Shown here piece after piece: positions 1 through 64,000 of a stretch of 64,000 nucleotides of DNA (the first letter of the stretch is position 1; every line of letters starts with the position of its first letter). The stretch is from Tubiluchus corallicola (Eukaryota; Priapulida; Priapulimorpha; Priapulimorphida; Tubiluchidae). Location: assembly GCA_030141605.1 (NCBI GenBank), contig JAQGDQ010000068.1, positions 669,034 to 733,033 on the forward strand. The letters are read 5' to 3'. The translations under genes and the position numbers were made by a program. The notes beneath the pieces were generated by a model that did no database searches, was not told where the DNA came from, and worked only from the letters and a program-made list of their open reading frames with translations.

Positions 1-3000
1 TTGCCAAACTGCCGAGTGCTGATGGTTGCATACGAAACGTTTCTTAGTGACTGGGGACAGAGATGTCCATACGAAACAGAAAAGTTAGTCTGTTTTCATA
101 CAACAATTATAGTCAGTGTTGTTTGTTGGAAATAACAGATATTGCAGCATTATTGTCTATATCGTTAGACTGTGTTGACATACAAGAGTAAACTGGATCA
201 AATGGATTTTGCATAGAGCTCTTCAGCTTTTTCATAGGAAGTGCTCCTTTTTAACTCTTGATTAAAATCTTGAATCCATTGAGCATCTAGCCTTTTTGTT
301 AGTACAACCAAAGCTGCTCCACCTAGAAGAAAATCCAACTTAAAATTCTTTGTTTGTTCATTTGCTTCACTGGTCTGTTAGTAACACTACTTGCCTGGTT
401 GTCTGTCCTGCAGCTTGCCTATCAGTTTGTGTACTTATTTATTTACTGATTTGAATGTGAAGAAAAAAAGTTATTGCAGAGATAAAACTAAAGAGGTGCA
501 TTTATTAAGCACCCGGGGTGTTTCTTTGTGTACGCAGTTGTTGCTGCCTTTCAGACAATGTTATTCAAGAAACAAATAATTATTAGGTTGTTTTGTCTTA
601 GACGATCAATACATCAACGCAGTGTGGAACTCTTGCGGAAACTGAAGAAAGCTGGAGTAGGCGATAGACCTGTTATATTTGTAACGCATTCTATGGGAGG
701 TACACAAGTTTTATTCAGTTTTCAATTTGCACTCAAGCTTGTATTATTATGCCAGATTTCAAAGTTTTGTCAGGGACACTACCTTTTCAGTGCTTCTAAT
801 CATTTCTTTAACAGTTATTTAGGTCTTCATCCAATGGTTCTAGGCCTTACACGGTACATTTTCATATCTCCCCAAGGACTAGATATAGATCAGTCAAGTA
901 ATGCAACTATTAAATAACAAAACTTAAAATGATGATTTTTTTTTAATTTGTTAAGAGTGGTTCTGAACCTATTTCGTATTTTTCAATTTTAAACGAATCC
1001 AATGATTGTCGAAGGTCTGTTATAATGAAACTTTAGCAGTAGAAGATATATAACAATATGGAGTAAGTAATACTGCTGCTCAGTTACTTATTTTGTAATT
1101 TAATTGAAAGGCTGAAAACAAGCTCAAAATATTTTGAGAAATCTGTTTCCAATTATCAAGTCCATATTTTAAACACCTAGTGCTCATTGAAGTTGAACAC
1201 TTGTAAAAAAGTCAAAGAACGTACGTATATTCTTTGTCTCACATCACTGTAGTCTGTAATGCTTGCTAAGTTAAGTCATGTAAAATTAGATATTTGTTGT
1301 TTTTAACTGTATTGAGTTAGTATTTACTGTTTTAGGTTTGATTGTTAAACAAATGCTGGTTGGTGCCATGGTGGATCTAAACCATGAAAAAATCTTCCTA
1401 AACACAAAAGGAGTAGTGTTTTACAGCACGCCTCATCGTGGTTCCTCCCTAGCCACTATTTCCAATCAGGCCAAGTACATCTTGTTTCCGTCAGTTGAGG
1501 TCAAAGAACTTAAAAGTGGTATGTTATGGAAACACGTATTGTTAATATTATGCAGCACATTGCTGATATCAATGTCATAAAGCTGCCTGTCAAACAATGG
1601 AGGAGTGTTAGACTTTCTTCATATGGCACAGAGCCAGTGGGTGTATAGCAGTGATTGGGGTAATCAGGCAGTATTACTAATACCAACAAATTCAAGAGAA
1701 CTTTGATTCATAGTTAGTGATTTTTCATAACGATGATTCATAGTGAATTAAAATGTTAACTTTAATTGTGATGCCCGTTGTTCATACTCCCAACACCACT
1801 TGCTAGTTTTGGAATTGGTAAAAGCAAGCAGTAAAGATACAAACAAAACAATGTACAAGCCTCCTGACAAGTCCTTGAGAAAACTAGAGTACTAAGGTCA
1901 ACATTTTAGAAACTAACATTTAGCAATATTTAAGATTTTATATAACAAGCTGTCTGTTTTATTTGACATTTCAGATAGTGAACCATTGAAAAGACTTCAC
2001 ACAAGTTTCGTCAACATAGCAAAAACACGTGGTATTTCATGTCTCAGCATTGGTGAGAATAGAAAGAGTTCTGTAGGTCTACCATTCCAGCTACACATAG
2101 TACCACCTTATTCAGCAGGTTTGTCTACCTAGTACTTTGTTAGTTGTTGCCAGATTCAAAAAATTTGAGTTTGAAAATACCTAAAAAATTACCTTAAACA
2201 GTTATTTTGCATACGAATAACGGGGCGCATTTTACGTTAATGTTTTTTAATGGAAGTCAGGATCATTTTTCATATATTACCCCATTTTCAAGTGTGGTAA
2301 AAAGTGTACATATTAACACCAATAATGCTGTAAAATTGTTTCTGATAATTAAATAATAGATTAAAATCTTAATTAACGACGGGCGAGCCAAACTAGTGAT
2401 GACATCACAAACTAACGTAATTTTTAGCATGAAAAATATTCCACGAGCATGTTGCACCTGTTTGTAAAAGCGAAAATTGAAGTACAGTGCTATTGTAAGA
2501 GATTCAGTGTGTTGTAATAAAACTCGGCAGGTTTTAAGATAAAAATTCATATTTCAAATTTTCCGCTGTACTCATTCATGAGCTGTGGAACGTGTGCAGT
2601 ACATCAGAAATGAACACATCTGAACTGAGAGGTGCAGCACCTATTTTTTGTACAACAATTTCGGAAATGAAGGCGCTAGTGCCCGTCTAATTAGCGATAG
2701 ATGAAATGTGTATAACAGTGAAGAACTAGTGGTGCAAACATGAAATCGCGTCTGTGTGGTAATAATTGTTTTACACAAGTCAGTCTTTAAAAAAATAGGA
2801 TGTTTCCTTTCAATATTTTAAAAAATAGGTTGTTTTGACCAACAGTTTAACTTTGGGTCAGTTTTGCTTTAAGTGTGTCTATGCTCTTGCTAGTAGCAGG
2901 ACATCGGTTGTATTTTCTTAATCGATTATTTGGGTTCCACACCTTTCCAGGCCCTTTTCTAGTATTTTATGAGAAAGGCAGGTGCAGGTGAAAACTGTGT

Positions 3001-3696
3001 GCGTTCTTATGACAAACTTTTGTGTCTAACCAGCAGCATTAGCATACTATGTTATTGCACAAAGATAGTGCCATATTACTTGATATTATGCCAGTAACAT
3101 CAACTTTTCATGTACCTTTTGTGGATTTTTTGAAAAATAAGTTGAAATTATTATTGGCAATAATAATAATATTTTCAGTTTACATCGACAGCTGAAAAAA
3201 TAATCAATGACAGGAAATAATCAATAATCTGTGATAGGAAATAAAAGCCCATATTGTTTAATCAATCATAATTTAATCAATCATGTCTTTATGCATGTGA
3301 GTACAGGCATGTAGTTGTACCTTTATTTTTTATGTTTCAGAAAATGTTTTCTCAAGTTTTGTCACTGTGAAACATTTGGTGTTGTGTGTTGTGTTTATTA
3401 GCTCATCAATAGCCCTTAAATATATTTGATCACATTTTATAACATATTTAAATTTTGAAAACTGTTATGACTTTAAACTTTATGTTTTAGATGCAGGCAT
3501 TGGAGATTTTCACCTGGTTGATGCTGATCACCTGTATGTTTGCAAACCATCTTCAGCAAAGTCAAAATCTTACACACTTCTTCTAGATTTTGTACTTAGT
3601 CTTATTCCTGTAGAGCGGATTGGCCATTTTGTACAGGCAAGCACTCCACCAGATCCGGATCAACTTTTACTAGAATTTTTTCACATAGTAACTTAA
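1..3696 (+). CDS. SERAC1: SERAC1-like serine hydrolase, C-terminal half (5 exons, 5' end outside window)
   Basis: Exons 1-83, 602-699, 1336-1518, 1975-2118 and 3491-3696 (stop TAA 3694-3696) join in phase to 714 nt (237 codons plus stop); every intron is GT-AG. The first exon reads [18 protein letters not shown], matching the region of human SERAC1 just before the lipase motif. Exon 2 contains GVGDRP and THSMGG, the hydrolase elbow with the catalytic serine, and exon 3 continues GLIVKQM and YSTPHRGS. The last exon has [12 protein letters not shown], which supplies the likely catalytic Asp/His region. In vertebrates SERAC1 remodels phosphatidylglycerol at ER-mitochondria contacts and affects cholesterol trafficking; the same role here is inference from family. 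The N-terminal part lies to the left of position 1. The gene ends 3.8 kb from the convergent laminin gene. No obvious AATAAA follows the stop closely. Confidence 0.93.
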
Positions 3697-4397
3697 ATGC
3701 AATAAGGTTGTGTCAGGTATTCTCTAAAAGAAACAACTTCACTCAGGTATACTTTAATAATCAGGTAAATTTTGCTTAGTATTAATGTTTTTTGAAGATA
3801 ATATATGCTTTTAAAAAGTTTAAATACTAGTTTTCTAGTTTTTTATAAGTATCATTTTTGATAATCTTGGCATAACTAAGTATAATGTACAAAGTCAACT
3901 GCATGTTACTATAACTGACATGTTGTAATTAGTATTATGTGTGTGTGAAATCAAAGTATGTAGTGTGATTACTCAATTATAATCCAACAATTCATGAAAA
4001 AAACATATTTTCAAGGTACAACATTCTTGATATTATATACTATTTGAGTTTGTAATTGTCGTGTAACATATACATAAAGCACAGTCTAAGCACAAATTGT
4101 AATCTATACTACCTAGCAGTTATTGTGAAACAATATATTTTAGTAGTGCTAGTTGAATATTCACAATTTTATGCATATTACTTTTGAATGCACTTCTTTC
4201 TCTTTCCCTCTCCCTCCCTCTCTTCATTCCCTATCTCGCTTTCTTGCTTTCTCTCCCCTTCTCTCTCTCTCTCTCTCTCTCTCTCGCTCTCGCTCTCCCT
4301 CCCTCTCTTCATTCCCTATCTCGCTTTCTTGCTTTCTCTCCCCTTCTCTCTCTCTCTCTCTCGCTCTCGCTCTCTCGCTCTCCCTCTCCCTCTCCCT

Positions 4398-4440
<43 letters not shown>

Positions 4441-6357
4441 CATTCTAATTCTTTCAGCTTTGCTCTGTGAAATATAACATTAAAAGCATCCATATCTAAT
4501 TAGAGCAGAGTATTTTTCTTTGTTGATGTCAAATCACTCAAAAAAAGAAGTTTTGCCACCAAAACAATACTTAGTGTCCAAAGATGGGTCATACCTAGGA
4601 TGGAAATCAGTTTTACGAAAAACACAATTATATAAAAAACGTGCATCTCGAGAACTAGCATGGTACATACATTTTGCTCTCTTATTATCAGAAGGATTTA
4701 ATAAGCAGCTAAATCTTAATTTACCACACATGTAAATGAATTATACAGTATAAACTTTAAACCTACGTTATGATGGATTCATTGTTTTTAAGCAATTTAA
4801 AGGTGATAATGTAAATACTGATAAAGTTTGCCAGGACTGTTAGTGTGTCAGCTTTTAGTAACAGTTTTGCTTTGCTATAGGTGGTAAACTTCAGTAAAGC
4901 AAAGCATAATTGCTATTGTTTTATTTACCAAGAGTGAAGCATGAAAGGTAAGTATTAAAATGCCAACAAAACAAGCCTTGTTAACATTACTGTATATGGG
5001 AAACTTTAGTTTTCACACTCTTGCCTGACTATGTATTATACAGAGGAAAACAAAGTAGTGCAATTGTCTACACAATTATTAACACATGAAAAACATCTTA
5101 TGTGGTTGAGATGAGGCGCGAGGTCTAGCGGTAGTGAGTGGATGGATGAACTGCTTCAATTCTTGTTCTGGACGGTGATTCGCCATGCCGTTATGACTGT
5201 TTGTCTCTCAGAGAGAATAAAGTAAGCTACATGTATTTTACAGTAAGAATTACAGAGAGGTTTACAAAGTTGTGAATAAGGAGAAATATTATATTTATTT
5301 TATTAATTACGTAGTGATCACGTAAAATAATAGAAAAACGAACACTTATTATAAATGTTAGCACAATAGCACTAAAGACATGCTATAGCTATAGTTTTTA
5401 ACACACAAAATATAGTCACTATTCACATGGTTTTGTATCAAAAATTCTGGATGCAAATCATGTGGTGAAATTGGTAAATGAACCATTATATAAGCAAAGA
5501 TTATTCTATCACAGTATTTTACACCTTTCAAAATAGTTTTGATCATCCTCGCAATAATAATTTTAAAATTGCCAGAGAATGAATAGTACTTTGTGAACAT
5601 CCATTGCTATAGAGCTAAAAACTGTCCATGAAGTTTTAAATAACAAAACTGATGTCATATTGGAACATTCTGACTTTTTTACTTATTTGCACCCAGTTTG
5701 TACTCACATGAGTATTCTGTTTTGTCAATGGTAAGCAACTGCTATATAACATGAGTTTCATCTTGGTCTCTGACTTTTGCTTTTACCAAAATGCAGTTTG
5801 GCCAGCATTATTATCAAGTTGGCAAAGCAATTGTAAGTTATTCTGCTTTCAGTCACATCAGCTCAGGAATGACCATCATGAATTAGTAATAGTCTACTCT
5901 GACTCGTTATCACCGAAGAAGAAAGGCAGTTCTGCTCGCAGATAAGGCATTTCATATAGTACCCTTCACAAAAAAGTCGTTCCTCGTTGGCTTGTGGCAC
6001 CTTCAATATTAAATCTATCTCATGAAACATTTAGAGCTGGCATTATCATCAGAGTCAAACAGTAGTCCAATGAACTGGTGTCAATCATGGTGTTTGGCAG
6101 ATAGCGGATAATGGTTGCCGTTGTACAGCATCTAATAACCACAGTAATTCAGTCTCCAGGTTCTTGACTGTATTTACTAAAGCCTGTATATCTTGACTTT
6201 GTGTTATATGTTCTTGAAGAAGATCTGAAATTCAATTATAAGATGAATGCATCAATTGTACCCAATTTAAATCGACGTTCATTACAAACAACAAGTAGCA
6301 AGCAGCATAAAATTGAAGTGCTTTCAAAGCTCACAATTCATTATTATGATAGCATAA
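3697..6357. other. Intergenic region between SERAC1 and a TIR element
   Basis: This region holds the SERAC1 3' UTR and an AT-rich spacer. Apart from the CT-rich simple repeat at 4190-4438, nothing is recognisable. A stretch open on both strands (about 4520-4735) has no recognisable motif and no splice or promoter context. Confidence 0.6.
4190..4438. repeat. (CT)n / CCCTCT low-complexity tract
   Basis: About 250 bp of almost pure pyrimidine on the plus strand. (CT)n runs alternate with CCCTCTCC and CTCGCTCT variants. A block of about 80 bp containing TTCATTCCCTATCTCGC is present twice in tandem, so the tract has both microsatellite and minisatellite structure. The Ser/Leu-rich open frames across it are artefacts of the repeat. 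Confidence 0.97.
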
Positions 6358-6360
6358 TAA

Positions 6361-7197
6361 CTAGAGGCCAGAGCAGCGTAATTTCAGCTGAGCTCCAGCC
6401 GGTTTATTTCTACAGTCAATCTAGCCGATAAAAAACCCTGCTTTAGTCGCGCCAACTGCTCAGTGATGGGAGTGGAGCTAGCCGACATTATCGCAGGCTG
6501 CAAAGATTTTTGCTCTTGCGAACAAGCCACTGGCACAGCAGTGTCTAGTTTTTTGCTGGATTACTGCTGTGTTTACCTGTCTTGAGGGTAGATTTCTTTC
6601 ATTTTAGAATTCTGCCTGCCCAATGTCTACAATTGATGTAACAGGCTTATGATGATGAAATCACTAGTCGAAATATGGCAAACACATCGCAGACTCGCAG
6701 TCAGATTGTGCATATGGTGGCAGATACACTAAACTTTAGAAATTTTTGAACGAGAAAGCAGTCAATTCAAAATTAAATACACAAACACAGTCAAACAGGC
6801 AACGTGAGTCACACGTATGGGGTCATTTTGGTGTTTTGGTATTGATTCGTCAGTAATCAAAATAAGCCTTGCCAAGAGTTAGATTTAAATTATATTTGCA
6901 GTAAATCCATTGCTTTTTTATTATAATAAAAAATTGACCTCTAATATATTATTTGAATTTGTACACCAGCCTTTTTCTGAGCAACACGAATTATTTAAAA
7001 AAATTGTCTCAATAATTTAACAGTTAACTAACAATTTATCATTTATTTAGTTAACAAAAGTTTGCAGCTTTAAGTGACTTAACTGATTTTTTTCTTTAAG
7101 CAGCTCAGCTGAAAAGTCAGCCAACTTCACCCGAGCTAGCTGATTTACCGTGTGAGTCAGCTGATGTAGTAGCAACTGACTCAGCTTCGGCCTCTAG
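6361..7197. mobile_element. Candidate non-autonomous TIR DNA transposon (MITE-like)
   Basis: The left end starts CTAGAGGCC and the right end finishes GGCCTCTAG, an inverted terminal match of nine bases that extends imperfectly inward. Both ends are flanked directly by TAA (6358-6360 and 7198-7200), a plausible 3-bp target-site duplication of the type made by PIF/Harbinger elements. The interior is about 0.84 kb with no transposase frame, so a non-autonomous element fits. It lies in the 3' flank of the laminin gene. A chance inverted match cannot be excluded, because short TIRs and TAA are both cheap in AT-rich DNA. Confidence 0.45.
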
Positions 7198-7533
7198 TAA
7201 TCACACATGCCGTCTCAGAACAAACTTAAGTTACGTTACTACCATGGCAGACAAGTGAACATGCGTAGTTCACTTATTTGTTCATTTCCTGTTATCAGGC
7301 AGCAAAATTTAGCATGAAGGCAAGAGTAGACTCAGGATAGTGACATCAGTACATTATATTTCTTTTAACATCTTGGAACTAAGATCCTTTACTCCTAGGA
7401 TTTTGCCAATAGTTTTCTAATGGAAGAACTCAAACGGTGAATATATCAGTGATTTATAAATAAATAACATCCGGAGAATGTGGACGACAGCATCTTTGGT
7501 AGTAGATGAGATAACAATGAAAAGATTGGTTTG

Positions 7534-10500
7534 TTACCCTAGCCTACCTTGTAAATTTTCCATTTCTTCTATATTTTGCAGATCTGTGCGAAGTTCATTT
7601 GTAAGTGATGTTAAAGTGTCAACTTGCAACTGAGTCAATTCAATGTCCGTGTTGCGCCTAGCCGACCCTCGCCCAACCACACCAATTTCACTGAGAGTAG
7701 TGTTATGAATCTGCAAACAAAGTTCATTTGTACTTTAGCAATGGTATACTTGGGTAGTAAATATTATAGTCTACATCAATAGCCTATCACCATCCAAGGT
7801 CACTGTTATTGTGATTTTTATTACTACTAATGGCTGCATGAATTCTTGTAATGTCTAAATAGTACTAAAAGGCATCTAAATGGTTTACCACCAAATAATA
7901 AGAATCATATGATCTGTGTCTGACTGCCAATAGGTAGCCTTTTATATTTTTCTGTGTACTTCTTTGAAGATATACAATACATGCATACACTGTGTTTTAT
8001 TGAATAAAACTGCTGGCTAGCAAAACCGCTATGTAGAATTTGATTTGATTTGATTGATATTTGCTTCTGATTTAATAACTGAATTACAGTTAACAATAAA
8101 ATACATTTTAAATCAGGTGGCAATGAAAAACAATGCTGGAAGATTAAAAGACATAATACAACACATTTTTGCTATGAAAGATAGCAAATTGCTACAGGGT
8201 TGCCGCATTTCAGTCAAACAAGCTTAAACCTCTACCGTTTCAATGCAAGCACAGTGTAACACAAGCTTAATTGATATAAACTAGCATTTGCAGCTTACCA
8301 AGACTGTGCGGACAGATAACTCCAATGCCACATCACTATCACTTTGTAATTGTATAGCTCTCAATTGAGAGGTATCAATGCAAATATCTATGTCATTAAC
8401 ATCTCTTGAAATGCGACGCAACAATGCCTGGACTTCTTCGCCGAGGAGAACTGCACGGCTTACAATATTGTTAATCTATAAAAAAGTTAAAAGCACACAT
8501 CGAATGACTAGAGTTTAGAAAACTACTGCTTATAAACAGCAAATTGCACTGTATGCAAAAACCTACATTCCTTAACATTCCAATACATTACTTAATATAT
8601 TTCAGTTTTAATGGACATACGTATCTGCTTTAAAGACCTTTACTATTGAATACATTTTTTGTACACAAAATTTACTTAATCTCTTACTTTGTGTAAATGA
8701 AAATATCATCCTCGATTATTTCAGTTTACTCAGTCCCTAGGTTTGCTTTGTATAAGGACCCACTTAGTCTAAAGAACGTCATCACACACTAATTTTTCCA
8801 TACTGTGCTGCTATTCAATACGGAATAACTTGATCCAGCTTATCAGTTCAGGACTCAAGTGCTATTCCTAGGTTTGTTAGTTTTGAACTATATGTAATAA
8901 GCTATTTTATAGTTTCGTTGTGCGCTCATGCAGTTGCTGCAGATCAACGGTTAAGTGAACCCATGCAACGCATCTTAACTACAAAAGTCACATGATATGT
9001 GGGTAAAAGCAAAGGCGTTTGCTGCATCAGTTCAGTTGCTTTGCGTGGACTTTAGTTAATTATGCATTAGTCTGTACGTAGAGTGATTTACTAGCTGGAT
9101 CTTGCTTGAGAACAAGAAAAAGTGAACTAGGTAAGGTGCTAACTGTTAATATTACAGTTTTGTCTGGTTGTCTGTTATATAGTTCACTTAACCTTTGATC
9201 TTTTCATGATCATCGTCAATCGTCGGAACTGTGAAAAGGCTTATTGCTTATTAGTAGTAGCTTAAAATTTTAAAAATGTTCACATTTAAAATTTGATGAG
9301 TGCAACTGCCAGGATCGTGTATGATTGCCAAATATACAACATTCACAACATTCTTATGTGTTTTCGAGATTTTAAATTTTGAATTTTACCTCAAATGCCT
9401 CAAATTTTTTAATTTTTTTACATACTCTCTAAAATCATAAGCACAAAACTTATAGCCCTTATAAATAAGAAAGACTTCAGCTTCCACCAAAAATGCAAAA
9501 GCTGCAAAGTTGTTTAACTCACGTCATCAACAAAGTTATTTATTTCCATAACTTCTTCTTCGATAATTTCTTTCACATCTTCAACTTTAACGAGAGCTTC
9601 AGCAACAGCATCAATATTGTCCTGAATTTCAGTCACAGACTTCAGAACAAGTTCTGAGGAATCTCTGTAAACAGTAAGCAATGAAAACTGAATTACTGAC
9701 TATGGACGAAAATAAAAGATGAGTTGGAACAACTAGAGTCACAAGTGTTCCGGATGATATCATCATAGATTAAGCTAACAAAAGAAAAGCGCTGCACATC
9801 ATCAGTGTATAAATTAGTAAAGTTGAGTTAAGAGAAATCCCTCTAAAATGGATACAATTATCTATATATGTATAACTGTGTCAAACCATAAATTGCATTT
9901 CGACTCGGCGTGCTACCATAATTAAATTTTAAGAACTTTTTTCAACAAAATTGAAAAAGTGGTAAAGCAAATTAAGTCTAAAACTACAAAACAGGATGTG
10001 CCAATTCGTAAGCAGTGAGTTTCAACAGCTTAAATTATGGTAATCAATTAAATATGTCAAAAGAATACCTCAGTGACACAATAAGTCAAACACATTATGC
10101 AGGACTCAGACAACTAAACGAAATGGTAAGGGTTTGCCATTAAGCATGGAGCTGATTAAATGAAAGTATTGGATGAAACAAAAAAGAAAGAAGGCTTTCC
10201 TTGCTTAAATAGAAGCCAGTATTGTTGTTACTTCAGTAAATAGTTATATAGGAGTCCAGAGATACAGTAAACCTTGCTTGGAGACTATCCCATTAAAATA
10301 AAAAAGTGTCTTCTTTAAACATGTATTTGCTTCAATTGAGTGAATAATAACAGTAAAATATAGCAGATCAAATGATGAACACAAGTAGTTGTATTACATA
10401 CGCAGCTTGTTTTGCAAGCAGCTCTATCTCCTGAGCTTGACCAAGGCTGTCCCGTGAATGTGCTGCCAAATCTCGGATAAGTCTGCTTGACACACTTGTC

Positions 10501-10682
10501 TCCAAGATTCTCTCTGTAACTCTGTTAACACTCTCAAGGTCAGGCAGACTGCTGTCCAGAATAGACTTGGAAAAGTTATCAGATTTTAGGATGAGAAATT
10601 CGGTCTCATTTATAGTGTCCAGCAAAGACTGAGCCCCGAGAATAGCAGTCACAGCATCAGAATGCAGTTCTTCAGCAAAATT
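7534..10682 (-). CDS. Laminin exons 20-23: C-terminal coiled coil and stop
   Basis: Exon 20 (10682-10402), exon 21 (9664-9523), exon 22 (8475-8299) and exon 23 (7710-7534) encode the rest of the coiled coil. There is a single cysteine (IDICIDTSQ). The end ELRTDLQNIEEMENLQ aligns with DIRNLEDIRKTLPSGC, the gamma1 C-terminus, but here GRLG and TAA (7536-7534) follow, so the usual terminal Gly-Cys is missing. A GTAGGC inside codon LQ-G (7547-7542) could be a splice donor leading to another terminal exon. I could not find a convincing one. Confidence 0.85.
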
Positions 10683-13600
10683 CTACAAAAATTAACTGGT
10701 AATGTAATAACATTCTACATTACTATATCTAATAATCTGCTATTACTATAATAATTCTAATATTAATAATAATATTAAATGGTAATCCAATAATTCTACA
10801 TTACTAAGAACCACGATAAGGTATTATCAGTGTATTGCTCAGTTGCATTAAAACAAATAGTGAAATGTAATGAAAATTACACAAAAGTACTGTCACATAC
10901 CTGGAATGAGTCAGCATTAAAAGCAGCAAAGTCAACAGTTTCTTGAGCATTGGTAACATTCACAAATATTTCTTGACTTTTTTCTTCTGCTGCAATAGCC
11001 TCCACTTGCTTTTCAGACAATAGATCGGCTATTTCCATCGAATCTTCCTTAATTCTTTCAACCACAGAAAGGGCATCAGCAATGTCTTGTTTAATAGTTG
11101 GAAGGGCATCAAGGTAATGGAATACAAACTCTTCCATGTTTATCAGTCTTTGTCTCTGCTGCCTATGCAGTTCAACAATTGCAGCACCTTGGTTTCTATG
11201 AGCCTGTTCCAAAGTCAAACGCTTCTGCATAGCAATGTTTACCTCACGAGTTAGTTCATCAACTGATTCACGAAGTGACTGTTGAATTTCGTCAGATTCT
11301 GATGCTTGCCTTATCATGTTTCCAATATTTAAAAAGCTAGTATTTGCTTGAGCATACGACTCATCCAACCTTACAAACTGTCGAATAAGAGTGATATTGA
11401 TATCATGAAACGGAATGGTCTGACCACTTGACAGAATCAGTTCACCATTATATCGACCTGCTGCTACAACTCCAACATTGATTTCTTCTCTTCGACGTTG
11501 AAATTCGACCAACGTGGCTGAATAATTGTTCTGCAATTGAATGAGCTCCTTGTAGCCACGTGCTGTTTTTTGCAAGAGCAAATAAGCTGCATTAGTGTCA
11601 TTGTGAAGTGCTCCTATATCATCCAATTTCTGCAAGGATTCATTAATTGACTTTTCTACAAATTCTAAACTAATGCCAATAAAATTTTGTAGCAAAGTTG
11701 TACTGGCATCATTTAAAGCAGAAAAATCATGTCCCAGTTGTTCTAGTTCCACCACAAAATTATCATAGCACTCACCACACGGCTCGCAATTGGGAAACTC
11801 GCCGAGGTAGATCACGTCAACATATTTGTATGAATCAATTTCAGGGATGCCACAATGATCACAAGTCAGACCAACAATTGACTTAGTCTTACATGGGCAT
11901 TGTCCGCTTGTTTTATTACAATTGACATAAGTTGTGCCATCATCCCTCACTGACGTGGCAGTACCATCAGAATGGCATTGACACCTTTTACAGCCAAACC
12001 GACTCAGATCCCAAAAGCCATTCTCACAAGTATCACAGCGTCTTCCAGCAGCGTGCGTGCGGCAGTTACACTGTCCTGTTAAGACATCACACTCACCCCC
12101 TCCAGGTATGCTACCTAGAGGATCACAATCGCACTTCGTGCACCCAAAGCCCGAACTGTAATTAAAAGAGTTTAAGTCGCACTGATCACAGTATGTACCG
12201 ATGACATTAGGCAAGCACTCACAAGAACCATCGATGTTATTACACTTTCCCGTAGATCCTATAGAGAGGGTGCAGTTACACGGTTGGCAGTCAACAGGAC
12301 TGATGAGGGCATTGCCAAAAAAACCCTCTGCACACACATCACACTCCTTACCTGCTGTATTCTCTCTACAGTTGATGCAAACTCCAGTTGTAGAGTTGCA
12401 AGTATCTGCTCTTCGATTGCAAGCGCACTCACGACACATACCACCATTCTGGAAAGCATCTTCTGGAAAACCGTACCAATCTACAATGCAAAATTCGCAC
12501 CTGGACCCACCATGCCCAAAGCTGCAGTCATCACATACTGGTTCGCTGCCAATCAAAGAACATGTAGATGCAAAGACATTGATATCCATATCCGGAATGC
12601 TTCCAGGACACATACACGGTTTGCAGTCATCGGGTGTGCCACCAGTTGCATCACCATAATAGCCATCAGAACAGACTTCACAAGAATCACCAGCTGTATT
12701 ATGCTCACAAATGCACACCCCCGTTTTTGGGTCACAGGGACTCACTGTGTGATTATTACAGAAACAAGCTGTGCACTCCAAGTACACAGATCCATCAGGC
12801 ACAACTCTTGTAAAGCTAGATGAACACATTTCGCAAGAGTTACCATCATACTCGTCAGGACAAATGCATAACTCAACAGTGTTAACTATCACATTACTCA
12901 TGTCGTCATCAGCTGATGCTAGTTGCAATTCAACAAACCACAAGTCAGTGTGAGAACCAATCAAAGAACTGTACCTTGCTCTGATGCGAATTGCTGTAAT
13001 GTTTGTTAGCACCTCTAAAAACTCTTCCTGTGTCGCTTGTGAAGCACGAGAAGAAAGATTTCCAGAATTCCAAGATACTTCATTTAATCGAACAGTATAG
13101 TTGTGTCGTTGAAAAGGAGGTGGCGTAGGAAGATTTGTAGAAATCATTCGATTTTCTGTTCCCACTATAATGACATCTGCATATCTGGAAGTAAATGTAA
13201 TCTCTCTAGGTGTGGCATCTGGGTCTATTTTGGCAGGGTCTGACTGACTTAGGGCAAACATAAGAACATGGCCATATGCTGAACGTTCGTTACCAAGATA
13301 ATCTGACGGTGCTGTGTAGTACATCTCCTGTGCTGTGTCAGCCACTGTGATTCTGCTCACAAGGCTAAAAATAAAGATATTGGAGATATTAAATAATTAA
13401 ACTTAAGGTTGTTATTTGTTCACATACTATTATTATTAAGTTCAATAAGTTTCTACAATCTATTAGCTGTTTAAAATGCTTCACAAGATTAAAACAGTTT
13501 AATAAGTACTAAAAAGCATTTGAATCGTTACATGTTCTTAACAACTATAAAAAGTACACTTACTGGATGTAAGTTTCACTAATGAAAGGCTCATGAGTTG

Positions 13601-16600
13601 CAATAATGGCATTCCCTTGGTCATCCTCCCCGTTCCATGGCCACATTCCCACATCCACATCTGGAAATCGTTGTTGACTGCGTATGGATGAAAGATACCA
13701 TCCAGCTGCTGATGTACAGTTAGTAGTATGCCCACTACATGCACACTTCAGACACCCCAGCTCTGACCATGGACCAAGACCATAGAAACCTAGGAATAGA
13801 AAAATTTCACAATGCAATAAAATGTAAAAACAGGAAAATTTCAATAGAGGAAATTCACATAACAAAATTATGGAATTAAAAATTCAGAAATGACTAGCAA
13901 CAATCAGCAAATTCACAGGCTCCTTACATCTTATATTTGGCTAAGATTCCAGCAATTTAATTAACGATTTACTTTTTACAACAAAGGAAAACATCCGAAA
14001 ACTATGTTGCATCTTTCTTTAAATGTTTTTAACCATTGGGGAAAAAAACATTTAAAATGAATTGCCCTAAACAAGCTTGAAAATTGAAGCACAACAAAGA
14101 CCTTGTGAAAAAATCAGAAACTTCATTTCACATGGAATATGGGAAGCCAATCCTTAACATTGTCAAAGAATTCCAGCAAATGTGGTGATCAGCAAAACAT
14201 CATAAAATGAACACAAATGAACTTTTTTTCATAAGAAAAACTACAATCCATGGGTAACAATCAGTAATTCATGACTTACATACTTAAAACAATTTATTAC
14301 CTATTTGGTAATTATCGTCAAATTATTACCTATTAGGCAATGATTTATTGTAAGATGTTAATTGCTAGAAAAACAAAGGAAATAGTAAAACGTGAAACTG
14401 TATGCTGAATTAGAACTGTACCTTCATTGCATTGTTCGCACTTACTACCAGTAACCTCCTGTCTACAGTTACACACTCCGGTTTCTTTATCACAAGCCAC
14501 TGCCTGACTACCATCAGGATTACAATCACAAGGAAGGCATCCCTCCTCAGTCAAATTATAATACCTGCAAATATGGCAGTACCTTTTACACAGACTTGCT
14601 AAAATGCGTTACATCAGCACACTTGTTTTCCTCAAGTCACAGTCGTCCAACAATTTGCATAGTTTCGTGTATTTGAGTAATTAAATACTTAGTTACTTCA
14701 TAAAAATAAAGTATTGGGGCCAGAGATTAATAGAAACACTATAAATGTACTTGATCCATGACGAGTAGGTATAATTGATAACAAATGACAAGCACAGAAA
14801 TTGAAAAATGCTCAAAATTTTGTCCAAAAACATGTTCTGTGTCTGCCAATCAAACTTGCTCTTCTATGAGTCTGGTTTATTTAACAGGTAACCAACCCAA
14901 TAGTTTGAAAGTCATCTGAATGTTTTCATATATATATATGACTGTTACCACAACAAGTATTGCAAGCCATCATAATTAGTTCTTTCTGAAAATTTTTATA
15001 ATCGAAAAACACTTACTAATTAGCGTCTAAGGACAACCACTGAATAAATATCAGATATATAATGCAAACGTCTTTCTGACTATCAGCTGAAAATCAGCTT
15101 AGTCTTTTTAATTAGTGTGGCTATCCATTCACTTTCTGAAATGACTGGTAAATCATTGCAAAATCAGAATTCAAATACATAAAAATCAACCACTTACCCA
15201 TCAGAACAGCTATCACATGTTAAACCACTAATTCCTGGTTTGCAAGGACACTGGCCATCATCCTCACAAATGTTGCTCATCGAATAGATATCACTACACA
15301 CACATTCAGTGCAGCCATTACCTGAAAAATATGGAGCTGTCACCACTTACATTTAACTATGTGTTTTTACTGATATGTTCAATTAGCAAGTGCCATATCA
15401 TGCCAATCTGCTAGCTAAATTTGTAAGACAACTACGTATGCATTTGAAAACAAAAAAGATAGCTTTTTTGAAAAAAATTGTGAAGAAATAGCAGTGTAGT
15501 TTTTTTGGCACACCAAAGTAAACCATTTAAATTTATTTACTAAATGCCAATTTAAACAATGGTTAAATTTTCAATGAAAATTATAGTTTTCAATATGTAA
15601 TGACTCCTTTTATAGTTTTTGGCTTTAAAATTTTTTAGATCTACATCCAGTTTATTGTGCATAATATAGAAAACTACCAGTAGACTTTCCATGGAAACCC
15701 TGCTCACACGCGTTACACTGCATTCCTGTCACTTTTTCTTTGCACTCGCAGATGCCCAAATCATCACAAGCAAGATTTATTGCACCGTCAGGGTCACAGT
15801 GGCATGGTGTGCAACCAGATCCAGATGAAAAGCCAAAATAGTTCACCTAAGCACAAAATACTGCAAATACCGGCAAAGTAATAGTCCATTACAACTACAA
15901 TTGCTTTAAACTTTTCGTAGACAATATGCCAATTTCAATAGCTAAATAAAATTACTTTTAAAATTCACTGACTCACTATTATGTACTCATAGTTGTAAAA
16001 AAATCTGTGCACTACAACAACTTTGTACTGTAAGTGTGAATAAATTTAATACAGTATATGCCACACACACATATGCACAAGCTGTTCACTTGCATCACTT
16101 TATTTTTAACAGTTGTTCTATCAAAACATTTACATTGTAATTAAACAGGGTAGTGCTGATTTGCATGGTCAACGTGAATTTACAGAAATCGTCAGATAAA
16201 CGTGCAGGAACAGCAAAAACTTGATCATAAACTGCCAGGTTGCACTTCTTGTGTCCTCCATGTCAGGTGCTGAGATAATGGTTCATCCTTGAACCATCAA
16301 GAAGTATGCAGGAAGAGAAAAAAATTTGAAATTTATTGAAATCAAAAGAGTGCTGCAAGAATGGAGATTTTCCAAAAAAAGCGGTGCATAATGCCTACGG
16401 TTTTAAGTAATTTTTTGCAAATAAAGCAAAATCATACTACATGCTTATCAAAACATTTTTAAAAAAAGACTATTGTGGTAACGCCTATAAAAGAAAACAT
16501 TTTTTGAATAATTGCAAAACACCATCACGCCTACAATAAATAAACAAAAACTGGGACAGTCTGATACATAGCATTTATAAATTCATAAAAACTACAAAAG

Positions 16601-18009
16601 TGCGCAACACCTACGAAAATAAATTAAGGTCGAGTAAAATTTAGGCTCGCTGGCATCACTCGAGCCGGGTCCAGTAGATGTCCGCTAAGGTTGCTTCTGG
16701 TTAGTCCACTGATGTGGAGTCCTTGGGTGTGTGAGATGACTGTGCAAGGCATACTGTCCATCCAGAGAAATAAGACAAGAAAATTACCTTGACTTCTCGA
16801 TTGAGCTGAAAGCTCGTAAAGTTGAGAAGACCTCGTAAGGACTGAGCCAAAATGACGAACAACATATTGAGATGGTTGCTGAGTAAGAAGCGCTGCGCAT
16901 TCCAACTTGTATGACTCATATCCATATTTCGGTCGCAATTTTATGGCCCGTTCTGCAATGATACTAGATTCCATGTACTGTTCCCGCAAAAAGTCAGAAC
17001 AAACAGGTCATGCTGTTTGATTCTGGCTCCATGCAACAAACTTCTGCATCGTACTCAGTATCTACAGCATGCTGTCAGCAGGTACTACCAGGTATACAGT
17101 ATCTTCGGAACTAACTCGGCGAAATTATGTCTACTCGTCAACAAAACGTTATCAGCAACAACTCAGCTTTATTCTTAATAAAATTGTAGTCATTGGGTAC
17201 TACAAGATAACTGTACAAATTGCTACAGTCACTCTGTACGATACACTACTATTTACATCTGGTTCTGGCTAGCTTGCTATTTCGCACAACCACAATTTCT
17301 TCCGCTGCTGAGCCACAAACTTCACTAGGACACAGGTACGGCTAATCCATGTCAAAAACGTAACTGTTAACAATGTGCTGAGTAGACGAACTCCAAAGAT
17401 GAAAAGTCTTTGGTAATGATTGTTGCAGAAAAACATCTCACATCGAAGATCGCTGGTTCGAGACCACTGGGGGCAGCTTAGGACTACTGCCCCCGCCCGC
17501 CCATACTGACCACCAATGTAACGAAACTGGGGGGTGCTGACTAGCATGCTCCACGTGAATTTGCAGAAAATTGTCAGATAAACATGCAAGAACAGCAAAA
17601 ATTTGATTACAAACTGCCAGCTGCTCCTCTTGTGTCCTCCATACTAGTGGAACAGGTGGGGAGATGGTAAAAAGCAACTACTAGACCACCAAAACCATTA
17701 CATTCCAGCATATTTATAGAAGCCAGTACGCAATGGCTTCATAATGGATAGAACCATTACAGTGCAGGAATAGGAGTGAAAACAAAAGGCATTTCGCCGT
17801 CATTACAATATTAATGTTTTCTCGTAGCATTTCCATTCTGCTATGCTTATGTCGCCTGTTAAAGGAAAATGTCCCATTATAACGGCGCATTGGTTTTATT
17901 AACCACATTGTTTCAGCAATAATGTGGCTGGTTTAATTATCCGTGGTTATATGAAGCAGCGACTGCTGTATACATATGTATGTGTATATGTGTGTGTGTG
18001 TATATGTGT

Positions 18010-18052
<43 letters not shown>

Positions 18053-21000
18053 ATGTATATATACATATACATATACATGCACATATACACACACACACAC
18101 ATATATATTATACTTATTTGTCTGTCTACTGTATACCTATATACATGCACACATGTATATATATTTACCTATTTGCCATTAAATAACTTCTTCCATTTAA
18201 ATGATTATGGTAGAGCTGTATGAAACTTTCAATTAGTAAGACCAATTTCCTCAGAAACGATTCCTGAACTTTTCAGATTTATTACACTACTGGCTATTAC
18301 TTGACGGTAATAAACGATGATTTTTGTTCGATGCTTAAACTTTTTTGCAATGTTTAAGACTAAATAAGTTTTACAGTCAATCAATTATTGTTGTAATCTA
18401 TTCAGAGAATCTTCCTAATCAACAAAAAGTAGACCGATAATTATTTGCAAGCTCTCAATTTAATGGCTTCTATTTTATTCAAACGCTCTTTGGTGATAGC
18501 TGAATGTCAACTGTATACCAAGAAAAGGTCTTATAAGGTTCACAAATGTTGAGAAAAGATCTTGTAAAGTTACAGTAAACTTGCTTTAATATAAAAGACA
18601 GAGAATGAAAACAAAATATTGTCCTGTTTTAGAATTTTCCATAACATCAAAAGTTTCTTGTATACCTTACAGTCACTACAGTCATGTTGAGATACTCCCT
18701 CCTTGCATTCACATTGTCCTCCGTGTGAATCACAATGACTACGACGCACTGTACCAGAAGCCATGCATGAACAAGCTGCAAGAAAAGTCAGGTCACATCA
18801 GCAATGTAATGGGAGAAACATATTACTCAGGAAGATTACAGCAAGAAAGCCTAATACTCGTTTTACAAGTAACACTTTTAATACAGTAAAGCTCTATGCA
18901 CAAACTTATAGAAGCAGTTTTCATGTCACGTTTATAGTATCAAAGCTAAAATAACTCCAGTTAATATCATCAAATAAGTGACTAAATCAGTTTAATAACA
19001 AAAAAACTGATTCATAGCAACATGTTACACCTACAACTGGTATTAATATTAACTTAGAATTCAACACTGTATTCTTAAGATTTATCTAGCACATACGTAT
19101 AGCACCATCGTAAAATTCAGCCATTAATGTAAACTCAATGTCACTGCAGTTCAACTCAGCTCTTGTTTGCAGGTCAACACCGAACGAAGCCTCTCGACAT
19201 GCAGCATAGTCATTTTTTAGCTCAGTACTTGAGTTTACAAATGCTGCTAGTTCTTCAATAACGGGTATCAACACTAACTGTAAACATATAAAGTACACTA
19301 AATTAATTCTAACATACAAATTTTCCTTACACAATTCATTTTTCGCTTTAAGGATGTGGATTAAGCTAGTGCAGGCCAGAAGCATATAAAGGGACCCAAA
19401 ACAACAAAAAAACACAGATTTCTCATGTCCACATCCACTCTCAAAGGCACTAGCTAACAAAAAATAAATGCAAAATGCAGCAGGTACAAAATATAGATAT
19501 ATTGGTAAGATAAGCTAAGGGCTACAGCCTAAAATAGTAGGTTATAGTGACCTTATATAACAAATCTGTAAATTCAAAACATGTATCTAATAATAAGATA
19601 ACTGATTTTACTGTAAGGTAATTTTGAATGGAACAGAATTCGAGTCTCACGACAATAAAACCATCAGATATGATATATATTACTAGATAAGTGCTATTAC
19701 ATAGTAACAAAAGTAAATTTTATCTAAGAAAAACGCACCAGTCATAAGCTCAGTAAGCACCGTGCAATCTTAGCATTTTTGCGGTCAACTTACAAGAGTA
19801 TTTCATAAATCGGTGCATGCTGCATGCACAATGTGGAGTGTGAAAGCCTACTAAAACGCAGTGTTTAGACCCGTTCTTAAGATTAGAAGACAAAGATATT
19901 TTGTTACTGGAATGATGAATAATTAGAGATGCAGTTCCCAATGCATAAACATTAAAATTGTTGATTTCATCAGACAGCTTGCGAGCAATTAGTGAAGGCC
20001 CTCAAAGGAACATGCTACTTTCGCTGTAATATTAATGCAGTACTGTTTACGTTCATGTTTGAAAGATCAGTTAAAATGAACAAAGCACCTCTAGGGCATT
20101 TTTACTAAACTAAGATGCAATGACCTAGCAGCTACTCTCCAAGATAAGAGTTTTGTATATCACAAGAGGGACAAAACAAGGAATTGAATTTTTTCCAAAT
20201 GTTTTCTTCAACACAAAATAGGTAGATGGACAGTACATAGGTAAATAGATATTACAGATAGCTAGGTAGACAGACAGACAGACACGCACGCATATGCATA
20301 CAAAAGGCCATTTACAAAACAGAATTCCAGATATGGTCCTTAAGATGCAAAAAGATGGTTTGCCATGCAGTGGATTCAAAACTGTCTTCTCGTAGGGAGA
20401 GCTCTTTAACCTTGGTCAACAATTCACTCAATGATGGCATGGCAATATGTGGTAGCATAAAGTATAATCCAAATTGCAAGACCCGCCAGAGTGGTCGCTT
20501 TTCTTCTGCTTGAGATTAATATGTTAATTTAGCAATATAGATTAAACAAGAAAAGATACGAAAAACAATGGCAGATTAAGACTTAAAAAAGTAAAAAAAA
20601 TTGCAGTACTTACAGAGTCAACTTTTAGCATATCACTTCCAGTACTTACAGCTACAGCTGCCATGAAGTCAGTGTCTCCATTAACACAAGCTCTGCCAAA
20701 ATTCTGGCTAACTGTGTACACAGGAAAAAAATAAGGTTAAAAACTGAAGAACTTTCGTATCTGGTATTAGCACTAATAACCAACTACAGCCGGCTAAGAT
20801 AGATCATGTACTTTATGCTTGAAAGTTTTTTTCAGTGGCTTCACTTTTCTTTCAAATTTTATTTTACCTTTCAATTTAGTTTTGAGTATTTCCGAGCTTC
20901 TTAATTAACAATGTATATATCACGGGTTTTGAAAAGTGATGCACTAATAAATTAAAACCAAAATTTGGAAAGCATTAACGTTTGTATCGTTTTTTTACAG

Positions 21001-23211
21001 CATTTCGTTTACTGTTTCTCATTTTCCATCGACGCTTTTTGGAACTTTTGGATTTTTTCTGTTAAAAGCTTTTAAAAATTGTTGATTACAACCTGTCAGC
21101 CTTTTCGAAAACAAGAGATTCCTTGAAAACCAAATAAACTCTATGCAAGTAACTTAATAGAATGCTCATAAAAGACGTGATAGCTCTCATGTCATACAAC
21201 TATTATTTCACAAATAAGAATAGCTAATTCATGCCAGACACTTCTGAGCTTGTACAATTTTAGTTATACACTGTCTCTGCTATTGGTATAACATCCCGCA
21301 GTTGGAGTGGCCGTTATTTTTTTATTAAGGAAATCATTACAGTACCACATAAGTATATGCATGCTTGCATAGCATAATCGTCCATAAGTCGGCAATTAAG
21401 CTTTCCTAGTTATTCACATATCCTGAATCTCCATTTCATGAGGATCATTTTGATACCAAGCTCATCGCACTATGTTACTTGTAAGCTGAGATAATCTACG
21501 TTGAAGTTGAGGTAAACACTACGCACTAAAAAACATAATCTTGAGAAAAGCGCTGTTAGGGTTCGCCATTGTTTTTATCACGTTTCCACAAAACACTTAG
21601 CAACTGTACGAAAGTGTGGTTGCTAAGGACTTTACAAGAGCAAATTGGAGTTATGTTTAAATCCAGTAGAAGGCTCTTCCTGACCAACATCTGGTCTTGT
21701 CAACAGAAAAAACCCAAAGCAAAATGGCTGCTTCCACGAGCTACAATCAGAGTTAGAAAATACAAGTTTTTTTACTATTATAGGACCAGTTTCCAGACAT
21801 AAAAGTGGGTAAGGAATTATAAAATTAGATTTTTAGTATTTTTTGGACATTTTCCTGATAATTTGATGCTAGAATATAAAAGCCCAATGTATTTAGTATT
21901 TGTTTTCATAAAAAATCGACATTTGACAAAAATTTTGGTGCTTTCTACTTTGAAGCATCATAACATAGTTTTAACTATGCCGACTTATGGACGGCTTTGG
22001 TTTGCAAGCACACATATAGAGCACATATACGGTGTACAGTATAAGCTTTGTTCATTACCGTTGTAACAACTGCCCCCATACATTTTACATAATAATTTGC
22101 TACTGTCACAGTAAGCTAGAAAAATGAATTAGGTATTGATTAGACAATTTTGATATGTCTTAGACGCTTTGTGTAAACAGATAACTCTAATTTTCAATGT
22201 TCACCCATTCAGTAACTTGCACATTAAAAAATTAATTTTAGATCTGCAGAATCTGTTTAGGCAAAATTTTGCTTTTCTTTAGGTGATTTTTACTTAGGTA
22301 TTACATCCACATTGTGAAACTCTTGTAAGAATTTAGTAAAACTGCAGAAGAAAGTTAAAAATTTTACAGTATTGTGTTATATACCAGAAGAAGGCTGAAG
22401 TGTCTGTGGTCCTACAATAATTGGAGAATCATAAGCTGTTTCAGCACAAAAATAAGTCTGTTCAAATTTAGGCTGTAATGTCACTAGCACATTTCTCCAT
22501 ATAGATGCTGCCTAAAACAAAAAGCTGAAATTCAATTGTAGTTCAAGACTTGATACTTGCTGCTTCAATAGTTTTGCTAGACATGTTAAACGATAATTGT
22601 AATTTTTGTTGTTTAAACAACAATAGATGACAAGTTTTGTAATTGTGAAAACACAATGCGGAATCCATTTGACTGCATTGTCCATAACCAGAAGAAAAGA
22701 AGCAAAGTATTTAGCATGAACATACGTTATAATGTAACTTGAGGACAAAAGTTTATGGCAACGTTAGTTTTTGGACAATAATACTAATAAGTAATAACAT
22801 TTGGTAAATTAAACTCTTTAGGGCCAACTATGTGTACTACACTGCTAAGACTGAAATGAAGGCAAAACAGCACCATTCAAATAAAGGGCAAAACTAAACA
22901 ATCAATACTTGATAAAATAAAGATAAATTTAGAATTGGTGTTTTTATACTGCTGATTCAACACATTTTAATAATTCCGAGGTTGCGATTGTATGCCTCAA
23001 TTCCAACAAAATCACTACTCCCCAAAAATCAATTATAAACCCAGTTTTCTCGATTTAAGAACTTAGTATATCCCTGTCTGACAGATGTGTGTCTGAATTT
23101 GTTCCAGATTCGAATTTCATTCACCACAAGAACAAGCCACGCATATGATTGCGGCATTTACCGGCTATGATTTTTGCTTGCGAAACTTATGATAATGATA
23201 GCAGTGTTATG

Positions 23212-23249
<38 letters not shown>

Positions 23250-26200
23250 CTTTAATAACAAAGTGGAGAAGTACATATATCTCCACTTTGTTAAAGACAT
23301 CATATGCATGACTAATGTGCTGGCACACTAAGATACCTAAATACCTATGATCTGTCATTGCTAATGTCTGTTGTAATTCTAACACAGTTAACTAACCACT
23401 GAATGACATCACAAACATTTTAAGCACAAATGGCTGGCTGCTTTCTTGACTAGTTGGGAGGATAATGGCCACAAATGCACCGATAATCAGCAAAACTAAA
23501 AATGGTTGTCCACAGACATTTATTCTGTATATCATGCTTACTTCATATCTTATAACAACTTCATACTCTGCAGCTTCAGCTCTGGGCACTTGAAACTCTA
23601 TTGTAAATTCTGAGTTGGCAAGAACATTAAGAAATCCTCGTCCAGTAAATGTGGAATTGAGCTCACCATGGCCTGGTCTTTCCTCAATTAATGCATCCTA
23701 AATTATATAAACTGAAACCATTAAAACACACGCATAAACTACACGTAAAACATATATACTTAGGTAGTAGCTACAACGAAGATGATGTGTCCGTTCATGC
23801 AAGTTTATATAGAATAAATCGTTTTATCAATCAGTCAAAGTATACAAACGGAACAAGCAAAAGAAACCAGAATTCTTCCTAGGTACATGCACCGGCCATT
23901 ATCCCTCCAAACAAGGGTGAAAATTGAACATAAGCTCAGTTATGCCCTTGGTATACATGAATGAATGTCACTTAGAAATGGCAAAAGAAGTAGCACTTTC
24001 AAATTTTCGAAGAAAACACACTACCACCAAAAGTAACCCCCAAAAAGGGGAAAGTCAAGAAAATCTTAACGTTATTGTTTTGAGTTTCCCGGTTTATATT
24101 CACTATCAAATCTGACAGTGATCTGATCAGTCATTACGAAGCCTTAGCTGAAATGTGTACAACAACAATGCGAGTAAGCACTTGGCACGATTCATACGAC
24201 CGAAGCAATCATTACCTTATTTTGCTAAAGCAGGTTTGTTAACACTTGGTTATAATCAGATAGAAAATGCAGTCCAGATTGAAATTCTACACAGAAATAG
24301 CTTTCAGTAAAAGACTGAAGGCAATGTTTAGTTTATACGCTCAATTTGTTATGAAACTTGTATGATTTAGTTATTAAAGGTGCTGATTAAATTATAGTGT
24401 ACCTCGGGAATATCTGTTACAGCTTCTGCTTCGAAGGTCAAAAAATCAAGTTTCGGAACAAAGAATCCAGGAGTGGTTGAATTGCAAGACTGCCCACGAA
24501 TATTTCTCCTACACGGACATCTACCAGATAATGTGTTACATGACGGAGAGGTGGAGCCACCTGCATTGCAATTGCAAGGCTCACAACCATCTGTATTTCT
24601 GACGTCTAAATTAAACGTATTTGGCTAAAAAATAAAATGCTTAGATTAACGCCCAGCTATTCTTAAACAAATCCTAACTATAGGATAAAAAAATAAACAG
24701 CATATGGAGACTCAATTTCTAGGACCTTTTCTGATCCGAACACAATTATACCAATGCCCCACTAAACTACTAAAATTGCACTTGTGTAAAGTTGATTTTA
24801 CAATTGTCACCAAACATTTCAATTGAAAGCAATTATCTTAAAGGTGCCCTAAATTATGAGTTGTCCATCATGATTTCTAGATCTATTAGATCTTAGTACA
24901 AGCATCAAAAATATGTCTGCTGCTTGAAGGTAACTCCTACCTTACATTCACGACATGTCAATCCCATCGTATTTGCTTTGCACTGACATTCACCTGAGGT
25001 TTTATTGCACAGATTGGTGTTATTTAAGGTACCACTAGGATCACACCTGCAAGCTGTGGGACAATAATACAGTTATTACTTTAAAAAGTACTGGCAAAGT
25101 CATGAATATTAATCACAAAAATTACCAGTTAAGAATAATCATGAAAGATTAATAGAAAGTTTAATGTGCCAATGGCTAGTGTTATTTTGAAAAAACTTTA
25201 TTGAAAAAATAAGGAATATTTCACATGAAGGATGCAAGGAAACATAAAGTGCAACATTGATGCAGTAAAAATTAAAAATTCCTGTTCATGATAAACCTTG
25301 CCGCAAATAATTCATTTCAGAATAAAATCATATCTGCAGCAAATACCGGTATATTGTTCTCCGGTGTAAGAAAGCATATTGTGCCTACAGATACATTCAT
25401 TTCCTATCAGGAACAGTGAATTTATCCCATATCTATGCCACGTATGTATATATTTTTAATTATTACAAGCAAAGTCCAATAGTGCTAACAAATATGTTCA
25501 ACAAACATTTTTCAAAAAGTCATTGCTGATAGTCTTCAGATCAGAAATGCCAGCTAACAATTTTTAATTTTCAACGTTAATGTCTAAAATTAAAGCATGC
25601 GGTACGATTAAAAACTTATGACTTTATGCAAAAATTAAACAAGTTTATTACTTTTGTATTTGTTAAAAGTATTAAAAGGGCAAAAAATAATTGAGCAGTT
25701 AAACTTAAATGTAAATTCATTAATGAAATTGATTAAAATGAAATGTCCATTTATTTTTACATCAAACTTTCCCAAAATGCAATTATCCCTTGTACATTGT
25801 ACAGACTTTAAAAAATAAAGAGATACAACATATAAAATTTGAATTTTGGAAAACAAAGATGAGAAGCATAATTTACAAAAGTAAAAAATTACTTAATACA
25901 ACCGAGAATTAGATAAAACCATTCTATATTTATAATTGGTCCCAGTTTCTTTTTGAATATTTAAAGATGGCCCTTACATCATGCTTGTTGTAATGACAGC
26001 TAACTAAGAAAATGTCTTGCACCGGGATTTGGAAGTAAAAGCATAATAAGCAAATTCCATTATCTAACACCTTGGAAAATCATATCATAATCAAGATCTA
26101 ATTGAATATTAAAAACCAGGATATTTTGTAATTAGAATTTTGTGGAGCAAACAAGTATATAGCAACAAGGGCAGTAAATTAAAGAAAGAGTTCAATTTCA

Positions 26201-29200
26201 CAAATTTTACTAGGTGGCAAAACTCTTCATGAGGGTACAGAGAAAAGTGGCTAGCTCACACTCAAGAATACTGCAAGCAACTCTTCAGCAGGAAGGTTGA
26301 TGCGCCTCCTTGGGGTAAAATGAGTCATTCAAAAATACTTTTGTAAGCCTTTTAGTTTCAAATTTTGAAAATGACATAAAACAATTTTGCAGAATTTGAC
26401 AAAAACTTCAAAATGGGAACATATTTTTTCTTACGTTGGCATCCAAATATATTTCCTGACTGTAAATTCCAGAATTCGTCAGCGCATTCATTACATGTTC
26501 GACCAATGACATTGCCCTTACATGGACACTGTCCCGTTGTAACATTACAGGCAAACTGAGAGCCACGAATGCCATCCTCCATACAATTGCAAGCTGCAAA
26601 ATACAAAATTATAACATGAATAAATGCAAGTGTTCTGAACAAACCAACAAGTTATTTAAAACTATTATGAGCTAATAGTCAGAATGTTCAAATAATGGCC
26701 AATTGTTTGCCACTACAGACGTATCAAGCGATGGTAATTATTAAGGTGCAATTATGCTAATGTGAGGCAGCAGAAAATTGCTCCTGTCAAACCCAGCAGT
26801 ACACTCACTGAATCCATAATTCATGCCTTATAAGAAATTACAATAAGCAGGTGAATGGCCAGGTCACAGACCTATGTGATCCAGGCAAATGAAATACATG
26901 AAACAATGTGAAAGGAGACAGAAATTAAAATCTTAAATAATTTAGTAACAAACATTATGTGGGATGTTTCTATATAATAAATAAACAGTAATTATAAATT
27001 GCACATAAGGCAGAAAATTAGTATTACCCAAGACACACAAATAATTGTAGAATTTTATCATTCAAATAAATTTAATAAGAACACAGTAAAAAATATACAG
27101 ATTTATCAATTGGTCTGGAATTGAAAAAGTTGTCAAAAAATACACATTATCAAACTACTGAGACTTTAAAGTACAAAACTTAGCAAACACTTGTTGCAGT
27201 AATTCACAAGTATTTTATCATTCTAATAAATTTAGTAAAAAGAACATAGTAAAAAATACTACAAAATTTAGCAATTACCTGCAGTCTCATTTTCTATAAA
27301 CATATCTTAAAAAAATTTATAGACACACTGATAATAAAGAAGTTATTACTAAGGCAATGTTAATAAATAAATCAGTAAAATGCAATACTCACGAATACAT
27401 CTCTTTGCACAATCATAATCTGCAAATAAAATGAGAGCTCTGTAAGATTGGAGAAACAAATTAAATGCTTTAGCAATTAAGTAAAGTCCTACTTAGTAGT
27501 GGAAAACTCCTTACTAGTGTGGAAAATGAGAGCTTTATGACATCAACCATTACACTGTACAGACTAAAAAAGTACTCTTGACAGAAGTAAAATCAAACTT
27601 AAAACCACCCTGTACGACAGCCACTGGCCTGCAGTGTAGCAGGCTTTTACGCAACAAGTATTTCACAAAAGTCTCCCTTCCTCTTTCTCGTTTCAACCAC
27701 ATTGGTATAAGGCGACTAATTAATGCAGCCTATTTTTCCATCAGGACACGTCAGCCTCATTATGTCGCACATTATGTATTAAAGTTATTGACCACAGAGA
27801 CTGCAATTACAGGTCTCAAACAATTGACAAATTTAATATGAAAAATACTCATTTCAATTTTTCAATTCGGAAACAATTTTGACAACTTTTCTACTCGCTT
27901 AGGCACCTACACCAAACGCAATCACCGAGTTAGACAGCCTGTGCTCAAAACCAGCGAGTGCAAATTTTTTGAAATGACAAGCCATAAATGTTATTTTTTG
28001 TCTCGCAGTTCCCATGCCAATTCTGTCCTGCAGCGATACTAGTCTCACTTAGCTGCACATCTGCACAAAATCTCTTCTTCTCGTTTCTGCCTTTCAGTCT
28101 TGCAAATATGCACACAGGTAAAAACACAGATGAAAATTCGAAACACCAGTTAAATAACATTTAAATAAGTTAGCAAAGTACGAGTTCCTGTGATAAAAAA
28201 TGCAAGTCTCTAGCAAAAGGTGTGCAAATGATAACAGATGGCACTTATCATAATCACTAACTGTACCCAGTAATTATCTCCACAATAATTACATTCAACT
28301 GTCTCAACTGCCATTAAGTGATCTGCATTAGCAGTAGAAAATGATGGGTCAGAATTTATGAAATTCAGAAAGTCCACAGTATGTGCAGCTTCAATTTGCA
28401 AGCAGAATATTGCCGTAACTACATAGAAACTGCTACAGTGAAAAAAATATAGTCATGATCCAAAGAATCCATGAAGTAATGAACGTCCATAGAACAGATC
28501 TTTTCTACTCAAACACGTGGACGATTTTTGTTTACAAATCATTTGTGGCAGTGACTGGCTGTTTGTCAACTGATCACTAATAGGCCAACTAAAAATTTGG
28601 AAAAAAGATCTGCTTGCTGTGAACCTGCTTAAGCTAATTAATTACAAGTGCACCCAAACTTTATGCAACCATTTAAATGCAGTTTTAGTCTGTGCTCAAC
28701 ACACAAACAAAAGTTTTCAAGGACAACAACAAAAACATGTTTAATTTTGCTTACCAAAACAATCAGTTGGTGTGAGGCAACCTAAAAAAATGTATAAGCC
28801 ATTTAAAAACATTATATTTCACAGGGTCAGAGCATTAGGGAAAAGACAGAAAACACTTTAAATATTCGAGGGTCATAATAAAATATCAATAAAAATTTTA
28901 CAATTAGTTGGAAAAAGAAAAATCATTTGTTTGAAAGCTGTTGTCTATGGGTACTGATAATCAAGGCACATTTTATCTTACCATTACAAGTCTCCCTCCC
29001 TGGAACGAGTACATCATATTCTGGATTGACAAAGTATCGTAATAAGCAGATCTCGCAATAATCGCCAGCTGTTTCTTCCCGACAATCTTGACATACCCCA
29101 TGAGTTTTTGCTTCACTATAAATGCACTCATCAGAGAAACCTCGACAGTTGCAATCTAAAATTGAACATATAGAGCAAACAGCTTAAAACTAATCAAAGA

Positions 29201-32200
29201 CTTATTAGCCCTTAATCTTCTAGGAACAACATATATAACACTTTATCTAGAAATGAAAACGTAATTTGTAACAAATTTCAACGTGTTTTAGTTCTGGTAG
29301 CAAGGACCTACCACCACTACTTGTCTCACAGGTACTAACTCAACTGACAATTACATGGCCATACCTCGTATTTTAATGGACAAGGTTTCCTTCATATGTT
29401 CTACTACATGGCTTAACCATGCTAATGGAGAGGCTTAAAATATTGTTAGCAAGGAGTTCCAAGACCAGTGAGACCACTATTGAAATCCCATGTTTCTTGT
29501 GACTATATTTCTTGAATACCTTTTTTAGATCAGCAAAGTGCTAAATTCATTTCAAAAAACTATCATATAAGCAGGTCCTAAAAGTAAGCATTCTACCCAC
29601 TGCACAAGCTCACTAGTCAGTACTTTTACTACAAAAGTATCTGTAATATAAAGGTACTCTACTTAACCTACAAAGAGCAAATAGATCTAATTCAAGATTA
29701 ATCAAAATTCATTCCAACAGCACATTCTTGTCAAACAAAATCATAATCAGCTAAATGATAATTTCATGCAGTCTCAGCCAAAAAAACAGGATTGTTCCGA
29801 CATTTTGGTAAGTTTGATTAAAATACATGAAAATAAAATCTGATTTTAAGTCTAAAACTAAATTCTTAAATAATATGCTATAGCATACACAACAGATATA
29901 AAACCCATATTCGGAAAATAGCAATAAAAACCTATACCTAAAAAATAGCAATGGTGTATACACGACAATTATCGTCAGTCGTATATGTGTAATGTAAAAC
30001 ATAAAAAGACAACATTTTAGTATAAATAACCAAAAAGTATACAGGATTACAGTAATTATCAATGTTTAACTTTATACCTTGGCACTCATGAGCATTCTGT
30101 GTGGTTGCAATCATCCAGGGATGATCATTAAACAGTGGCAAACATTCCTCGCAATGAATACCTTGAGTATTATGCTCACACGTACATTCTGCCAAATTCT
30201 GCACAAAATATATCATTTTTAACGCACTAGTATCATGCCTCCACCCCCACCCTCATCTATATAAACAGCGAAAGCCATAACAAGTGTTTTCCAGTCAATT
30301 TTAAAGCTTATTATGAAGAAAAAAATAGCACAGCAGAAGCATTATATAAAACAGAAAAATTGAAGCTTTCTGCTAGTGTAATTCAGGACTCCTGGCAGTT
30401 GTGTATATAAAGCTTTTCTAGCATCTATTAATAACATTTGTTTTGAAGCAGGCTGATCGACTTCTGCTTTTTTTACTCAAACTGTCTTAAAAGAACGTAT
30501 AATCAGTATCTGCAATTAAATCTAAATCTAAAAAAGTCATACAAATTTAATAAATGTCCACACAAAACATATATTGTATCCACAGTAAGAGTCTTCACTA
30601 CCAAAATTGTTAACTGATGAACATGTACTTATCGTGATCTGTGTTTGATTGATCAATGCTAAAAACACAAGCATTTTTAACTTTTCTCATACATTTTAGT
30701 GCATTTAATCAGCTATTTTATTTTTATTCTCTGACCACAATGTTTCAAGCATTGATAAACCACTGTACAAACCAGCTTCATTGACAAGTGATTAGCTTCA
30801 TCTTACAGCACTTACAGCAGTAATTTTCAAATTGGTCTTTTTCCAAATAAACTGACGATAATGGTTGGAAAAAATGGAACAGGTTTGTTCCAATTAAGTT
30901 AACAAGGGAAATAGCATAATTGCAAAAGCAATGAATATTTACGAAAATGTACAAGGCAACGTGTGGTGGGTACAATGCCACCATTCTTCCAAGCCTACCT
31001 CTCCGGAACATTCTCCCGCATGACCAAAGCAGTTACAAGCACCCAACACCTGCATATCGGCTACAGCATAGTAAGATCTCAATGGACTCAGGTCAGCCGG
31101 ACGAATGAGACGTATTCGCAGTCCAGTCATAAGGAGACTTCGGTATAAACGTGGATTCGATTTAATCTCCTCCCCAAAATCAGCTGCAGGGTTATAGATA
31201 ACCTACAACAATATTGAACATATATAGTATCAAAAATGCTGTAACTAACTCGATTTATTAGATCTGTAATTATACTTATCAATAACAAAGCTTTACATAT
31301 CACACATAGCAACAGCAATTTCTTTTGTTTTGTTTTTCTTCATGTTAAGATATATTAACATAAATACATTTCCTTTTGAAAGAAATATCTTTTATGTGCA
31401 ATGAAACTGCAATTTTTCGAAATGCTGAGTGATGAAATCTTGACACAAATCAATGAAATGTCTTGTTGAAAAAACTTGTACCACTCAATTAAAATAAAAA
31501 TTTAAAAGGAAATGGCCAAAGAGTGATTTAAATTACAATGTCTTATGTTCACAAATGTAACCTACCCAAGAACGGCAAATAAACTACAATATTGCGTGAA
31601 AACTGTGAAGAGACAACGAGAAAAGAGAATTCCAAGAAAAATTAAGTTTGCATATAAAAATTGAAGTTGTACATCTTCATAAATAGATTTTTAAAATGAC
31701 AATGGATACTGATAATGGCAATAACGGTAGCATCAGCTACAGTAGCAGCAACTACATAAATAAAACCAGTATAAAAGGACAGTTAAAGTTGTGGCCACAC
31801 ACCTGTTGAAGAAATCCCTGTCGTTGAGTTAAAAGATGCTCACTATAATATCGTTCTGCGCACACAACAACAAGTGGATTAGCAACAGTCCCTTCTCTTG
31901 CAACTTGTGGAAAATATCGGCGGCAGTTTTGCGCATAATAACGTAATGGCAACCATTGCCCGGACATCTGTTTCTCGATCACCAAAGCAATAGGGCGGGC
32001 ATCCACAACTGACACGTTGGATGCTTGGTCATATCCAGGTGCAATAAATGTAATTTGAACGTAAGCTACAAAAAACTCATCACCTAACGTCAACTGTAGC
32101 ACTTGTTCACTCGGACGAAATTGATTTCCAACGACTGTGTTCTGCGATTGCCAATATGTGTCCAATGCAGGATTACTTATTGGAATATTACTGGATACTC

Positions 32201-32561
32201 TGTCATAAATAAATGCAGCCTCTCTTTCTAAAGGCTGACACATGAACTTAACCGGGTCTATGCTCAGTTGTAGTTGATATTCGGTAGCATCGGGATCACC
32301 GCATGTTGAGGTAACACTGAATTCTCGAGCTGAGAAAGTCCTCAAGTTTTCTAGCAGGTCCACAAATGGCGGAAAACAACTCGTCCGGTTCGTGCAAAAT
32401 TGAGCTGAAGTTTTATCGACCAGAAATGCAATGAAAATAAAAGCTGATAAGTAGGCAGTCATTTCACCATTCGGAAGCATTTTCTTCAGCGATACATGCA
32501 TAGTATAGCAGCAGCTGCACACAATTTTAGCAATTCCTTTTCTTTCCTTAACCAGCATCAT
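7534..32561 (-). CDS. Laminin chain with both beta-type (LF) and gamma/alpha-type (L4) domain IV, 23 exons
   Basis: This is a secreted basement-membrane chain predicted to trimerise through its C-terminal coiled coil. Exons (minus strand): 32561-31803, 31202-30999, 30198-30078, 29155-28982, 28781-28755, 27420-27394, 26593-26435, 25053-24941, 24624-24403, 23697-23542, 22511-22385, 20711-20614, 19277-19097, 18775-18666, 15846-15678, 15321-15198, 14564-14422, 13789-13564, 13364-10901, 10682-10402, 9664-9523, 8475-8299, 7710-7534. They sum to 6381 nt and stay in phase from ATG to TAA, with GT-AG at all 22 introns. Domain order (approximate residues): signal peptide 34-53, LN 54-306, LE modules 309-579, LF/IV-B 580-788, LE 790-985, L4/IV-A 990-1212, about seven LE to 1590, then coiled coil to 2126. 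Human beta1 and gamma1 chains are shorter, roughly 1.6-1.8 thousand residues. The start could instead be Met28 (32480) or Met34 (32462), just ahead of the signal peptide. The N-terminal two-thirds is beta-like and the L4-onward part gamma-like. The exon model rests on manual splicing, not on RNA evidence. Confidence 0.9.
10901..13364 (-). CDS. Laminin exon 19 (2464 nt): rest of L4, seven LE modules, first half of coiled coil
   Basis: This single exon encodes about 821 residues. The L4 part shows YYTAPSDYLGNERSAYG, like YFIAPAKFLGKQVLSYG of gamma1. It continues with HNYTVRLNEVSW, ITAIRIRARY and VELCICPDEYDGNSCEMC, which all match the gamma1 L4 core and exit. LE modules follow (GVCICEHNTAGDSC, CMCPG, CACNRRADTC, CNCTLS, CDCDPLG, CQCHSDG). 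The short arm ends NCEPCGECYDNF, then a Leu/Glu/Gln-rich heptad region begins. The LE loop that in gamma1 carries the nidogen-binding NIDPNAV reads RRADTCN here, so that motif is absent. No cysteine-rich beta knob is visible in the coiled coil. Many plus-strand open frames across this exon are antisense shadows. Confidence 0.95.
13564..13789 (-). CDS. Laminin exon 18: split LE and start of laminin IV type A (L4) domain
   Basis: The exon encodes GFYGLGPWSELGC, then CACSGHTTNCTSAAGW and LSSIRSQQRF. The GH..xCTSA.G pattern followed by an S-I-S-like strand is the entry into an L4 domain as in gamma1 (YGHSSVCTSAVG). It enters in phase 1 and leaves in phase 2, joining exon 19 as TYI-H-LVSRITVA. This is the junction where a beta-type short arm acquires a gamma/alpha-type module. 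Confidence 0.88.
14422..18775 (-). CDS. Laminin exons 14-17: LE modules between the two domain IV types
   Basis: Exon 14 (18775-18666) encodes CSCMASG and GGQCECKEGVSQHDC. Exon 15 (15846-15678) encodes NYFGFSSGSGCTPCHCDPDG. Exon 16 (15321-15198) encodes GCTECVCSD and QCPCKPGISGLTC. Exon 17 (14564-14422) encodes CLPCDCNPDGS and GVCNCRQEVTG. Phases are 1-0, 0-1, 1-2 and 2-1. In a normal beta chain these modules would run on to the coiled coil; here they lead into an L4 domain. Intron 14 (15847-18665) carries the LTR-like repeat pair and the TA/CA microsatellite. Confidence 0.9.
16136..17702. mobile_element. Degenerate LTR-like element in laminin intron 14
   Basis: Two diverged direct repeats of about 175-186 bp bound this block: 16136-16310 and 17517-17702. 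They share CACGTGAATTTxCAGAAA, GTCAGATAAAC, AGAACAGCAAAAA-like stretches and CTTGTGTCCTCCAT. The right copy starts TGTAACG and ends TTACA, TG..CA-type ends. Next to its left end, on the minus strand, TGGTGGTCAGTATGGG could be a primer-binding site. A perfect tRNA B-box-like GGTTCGAGACC lies nearby on the plus strand. The 1.2-kb interior has no recognisable gag or pol; an open frame at 16624-16989 (-) resembles nothing I know. A small LTR element (TRIM-like) in minus orientation is the best reading. Two independent SINE-like insertions are the alternative. Confidence 0.45.
17968..18160. repeat. (TA)n/(TG)n/(CA)n microsatellite in laminin intron 14
   Basis: Imperfect alternating purine-pyrimidine DNA: GTATATGTG repeats, an uninterrupted TA run around 18016-18049, then ATACATATACA and a CACACACA run. 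Tyr/Ile-rich open frames on both strands are products of the repeat. Confidence 0.97.
19097..24624 (-). CDS. Laminin exons 9-13: last short-arm LE module and laminin IV type B (LF) domain
   Basis: Exon 9 (24624-24403) carries CEPCNCN, RCPCRRNIRGQSC and then TPGFFVPKLDFLTFEAEA, the typical entry into the beta-chain LF domain. Exon 10 (23697-23542) has FTGRGFLNV and EYEVVIRYE, equivalent to the WTGRGFVRVP and YDILIRYEP stretches of beta1. Exons 11 (22511-22385) and 12 (20711-20614) carry the middle of the domain. Exon 13 (19277-19097) continues DS|LVLIPVIEEL, matching IDSLVLMPYC of beta1, and ends before the next LE. An LF domain is diagnostic of laminin beta chains. Intron 10 holds a TA/TG repeat and a 14-bp hairpin. 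Confidence 0.9.
23212..23249. repeat. (TA)n(TG)n microsatellite in laminin intron 10
   Basis: An uninterrupted TA run passes into TG repeats. It is followed at once by a 14-bp inverted repeat, reported separately. Confidence 0.95.
23256..23293. repeat. 14-bp perfect inverted repeat (hairpin)
   Basis: TAACAAAGTGGAGA (23256-23269) pairs with TCTCCACTTTGTTA (23280-23293) across a 10-base loop. The match extends outward with a three-base bulge. It lies inside laminin intron 10 beside the TA/TG repeat. It may be a remnant of a palindromic element or a product of repeat instability. Confidence 0.8.
24941..26593 (-). CDS. Laminin exons 7-8: LE modules 3-4
   Basis: Exon 7 (26593-26435) encodes CNCMEDGIRGSQFACN, then TTGQCPCKGNVIGRTCNEC and EFWNLQ. 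Exon 8 (25053-24941) encodes CRCDPSGTLNN and SGECQCKANTMGLTCREC. These are canonical eight-cysteine LE modules of the beta-chain short arm. Exon 7 is phase 1-1; exon 8 ends in phase 0. Confidence 0.92.
27394..27420 (-). CDS. Laminin microexon 6 (27 nt)
   Basis: This is a second nine-codon phase 1-1 exon, encoding DYDCAKRCI, between a TTTGCAG acceptor and a GTGAGT donor. Joined to exon 7 it gives RCIPCNC, the usual cysteine spacing into the next LE module, which supports its inclusion. Being symmetric, it can be skipped without a frameshift. Confidence 0.75.
28755..28781 (-). CDS. Laminin microexon 5 (27 nt)
   Basis: This nine-codon phase 1-1 exon encodes GCLTPTDCF. It is bounded by a strong T-rich TTTTTTTAG acceptor and a GTAAGC donor. 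It extends the inter-module loop after LE2 and adds two cysteines. It is too short for an open-frame search. The main support is that exons 4 and 7 need no frame change and that strong sites flank it. Confidence 0.75.
28982..30198 (-). CDS. Laminin exons 3-4: LE modules 1-2
   Basis: Exon 3 (30198-30078) completes the first laminin EGF-like module with CTCEHNTQGIHCEECLPLF and a FNDHPW motif. Exon 4 (29155-28982) gives the second module, starting DCNCRGFSDEC and continuing GVCQDCREETAGDYCEIC. That pattern matches the GVCDDCQHNTMGRNCEQC module of vertebrate beta1. The exons join in phase 1. Acceptors are TGCAG and TTTAG; donors are GTATAA and GTAAGA. Confidence 0.9.
30999..32561 (-). CDS. Laminin exons 1-2: signal peptide, LN domain, start of first LE module
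   Basis: Exon 1 (32561-31803) and exon 2 (31202-30999) are both phase 0. The hydrophobic segment after Met34 (YLSAFIFIAFLV) ends in a TSA|QF cleavage-like site. The LN domain shows SCFPPF near its start, VTSTCGDP, a RPIALVIEKQ strand and RYYAQNCRRYFP. It ends with LRIRLIRPADLS and SYYAVADMQVLGACNC, which resembles the beta1 chain more than gamma1 at the LN-LE boundary. LN domains mediate laminin polymerisation. Two in-frame ATGs lie upstream of the signal segment, so the true start is uncertain by up to 33 residues. Confidence 0.92.
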
Positions 32562-33339
32562 TGTACTACTTCATATACAACACATTAAATTCACTTTGTT
32601 CCAGCTTTTCACGCTGAAACACAAGCAATTCACGTCTGCAAAGTACCATAAAACGAATGACAGACTCCAAGCAAAAACATATAAAATTTTTAAGAAAAAA
32701 TATTGCAATCTTAAAAGCATGTACTAAATGTAATGGATAAGTGCAAGTGTCACAGCTATTTTTCTGGAAGGAATTTCATCAGCTCTGTCACATGACACAA
32801 CTGTGCAAGGGAGTGTCAAGCACATAATGCATGGGTGGCAGCTGCCAGGTCTGCATACTCATTAAAAGATGAAGGCGCACGAAGGCTTAGACAGACATTT
32901 TTCACTCATTAATACAATGAGCAGTTGGGCACTTTTACTTAGCTGTACCAGCGCAAGCATGACAAGGTAGTTATGATGAATGGTAGAATGAAATCTGTTT
33001 TAGTATATGGGAAAAGTGAAATTTTGGAAGCGCAAATTCAAATACCAATGAAAAGGCAACTAATACATAAAGACATTTAGAAAAAATTACTAAACATAAA
33101 GTTATAAAATTTCATGATTTTATTTTCATACAAAAACAGCAGAAAAAGCAAAACGTACAAACGTTATACTCACATATATAATGTAAGAATAAATTTACAA
33201 AAAAGAGGAATTTTTGTAATACCAAGAAAACAGAATCAGTAAGTTTTTCAAGTTCACTTGATACAGTGAGATCTTACACAAGCTGAGCAATCCACAGCCA
33301 CAAAAATGACAGAAAATGGTTTTAAAAATAATTAAATTA

Positions 33340-33343
<4 letters not shown>

Positions 33344-33404
<61 letters not shown>
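33344..33404. repeat. (GA)n microsatellite
   Basis: About 30 uninterrupted GA units, located 0.8 kb upstream of the laminin start codon. GA tracts near promoters can act as GAGA-type sites in some animals; no evidence here says this one does. Confidence 0.97.
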
Positions 33405-33407
<3 letters not shown>

Positions 33408-34564
33408 ATATAATAATAATAGAAGTATTCTGCATACATATACTCCTACATGACTAGTGTAGCAGTAATTTATACATATAATGACATAGCACGTGCAAGT
33501 ATAACTTTTATAAGCACACCTATCTCCGGTGTGGAGGTTCCTGTTGTGACCAGGCATGTTATTGTGACATGGTGCTATGTGCTTCTGCGCAAATTCTGCG
33601 TTTACCTAGGCTGTTGTTGTTGTGGTAGAAGTACGGTGTGCATTGTGCAATGTCCTTGGTATGGTCTGGGTTGTTGTTGATTTATGTGCTTGACAAAATT
33701 CATTTGCAGAGTTTCACTAAAACTGCAAATTGTTGCTTTGCTATTCAGTTTTCTGTATGGTTAACCTCAGAAATTAAGGAAAAATTTCTTTAGCTTACAT
33801 CTACGAAAACTATTTTAACACAATGTATTAAACATCCATATAAAGTTTTTTGCCATGTTAAAAGGAAAGGCCAAGCCTTCTAGGAGGTTAGACTTATTTC
33901 AAAGTTCGCAAAAAACGTTAGAAGGATTTAGTACTAAAACTGCAACAAGCGTCTCGTGTAACTCACATTAAAATCATGATCACTTTATGCTTGGGCGCCG
34001 CCATTTTCAATGCCCATTAGTCTACCAATTACATTATTTGTCTTGAGGAAAAGTAGCACACTGTCAATCTTCACCAAAAGTATAATAAGTTTTACAAAAA
34101 AATCAGATAGCTAATTTCCCTTTCTTTAACTGTATTAGCAAAAAAGATTCGAGATTATGGTATCGAAAGTTGTCCAATCCTATATCTCACTGACGCATAT
34201 CAAAATTTTTACAAATCAGTACGTCAACATTCAAAATCCACCTAAAGCAACTGCATAATCATCACTAAATTTTCTTAGTGTGATAATCTGCCCATAAGCT
34301 AAGTTTGTTTCAGTTTACGTAAATGCGGTCAAGAGATTTTTGGTAATCTTTCATCTAATCTACTGTTGTTTCTGAATCTGTTTGTTAAATACAGTTTCGT
34401 ACATCTGTATTAGGTTTTGAATTACTTATTGGAATTTAGTTGTTGCAAAATGGCAGTATAAAAATTTTCTATTTCTAAACTTATGCCACAAAGTAACGTC
34501 AAAAACTGTTTTTCTTTCTTTATAAATTGTGTGCAAATACACATAATAATGAAATAATATATGG

Positions 34565-34566
<2 letters not shown>

Positions 34567-34609
<43 letters not shown>
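34567..34609. repeat. (AT)n microsatellite
   Basis: Roughly 21 uninterrupted AT units in the laminin-PFDN6 spacer. Confidence 0.97.
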
Positions 34610-34611
<2 letters not shown>

Positions 34612-35379
34612 TATGTACCTATTTTGACTTCCATTTTGTTTTTTTGCATGTTTGTTTTTATGCTGATTTTCTAGTAGTCCCTACGCACAATATAAACATA
34701 TAATGCATGCAATAGTTGTGCAGAGTGGATATATTTAAAGCTTTGTGGAAACTGCAAATGTGGTATTTCTTGGACATAACTCTTTTACTGCATGTAGGTT
34801 TTACTGATAATAATGGCCAGTTATAATTATGCATGTTCAGTACCATTTTTTCCATACACTTGAGTGAATACACAGTAATGTAAATATTCTGCACATACTT
34901 CTATCTTAATAAATTATACTTCTGTATAGTGTTTTGTACTTTCGCAGTTTAAATAATTATGCAATTTGCTAACTTGGGCATTTTGTGGTATTCTGCTTCC
35001 ATTTCGATTTTTTAGTTCAATATACAGGAATAAAACTTATCTTGAAATGAAATCTTACATAATAAATACAACAAACAATTTAAGCCAAATCCCTTGCTAG
35101 TAGCAGCCAGTACTATTACAGTATCCATTAAATGCGTGGTACAACTTGGTGCTACGTAAGAGACCTACTAGATATTATGTCAATAAAATTTGAAAACTGT
35201 TGTACAGTACAACTGCACATTACCTCGCATCACTCAGAAAAAACAGAACATGCAGCGACAATAACACTTACTTTACATCGTTCACTTGAAATGCAGCATT
35301 TCACTGAGTAGCTGCTTGCAAATACTGCAGTTTCAAACATGTGATAATATTTAAAGATGTATTGCAGTAAAGACATCAT

Positions 35380-35385
35380 TTTATT
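35380..35385 (-). terminator. Polyadenylation signal of PFDN6
   Basis: AATAAA on the minus strand begins about 30 nt after the PFDN6 stop codon. It is the only close match downstream and well placed for 3' end formation. Confidence 0.6.
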
Positions 35386-35414
35386 CAAATTCTCACACAT
35401 TCGCTGTAATTATA

Positions 35415-38400
35415 CTAAGCTTTCATCGCAGCCTTCACTTGCGCTTGTTGAAACTGGTGCTGTAGCTTCGATAAGGTTTCGCGATGTGTGTCCTGTTTCT
35501 TTTCCAAATCTTTTATTGTGGTTTCAACACGTTTTCTGCAAATTTAAATGATTTTTTGGCATTAGCCTTGTTAAAAGATATTTTGAGGTTAACTGATACT
35601 GTTTGGTTATAATTTGCAAAACAAATTTAACTCTTCTTATCTTTCAGCAAAATAAGATAAGGCTACTGTTTGGTACACGAAATATCACATGAAAACCTCA
35701 ACTTTTAACTGTGAAAGAAGGTTATTATAGTTTCATTGCTTGTATTCACTTTTCAAGCAAAAGAAAAATTTCAGAATACTAAAACAACCAAGCGTATCAC
35801 ACTGCCAGTTTTTAAACACACACAATTATACTTACAATTCACCGCTAATATAGTCTATCCGTTTTATCACATTTTGCTTTGCTTCGTCCAGATCTTGTTT
35901 AACCAGAACTGGTCCAAGCATTTTGTAGACGGTGGCATCATCTTCTAAGAAATCAAGTTCCTATTCAACAAAAATTTAACAGCACGTAAGAGTATAATAC
36001 AACTGTCAATTGTTTCATTTTAACGTATCTGCTTAGGAACGAAAATATTTAGAGTGTATACAAAAAAGAGCTACAAGTGTGCTAAATGTTGAATCTTTAA
36101 AATCAAGACGTGAAAGGTTAATTACTGTACCAAATACATCATTAAACTAATTAAATCTGATACTGCACTGTTACTAAAACTACATTATTCAAATAAAAGA
36201 GGCTACCAGTTCACCCTGTCAAAAGGGAGAAATAGCAGATATAAAAATAGTATAACATCAGCTGCTGCTCTATCCAGTACTAAACATTTCCATCAGTTGT
36301 AAATGTTTACTGAATAGAATAACAGTTATAAAATACATTGATTAATTAATATGAAGAATGTGTAATTCGTGTGTTCTGTGTCCAATCTTGAGTTGTTTTT
36401 TTTTTGTAAATGTGATTTTACATTACTTTATTGTAACACTAAAGCACACTTTTATAGTTTAAAATGTAATCAATAAATATATCGAAATGGACATGATCAA
36501 ATTCAACAGTTGAGTATGCAGTATGAATATACTAGTTAGATATCTGTATTGCTTATGAAATCGTTATTTTGTTAATGAACAGAAGTACTATACAGACCTC
36601 TTTCACAATTTGGTTTTCATTTAGCTGAGCCTCCAGCTGCTGCCGCTGACTCAAAAACTTCTGAAAATCTGAAAGTAAACAGTCAGGAAACATAAAAAAT
36701 GAAATGATAGCAAACAATTAGCATACTAGTGTTGGGAATCGGTCTCATTCCTAAGATTGATCATTGGCCTTCAATTACGATCCCTAATCGAATAATTATC
36801 GATCGCAGTATTTCGTACAGTTGTGTCAGTGTAAAATATTATATTAGAACATTAGCTGCCTATTGTTTCACTCTTGTGCCTCAATGTGGGAAATCAAGTA
36901 AGAATGTCACAAAGCGGTAAAATCTACCCACAGATATCCCATGTTGAACCTTGCTGTAAGCTGCACTGCTTCAGTGTCAATCGTCAACAAATTCTTTTGC
37001 TAAGTACCTGTTCTATTTGTACCTGTACCTGTATAAGGTATCACGCATATTTATAAAATATTTTACTAACGACATTTGTTGCTATCGACACTGCAATTAA
37101 ATGGCAAAATCGGGTGGGAAATTGTGAAAAAACTTACACTTATTGTATTAAAAAATCATTGATTATGTGAATTTATAATCGGATGCTTAACCGAACGTCA
37201 TGGCTGGCATTAACATCAAAGACATTGAATGTGTATAGTGATGCACCAAATCCACTTTTCTCGGATAGGCAAATTGGAAGAAATTTGAATTGAATCCGGG
37301 TAGCATCTGCCAAATCCGAATATTACTTTTTAATTTACTACACCAGGATTTCGTATGATTTCACTTTAATTTACTACTTCTTGGACTTTGCTGCTAAGTG
37401 CATACGTACATTTTCCTGTTTGTAACAAACTTCAATTTGTTTAACCTGTCAAGCTCTAAAACCTAAATACATTATTAAACTGTGTGCATGTCATGACTAA
37501 GTACAAATGTATGCTCTCAAATTCCAGGCAGGTACTTTTATACTCAAAAAAACTTCTAAATCATATCAACTTGAATTTGTCCACAAAAAATTAGAAATTT
37601 TAACGTTTGCCTTGTAGAGTATTTTAGCATTATCAATTTCATCAGAATTAAACACCACCGTACTGTGGCCACCTGCCCGAAATTATTAAAGTTAAATTAA
37701 ACTAAGCAAGCAGGTGGGCAGATAATACTTGATGTTTGCCAATGATGGATCTGTAAAATATTCGTCGGAGAGAAATCACACATTAAACATTAAAAGCCAA
37801 TTTAAGCTACATATTGAAGTTGTCTGAAGTTTACACAAAACAGTTTAATGTGCTTCCTCAGGGTGCTTGGTGAAAATGCAGATGTGAAATACCGACCAGA
37901 TTTCAAGCTTATCCACGACAGAAACTTCTATGCTGGAATCAGTCAGTGAAGCCAACCAAGAATGTACTGGAATCAGTACATGGCAGCATGAAGATGACAA
38001 ATCACATGGAGAAGGAGACCCGGTCAAATCTCCCAATGAAAGCCAGGGTACTAAATGGGCACTAAAGCTTGCATCTCGGAATTGTACAAAGAAGGTACTG
38101 TACCTGTCAGTTTAGAGGTGTTCGAATGTGACATAGTGCACACGTTCAAGAGCTCATGCGTGAGCACAGTGGTAAACTTGAAATTTGAATTGGAATTCTT
38201 GTATATCGCACTGAACCTCGTACAATAGCACCTTACTTCAATTTTCCCGTTCGCAAACACACGCATAATGCTCATGGAATGTCTGTGCTGTTGAAAATTA
38301 CGTTAAGTAGTGATGCCATTGCCTGGGCTTACCTGTTGTTAATTAAATTTTTAATCTACCATTCAATTATCAGAAATGCTTTGGTATTATTACAGGAGTT

Positions 38401-39621
38401 AAATTTTCTTGTGTTAACATTTGAAGAAGTCTTTGAGCATCATAACATTTGAAATATGTAGGTGAATTTATTTCTCCCAAACAAATTTGACTGATTTAAA
38501 GTTTTCTAATTTCTACAGTTCAATTTTTTAAATATGAGCCAATGCCTGAAAACTTGAATGATTGGGTCCTTAAATTTTAACGTGGATGATCTTAATTGCC
38601 AAAATCCGATAACTGGTAGATTGCAGTTTAGATGGGTATTTTTTAAGGCACTCTCACATCGCCCAAATCAGAAATAACGCTGAAAGCAGGGCTATAATAA
38701 AAAGATGCATCCTTTATCTGCACATTGATGTAAAGAAAAGTTGAAACATAACTCCTATTTATAAAAAATAATTTTAAAAAACTTACTGTTAGCATCGCGA
38801 GAACAGACTAAGATTGAGCGATCTCATGAAATATTTTCATATGGGAGTTAGAGAGAGCATTATTTTTTATCTACAACTGTGCACCACAGCCTAGGAAATA
38901 ACCGCGCTTCACCAAAAAAGAGCGAAAGTGTAAACTTACTGAAAGAGAGCTTCAGGCGAATTTTCTCAACATGCGCCATTTTGCAGCATCTGTGTGTGCT
39001 AGTAACTTTCTTTCTCTTTCGAAACGTGGCGCAACCAGCAAAGCAGGGTTGCGGTTTATAGTTATACAATAAATTATGTAATTAATATTGGAACATAAGA
39101 TAATTTGAGGCTTCATGCCATATAAATAAGGTGACGGTATGAAGATTGTTAATTAGTTAGTTAGCTATCTAAGCTAGTCGATCAATTATTTTTGGCAAAG
39201 TTGCAGTAAGGCAGGTTGGGTTACACAGCTTGGCGTTCTTAGCGGCTTGGCGATGGAGTGGGAGAGGGAGGTTTGGAGTGGGGACGCGTAAACTGCAAGT
39301 ACGCCTCCGATAACAACTACATAACTTATTAATAATGTTGTTTATATCTTCTTCTTCGTAATAGCTCGTTAACTTCATCAAACTGAAGCTAATACTATAT
39401 AGTAACACTAGTATAGTAATATAAATCTAACACATGAAAATTTTATGTTCTACTACTACTCCTAGTACATGGCTGCGCTCTCAAGTTTGTAAATATTGCG
39501 CTAGCATGAAACTGCATCCATTGCTATAACATAACAACAAACGCCTTACATAATTACCTTTTTGCACTCCTTTATACTTTTCTACCTCGGTTTGTAATCT
39601 TTTCTGCAATCCTTCCGCCAT
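35415..39621 (-). CDS. PFDN6: Prefoldin subunit 6, complete, 4 exons
   Basis: Exons 39621-39558, 36668-36598, 35960-35836 and 35535-35415 (stop TAG 35417-35415) join in phase to 381 nt, 126 residues. Human PFDN6 has 129. The start MAEGLQKRLQTEVEKY gives the N-terminal helix. RQQLEAQLNENQIVKEELDF and YKMLGPVLVKQDLDEA match the conserved hairpin core. KRVETTIKDLEKKQ and RETLSKLQHQFQQAQ form the C-terminal helix. PFDN6 is a beta-class subunit of the hexameric cytosolic prefoldin chaperone, which hands nascent actin and tubulin to the CCT chaperonin. Intron 1 is 2.9 kb; the others are short. Immediately upstream of the ATG lies the 3' tail of a same-strand LINE, leaving very little room for a native promoter. 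Confidence 0.95.
36669..39557. other. PFDN6 intron 1
   Basis: A 2.9-kb AT-rich intron bounded by GTAATT and TTTCAG on the minus strand. Short open frames within it (for example 37845-38115 on either strand, 38860-39069) show no domain and no splice context. No repeat family is recognisable. Confidence 0.6.
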
Positions 39622-39642
39622 TTTATTTGCGCACTTTGTAGG

Positions 39643-42345
39643 TCAATTTCAATTTCATTTTATTGCACAAATACAATAGTGTAGCAAAAAAATACATTAC
39701 AAAAAAAACAATGTACAAGAACAAATACAAAATAATTATAATAAATACAATTACGCAACGTTTTAAAACATGAGTTTGTACAACTTACTTAAATAGCCAA
39801 CTTAAATCTAATAAGAAATTATGTGGTCTTATGAAATAATACTTTATGCTACAACTACAAAGAACTAGTAAAAATTCAAAAGCTAAATAATTAAAATAAT
39901 CACAAACGAGATGAAATTACATGATCACTGCGCAAGGTTTATCCAGCACTCACAGACTACCACCAAGATATAACAGCCTTTTTTATCCCATTCATTTAAG
40001 TAGTTTCCAAAGTGAATAAGGCCTTCTGGGTTTGTATTTAGAAAAGCCACATTACTGAGTATACATTACCTTTTTGTAAAAATAGATTATGCATTTTGTG
40101 CTCATACATTTGTCTAATATCTTCATACAAAGGACAAGTAAAAAGGTAATATAATTCGTTTTTACTATTTTTGAGCTATTGTTGTGACAGTATTGACCTA
40201 GCCTTTCATCCTCTTTTTTATTTTTACATCTGAAGCATTCTATTTCCAGGTCATGGTCGCTGATACGTAATCTTGATATCTTTTCTGTTTTTTATTAGAA
40301 ATAATCTTTAAATAATCTTCTAATTCATAGTTGATTTTTACATGTCTATAAAATCTTAGTTTGTTTTTGCACCCATTTTGTCTAGTATCATTATGTAGCT
40401 CTGTTAAGAATAGTTTTCTGTACCCTGATTTGAGTTTATTACTGAATTCTTTTAACTTGCGTATCAGACACATTTTACTAATTTCATCTACACCATATGT
40501 CCGAAATCCCGGAAAATTTGCCCATTTTGTATGAAGCTGTTTCACTTCTCCATGAGACTGGTACACAATGTTGGGGATGAACTGATACTGTCATGTGCTG
40601 CCACCCTTTAGGCCTTGAATGAATTTCTTGCTTTAAATTTATAAGCCTGTACTTATATACTCATGTGATTCAGTCTGGTTTTATGCAGAAGTTAGTAAGA
40701 CAGTAGACTGTTACACTGTCTAGGTATTTGCTATCAGTTTTATACTTAATTTAACCAAATTCAATGATTTGATAAATGCTTGTGACCTGTTTCTGCAGTT
40801 TTCTGATGCCTTTAAGTTTAAATGCCAGGGCTGGCCAATCTACGTAACTTTAATATGATTATTATTAATTTTTTTGATTACTTAAAAGAGAAGTTTAATT
40901 TCTATTTCATGTAGCATTTTACTACTTTACAATTGTTGTAATTTGTAAAAATTCTGTAATTTATACCTAAATGATTTAATATTTTGATTTAGTTCCTATG
41001 TTGTAATAATCTTGTATAATCACCTGAATTTGCAAAATGCTTTTATTTTATTTTCTCAGAATAAATAACCGTTAGCAAGCCAATGCGGAATTTGAAGTTT
41101 CGTTTGGGACATTCCGTCAGCTACACACAATTTTAAATCATGTATTCCTTGGCTTTATATGTGTCATTAATATATATTTATTGTTGATGCTTTAATTAGC
41201 AGTGGGTATATGCCTAATTTAGCTTTACACGCTATATTAGACAGACTTCCCCGGACATCTAAAACCCATTATGAGAATTTGTTCTGAATATACTTTAATG
41301 GAAAAGATTCCACATTTTTAGAAGCTTTTCTGAGTTGTCAGTGTTTATGTTATTTAGTTTAGTGATAAATGACTGTCACCAAATTTCGTAGTCATAAAGT
41401 GCTACTGGTGAGACCAGGGATTCAAACAGGTAAAGAAGTATTATTTACATCAAAACTGTATTGAAATATTAGAGATTTTAATTTAAATAATGCCCTAATG
41501 CTTTGTTTTCTCATTGTCATGGTGCTTTGTGTATGAACCATTTTTTGTAAAATACATTCCTAGGTATTTGACGTTTTTCTGTTTTTAATAATGTATTGCC
41601 AAAATAAAAGTGAATATTCAATGTCTTACTGGATGGTTTGTTTCCAAAGGTAACAACTTTAGTTCTGGTAGGATTAATTTGTAATGAGTTCTGTTTTGCA
41701 TATAATATTATAGCTAGTTTGTTGATTTTATTTTGTAGCCCTTCTTTGATGTATTGAAAATAACTAGGTCATCAGCACACTGTAAGCATTTAATGGTTTT
41801 ATCATGTAAAGTTGGTGAATCCGCATTAGGTAAAAAATCAGGAAGATCATTTACATATACAGTACATTAAACACAGTTGGACAAAGATCGTTACCTTGCC
41901 TAACGCCAGTTTCAATTTTAAAGAAGGGAGAAAAAGTTTCTGATTTTTATATCGTGAAATGACTTTTATTATACATATCTTTAATGATACGTTGGACATA
42001 TTTATCGGTTCCATATCTTTTTAATTTGCTAATTTAATATCATGACTTAACCTGTCAAAAGCTGTTGTGAAATCAATAAAGCAGGTATATAAGTAGACCC
42101 TTTCTTTCTATTATTTTCTTTTATCAGTAAATCTAAAGTCATTAATAATCCGTAGTTCGTGAATCATCTAGTGTTCCTCCTTTAAATATGGGACTCAAAA
42201 TGCTCTTAGACCAGTCCTCTGGATATTTGCCTTTTATGTACTAAATTTATCAGCTTAGTTAAGGGCCTGGCAAGTACATCTATCGCAGACCTAATCATTT
42301 CATTTGAGATTATAATCAATGCCAGTGATTTGTAGGCCGGCGCCG
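39643..42345 (-). mobile_element. Decayed LINE (non-LTR retrotransposon), 5'-truncated, minus strand
   Basis: Reverse transcriptase motifs appear in shifting frames on the minus strand. In order they are an NEMIRSAIDVLA / YPEDWSKSILSPIFKGG fingers region (about 42330-42170), CFIDFTTAFDRLSHDIK (motif A, about 42080), GVRQGNDLCPTVF (motif B, about 41900) and CADDLVIF (motif C, about 41770). LQINPTRTKVVTFG follows near 41670. The downstream C-terminal region typical of LINEs (GFRTYG, RKLKEFSNKLKSGYRK) is at 40566-40240. The tail at the low-coordinate end is a short ATTTCA repeat with AATAAA on the element's strand (near 39655). Many stops and frameshifts make it non-functional. The clade (CR1/L2/Jockey-like) is not assigned. 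Confidence 0.85.
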
Positions 42346-42469
42346 TGTCGGCAATAATAGAACATTATGGTGAAAGTTATGGTCGACGTGGTATATTATT
42401 ATGTTTGGTTGGTAATATAGCCTATCAGGCCCTATCTCATAATCATCATCATTATTCATTCAGCCTGTT

Positions 42470-42846
42470 GTTAGACATTGAATGATATATTAGCATTCAA
42501 CTCACTCCTACATTCAACATTCCAATATCATTTTACAAATCTGCAAGTAACATAATTGCACATATATTAACTAAATTATTTAACAAATTGATCATCAGTG
42601 GCACATTTCCTGAAGTTTTAAAAATAGCAAAAGTTACACCAATATTTATATGACCCCAGTAACTATAGACCAGTATCACTGTTATCACCTGTATCAAAAG
42701 TCTTTGAAAAATTAATATACAATTGTACAAATTTATTATCAAAAATAAAATTTTAACTAAATATCAACTCGGATTCCGCAAAAATTACTCAACTGCCTTA
42801 GCGGTTCCAAACTTAATTGATAGTGTCTCTCTAAATAAAATGACAG
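42470..42846 (+). mobile_element. LINE reverse transcriptase fragment, 5' part, plus strand
   Basis: The plus-strand translation reads KLFNKLIISGTFPEVLKIAKVTPIF, then SNYRPVSLLSPVSKVFEKLI and YQLGFRKNYSTALA. This is the finger/palm start of a CR1-like reverse transcriptase. It stops at about 42846, where a Gypsy LTR begins. The remainder of the same LINE resumes at about 47938. It is frameshifted and inactive. Confidence 0.85.
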
Positions 42847-42852
42847 CACCAT

Positions 42853-43781
42853 TGTAGTGTGGCGCACTTGGTGTATGGTGGTGTTACGTATGCTTGTCTA
42901 GGGGTATGGTGGCACACACTCATATTTGTCAGTCTTGAAGACTAACAACGATTTACAATTGTGGATCCATGTGTACAATTAAGCCAATTTTTAGCAGATT
43001 ATAGTGAGACAGTGTGTTTGTTCATATGTAGTTGTATTGGCATAATGCACAATCAGAGTAATTCAAAAGCAAAGTCAAAGTTAAATGTTTAATTTTATAT
43101 TTTGCATTAAATAAGAGTCTAGACAGAGCATTTCAGTTCATCTATGACAATAGTACACTACAGGTATCTATGGTCTCTCTGGTACACTTGCCCTGGTCTC
43201 CCAGTTTTTAACATTGCACTGGGCTCAACAAATAGCACTTACCTTGTTCAGGTAGTAAGAACAGCTACTTAGTCCTTCTGCTTATCCAGTAAGGCTGCTT
43301 ATTCAGTAGTTCTCTCTCTTTTGCTATTGAAACTGCTCTTTTATAGAAGGCTTATCTACTCTCGTCACGCGACTTCTGTAGAGTTTGTGTACCTGGCGTC
43401 CTGGCAACAACTTGCCAGGTATTGCCCAATGTATATTTTGTTGATAAGTGATTATTATAATATTAATTTTACATTATAAATGCATTCTAGAATTATTTTA
43501 ACACTTTACAGGTTTCATTTTAGCGTTACCAAAAATGTAATGTAATTATTTAACGTATTTAATTTAATATTGGGGCATGTTGGTTTGTTGTCTCGCTCCA
43601 CATGTAAACAGAGATGGCGGTGCCCTGACGCTGTTCATGCGAGTGCATGTAATTATTATAATCGCCGCTGATTCCATACTTAGGGCATTTATTGGCTAAT
43701 TTACTGTTGTCAAAGGTAACATAGCCGTTCTTCTTCAGAACAATTAAGGCGAGGGGAGGTGAGCAAGTGCAAAACACCACA
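42853..43781 (-). repeat. 3' LTR of Gypsy element 1
   Basis: On the minus strand this 929-bp block begins TGTGGTG and ends CACTACA, terminal TG..CA with imperfect inverted ends. Directly before it is a polypurine tract (GAAGGGGGGAG, 43792-43782), as required upstream of a 3' LTR. It contains a short ACCTGGC/GCCAGGT inverted pair near 43391-43420. The matching 5' LTR is missing. Confidence 0.75.
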
Positions 43782-44103
43782 CTCCCCCCTTCTTAAATCC
43801 TTCATCCGCCCTCGGATGATCCGGTCTGCACCTCAGATGTCCAACCAACTTCCACCAAAATCAAAAATGCATACCGATAAACATTATACATGTATAATAC
43901 TGTAAAATATAGTAAAAATATTCTTAAACAACAACAATCACTTTGGTATAGTAAAATAAGCGATGTGATAAAACATAAGCACCTAATATGAACAATACGT
44001 TTGGCTTTCGTAATCACCTGCTACACTTTTGTACCACATAATTACATGGAGGAATGCCAGTGATAAAGTTTTTTTAAGCACTACAATTGATCTTCAGATC
44101 ACT

Positions 44104-44939
44104 TTATACTCCTTTCATGGTCTTTTCACTAACCCTTTCCACAACTACTTGGCATCCTCCCATCACTGGTAGTGCCACCTCATCGTCCTCGGAAGAGGTG
44201 GTGCAAGATGAGGAGGATGAAGGTGAGCCAGAACTCGAGCCAGAACTTTCAATGGCCCTCACTCTTTCCCTTTGAAATTTATCCCGGGATGATTTGGTTT
44301 TGGCCGTGGGCAGCTTTTCAGCCGCTGAAGAGGTAGATAGAGTGGAAGTGTGTGGTGGCCCCTCAGCCATGCCAGATTTTCTAGTATTGGCCATTGATGA
44401 CATCAGAAGCTTTCCAGCCACAGCAGACTTTCAGCTTCTGCAGTCTTTTCAGAAGGTTTAGATGCATGTCTTTGTTGAAGCGATTTCAACTTTCTCTCAT
44501 GTTCTCGCCTCTCCTTCTGTAGTCACTCTTCAAATTCTTTTTGCTTGTCCTCTACCTTCCTTTTCCATTTCCTGTCTGTGTCATTTACAGCCTGCTTTCT
44601 TCTTTCTACCTGTAATTTTCTCTGTCAGTGTCAAGCTCTTTCTGAAGTATATATTTCCGGTGGAGCAGTTCTGCTATTGATGCAAGACTGTCCAGACTGG
44701 CTATGACTAACAGCACGTGGAGGTTGCCACGAAAAGTCGGGATGCGTAGGTTTTTAAACTGTTAAATCTAGAGGATCGTCTGTCCAGGACAATGATGGCG
44801 GTGGCAAGGACAGCGGTCTTGACTGTCAAGGATTTGATGTACTTTTTAATTCAGTAGTCTCCTGATGCACCCTTTTTATGTGCCTATTCAGATTTGATCT
44901 TTTCTAGGTGGTGAATCCACATTTTCTGCACCGTAACAT
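44104..44939 (-). pseudogene. Accessory ORF of Gypsy element 1 with C2H2 zinc finger
   Basis: Between pol and the 3' LTR, a frame starting at 44939 reads CRKC, GFTT, then KRSNLNRHIKRVH. This is a C-X2-C-X12-H-X4-H zinc finger, interrupted by one stop. Downstream are a DPLDL motif, then a highly charged, coiled-coil-like Lys/Glu/Gln region (QRKLQVERRKQ, KWKRKVEDKQKEF). The last part, open at 44421-44104, is Ser-rich and acidic (SSGSSSGSPSSSSS). Its position is where env sits in some elements, but nothing here resembles an envelope protein: no signal peptide or membrane segment. It could be a captured host fragment or a family-specific accessory gene. Confidence 0.6.
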
Positions 44940-44979
44940 TTTTCTGTAAAAGAAAAGAACAGCTGGTTTACAAATCTAA

Positions 44980-46415
44980 TCATTTAGGGGGCTTAATAAC
45001 CCTCTTTCCTTTTCTTTTTAGTGTTTTTGTTATGTTATTTTGTGTATCTTGGTCAATATCTTGTTCAGCTCCAACATTTTCTAAGAATTTCCCAATAACA
45101 TCTTCCCCGTGATCTTCATTCTGTAGAAGATCATGGTCTGCAAGCTGTTTGTCAGGAAAATGTTCCTGTGTCCAATCCCTTGGTAGCTCATCCGAATCAT
45201 AAAGTTTTAAATTATCAACATGAACCACCTTAGGCATGGAAGATTTTCTTTACTGAATTTTGAAGAGCACCTCTGTGATCTTCTGCACTACCAAGTGAGG
45301 CCCTTGCCAGTCAAGACCCAGTCTCGTGGTAGCTGGGGGATACCAGTACCATACCCATTTGCCAACATCCATGTTGACAGACTTTAAATGGTGATCATAA
45401 CCATGTTTTTGTCTCTCCGCACATTTATTAAGACACTTTCGTGCTTACTCATGAGCCTCTTCGGCTACGTTCCTCAACCATTCCACATACTCATGTGAAC
45501 AGGAAAATGGTGGAACAGAATGTGGAAAGAGAGCCTGCCACCACATCTAAGGGAAAATAAGTTTCCCTTACAAAAATCATGAGATTGGGAGAACAACCCA
45601 TAGAAGTGTGAGCAGTTGCACGGTATGCTATCATCACATATGGCAAAAAGTCATCTCAGTCATCACAGTTCTCATTTACAAATACTGACAGCATCTGCTG
45701 CAGTGTCCAGTTGAACCTGCAAGGCCTCACACATCACCAGGAATAGCTTAGATTCGAACTCAGGACCTTGGTCGGTATGGATTGATAATGGAACACCATA
45801 ACGACAGATGAATTCCGTCAGCAGGGCATCTGCAACTGTATATGCCTCATGGTTGGGCAAAGCATAAGCCTCAACCCACTTTGTAAAGTAGTCAGACACA
45901 ACCATTATCACTCTGTTCATCCTCCGAGTCTCCTCCAATGGACCCATTATATCTATAGCTATTCTCTGAAGTGGTGCACTCATGAGCAGCTGTTGCAGCT
46001 TCCCAATTTTTGGCCTTTTACCTGGTTTTCTCCTTGCACATACAGTGCAATCTCGGCACCACCTTCGGATGTCTTTTTGGTAACCAGGCCAGTAAAAATG
46101 CTGTTTTACTCTAGCCGTACTCCGGTGAAAATCTTGATGTCCACCAGTTCGGGGATAATGAAGCTCTTCAAAAACAATCATCCTCCCTTTGGACGGTACA
46201 ACAAGTTGCCTGATGGGGAAACTTTGGATTACTGAGGTTACCCAATGCCTATACAGAAGACCATCCTGTAGCTCAAGTAAGTCCCCCTGACTCCAATAGG
46301 CCTCAACGTCTCGACTTTTTCCTACCATGTCCTTGAAACAGGGCTGCGGCTCATTATGTTCCTTCAAATCTTTGAAGAACTGAATAGCCTCATCCTGCCC
46401 CTGGAACTCCTTCAA
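44980..46415 (-). pseudogene. Integrase and pol C-terminus of Gypsy element 1
   Basis: The H2C2 zinc-binding module is clear (HYPRTGGHQDFH ... CRDCTVC). The core shows AIDIMGPL with the first catalytic Asp and HTDQGPEF with the second. The frame then passes from CEALQ directly to a sequence corresponding to the region after the third catalytic residue (WTLQQMLSV in another frame). The segment with the catalytic Glu is therefore deleted. The pol tail follows at 45237-44980 (KVVHVDNLKLYDSDELPRDW ... KRVIKPPK). Not functional. Confidence 0.85.
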
Positions 46416-47937
46416 GGATTCGATGGTATAAGGCTGTACTCCTTCACACGGTACCTCTCTGCATGGTCTAGAGACTCAAACTCCCTCTGACCAATACTTA
46501 GCAGAGCACTACTCTCCCCTCCTTGATACACCTTTGCCTCTCCACAACTATGTGCTATCTGCGAAAAGCCACCAAGGCTTATTGACTCCTTAGGTGAGTC
46601 AAAAGCCACACAACAGTTTTTTCCAACCAGCATCTCAGCATCTACTTCCCTTTGAATCCAGGCAGATGGATCGGCCGAGTCCTTTATGGAACAGGCCTGG
46701 TACTTTTCTGTAACTGCATCACAATTTGGTTTAAGCCTATTATTTCTATGATCATAGCAGTCGTCTCTAGGACACTTGGCTATTCTTCCAGCTTGGGATG
46801 ACAGCCCATCAGCATTTCCATGTTGACACTCTTTCCGGTGTTCTATACTAAAATCGTACATGTCCAAAATGGATATCCACCTAGCGATCATACCTTCTGG
46901 GTTCTTGAAGTTTATTAATCAAGTCAGAGCTGTGTGATCAGTTCTCAATCTAAATCTTCTTCCCCACAAATAGTGGTGAAAATGTTTAACAAAGGTGATC
47001 ACTGCTAGCAACTCCTTTTTGGTGGTACAGTATCTCTTCTGAGATTCGTTTAAGGTTTTGCTTGCATAAGCAATGACCTTCTCATCCCCATCTGTACCTG
47101 TGATAAAACACCTCCAATCCCAGTATCACTGGCATCAGTGTCCAGAATAAACTCATCATTGTCAGTGGTGTAGGCTAAGGCTGGACTCTTTGTTAGCAAG
47201 TCCTTAAGGGTCACAAATGCTTGATTACAGGAGTCATTCCATGCAAAAGTAATCCCATTCTTCGTCAAAGACGAAAGTGGTGCTGAAATACTTGTGGAAT
47301 AAACTTCCTGTAATACGAAGAAAACCAAGAAAACTCCTAACCTCAATCTGTGTCCTCGGTCTTTGCCATTCCCTGACTGCTGAGATCTTTTCAGGGTCAC
47401 ATCTCAGGCCATCTCCCGAAACTATATGACCCAAGAACTTCACACTTGTCTGGAACACCTTGCTCTTCTCTGGTTTGAGCTTTAAGTTAGCTTCCCCTAA
47501 CCGTAGGAAGACATCTCTGATATTACCGAGTACTTCTGGAAAATCTTTCCAAAGACAATAATGTCGTCCAGGTAAACAACACATTTTTTTCACTGAAAGC
47601 CCCTTAATACAGCTTCCATAAGCCGTTCAAATGAGGCTGGTGAGTTACACAAGCCAAACGGCATCACAATGAATTGGTAAAGCCCCTCTCTAGTAGCAAA
47701 GGCAGTTTTAGGCTTGGATTCCTCATCCATTTCTACCTGCCAAAATCCACTGGCCAGGTCAAAGGTTGAAAACCACTGTGCAAACCTTAACGCATCAAAT
47801 ATCTCCTCTATTTTTGGCAAAGGATATGCATCTTTGTGGGCGACATCAGTCAACCTCCTATAGTCAACACAGTATCTGTAACAGCCATCCTTCTTAGGGA
47901 TTAAAACAATAGGTGCTGCCCAAGGGCTGCACCCAAC
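46412..47937 (-). pseudogene. Reverse transcriptase and RNase H of Gypsy element 1
   Basis: RT starts mid-domain at SPWAAPIVLIPKKDG and continues DAYPLPKI, FSTFDLASGFWQVEMDEE, MPFGLCNSPASFERLM and YLDDIIVFGK. An in-frame stop replaces the Trp before the YLDD block, and a frameshift follows it. KLKPEKSKVF and FLGHIVSGDGLRCDP lie in 47593-47234. RNase H shows FILDTDASDTGIGGVLSQ, CTTKKELLAV and, at 46891, IARWISILDMYDFSIEH. Closely related in sequence to Gypsy element 3. Confidence 0.87.
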
Positions 47938-48900
47938 TTGCCATCATCTTTTAAAAATATAACATGTGGTGTTCCACAGGGATCTAATTTAGGACCACTA
48001 CTGTTCTTACTTAATATCAAGAATTTACCAGATGCTACTAACTTTCGCACAAAAATATTTGCAAATGATACAAATTTGTTTATGTCATACCCTGATACCA
48101 TTGAACCAAATAAATTGGTAACATTGAACTAAATAAGATAGACAAATGGATAAAAGCCAACCAGTTATTAATTAATTTAAAAAAACTAAATTTATGCTAA
48201 TTAACAATAAAGCAAACACCAATCAAACTTTTCATGTAAAAATAAACAAGAGGAAAATAGATGAAACAGAAGACATAAAATATCTAGGCATATCAATTGA
48301 TAGAAAAACTGCCATGGGGAGCACACATCAAACATATCACATACAAGTTAAGCCGCATATCGGGGATCGTATTAAAACTAAGAAAATATGTTAATTAAGC
48401 AACCCTAAAACTCATATACCAATCATTAGCATATCCGTACTTAAGTTACTGCATTCTGGCCTGGGGAAGAGCATATTTATCAACACTGAAAACATTAAAA
48501 ACACAACAAAACAAAATCGTCAAATTAATAACATTTGCTGGAAAATCTGATCATGACATTCCATCATTCATACAACAAGCGGTAATAAAACTTCATGATA
48601 TTTACAATTTAGAATTACTAAAATTTATGTGTAAATGTAAACGGGGTTTACTAACCGAAATTTTTGATGATCATTTTACGCCACTTACAGAAGTACATTC
48701 TCACTATACCAGGGCTGCTAGTGACTGTTTTTTGTAGAGAGATTCTAAACCAGGTGCGGATGTAATAGTGTTAAAGCAAAGGAAGTTGAATGACGAAACT
48801 CTCTACCAAGAAACATCACTACCAGCCCTATAAATAACATCACTAAAAATTTCAAAAAATCGTTACTAGACAGATATGTATTAACATTAGAGTAATTGCA
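47938..48900 (+). mobile_element. LINE reverse transcriptase fragment, 3' part, plus strand
   Basis: This continues the LINE interrupted at 42846. MPSSFKNI-like sequence runs into GVPQGSNLGPLLFLL (motif B), then FANDTNLF, a degenerate motif C. The thumb follows with NLKKTKFMLINN and IKYLGISIDRK. The C-terminal part (YPYLSYCILAWG, LKTQQNKIVKLI, HYTRAASDCF) ends near 48900. All of it is in shifting frames with stops. The fragment is 5.1 kb from its other half because of Gypsy element 1. Confidence 0.87.
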
Positions 48901-49409
48901 TTTTTTACATTTACTCATTAATATTATTCAGTAAAAAATTGTGAATCTTCATCATCATCATCCAATGAAACATACGTCCAGGGACATGATTCTGTTCACC
49001 TCCCTATGCCAGGACTCCCTGCTTGCCGCAATGCCCCAAGTGCATTTATTTCTAAGATTCAATGCATCTAATATTCTGTGCAAATTCGTTTAATATACGA
49101 AAATCTACATAATCTACGATGTGGTGATTAATTTCATCGTCATTTTATTTTACCACTATTTTGTTTATAAAATTAGTTTAAAAAAAAATTGCTAAAACAT
49201 ACTTTTTGTGTATGTACTATACCTAATTAGCAATTATTTGTGTACACTGCACAGTGACATAAATTAACTGCTCTGCTTTGTTTTTACGTTTCTTTTTTCA
49301 GTTACATATACATATACACATTATTTTTTCTTGCCCACAATTTTGTAAACTGTACATTATTATCATTTTATTTAGTTCGTAACTAATTATTGTAAGTTTT
49401 TGTAACTAC

Positions 49410-49457
<48 letters not shown>

Positions 49458-49699
49458 TTTTTTTCACTTATGCCATCATTGTTATGCAACTATTCACATT
49501 TCGACCCTTTTCACATTATCACTAATGGCTGGAATGTTTATAATTGTTATGTTTGTGTTACATTAGTTTCTTTTTGTTAACTGTGTAAGTTCTTGTGTTC
49601 CTAAAGCTAGATTTGATTGAAGTTTTTGTTTATCTCAGCTATCCAAGTTGTTTTTGATTTACCAGGTGTTTTTTGCCATTAATGAAAGGTTGACAACAT
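48901..49699. other. AT-rich region after the plus-strand LINE
   Basis: Probably LINE 3' UTR and flank. It includes a (TTA)n tract at 49411-49456. No coding region is recognised. Confidence 0.5.
49411..49456. repeat. (TTA)n microsatellite, short
   Basis: About 15 uninterrupted TTA/ATT units. Confidence 0.97.
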
Positions 49700-49898
<199 letters not shown>

Positions 49899-49908
49899 AC
49901 GGAATCAA

Positions 49909-50310
49909 TTTTAGTTGGAAGATGTACAAAATAAATTCACAAAATTAGGAGTAAGGACAACAGTGTCTAATATTGCTTGTAAGGCAGAACCGGATTTGTA
50001 TCCTCTTCTCCGCATAGCACCAAAAAAATCATACAAATTTGGGTTAACTGCTACCTACAAAAATAGAAAAACAGTATTGATGATAGGAAAAGGGAGGTCG
50101 AAACAAGCTCAGGTTTTATGGAAGATTAAAATGCAATGCAAGAGCCATATACCTAAACATTATAATATTAAGAATAAAAAATATGGACAGGCTATCATGA
50201 AACTCCAACTTTTGGATATCGAATGTACTCGTTATACCAAAACATTAGAACAAGAAAAATATGCAGTTATTGCGCAAATGCCTCCTTGGAAAACACGAAA
50301 TAGGAGATGA
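49909..50310 (+). CDS. Unrecognised open frame, possible terminal exon
   Basis: An open frame of about 131 codons ending TGA at 50308-50310, rich in Lys (for example PKKSYKFGL, IGKGRSKQAQVLW, HIPKHYNIKNKKYG, MPPWKTRNRR). Codon use and the mixed hydrophobic/basic pattern look more like real coding than the surrounding AT-rich DNA. A TTTTAG just upstream could be a splice acceptor, making this the last exon of a plus-strand gene whose other exons I cannot find. I recognise no domain. It could equally be a transposon remnant or a chance frame. Confidence 0.35.
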
Positions 50311-50943
50311 AAAATACTTTATTTATGACTGATCATCTTTTGCAGAAAATGGAAACAATTGTGAAAATAATGAAAATAAACATTTCAGTTTGATATTTTT
50401 CTACAGAAATACCAACTATCTGATGTGGGTATTCAACAGTAAGATTAATTTGCAATAAGTTATTGTTCATTTCGGAAAATGTATCTTTAAAACCTTCCAA
50501 ATAAGAAAATTGAAGAGCTAGTATCCAATGTCTAGATTTTAACGGTAAACAACATTTTAGTTTAACTAATGTATAACTTACGCTAGCTGTCACTTTACTA
50601 TAATTAAAATACTGTGCTCATGCAGGTAGGAAAACTTTTATAATAATGTACTGTATCACGTGATAACTGTTTTCCAGGGAGAAACTCCCTGAGCAACCTC
50701 ATCTAGACCTATCCTGGAAACAACAGTTTAACAAGGATTCAAGAATCGATTTATGACTAATTACGAAGTTAATGGCTTGTATCAGTCTGCAATGAAAACC
50801 AGTTATTTTACATTATTGGTTTTAAATTGTTTTACAAATTACATTATACTTTAACAGTAAAGGTTAAACATACAAGTTACATTCTGAATGCCATTTCAGC
50901 CACTTGCGTAGCTTGTTTGTACGTTATGTTTGTTCATCATTAC

Positions 50944-52183
50944 ACGACCTACTGATTACACAAAAGTACTAAAAGACTGTTCAACATCTCTTTAATAACT
51001 AGTAGTTTAGACCACTATTTTATGACAACACCATTTCCCACATTTACATAGATTTTCATGTTTGTATATATGTAAGTGAGGGAAATGTAGATAAAAATGG
51101 CACAGGAAAGAATGGCACGAATGGAAAAGTAGGCAAAAATGGCAAAGGTAAAAATAGCACAGGAAAAAATGGCACAAATGAAAATGTAAGTAAAAATGGC
51201 ACAGGAAAAAATGGTGCAATTAGTAAAATATATTTTGAGGGTTAGGATTAACGTGAGGGATAATTGTTTTAGTTATTTTTACCTCTGCCAATGAAGTTAT
51301 GCTTCAACACACTTTTTTTTTTGTTTGTCTGGTTGTATTTGTGTGTTATGGCAGTACGCCTATTGCACAACAATTGTCTAATAGATTTCCATGAAACTTT
51401 GCGGAGAAGGCGGATATTAGATGCCAAAATGGCAATCTTTTTGCTGGTATTTTTTTGCAAAACTTGACCGAACACCCCGTACAAACAACATTCTTGAAAC
51501 ACTTCGTGGAGAGATGTTTGGTACTACTTTTTTGTTATCTATACCTGGACAAACAATGTACTACTAGTTAGTTCCAATTCCATTATGAGGAATTCTCGCT
51601 TGTGTAACGCTGTCTATAACCTTTGCTTATTAATGTGCACAGTCTCATAAGGTGACTTCGTATGTAAGTGCATACATATTTGTCAGTCTATTCCATCGAA
51701 AAAATTAATGGTAAAAAGGTAGATAAAAACCATTTGGAACATTCATGCATCACTAATTATAAACCTATTGAAAGGACAATTATTTTGTGAGACTTTCGCT
51801 AGTCAATATAATACCAACACATAAACATTTTTGAATGTTTGCTTATTTATCTTTGTGTTAATTTTTTTTAATCAAAAGAATCAGAAAAATAAGTTTAGGA
51901 TTGTACGGCTTTGACAGAGATCTGCTTCCTATTGAGCGCATTTTAGTTTTGTTATAGAAATCAATTGCATCACTATAATATATTTGCCATTTTTCTACTT
52001 TTCCATTTGTGCTATTTTTCCGTTTGCCATTTTTATTATACTTTTTCATTCGTGCCATTTTTCCATGCGCTACTTTTACCTGTGTAATTTTACCGATGTG
52101 AACATTATACAACCTACTGACTTCAAAGAAGTGCTAAAAGCAAGCTGTTTTATATCTCTTTTGTAATTGATGATTCAAACCAC
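50944..52183. repeat. Direct repeats enclosing inverted minisatellite arms
   Basis: About 73 bp at 50944-51015 recurs in direct orientation at 52109-52183; both share CCTACTGA, an AGTxCTAAAAG core, TCTCTTT and an AAACCAC/AGACCAC end. Just inside the left copy (about 51085-51225) is a degenerate tandem of AAAAATGGCACAGG-type units. Just inside the right copy (about 51980-52090) the same unit occurs on the opposite strand. The unit is in register with a Lys-Asn-Gly-Thr codon pattern on the plus strand at the left and on the minus strand at the right. No element class is assigned. Confidence 0.6.
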
Positions 52184-52572
52184 GTTTGTATATAGCAGCT
52201 ATATCGCATAATTGCAAAACGATGCATTACTGCGCCTGAAAGCCAGCAAGCTTGACAGCAGAAAGAGATTATTTACATTACACATACTCACAATGCTTAG
52301 ATTTCACATCTAGGCCTACACAGGTATCATTATATTGTTTGACGCACGTAACAGCACTAGTCATTCGTTCGAACTAAGGTCGGTTATTACGCCTGCTACA
52401 GGTGAAAATAATTTTAACGCATAACACAGTGAATCAAATTACACAAACGTCTTTATTAGTACAATACAGGTGAAGACATTCGACGTCATTCGTAAACATA
52501 ACGTAATCTTATCTCCGTCCAAACGTTTCGTAATTACTACAGTGTTCACTAAATTTACTACATGAGCTCACT

Positions 52573-52665
52573 GTATCAGTAACTTATTCACCGCATTAGT
52601 AACTTATTCACCGTATTAGTAACATAATTTTCACCGTATTATTAACGTATTTCACCGTAAAGGCA
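52573..52665. repeat. About 21-bp tandem repeat, four copies
   Basis: The unit approximates ATTAGTAACTTATTCACCGT. Copies end in TTCACCG at about 52593, 52613, 52637 and 52661, with small length variation. Confidence 0.8.
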
Positions 52666-53947
52666 TGTGCCTTGACCAACCTCCGACCATCTGTTCTTAA
52701 CAACGCAAACTGAGAACAATGCCAGGGAAACTACGCAGCCTGCTACCCATGCGCGCAAGATCCTAAAAATGAAGGTGGCGGCACCTTCCAATGAGATATT
52801 AGCAAAGCTAGGCAATGATGCATGGACACTGGACAGCAGTTACAGCGCACATGAAACGTGTGACTTATAATACTAACCTGTATTATTCTGAATAAGCGTA
52901 AATGAATTCCCACTCGTGTTTCTTACTTATTCTACCTGTAGTTTTTCATCTGACCGGAAGTACGGGTATGTAATAAGTGGTTATTTTATTTTATTTACAA
53001 GTATTATCACATTTATCAAGCACTTCAAATAATTTTTGGCTGTGTTCTGAAAGGAGACGACATTGGCGATGTTTTAGAGCTTGTAAACTGTATATGCGTG
53101 TGCATACTTCTGCATGGGTGTTCGTGTGGTAAACTCCTCAGTAATTGTGATTTTTTTGTGTCTACGTTTATGTAGTTCTGCGTTTTTTCTGCTGCCACGT
53201 TAACTCTAGAGCGGAGGTGTAAAATCGTTGCATGGCTATAATTAAATAAAAAAACACTTGGTACATAAATATGAAATAGCAGATGTCAAATTATGGAGCA
53301 ATCAACCTTTGCCTTCGTAAGACTACTGCAGCGATTTTACACCAACATACCATTATAATACGGTAGCAGGAGAAGGTGGCGAAAAAATTCCAAAGATGGA
53401 CGTCGTCGACATTGTAATTGTTAACCTTTCTTTTCAGATATATAGTACAAGTTAGCTTTAATATTTTAATACGGTGCACTTGATAATACTTTAATGTTTC
53501 TTGTGCTACAGAATTTGTAGACAAAACGGTTTTTAATTAATAAACAGAATAATTTAATGTAATATTCTCTAAAAATATAGTCATCGGAATTTCGATATTG
53601 TTTACATGCGCTATGGGCGCCTCAGCCATTACGGATGCTTTTTTGTAACGCACATCTTCGTTATTCGACGAACACACCAGATGCTGACCAAAAAATAAAC
53701 ACAGGGCGACAAAACTTCCCAACCCGGTGAATTCTCGGTTTATAAACAAGAAAGTAAAAACAAACAGGGTCAAACTTATGCTGATAAATTAGATTATACG
53801 TAGATAAACATATGTGCTGTTAAACTAGCAAACAAATTGACGAAATTATAATCAGACGACTGAAAGTAACAAAGTGTAATGCCCAGCCCACCCCTCGGTT
53901 ACAATGCGCAATCCATGGTAACTTAGCGACGCCGACGCTCGGACGGC

Positions 53948-53955
53948 TATATAAG
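53948..53955 (+). promoter_or_regulatory. TATA box of a candidate plus-strand promoter
   Basis: TATATAAG sits in a locally GC-rich stretch (CGACGCCGACGCTCGGACGGC just before). It lies about 90 bp ahead of an ATG at 54038, whose 13-codon open frame reaches an AGAA|GTAAGT splice-donor-like sequence at 54079. The arrangement promoter, short first exon, donor is coherent. However, no downstream exon can be named, and the sequence could instead be an LTR promoter remnant. Confidence 0.4.
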
Positions 53956-54094
53956 GGGAAGACCAATGCATTGACCACACACATCCGAACACTTTCAAAG
54001 TGGTAAAGAATTGCAGCAAATTTCATTCATTGCAGCAATGAACATTCATAACCAATGGAAGAGAAGCAGGATGAGAAGTAAGTTTTAACTTACT

Positions 54095-54440
54095 AGATAA
54101 AGCTAGCTTTCAAAACCAGCTAGGATGTGTCAGGAATCTAGAACCTAGAAAAGAGTTCCAGAAACACTAGGTTCTAGAAACCAAAAGCTACAAAAGGATC
54201 CCAGGATTAAAGCAGTTGCAGAGACAAAAAGAGTTCCAGAATGTTCCTAGATTTAAAAGAGTTGCTGAGAGTTTCAGGAAAATCCAAGATTAAAAGAGTT
54301 CCAGAAGTTCCTGGAATTAAAAGAGTTGCAGAAAGTTTCTGGAATTAAAAAGAGTTGCAGAGTTAAGAATTCCAGAATTAAAAGAGTTGCAGAATTAAGA
54401 GTTGCAGAATTAAAATAGTTCCAGAATTAAGAGTTCCAGG
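54095..54440. repeat. Degenerate minisatellite with AGAGTTCCAGAA / AGAGTTGCAGAA units
   Basis: About 15 units of 15-25 bp built on the pattern (A)ATTAAAAGAGTTGCAG or AGAGTTCCAG. The array becomes more regular towards its right end (54290-54440). It starts immediately after the candidate first-exon donor. Confidence 0.85.
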
Positions 54441-55856
54441 TGTTTTAACTTCGTTTTTATTTAAAACGTAGAATACAAATATGACAATGCAATGGATTTT
54501 GTAAATACAGTAGTCATTACTTGTATTTTTAAAAAAAATTGTCCTCATGTGTATTCGGCTATCTGTTGATTATTGTTTACCGCTCTAAGCACTGCCAACG
54601 CCATCTATCCACTAAAAATACAAACTCATACACGTCCCCCAGTTATTAACAATTAGCAAAGATAATTGGAAATAACTTAATTCAAGACTGTGGCAGTGTG
54701 TCTAAGAAAATATTAAATTGATGTTAGGATGTTTTGCCAAACAGTCACGCTGTCACGAGTTATACCTTGATTGACCAAAATATAGTAAAAATTAGCACAT
54801 GAGTCCGTGTGAACAATGCTTTAGGTTTATACCTTAATTCTCTAGGAATACAATTGCCCAAACAACAGGATTTTTTAATAATAATAATAATAAAGAGGAT
54901 ATTTAATTATCTTCGATTTACGCAAAAAAATAACTAATGCCGGCGTATAAAGTTCTTTTGTAAACAAACACTTTGAAACGCAATACTAGTTAACGTGATA
55001 ATAACGCAATAATAGTCAACTGGATAAATCTAGTTAAAATTTAACATTTTTTTACTCATCTTTACGATGGCTGGGCCCAGCATAACTGTGCAGAGAGATG
55101 TATACCATCAGCAATGCTTCTACCACGTATTCGCCCGAATACCATGTCTCCAATCACGAATCGTACCAAGTTTCCTACCACGTATCCAATATGGCTGCCA
55201 GGACACGTCTGCCAAAACCATCAGATCCTATGTCTCCAACAAATGACAATTGACTCCTCTAGACGGTACTGCACTGGATAATGGCATTAAGCAACCAAAC
55301 TGGAACTCAGTCTCCACAAGAGGAAGAGTTTAATGACAAGCATTCTGTACGGGAAACAACAGAGGTGTTCTATCCTGGATGGCTTCCACTGGTATTACCA
55401 TCAAGAAACATAATCTGAGGTTACGTAAATAAACAAGTTTTTTTCCAAAGCCTCTCTAACCAATAACCAAATTGCCCATGAGGTGGCTTTCACTTTCGAG
55501 GCATACACTCATGTTCAAAACTGGCAACATGCTATCAACATGCAAGACACATAACCTATGTGTGATATACAGCCATGTTCAACTATCAGCCAGTGGTTAT
55601 TACTGTCATTCAACAAATCTGCCACATTGGTATCAATTACAGGCCTAAACACTATATAAATTCAGTTCCCCAAGCACAAATGAAATTTTTAACAAATTAA
55701 ACTGAAATTGTGAATACTTGTCCTTTAACAATATGGATACAAATTATCATGAAAGTTTTCCAACTTAATACAACTGTAATACAACTAATACAACTGTAAG
55801 TTATTAATATTGTAATTGTTTTAAGTAAAAGACAATTTTGAAACAACATCATCAAA
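54441..55856. other. Region downstream of Gypsy element 2 pol
   Basis: Probably 3' untranslated and LTR-derived sequence of Gypsy element 2, whose 35-bp terminal repeat occurs at 54599-54633. No LTR boundary or polypurine tract could be fixed. A short AAT repeat is at about 54880. Confidence 0.45.
54599..54633. repeat. 35-bp direct repeat, left copy (flank of Gypsy element 2)
   Basis: CGCCATCTATCC, ACTAAAAATACAAACTCATACAC: identical over 35 bases to 57772-57806. The two copies bracket Gypsy element 2 and are probably conserved LTR cores. Similarity beyond the 35 bp is weak (AGTTA..., TAGCAAA). Confidence 0.8.
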
Positions 55857-57766
55857 TTAATCTTCTATAAGACGACGAGGAGGTCTGACTTCCCTTCCAC
55901 TTCTAGTCATTATCGAGTAACGATTGACATTATTTTCTTGGAGCTGATTTAATGGCTCAGGTGGGATAACATCATTGACCTGTGGTGGAGCATTTTGTGA
56001 TCAGAACTGTCATTACTGTTACCTACAACGGACGGAAACTGAGAAACATATACAGAATGTCTTCGCCTTAAAAACTTTCTGTTTCTCGTCAAAACTCTAC
56101 CACTAGAATCAAGTTTCACATAATATCTGCGATATCTACCTATATCAACAATTAGACCACAAATATCCCACTCATTAGTCACATGGTTTTGTACCACTAC
56201 CTTGGTCCCTACACTATTCTTCTACTTGCCTATTTATCTTAGCAGCTTTTTCTTCAGCTAATTTAGTTTATTTTTGCCACTCGGAACAAATGAACGACGA
56301 TGGGCAGGCAAGGCATCCTGCACTGGATGACCAAACAAAATTTGAGCTGGACTCCTCCCATCAATGGTTGGAGTATTACGATACTGTAACAGAGCCTGTG
56401 CATTATTGTCATTTTCCAAATTCATTGTTTGCTCATCCCAACAGCTACGAACAATCTTTTCCATAGATTTGACCGCAGCTTCTGCTTTGCCATTGGCGGT
56501 AGGATAATGAGGTGAAGATGTATGGTGAACAACACACCATGTCTTCAGAAAATCTTGAAATAACTTGGAGGTAAATTCTGGACCTCCATCAGACCACATT
56601 TGAGTAGGTACACCCATGAGACAGAAGAAACGCCTGAATGATTGAACAAGGTTATAAGAATTACAATTTCGACCAAGTTCAAAAATTGAAGGCCAACTAG
56701 AAAAATGATCGACAACTATGAGGAAGTGAAATCCTGCATAACATCCAAAATCAGCAGAAATATGCTCGAATGGCCTACTGCTTGAGGGTGCTTGATCATG
56801 GGCTCTTTCGTTTGAGATGGAAGCTCTCGTTCACAATCTATACATGACAACATTCTCAATATCATTCGTAATAATAGGCCAGTATACGATTAGACGTGCA
56901 CTGGCACGTCTCTTTACTATGCACTCTATGCCCTGATGACCTCGATGTAAAAGTTTCAAGATTTTTACCCGAAGTGTCTGGGGAATGAGAATCCTACAGC
57001 CTACAAGCAGTAAGTCATTATCAATTGATAGTTGCTCACGAACAGACCAATATAGCCCCAAGTTCAATTGTAAAGTCGATTTACTATTGGGAAATCCATG
57101 TCGGACAACATCGAGCAACTGTGCTGGTATTCTCGATCATTCTTAGCATGATTGTAAACCTCTTTAACTCTCAGGTCAATCTCACTATCACTTAAATTAC
57201 AAATACGTATTGCATGAACTGTATTAGAAATGTCACTTTCTGCATGTTCATCATCCACCGTAGGGCGGAGAAATGGATAACGAGAAAGAGCATCAGCGGC
57301 TGAGTGAGCCTTACCTTGTAACCAAGAAGCCACATAATTATAAGGCATGAGCTTTGATTTAAGCCTTTGCAATCTAGGGTTCTCTATCTCGTCAAGCTGT
57401 TTCTTATTCAATATTGACAATAGTGGCTTGTGATCAATTAGGAATTGAAATTTTGGCAAGCCTTGCAAAAAGATTTTGCATTTATTAACGGACCAAGCGA
57501 CTGCTAGCATTTCTAACTCAATAGTTGCATAGCGAGATTCTGCATCAGACAGGAACCTAGAACCAGCCGGAATTAATTTCCACAAACTATCAGCTTGTTG
57601 CTGTACCAAGATAAAACCTAAACCATTCAACCTAGACGCATCGGTGTATAATGCAGTAGGTTTTGATGGATCGTAAAATGCCGAAGTCGGGGGATTGGAC
57701 AATAATGCCTTTGCCTTATTGAAAACTGCATCATGTGTGGAATCCCACAAGAATTAGTTCTCACTA
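55857..57766 (-). mobile_element. Gypsy element 2, RNase H and integrase only
   Basis: A second, clearly different Gypsy family. RNase H (57750-57064) shows ALYTDASRLNGLGFIL, YATIELEMLAVAWSV, FLIDHKPLLSIL and AADALSRYP. The integrase zinc module follows (HRGHQGIECIVKRR ... near 56930). The core at 56617-56258 has WSDGGPEFTSKLF with the second catalytic Asp and PTANGKAEAAVKSM with the catalytic Glu. The first Asp is in a neighbouring frame (SADFGCYAG, about 56750). The pol end reads TRSGREVRPPRRL with TAA at 55859-55857. All of gag, protease and RT is missing, and the break at 57766 falls next to the 35-bp terminal repeat, so an internal deletion is likely. Frameshifts are present. Confidence 0.87.
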
Positions 57767-57771
57767 CTAAG

Positions 57772-57806
57772 CGCCATCTATCCACTAAAAATACAAACTC
57801 ATACAC
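57772..57806. repeat. 35-bp direct repeat, right copy (flank of Gypsy element 2)
   Basis: Identical to 54599-54633. It lies six bases beyond the start of the RNase H open sequence, so the internal part of the element that normally separates the 5' LTR from RNase H has been lost here. Confidence 0.8.
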
Positions 57807-58353
57807 TAGATACCTAGTTAAAAGCTAGCAAACTATGCAAAGGCAGAAAAATAATTTGGACTGAATCAGCAAAAATATACAGTTCCACTTGAAAAAAAAT
57901 GCAGATTACAAGTCAGCTAGCTATTAATGCGGGGTTATTCGAGATCTTATACAAATAAGTGAAAGAAGAGACTGGATCATAGTTTTGCTCACTTTTAGTT
58001 AAATGTGGAACAGGAACATAGTACATATACACAGGATTGGCATGAAAATTGCACCTGCTTAATCTTATTGAAACCTGGATGCTAGCATGCTTTGCATGAC
58101 CAATTGCAATTGCTATAGAAGATTTCTTAAACTGGTAACAAGATCAGTTTTGATGACTGTGGATTTCACCTCATTAAAATTATCTGTATTTTATAGCAAA
58201 GTCAATGAAATAAAGTATTTAATCTTAGTTCACTTGTTGTTGCTTTTATTCAGTTTAAATTTGAATTACAAATATCCTCAAGGTAATATAAAAGTTGAAC
58301 CCAACATTTTTGATGTAAAAATAAAATAAAGTTAGTTGCAGAAGTTAAAGATA
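57807..58353. other. Spacer between Gypsy elements 2 and 3
   Basis: AT-rich sequence that probably includes remaining LTR of element 2. A short open frame at 58087-58329 has no recognisable motif. Confidence 0.4.
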
Positions 58354-58406
58354 TGTGGCACTTCAACCTAATATCATACCCCTTAAGCCAAGCCGTGCCA
58401 CACTAC
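58354..58406 (+). repeat. Left terminal repeat of Gypsy element 3
   Basis: A 53-bp sequence from TGTGGCAC to GTGCCACACTACA with inverted ends (TGTGGCAC/GTGCCACA). It matches 62091-62146 with only a few differences. The end CACTACA also resembles the LTR end of Gypsy element 1. A possible primer-binding site (TGGTCTCGTCCTGG, 58413-58426) starts six bases later. Confidence 0.75.
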
Positions 58407-58499
58407 ATTTTAGTGGTCTCGTCCTGGATTTTGAATTTTGTTTTGAGGCACTGTGATTCAAACTGAGTAAGAGCAGCAAGCTGTACTACAATTGATAAG

Positions 58500-59926
58500 A
58501 TGGCAGCTGTATTATCCTACTTAAAATCCTTTCTGACTTCCACTCCTAAAAATAACATTGATATAATTGTGGGAGTTCAAAATACAGAGGTCCACACAGA
58601 AAAGGCTATGTACAAGATGGAAGCAGATGGAGCAGAACAGGATAGAAAGTTCCAAAGAAGACCAACACTGAAAAATATCTCAACAGCACTGCCAAAAGAA
58701 GAAAGCTTACAGCAGACTACATTACAGATAGCACCATCTGCAAAAACCAAAAACAACTTTATCCAAACTCAGAACACCTAGTACTGAAAGCAAGAGAAAA
58801 CGTGCAAGATATCCAGGCTGGATTGAAGCACCACATGTAGAAGTGCTTTCACCATGGTCAGAATGGTCAACAGAGGGAAATGCATCAGAAGATGGTGAAG
58901 AAGTAGAACCAAGATGGCCACATATTAGTTATGCAACACCAAATCAGCCTGAAATTGGATGGACACCACTGCCACATCTAACCAGACAGTCAACTCCAAA
59001 TGTGACATCACAAGCAAAAGGAGGCAAAATAAGCAAAGAAAAGAAGCCTCCTACATTTAAAACAGGAGATGGCTTACAGTTCAGACAATTGCAAAGTTTG
59101 AACTAGTTGCAAAACACAACAGTTGGCCAAAAACTGAATGGGTTACCCACCTACTACCCTTATGCTTGGAAGGGTATGCACTTGAAGTTGAAATGGAAAT
59201 GGATTTGGATTCTGGTGACTTACATGTCACTCATCCAAGCACTGGGTAAACGTTTTGATCCAGCTGAACGCATTCTACAACATTGCAGTGAGCTGAGGCA
59301 TCGAATGAGAAAAATAAGCAAAACTCCAAAAGAATTTGGAGCTAACACTTCGCCATTTGTTTGGCTTAGCCTATCCTGGTTTGTCAAGAGAAGCTAGTGA
59401 AGCTTTATTAATTGATAAATACCTCAAAGGACTTGGTGACATAGAAGTCAGAAAGCATGCTAACCTCCAGGAACCAAAGACACTTGAGGATGCAATAACA
59501 AAAGTTGCACAATATGAGGCAGTGACTAAAGAGGCCACCGAAGCTAAAAGCAAGAAGCTGCTACCACCAAGAATCAACCAAATGAATTATACACACAAAG
59601 CATCATCAAGCAAAAAAATAACTTTGGAAGAAATTATGAAAGAGCTGAACAGTGTAAAATAGTAGCTATGTGAACTCGCTAATAACGAAAAACAAGAAAA
59701 GAAGTTCAATGTTGAATCAAATATGCAAAAACAAATTGAGGCAAGAAATCAAAATGACTGGCGTGCGAAGGTTGAATGTTACTATTGTCACAAGCCTGGA
59801 CATGTGATGAGATTTTGCAGAGAAAGATTTCCCAAGATGACACAGTTTTTGACAGCTACAACTCCAAAAAGACGAAGAGAAGAAGCTGTTTGTTCCGAAA
59901 ACCAGGTACGCAAGCAGTTAAACTAA
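58500..59926 (+). pseudogene. gag region of Gypsy element 3
   Basis: Starts at ATG 58500, about 94 bp after the left terminal repeat. Fragments in successive frames: 58500-58781; 58843-59106 with PHLTRQSTPNV; FELVAKHNSWPKTEW (from 59097); FDPAERILQHCSELRHRM (to 59397); and 59336-59662 with RHLFGLAYPGLSREASEALL. The nucleocapsid zinc knuckle CYYCHKPGHVMRFC (C-X2-C-X4-H-X4-C) is at about 59780-59820. The frame changes at 59100, about 59250 and about 59340 are also present in the inverted copy at 62794-64000. Confidence 0.88.
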
Positions 59927-60016
59927 AAGAGACCGGGCACGGGGCCAGTGTCCCGGTCACGAATACACAGGCCTCAGGAACACTACCTCGCATTGGTCTC
60001 GTGACGGGAAAGCAAG

Positions 60017-60536
60017 GTGGTATTTGTAGCTCTGAATGAAGAAGAACCAATTATTCTTCCTCGCTCCGATCTGACAAAAAAAAAGAGAAGTGAGAACACT
60101 GTAGTTCTGCCAGTAGATTATAAATATTGTTGGCATGTAGAAGTATTGATCAACAGTTTAGATATAGATTTTGTAATCGATAGTGGACCCAGTGCTAGCA
60201 TAATAGATGTTTACTGATTCAAATGGGAGAAGCTGAATTCAAGTTACATTAGCTGGAATAAGTACCACTAGTACAATGATTGTTGCTTCCATTGGAGGAC
60301 CCTTTGGAATTTTAGGATTAGATTTTCTTGAACCAAGAAGTGCTGTGCTAGACAAGCAACAAGGAATTCTTCATATTGGTGAAGTTACTATACAATGTTT
60401 CAAGAATTCAGTGGGCAGTTCAGACTATGAAATTGAGTCTTCTTCAGCTAGTCAGATTGACTTAGTGTTGCCAGCAAATATTAGTGAAAAGGCAGTTCTG
60501 AAATCTCTGCTCTTTGAGCACTTGTATCAGCTCTAA
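60017..60536 (+). pseudogene. Aspartic protease region of Gypsy element 3
   Basis: HVEVLINSLDIDFVIDSG with PSASIID is the retropepsin active-site strand (Asp-Ser-Gly at 60179-60187; most relatives have DSGAS/T). The second fragment at 60276-60536 contains GPFGILGLDFLE, the ILG-type motif near the C-terminus of retropepsins. A frameshift separates the two parts. Confidence 0.8.
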
Positions 60537-60649
60537 GCTTTCACCTAGTGAAGCTTTCAGCTAGTGAGCAATCTTCTCTCGTAAATTTGATACAGGAATA
60601 TCAGAATATATTTGTGGGGCCTGACAATAAATATAGCAGGACAAACCTG

Positions 60650-61910
60650 GTAAGACATGTTATTGACACTGGCACTGAGCGCCCAGTTAAACAAGCTCCG
60701 AGAAGACTGGCCTAATAGAAAAGAGTCATTGCTGAAGCTGAAATAAATAAAATGCTCAAAGAACAAATTATTGAACTCAGCAACAGTCCCTGGGCCTCAC
60801 TAATTGATTAAAAAGGATGGCTCCACATGATTTTGTGTGGTGACTAAAAAAGAGGGCTACACACAATTTTGTGTTGATTATCGTCAATTAAATGAAAAAA
60901 CAATTAAAGATGGGTTTCCACACTGCCAAACGTTCAAGAGATTTTTGACACATTACATGGGTCCCACTGGTTCTTTACTTTCGACTTAGCCAGTGGGTAT
61001 TGGCAAGTTGAAATGGATGAAACGTCGAAGCCTAAAACAGCTTTTGTTACACGACAAAGATTATTTCAGTTTCAAGTGATGCCGCTTGGCCTTTGTAATG
61101 CACCAGCTACATTTGAGAGGTTAATGGAAGAAGTACCTAGAGGCTTACAGTGGAAGAACTGTCCTGTTTATCTCGATGATATTGTTGTTTTTGGCAAAAG
61201 CTTTGAAGAGACCAAAAATAATTTAAAGGCAGTATTTTCGCACTTGTGGTAAGCAAATTTGAAAATCAAGCGGTCAAAAAGCACACTGTTTCACACAAGT
61301 GTTCAGTTTTTAGGACATGTAGTGGATAGTCAAGGCATCCGATGTGATCCAGACAAAATACTGGCTGTCAAGAATTGGACATTCCCAAAAACACCTACAG
61401 AAGTACGTAGCTTTTGTGATTCACTTCATATTATAGAAAATTCATTTCACATTTTGCCTCGATTGCAGACCTGCCTTGACAAAGAAAGGAGCAACATTTA
61501 TTTGCGATGATTCATGCATGGCAGCATTTAACACTTTAATAGATCTTTTAACATGGAGTCCTATATTGGCATATCCAACACAGGAGGGAAAATTCATCTT
61601 AGATACAGATGCCAGTAACTCTGGGATTGGAGCTGTTTTATCCCTGTTACATGCCGATAAAGAGAAAGTCATTGCTTATGCTAGCAGGACATTGAACCAA
61701 TCACAAAGGGAGTACTGTACTACGAAGAAAGAACTACTGGCTGTTATCACTTTTGTAAAACAATTCCACCATTATCTATGGGGAAGACATTTTAGGATTC
61801 GGACTGATCATGCAGCACAGACTTGGCTCATCAATTTCAAGACTCCAGAAGGTATGATAGCCAGATGGTTACCTATTTTAGACACATATGATTTTAGTGT
61901 TTAGCATAAG
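60650..61910 (+). pseudogene. Reverse transcriptase and RNase H of Gypsy element 3
   Basis: RT begins RHVIDTGTERPVKQAPRR (with stops), then FCVDYRQLNEKTIKDGFP and ASGYWQVEMDETSKPKTAF. MPLGLCNAPATFERLM and VYLDDIVVFGKSF (YLDD about 61169-61180) follow, then [17 protein letters not shown]. RNase H (61476-61904) has FILDTDASNSGIGAVLS, YCTTKKELLAV and RTDHAAQTW with the expected acidic residues. It ends IARWLPILDTYDFSV with a stop. A 36-bp tandem duplication at 60806-60877 disrupts the KKDG..FCVDYR region. Confidence 0.88.
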
Positions 61911-62090
61911 AAAGGAACACAACAGGAAATACTGATGGATTGTCCAGACAGCAAATACAAGGGTTAGCAAATGCCCAAGAGAACACTGTAATGATGACAG
62001 GCATAAAAGCACGAAAGAAGCCCACAGTTCTAAAGAAATTAGCAAAAAGACATGTAATGATATTTTAATAATTCCAGACAATGCTGAATG

Positions 62091-62146
62091 TGATTGGCAC
62101 TTCAACCTAATATCATACCACTTAAGCCGAGCCGTGCCACACTACA
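62091..62146 (+). repeat. Right terminal repeat of Gypsy element 3
   Basis: A 56-bp near-copy of 58354-58406, starting TGATTGGCAC and ending CACTACA. No clear target-site duplication is visible (left flank AAGATA, right flank TTAATA). Confidence 0.7.
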
Positions 62147-62793
62147 TTAATACTTTTCTTTTTAATTCAATAACCGCTGAGTAGAAAATTGAGGAATCTA
62201 AAATGAATATGTTCGTGTGACTGTTTTCTGAGATTCATGTACGACAAAATTTAAACACCTCATTGTTACGCCAAACTATACTATAGGCCAACATTTTTGA
62301 TGCCCTTAGTGGATGGTTTAAAGATGTTTGACTATAATTGGTTTCTATAGTTTAACTAGTTAATGAATAGTTGCAATACTTAGGTTATGGGAAAGTAAGC
62401 ATATACAAGCACATCGCAAATCATTATGGTAATACTCAATTAGCTACGCAAGGGAATGCACTTAATTTTAGTAAATTTTTATTGCTGTTCGGTAAATAGT
62501 GGTATTAATAGCGTACTAGCAAATCCCCGCAAAAGATTTTGCGTATAAATACACGTGTAATTAATAATACGCGAACATCCTACCTAGTCCTCATTTATAA
62601 CGCAAAGCCCGTAACATCCTGCCTACTTACCTAACGCAAAACCTGTACTCGTGCCTACTGTACGTTTAACTAACGCAAAGCAGCTTTTTGCTGAATTAAA
62701 GCTATAAGCAATAATGGATGACGTCAGCACAATGGAATTCGTCACAACAGTTTTCTAAGCGAAAATCGCCGAAAATAGAACAGCTAATTAACT
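62147..62793. other. Spacer between Gypsy element 3 and its inverted gag copy
   Basis: AT-rich. At about 62596-62690 the motif TAACGCAAAGCC/ACC recurs three times at roughly 35-45 bp spacing (a degenerate tandem). No coding region is seen. Confidence 0.5.
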
Positions 62794-64000
62794 CGTCTTT
62801 TTGGAGTTGTAGCTGTCAAAAACTGTGTCATCTTGGGAAATCTTTCTCTGCAAAATCTCATCACATGTCCAGGCTTGTGACAGTAGTAACATTCAACCTT
62901 CGCACGCCAGTCATTTTGATTTCTTGCCTCAATTTGTTTTTGCATATTTGATTCAACATTGAACTTCTTTTCTTGTTTTTCGTTATTAGCGAGTTCACAT
63001 AGCTACTATTTTACACTGTTCAGCTCTTTCATAATTTCTTCCAAAGTTATTTTTTTGCTTGATGATGCTTTGTGTGTATAATTCATTTGGTTGATTCTTG
63101 GTGGTAGCAGCTTCTTGCTTTTAGCTTCGGTGGCCTCTTTAGTCACTGTCTCATATTGTGCAACTTTTGTTATTGCATCCTCAAGTGTCTTTGGTTCCTG
63201 GAGGTTAGCATGCTTTCTGACTTCTATGTCACCAAGTCCTTTGAGGTATTTATCAATTAATAAAGCTTCACTAGCTTCTCTTGACAAACCAGGATAGGCT
63301 AAGCCAAACAAATGGCGAAGTGTTAGCTCCAAATTCTTTTGGAGTTTTGCTTATTTTTCTCATTCGATGCCTCAGCTCACTGCAATGTTGTAGAATGCGT
63401 TCAGCTGGATCAAAACGTTTACCCAGTGCTTGGATGAGTGACATGTAAGTCACCAGAATCCAAATCCATTTCCATTTCAACTTCAAGTGCATACCCTTCC
63501 AAGCATAAGGGTAGTAGGTGGGTAACCCATTCAGTTTTTGGCCAACTGTTGTGTTTTGCAACTAGTTCAAACTTGCAATTGTCTGAACTGTAAGCCATCT
63601 CCTGTTTTAAATGTAGGAGGCTTCTTTTCTTTGCTTATTTTGCCTCCTTTTGCTTGTGATGTCACATTTGGAGTTGACTGTCTGGTTAGATGTGGCAGTG
63701 GTGTCCATCCAATTTCAGGCTGATTTGGTGTTGCATAACTAATATGTGGCCATCTTGGTTCTACTTCTTCACCATCTTCTGATGCATTTCCCTCTGTTGA
63801 CCATTCTGACCATGGTGAATGCACTTCTACATGTGGTGCTTCAATCCAGCCTGGATATCTTGCACGTTTTCTCTTGCTTTCAGTACTAGGTGTTCTGAGT
63901 TTGGATAAAGTTGTTTTTGGTTTTTGCAGATGGTGCTATCTGTAATGTAGTCTGCTGTAAGCTTTCTTCTTTTGGCAGTGCTGTTGAGATATTTTTCAGT
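62794..64000 (-). mobile_element. Inverted copy of Gypsy element 3 gag (continues past the window)
   Basis: The minus strand from 64000 down to 62794 is nearly identical to plus-strand 58667-59874. It includes the zinc knuckle (CYYCHKPGHVMRFC), RHLFGLAYPGLSREASEALL (63332-63006) and the gag start region (63824-63567). The same frame breaks occur. Only scattered differences are visible, including Leu/His near 63820, Ala/Thr in the AQYExVT region and a one-base indel near 63570. The copy ends abruptly at 62794 within the knuckle-protease linker. Its 5' end and LTR lie beyond 64000. Confidence 0.92.

Follow-up and report, generated by a model that had tools for sequence, protein, structure and literature searches.

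The 64,000-nucleotide stretch of DNA analysed here (hereafter the window) carries on its minus strand a predicted gene of 22 exons for a beta/gamma laminin chain, in which LN, LF and L4 domains occur together, and this chain probably takes the beta place of an alpha-beta-gamma trimer, since its coiled coil is nearer to the coils of beta chains than to those of gamma chains. Judged from its sequence, the chain belongs to an already known beta/gamma type of laminin, seen in this study in five animal phyla, and what goes beyond the findings that we met in print is the nearness of the coil to beta and the shortened nidogen loop of such chains. Our literature search, which covered mostly papers available free of subscription, found no report on either of these two features, and the accessible portions of PMC11260871, PMC5395295 and PMC12549020 hold nothing on the beta/gamma chain type. 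Laminin is one of the core polymers that make up basement membranes, and its chains fall into three types in textbook animals. A fourth type, in which both kinds of domain IV are present, has survived in molluscs, annelids, echinoderms, hemichordates and Hydra, as well as in the host of the window, which is likely an ecdysozoan. Should this fourth type occupy the beta place, it would represent the form that may have given rise to beta chains, and the diversification of the trimer becomes testable in living animals holding both versions.

The predicted gene runs from position 32480 down to 6085 of the window and encodes 2,119 residues. Exon 1 (31803..32480; residues 1-226) includes the start, by eye a likely signal peptide, and most of LN, and exon 2 (30999..31202; residues 227-294) the end of LN and the start of LE1. 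Exons 3 (30078..30198), 4 (28982..29155), 5 (26435..26593) and 6 (24941..25053) correspond to LE1, LE2, LE3 and LE4, respectively, and exon 7 (24403..24624) to a truncated LE5 and the start of LF. LF continues through exons 8 (23542..23697), 9 (22385..22511) and 10 (20614..20711; ending in VDS) and finishes in exon 11 (19097..19277), which begins with LVLIP. The first LE past LF is encoded by exon 12 (18666..18775), further LE by exons 13 (15678..15846), 14 (15198..15321) and 15 (14422..14564), and the first half of the LE split by L4, together with the start of L4, by exon 16 (13564..13789). Exon 17 (10901..13352) holds most of L4, the following LE, the hinge and the first part of the coil, which extends over exons 18 (10402..10682), 19 (9523..9664), 20 (8299..8475) and 21 (7548..7710) and ends in exon 22 (6085..6224) with the C-terminal cysteine (6097-6099) and the stop codon TGA. 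The part from L4 to the middle of the coil is thus contained in one exon of 2,452 bases, as against 16 exons for the preceding part; partial intron loss is a possible source of this long exon.

This gene model is a prediction, guided by homology and built partly by hand. It started from a codon and splice-site chain of 32 exons, from which exons 2, 6, 7, 8, 9, 11, 19, 20, 21, 22 and 32 were removed manually, as they disrupted the LE pattern or were unneeded for phase; two boundaries were shifted, and 21 exons resulted. That version had 546 residues after the hinge and was without the C-terminal cysteine, while 12 of the 13 complete homologs with a readable hinge have 582-586 residues there and Anneissia has 562. 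A profile of 15 homologous C-termini then located exon 22 (E 3.1e-6; next best 0.79), which joins in phase by GT-AG splicing and restores the C-terminal cysteine. The earlier note on this DNA had missed exon 22, counted 23 exons, did not have the gene on the minus strand, and put the coding end at 7534; the last was rejected, as the stop there falls inside intron 21, the last intron, and exon 22 lies further on. Its view of a single in-phase gene stands in the predicted model, whose exons join in phase across 21 GT-AG introns. Five of the motifs that it quoted were found on the minus strand, namely FTGRGF (23632-23649), EYEVVIRYE (23542-23568), YYTAPSDYLG (13292-13321), ITAIRIRARY (12971-13000) and VELCICP (12857-12877); the sixth, DSLVLIP, exists only once exons 10 and 11 are spliced. 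A misassembly, or two adjacent genes taken as one, could be entertained for an exon model that is predicted and hand-curated, but is highly improbable and was rejected, since the window is without N bases, the GT-AG introns keep the phase, and other species share the domain order.

Elsewhere in the window, open reading frames at 492-1577 (plus strand) resemble SERAC1 by eye. Broken frames at 45675-47943 (minus), 56261-57753 (minus) and 60908-61901 (plus) look by eye like Ty3-like reverse transcriptase and integrase. Near-identical protein frames at 58732-59659 (plus) and 63009-63935 (minus), about 4 kb apart, form an inverted pair of one element.

The domain order in the predicted chain is LN, LE, LF, LE, L4, LE and coiled coil. 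The Pfam models named in the earlier note were all found: LAMININ_IV_B (PF21199), i.e., LF, at residues 543-708 (E 2.9e-11), Laminin_B (PF00052), i.e., L4, at residues 1013-1151 (E 1.2e-20), LE, and Laminin_N, which was not listed on the whole protein and appeared when the N-terminal piece was scanned alone (E 8.2e-23). With PF21199 and our own profile, LF spans residues 539-744 in exons 7-11 (19098..24459, minus strand); with PF00052, the whole-genome search and our own profile, L4 spans residues 978-1151 in exons 16-17 (12905..13637, minus strand). The presence of LF and L4 in one chain, as first noticed, is therefore borne out by Pfam and by the in-phase predicted exons. The LE5 ahead of LF has six cysteines, and L4 interrupts an LE past the third cysteine of that LE, the same layout as described for canonical LF and L4 in the accessible part of PMC5338690; across laminins generally the role of both domains is unknown, according to the portion available of PMC6744579. 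No LG domain was matched by Pfam in the predicted chain, whether the whole protein or pieces were scanned. Against solved structures, the LN-LE2 region matched the gamma1 tip with E 2.3e-37 and the beta1 tip with E 4.8e-31.

A protein search with residues 280-1550 as query, against 5.8 billion proteins, scored 7,978 candidates and gave 512 matches, the best 120 of which were listed. The LN-LF-L4 order is shared by at least 17 proteins, which are the first 17 among the 120 matches listed; going by species names, we take them to come from annelids (2), molluscs (6), hemichordates (2), echinoderms (6) and Hydra (1). Identity to the window chain over residues 280-1550 is 38-41% for P0001-P0015 (coverage 99-100%), 34% for Hydra (P0016; over 100%) and 39% for Amphiura (over 67%). 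Ten of the 17 are recorded under alpha, beta or gamma names, two under worm gene names and five under none. Fahey and Degnan (2012) reportedly described an additional type of chain that Amphimedon, Nematostella and a sea urchin have retained. Once the profile filters were switched off, P0029 became the eighteenth protein with both LF and L4. As controls, LF was found in none of 121 gamma rows and L4 in none of 6 beta rows; the LF region, used as a protein query, had 14 matches, four of them beta chains. One record, P0020 (Danionella), is a beta entry of 3,491 residues in which LN and LF each occur two times, probably through the prediction of a pair of beta genes as a single one. The premise of separate chains for LF and L4 in bilaterians does not hold, as 16 bilaterian proteins have the same order as the window chain; alpha3 and alpha5 chains also counter it, their first insert being weakly homologous to LF and their second being L4 (PMC5338690, part seen).

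Separate trees of the LN, LF and L4 regions, as the earlier note had proposed, placed the window chain within the clade of the other members each time (supports quoted from our trees are starred in the output unless otherwise said). In the LN tree, the window grouped with annelids and molluscs (97/93) and formed with 16 bilaterian homologs, including 8 deuterostome members, a larger group (98/96), with alpha, beta and gamma rows apart. In the L4 tree, 18 members and P0029 formed one clade (96/93), located on the gamma side of the branch to alpha (99/95), and in the LF tree the members separated from beta with 100/100. The full-length tree, made by a quick method with one support value, recovered the deuterostomes (99) and the window with annelids and molluscs (96), the window lying outside the annelid-mollusc group (95). 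The placements of Hydra, P0029, P0040 and the full-length window are less sure because of long branches, and sponge beta/gamma sequences were not among the tree rows. The best LN tree joins the beta/gamma type with beta (97/94); grouping with gamma (p-AU 0.107) or with alpha (p-AU 0.141) was not rejected. These trees fit a descent predating the cnidarian-bilaterian split and not a fusion in the host line. A recent fusion or exon shuffling in the host lineage, one of the two origins offered in the earlier note, would account for the domain mix, and nothing else was found in its favour; with at least 17 homologs in the same order and concordant trees against it, such an event is exceedingly unlikely and was rejected.

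The host genome, 343.5 Mb across 2,344 contigs, additionally encodes beta (C2320), gamma (C177) and alpha (C2138) chains, all known from rough, partial models. Among the matches listed, the host gamma protein is closest to that of Limulus (54% identity), with no near match, and in a tree made by a quick method it splits off ahead of arthropods, a nematode and a tardigrade at 94, a value not starred. By these sequences the host is a bilaterian, likely a non-arthropod ecdysozoan and perhaps a priapulid or a related animal; COX1 was looked for in the assembly and did not turn up. The sponge origin suggested at first was rejected on the placement of the host gamma and on the full-length tree, where the window joins annelids and molluscs. 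C2138 was considered as a second beta/gamma gene and rejected because of LG domains and alpha-chain matches. Its alpha stretch scored equally on C1787, C2138 and C2264, two of which are nearly the same size (1,053,064 and 1,053,078), and these copies are probably duplicate contigs in the assembly. At C2138:364241-368443 (plus strand), one intronless frame of 1,401 codons encodes LE, an LF-like insert, LE, L4 and LE of the alpha chain.

The place in the trimer was judged mainly from the coil. In profile-profile comparison, the coils of 14 members (P0006, P0012 and P0017 being outside the test) aligned with beta, represented by only 4 coils, over 562 columns (E 3.9e-24, score 194), and with gamma (12 rows) over 136 columns (score 76); for the controls, beta against gamma scored 95 and reversed profiles 23-34, and the alpha control was one sequence. 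Single coil sequences scored higher with the beta than with the gamma profile in all 14 members tested, window included, by margins from 1.6 (Elysia; 51 vs 49) to 48 (Lottia); the window's own margin was modest (56 vs 36), and Hydra, outside these 14, had 43.9 vs 33.7. All four beta rows scored the beta/gamma type above gamma, and among the 12 gamma rows 8 scored beta above the beta/gamma type and 4 the reverse. With plain HMMs, beta exceeded gamma in 13 of the 14 members, P0014 preferring gamma, and the window coil was below zero for both (beta -0.8, gamma -11.9). The separation was good in the first 120 columns (89 beta vs 41 gamma) and small in the last 150 residues (38 vs 31). By these comparisons the coil of beta/gamma chains is closer to beta than to gamma.

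The hinge cysteines at the start of the coil, CEPCGEC, lie at 11768..11788 (minus strand), and the terminal cysteine, second to fourth from the end in all 13 complete homologs, is fourth from the end in the window chain, which ends in CQTP. The parts seen of PMC5343747 and PMC6744579 describe a terminal disulfide between beta1 and gamma1 and a gamma1 tail with an integrin-binding glutamate; this tail, with Glu third from the end (PMC5343747), is missing from the window chain. On sequence grounds, a hinge of the form C..CGEC and a cysteine second to fourth from the end, without the gamma tail, are beta-like. The beta-loop cysteines, present in all four beta coils read, are missing from the window coil. 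An extra coil cysteine occurs 126-129 residues from the end in all 13 homologs read and at that place in none of 4 beta and 10 gamma rows; in the window chain it is Cys 1992 (8380..8382, minus strand), 128 from the C-terminus.

Alternatively, the chain could replace gamma and pair with alpha and beta, LF having been added. L4 groups with gamma against alpha (99/95), the LE tract between L4 and hinge scores higher with gamma (554) than with beta (467), the best solved match of LN-LE2 is gamma1, and an LN grouping with gamma was not rejected by the p-AU given above. However, L4 cannot tell beta from gamma because the 6 beta rows are without L4, and the coil of all 14 members tested, the beta-like hinge and terminal cysteine and the missing gamma tail speak against a gamma place, which we regard as unlikely.

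The nidogen loop was also compared. The LE position homologous to the nidogen-binding LE of gamma (12398..12427, minus strand) has a six-residue loop, NRRADT, and six residues were found there in all 16 bilaterian beta/gamma members read, window included (the truncated Amphiura sequence, unreadable at the loop, being outside the 16); the Hydra member has an eleven-residue loop. A D/E-x-N-x-V/I loop, the looser pattern, was present in 115 of 118 gamma proteins and the strict pattern N-I/V-D-P in 60 of 118, and the host's own gamma chain has NDNIDPNAVGN. The nidogen-binding residues of the gamma loop are D-x-N-x-V, and a change of Asn-836 weakened and did not abolish binding (PMC4227867, part seen), so that loss of high-affinity nidogen binding in the beta/gamma chains is given as a prediction.

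As a beta-place chain, the protein would be secreted and contribute its LN domain to the laminin polymer node, and its coil would pair with one alpha and one gamma chain, the terminal cysteine forming a bond to gamma as it does in beta1. No high-affinity nidogen site of its own would be present; nidogen would bind via the partner gamma chain, which retains the loop in the host genome. With a beta gene present in the host too, the beta/gamma trimer would add a second isoform of laminin.

Regarding origin, we tentatively favour, at somewhat less than even chance, an arm with LF and L4 that was ancestral to beta and gamma: the beta/gamma type would be a beta lineage that kept L4, canonical beta would have lost L4 and gained the beta-loop, and gamma would have lost LF. 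The other alternative of the earlier note, a survivor of an ancestral chain, fits the data better than its lineage-specific fusion. Traces of middle steps may be seen in two chains. P0040 (Bolinopsis), a ctenophore chain, has a gamma LN (100/96), a gamma coil (292 vs 56), an L4 whose position in the L4 tree was unresolved, and a weak LF (profile-profile 8.4e-6, vs 0.13 for the gamma control; single-profile 0.0026 with filters off). This LF was absent from the Pfam listing and from the profile search with default filters, and the assignment therefore draws on the profile-profile value and on flanking LE seen by eye. The second, P0021, which we take to be from Sycon by the style of its name, has a gamma-like coil (96 vs 26), an LF (profile-profile 4.8e-12; single-profile 1.9e-6 with filters off, not reported with default filters), no L4 match in Pfam or with the filters-off profile and, by eye, an LE with an L4-type split closed over by a short scar. 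The LF of P0029 was likewise found with filters off (single-profile 2.8e-12) and not reported with default filters; in Pfam, LF was below the cut-off for P0029 (2.8e-4) and P0021 (0.0082) and was not listed for Hydra P0016.

P0040, P0021 and the LF-like insert of alpha3/alpha5 favour an old arm with both domains, and the ancestral-arm reading is held at its tentative level because the LN alternatives were not rejected. A different account, that a beta chain received L4 and nearby LE from gamma by domain shuffling before the cnidarian-bilaterian split, would agree with the mosaic likeness, LF and coil being beta-like and L4 and the following LE gamma-like. It is, however, rather unlikely in our estimation, as the weak LF of P0040, whose coil and LN are both gamma, and the LF of P0021, whose coil is gamma-like, suggest an earlier shared arm, to which the alpha3/alpha5 insert also points (PMC5338690, part seen).

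Among known systems, P0001-P0015, P0017 and Hydra P0016 have LN, LF and L4 ordered as in the window chain. The chains described as chimeric beta/gamma-like in sponges, two in Oopsacas as in Amphimedon, are like the window chain in that description, by which alone they were compared (PMC10280926, part seen, citing Fahey and Degnan 2012 and Whittaker 2006); a beta chain is absent from Amphimedon and hexactinellids according to the same source, whereas the window chain comes from a bilaterian that also holds beta and gamma genes. Alpha3/alpha5-type chains, such as that of C2138, share an LF-like insert before L4 (profile-profile 3.5e-5; single-profile 0.012) but have LG domains after the coil (by eye and from alpha matches). 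Canonical gamma chains (C177 of the host; Limulus P0135) are similar in having L4 within a split LE and in the LE tract up to the hinge, and differ in being without LF, in having the nidogen loop and another coil, and in the gamma tail at the C-terminus, of which the C177 model stops short. Canonical beta chains (Lingula P0121; C2320 of the host) share an LF preceded by a truncated LE, a C..CGEC hinge and the terminal cysteine, but are without L4 and have a cysteine-rich beta-loop in the coil (read in four beta coils, C2320 not among them).
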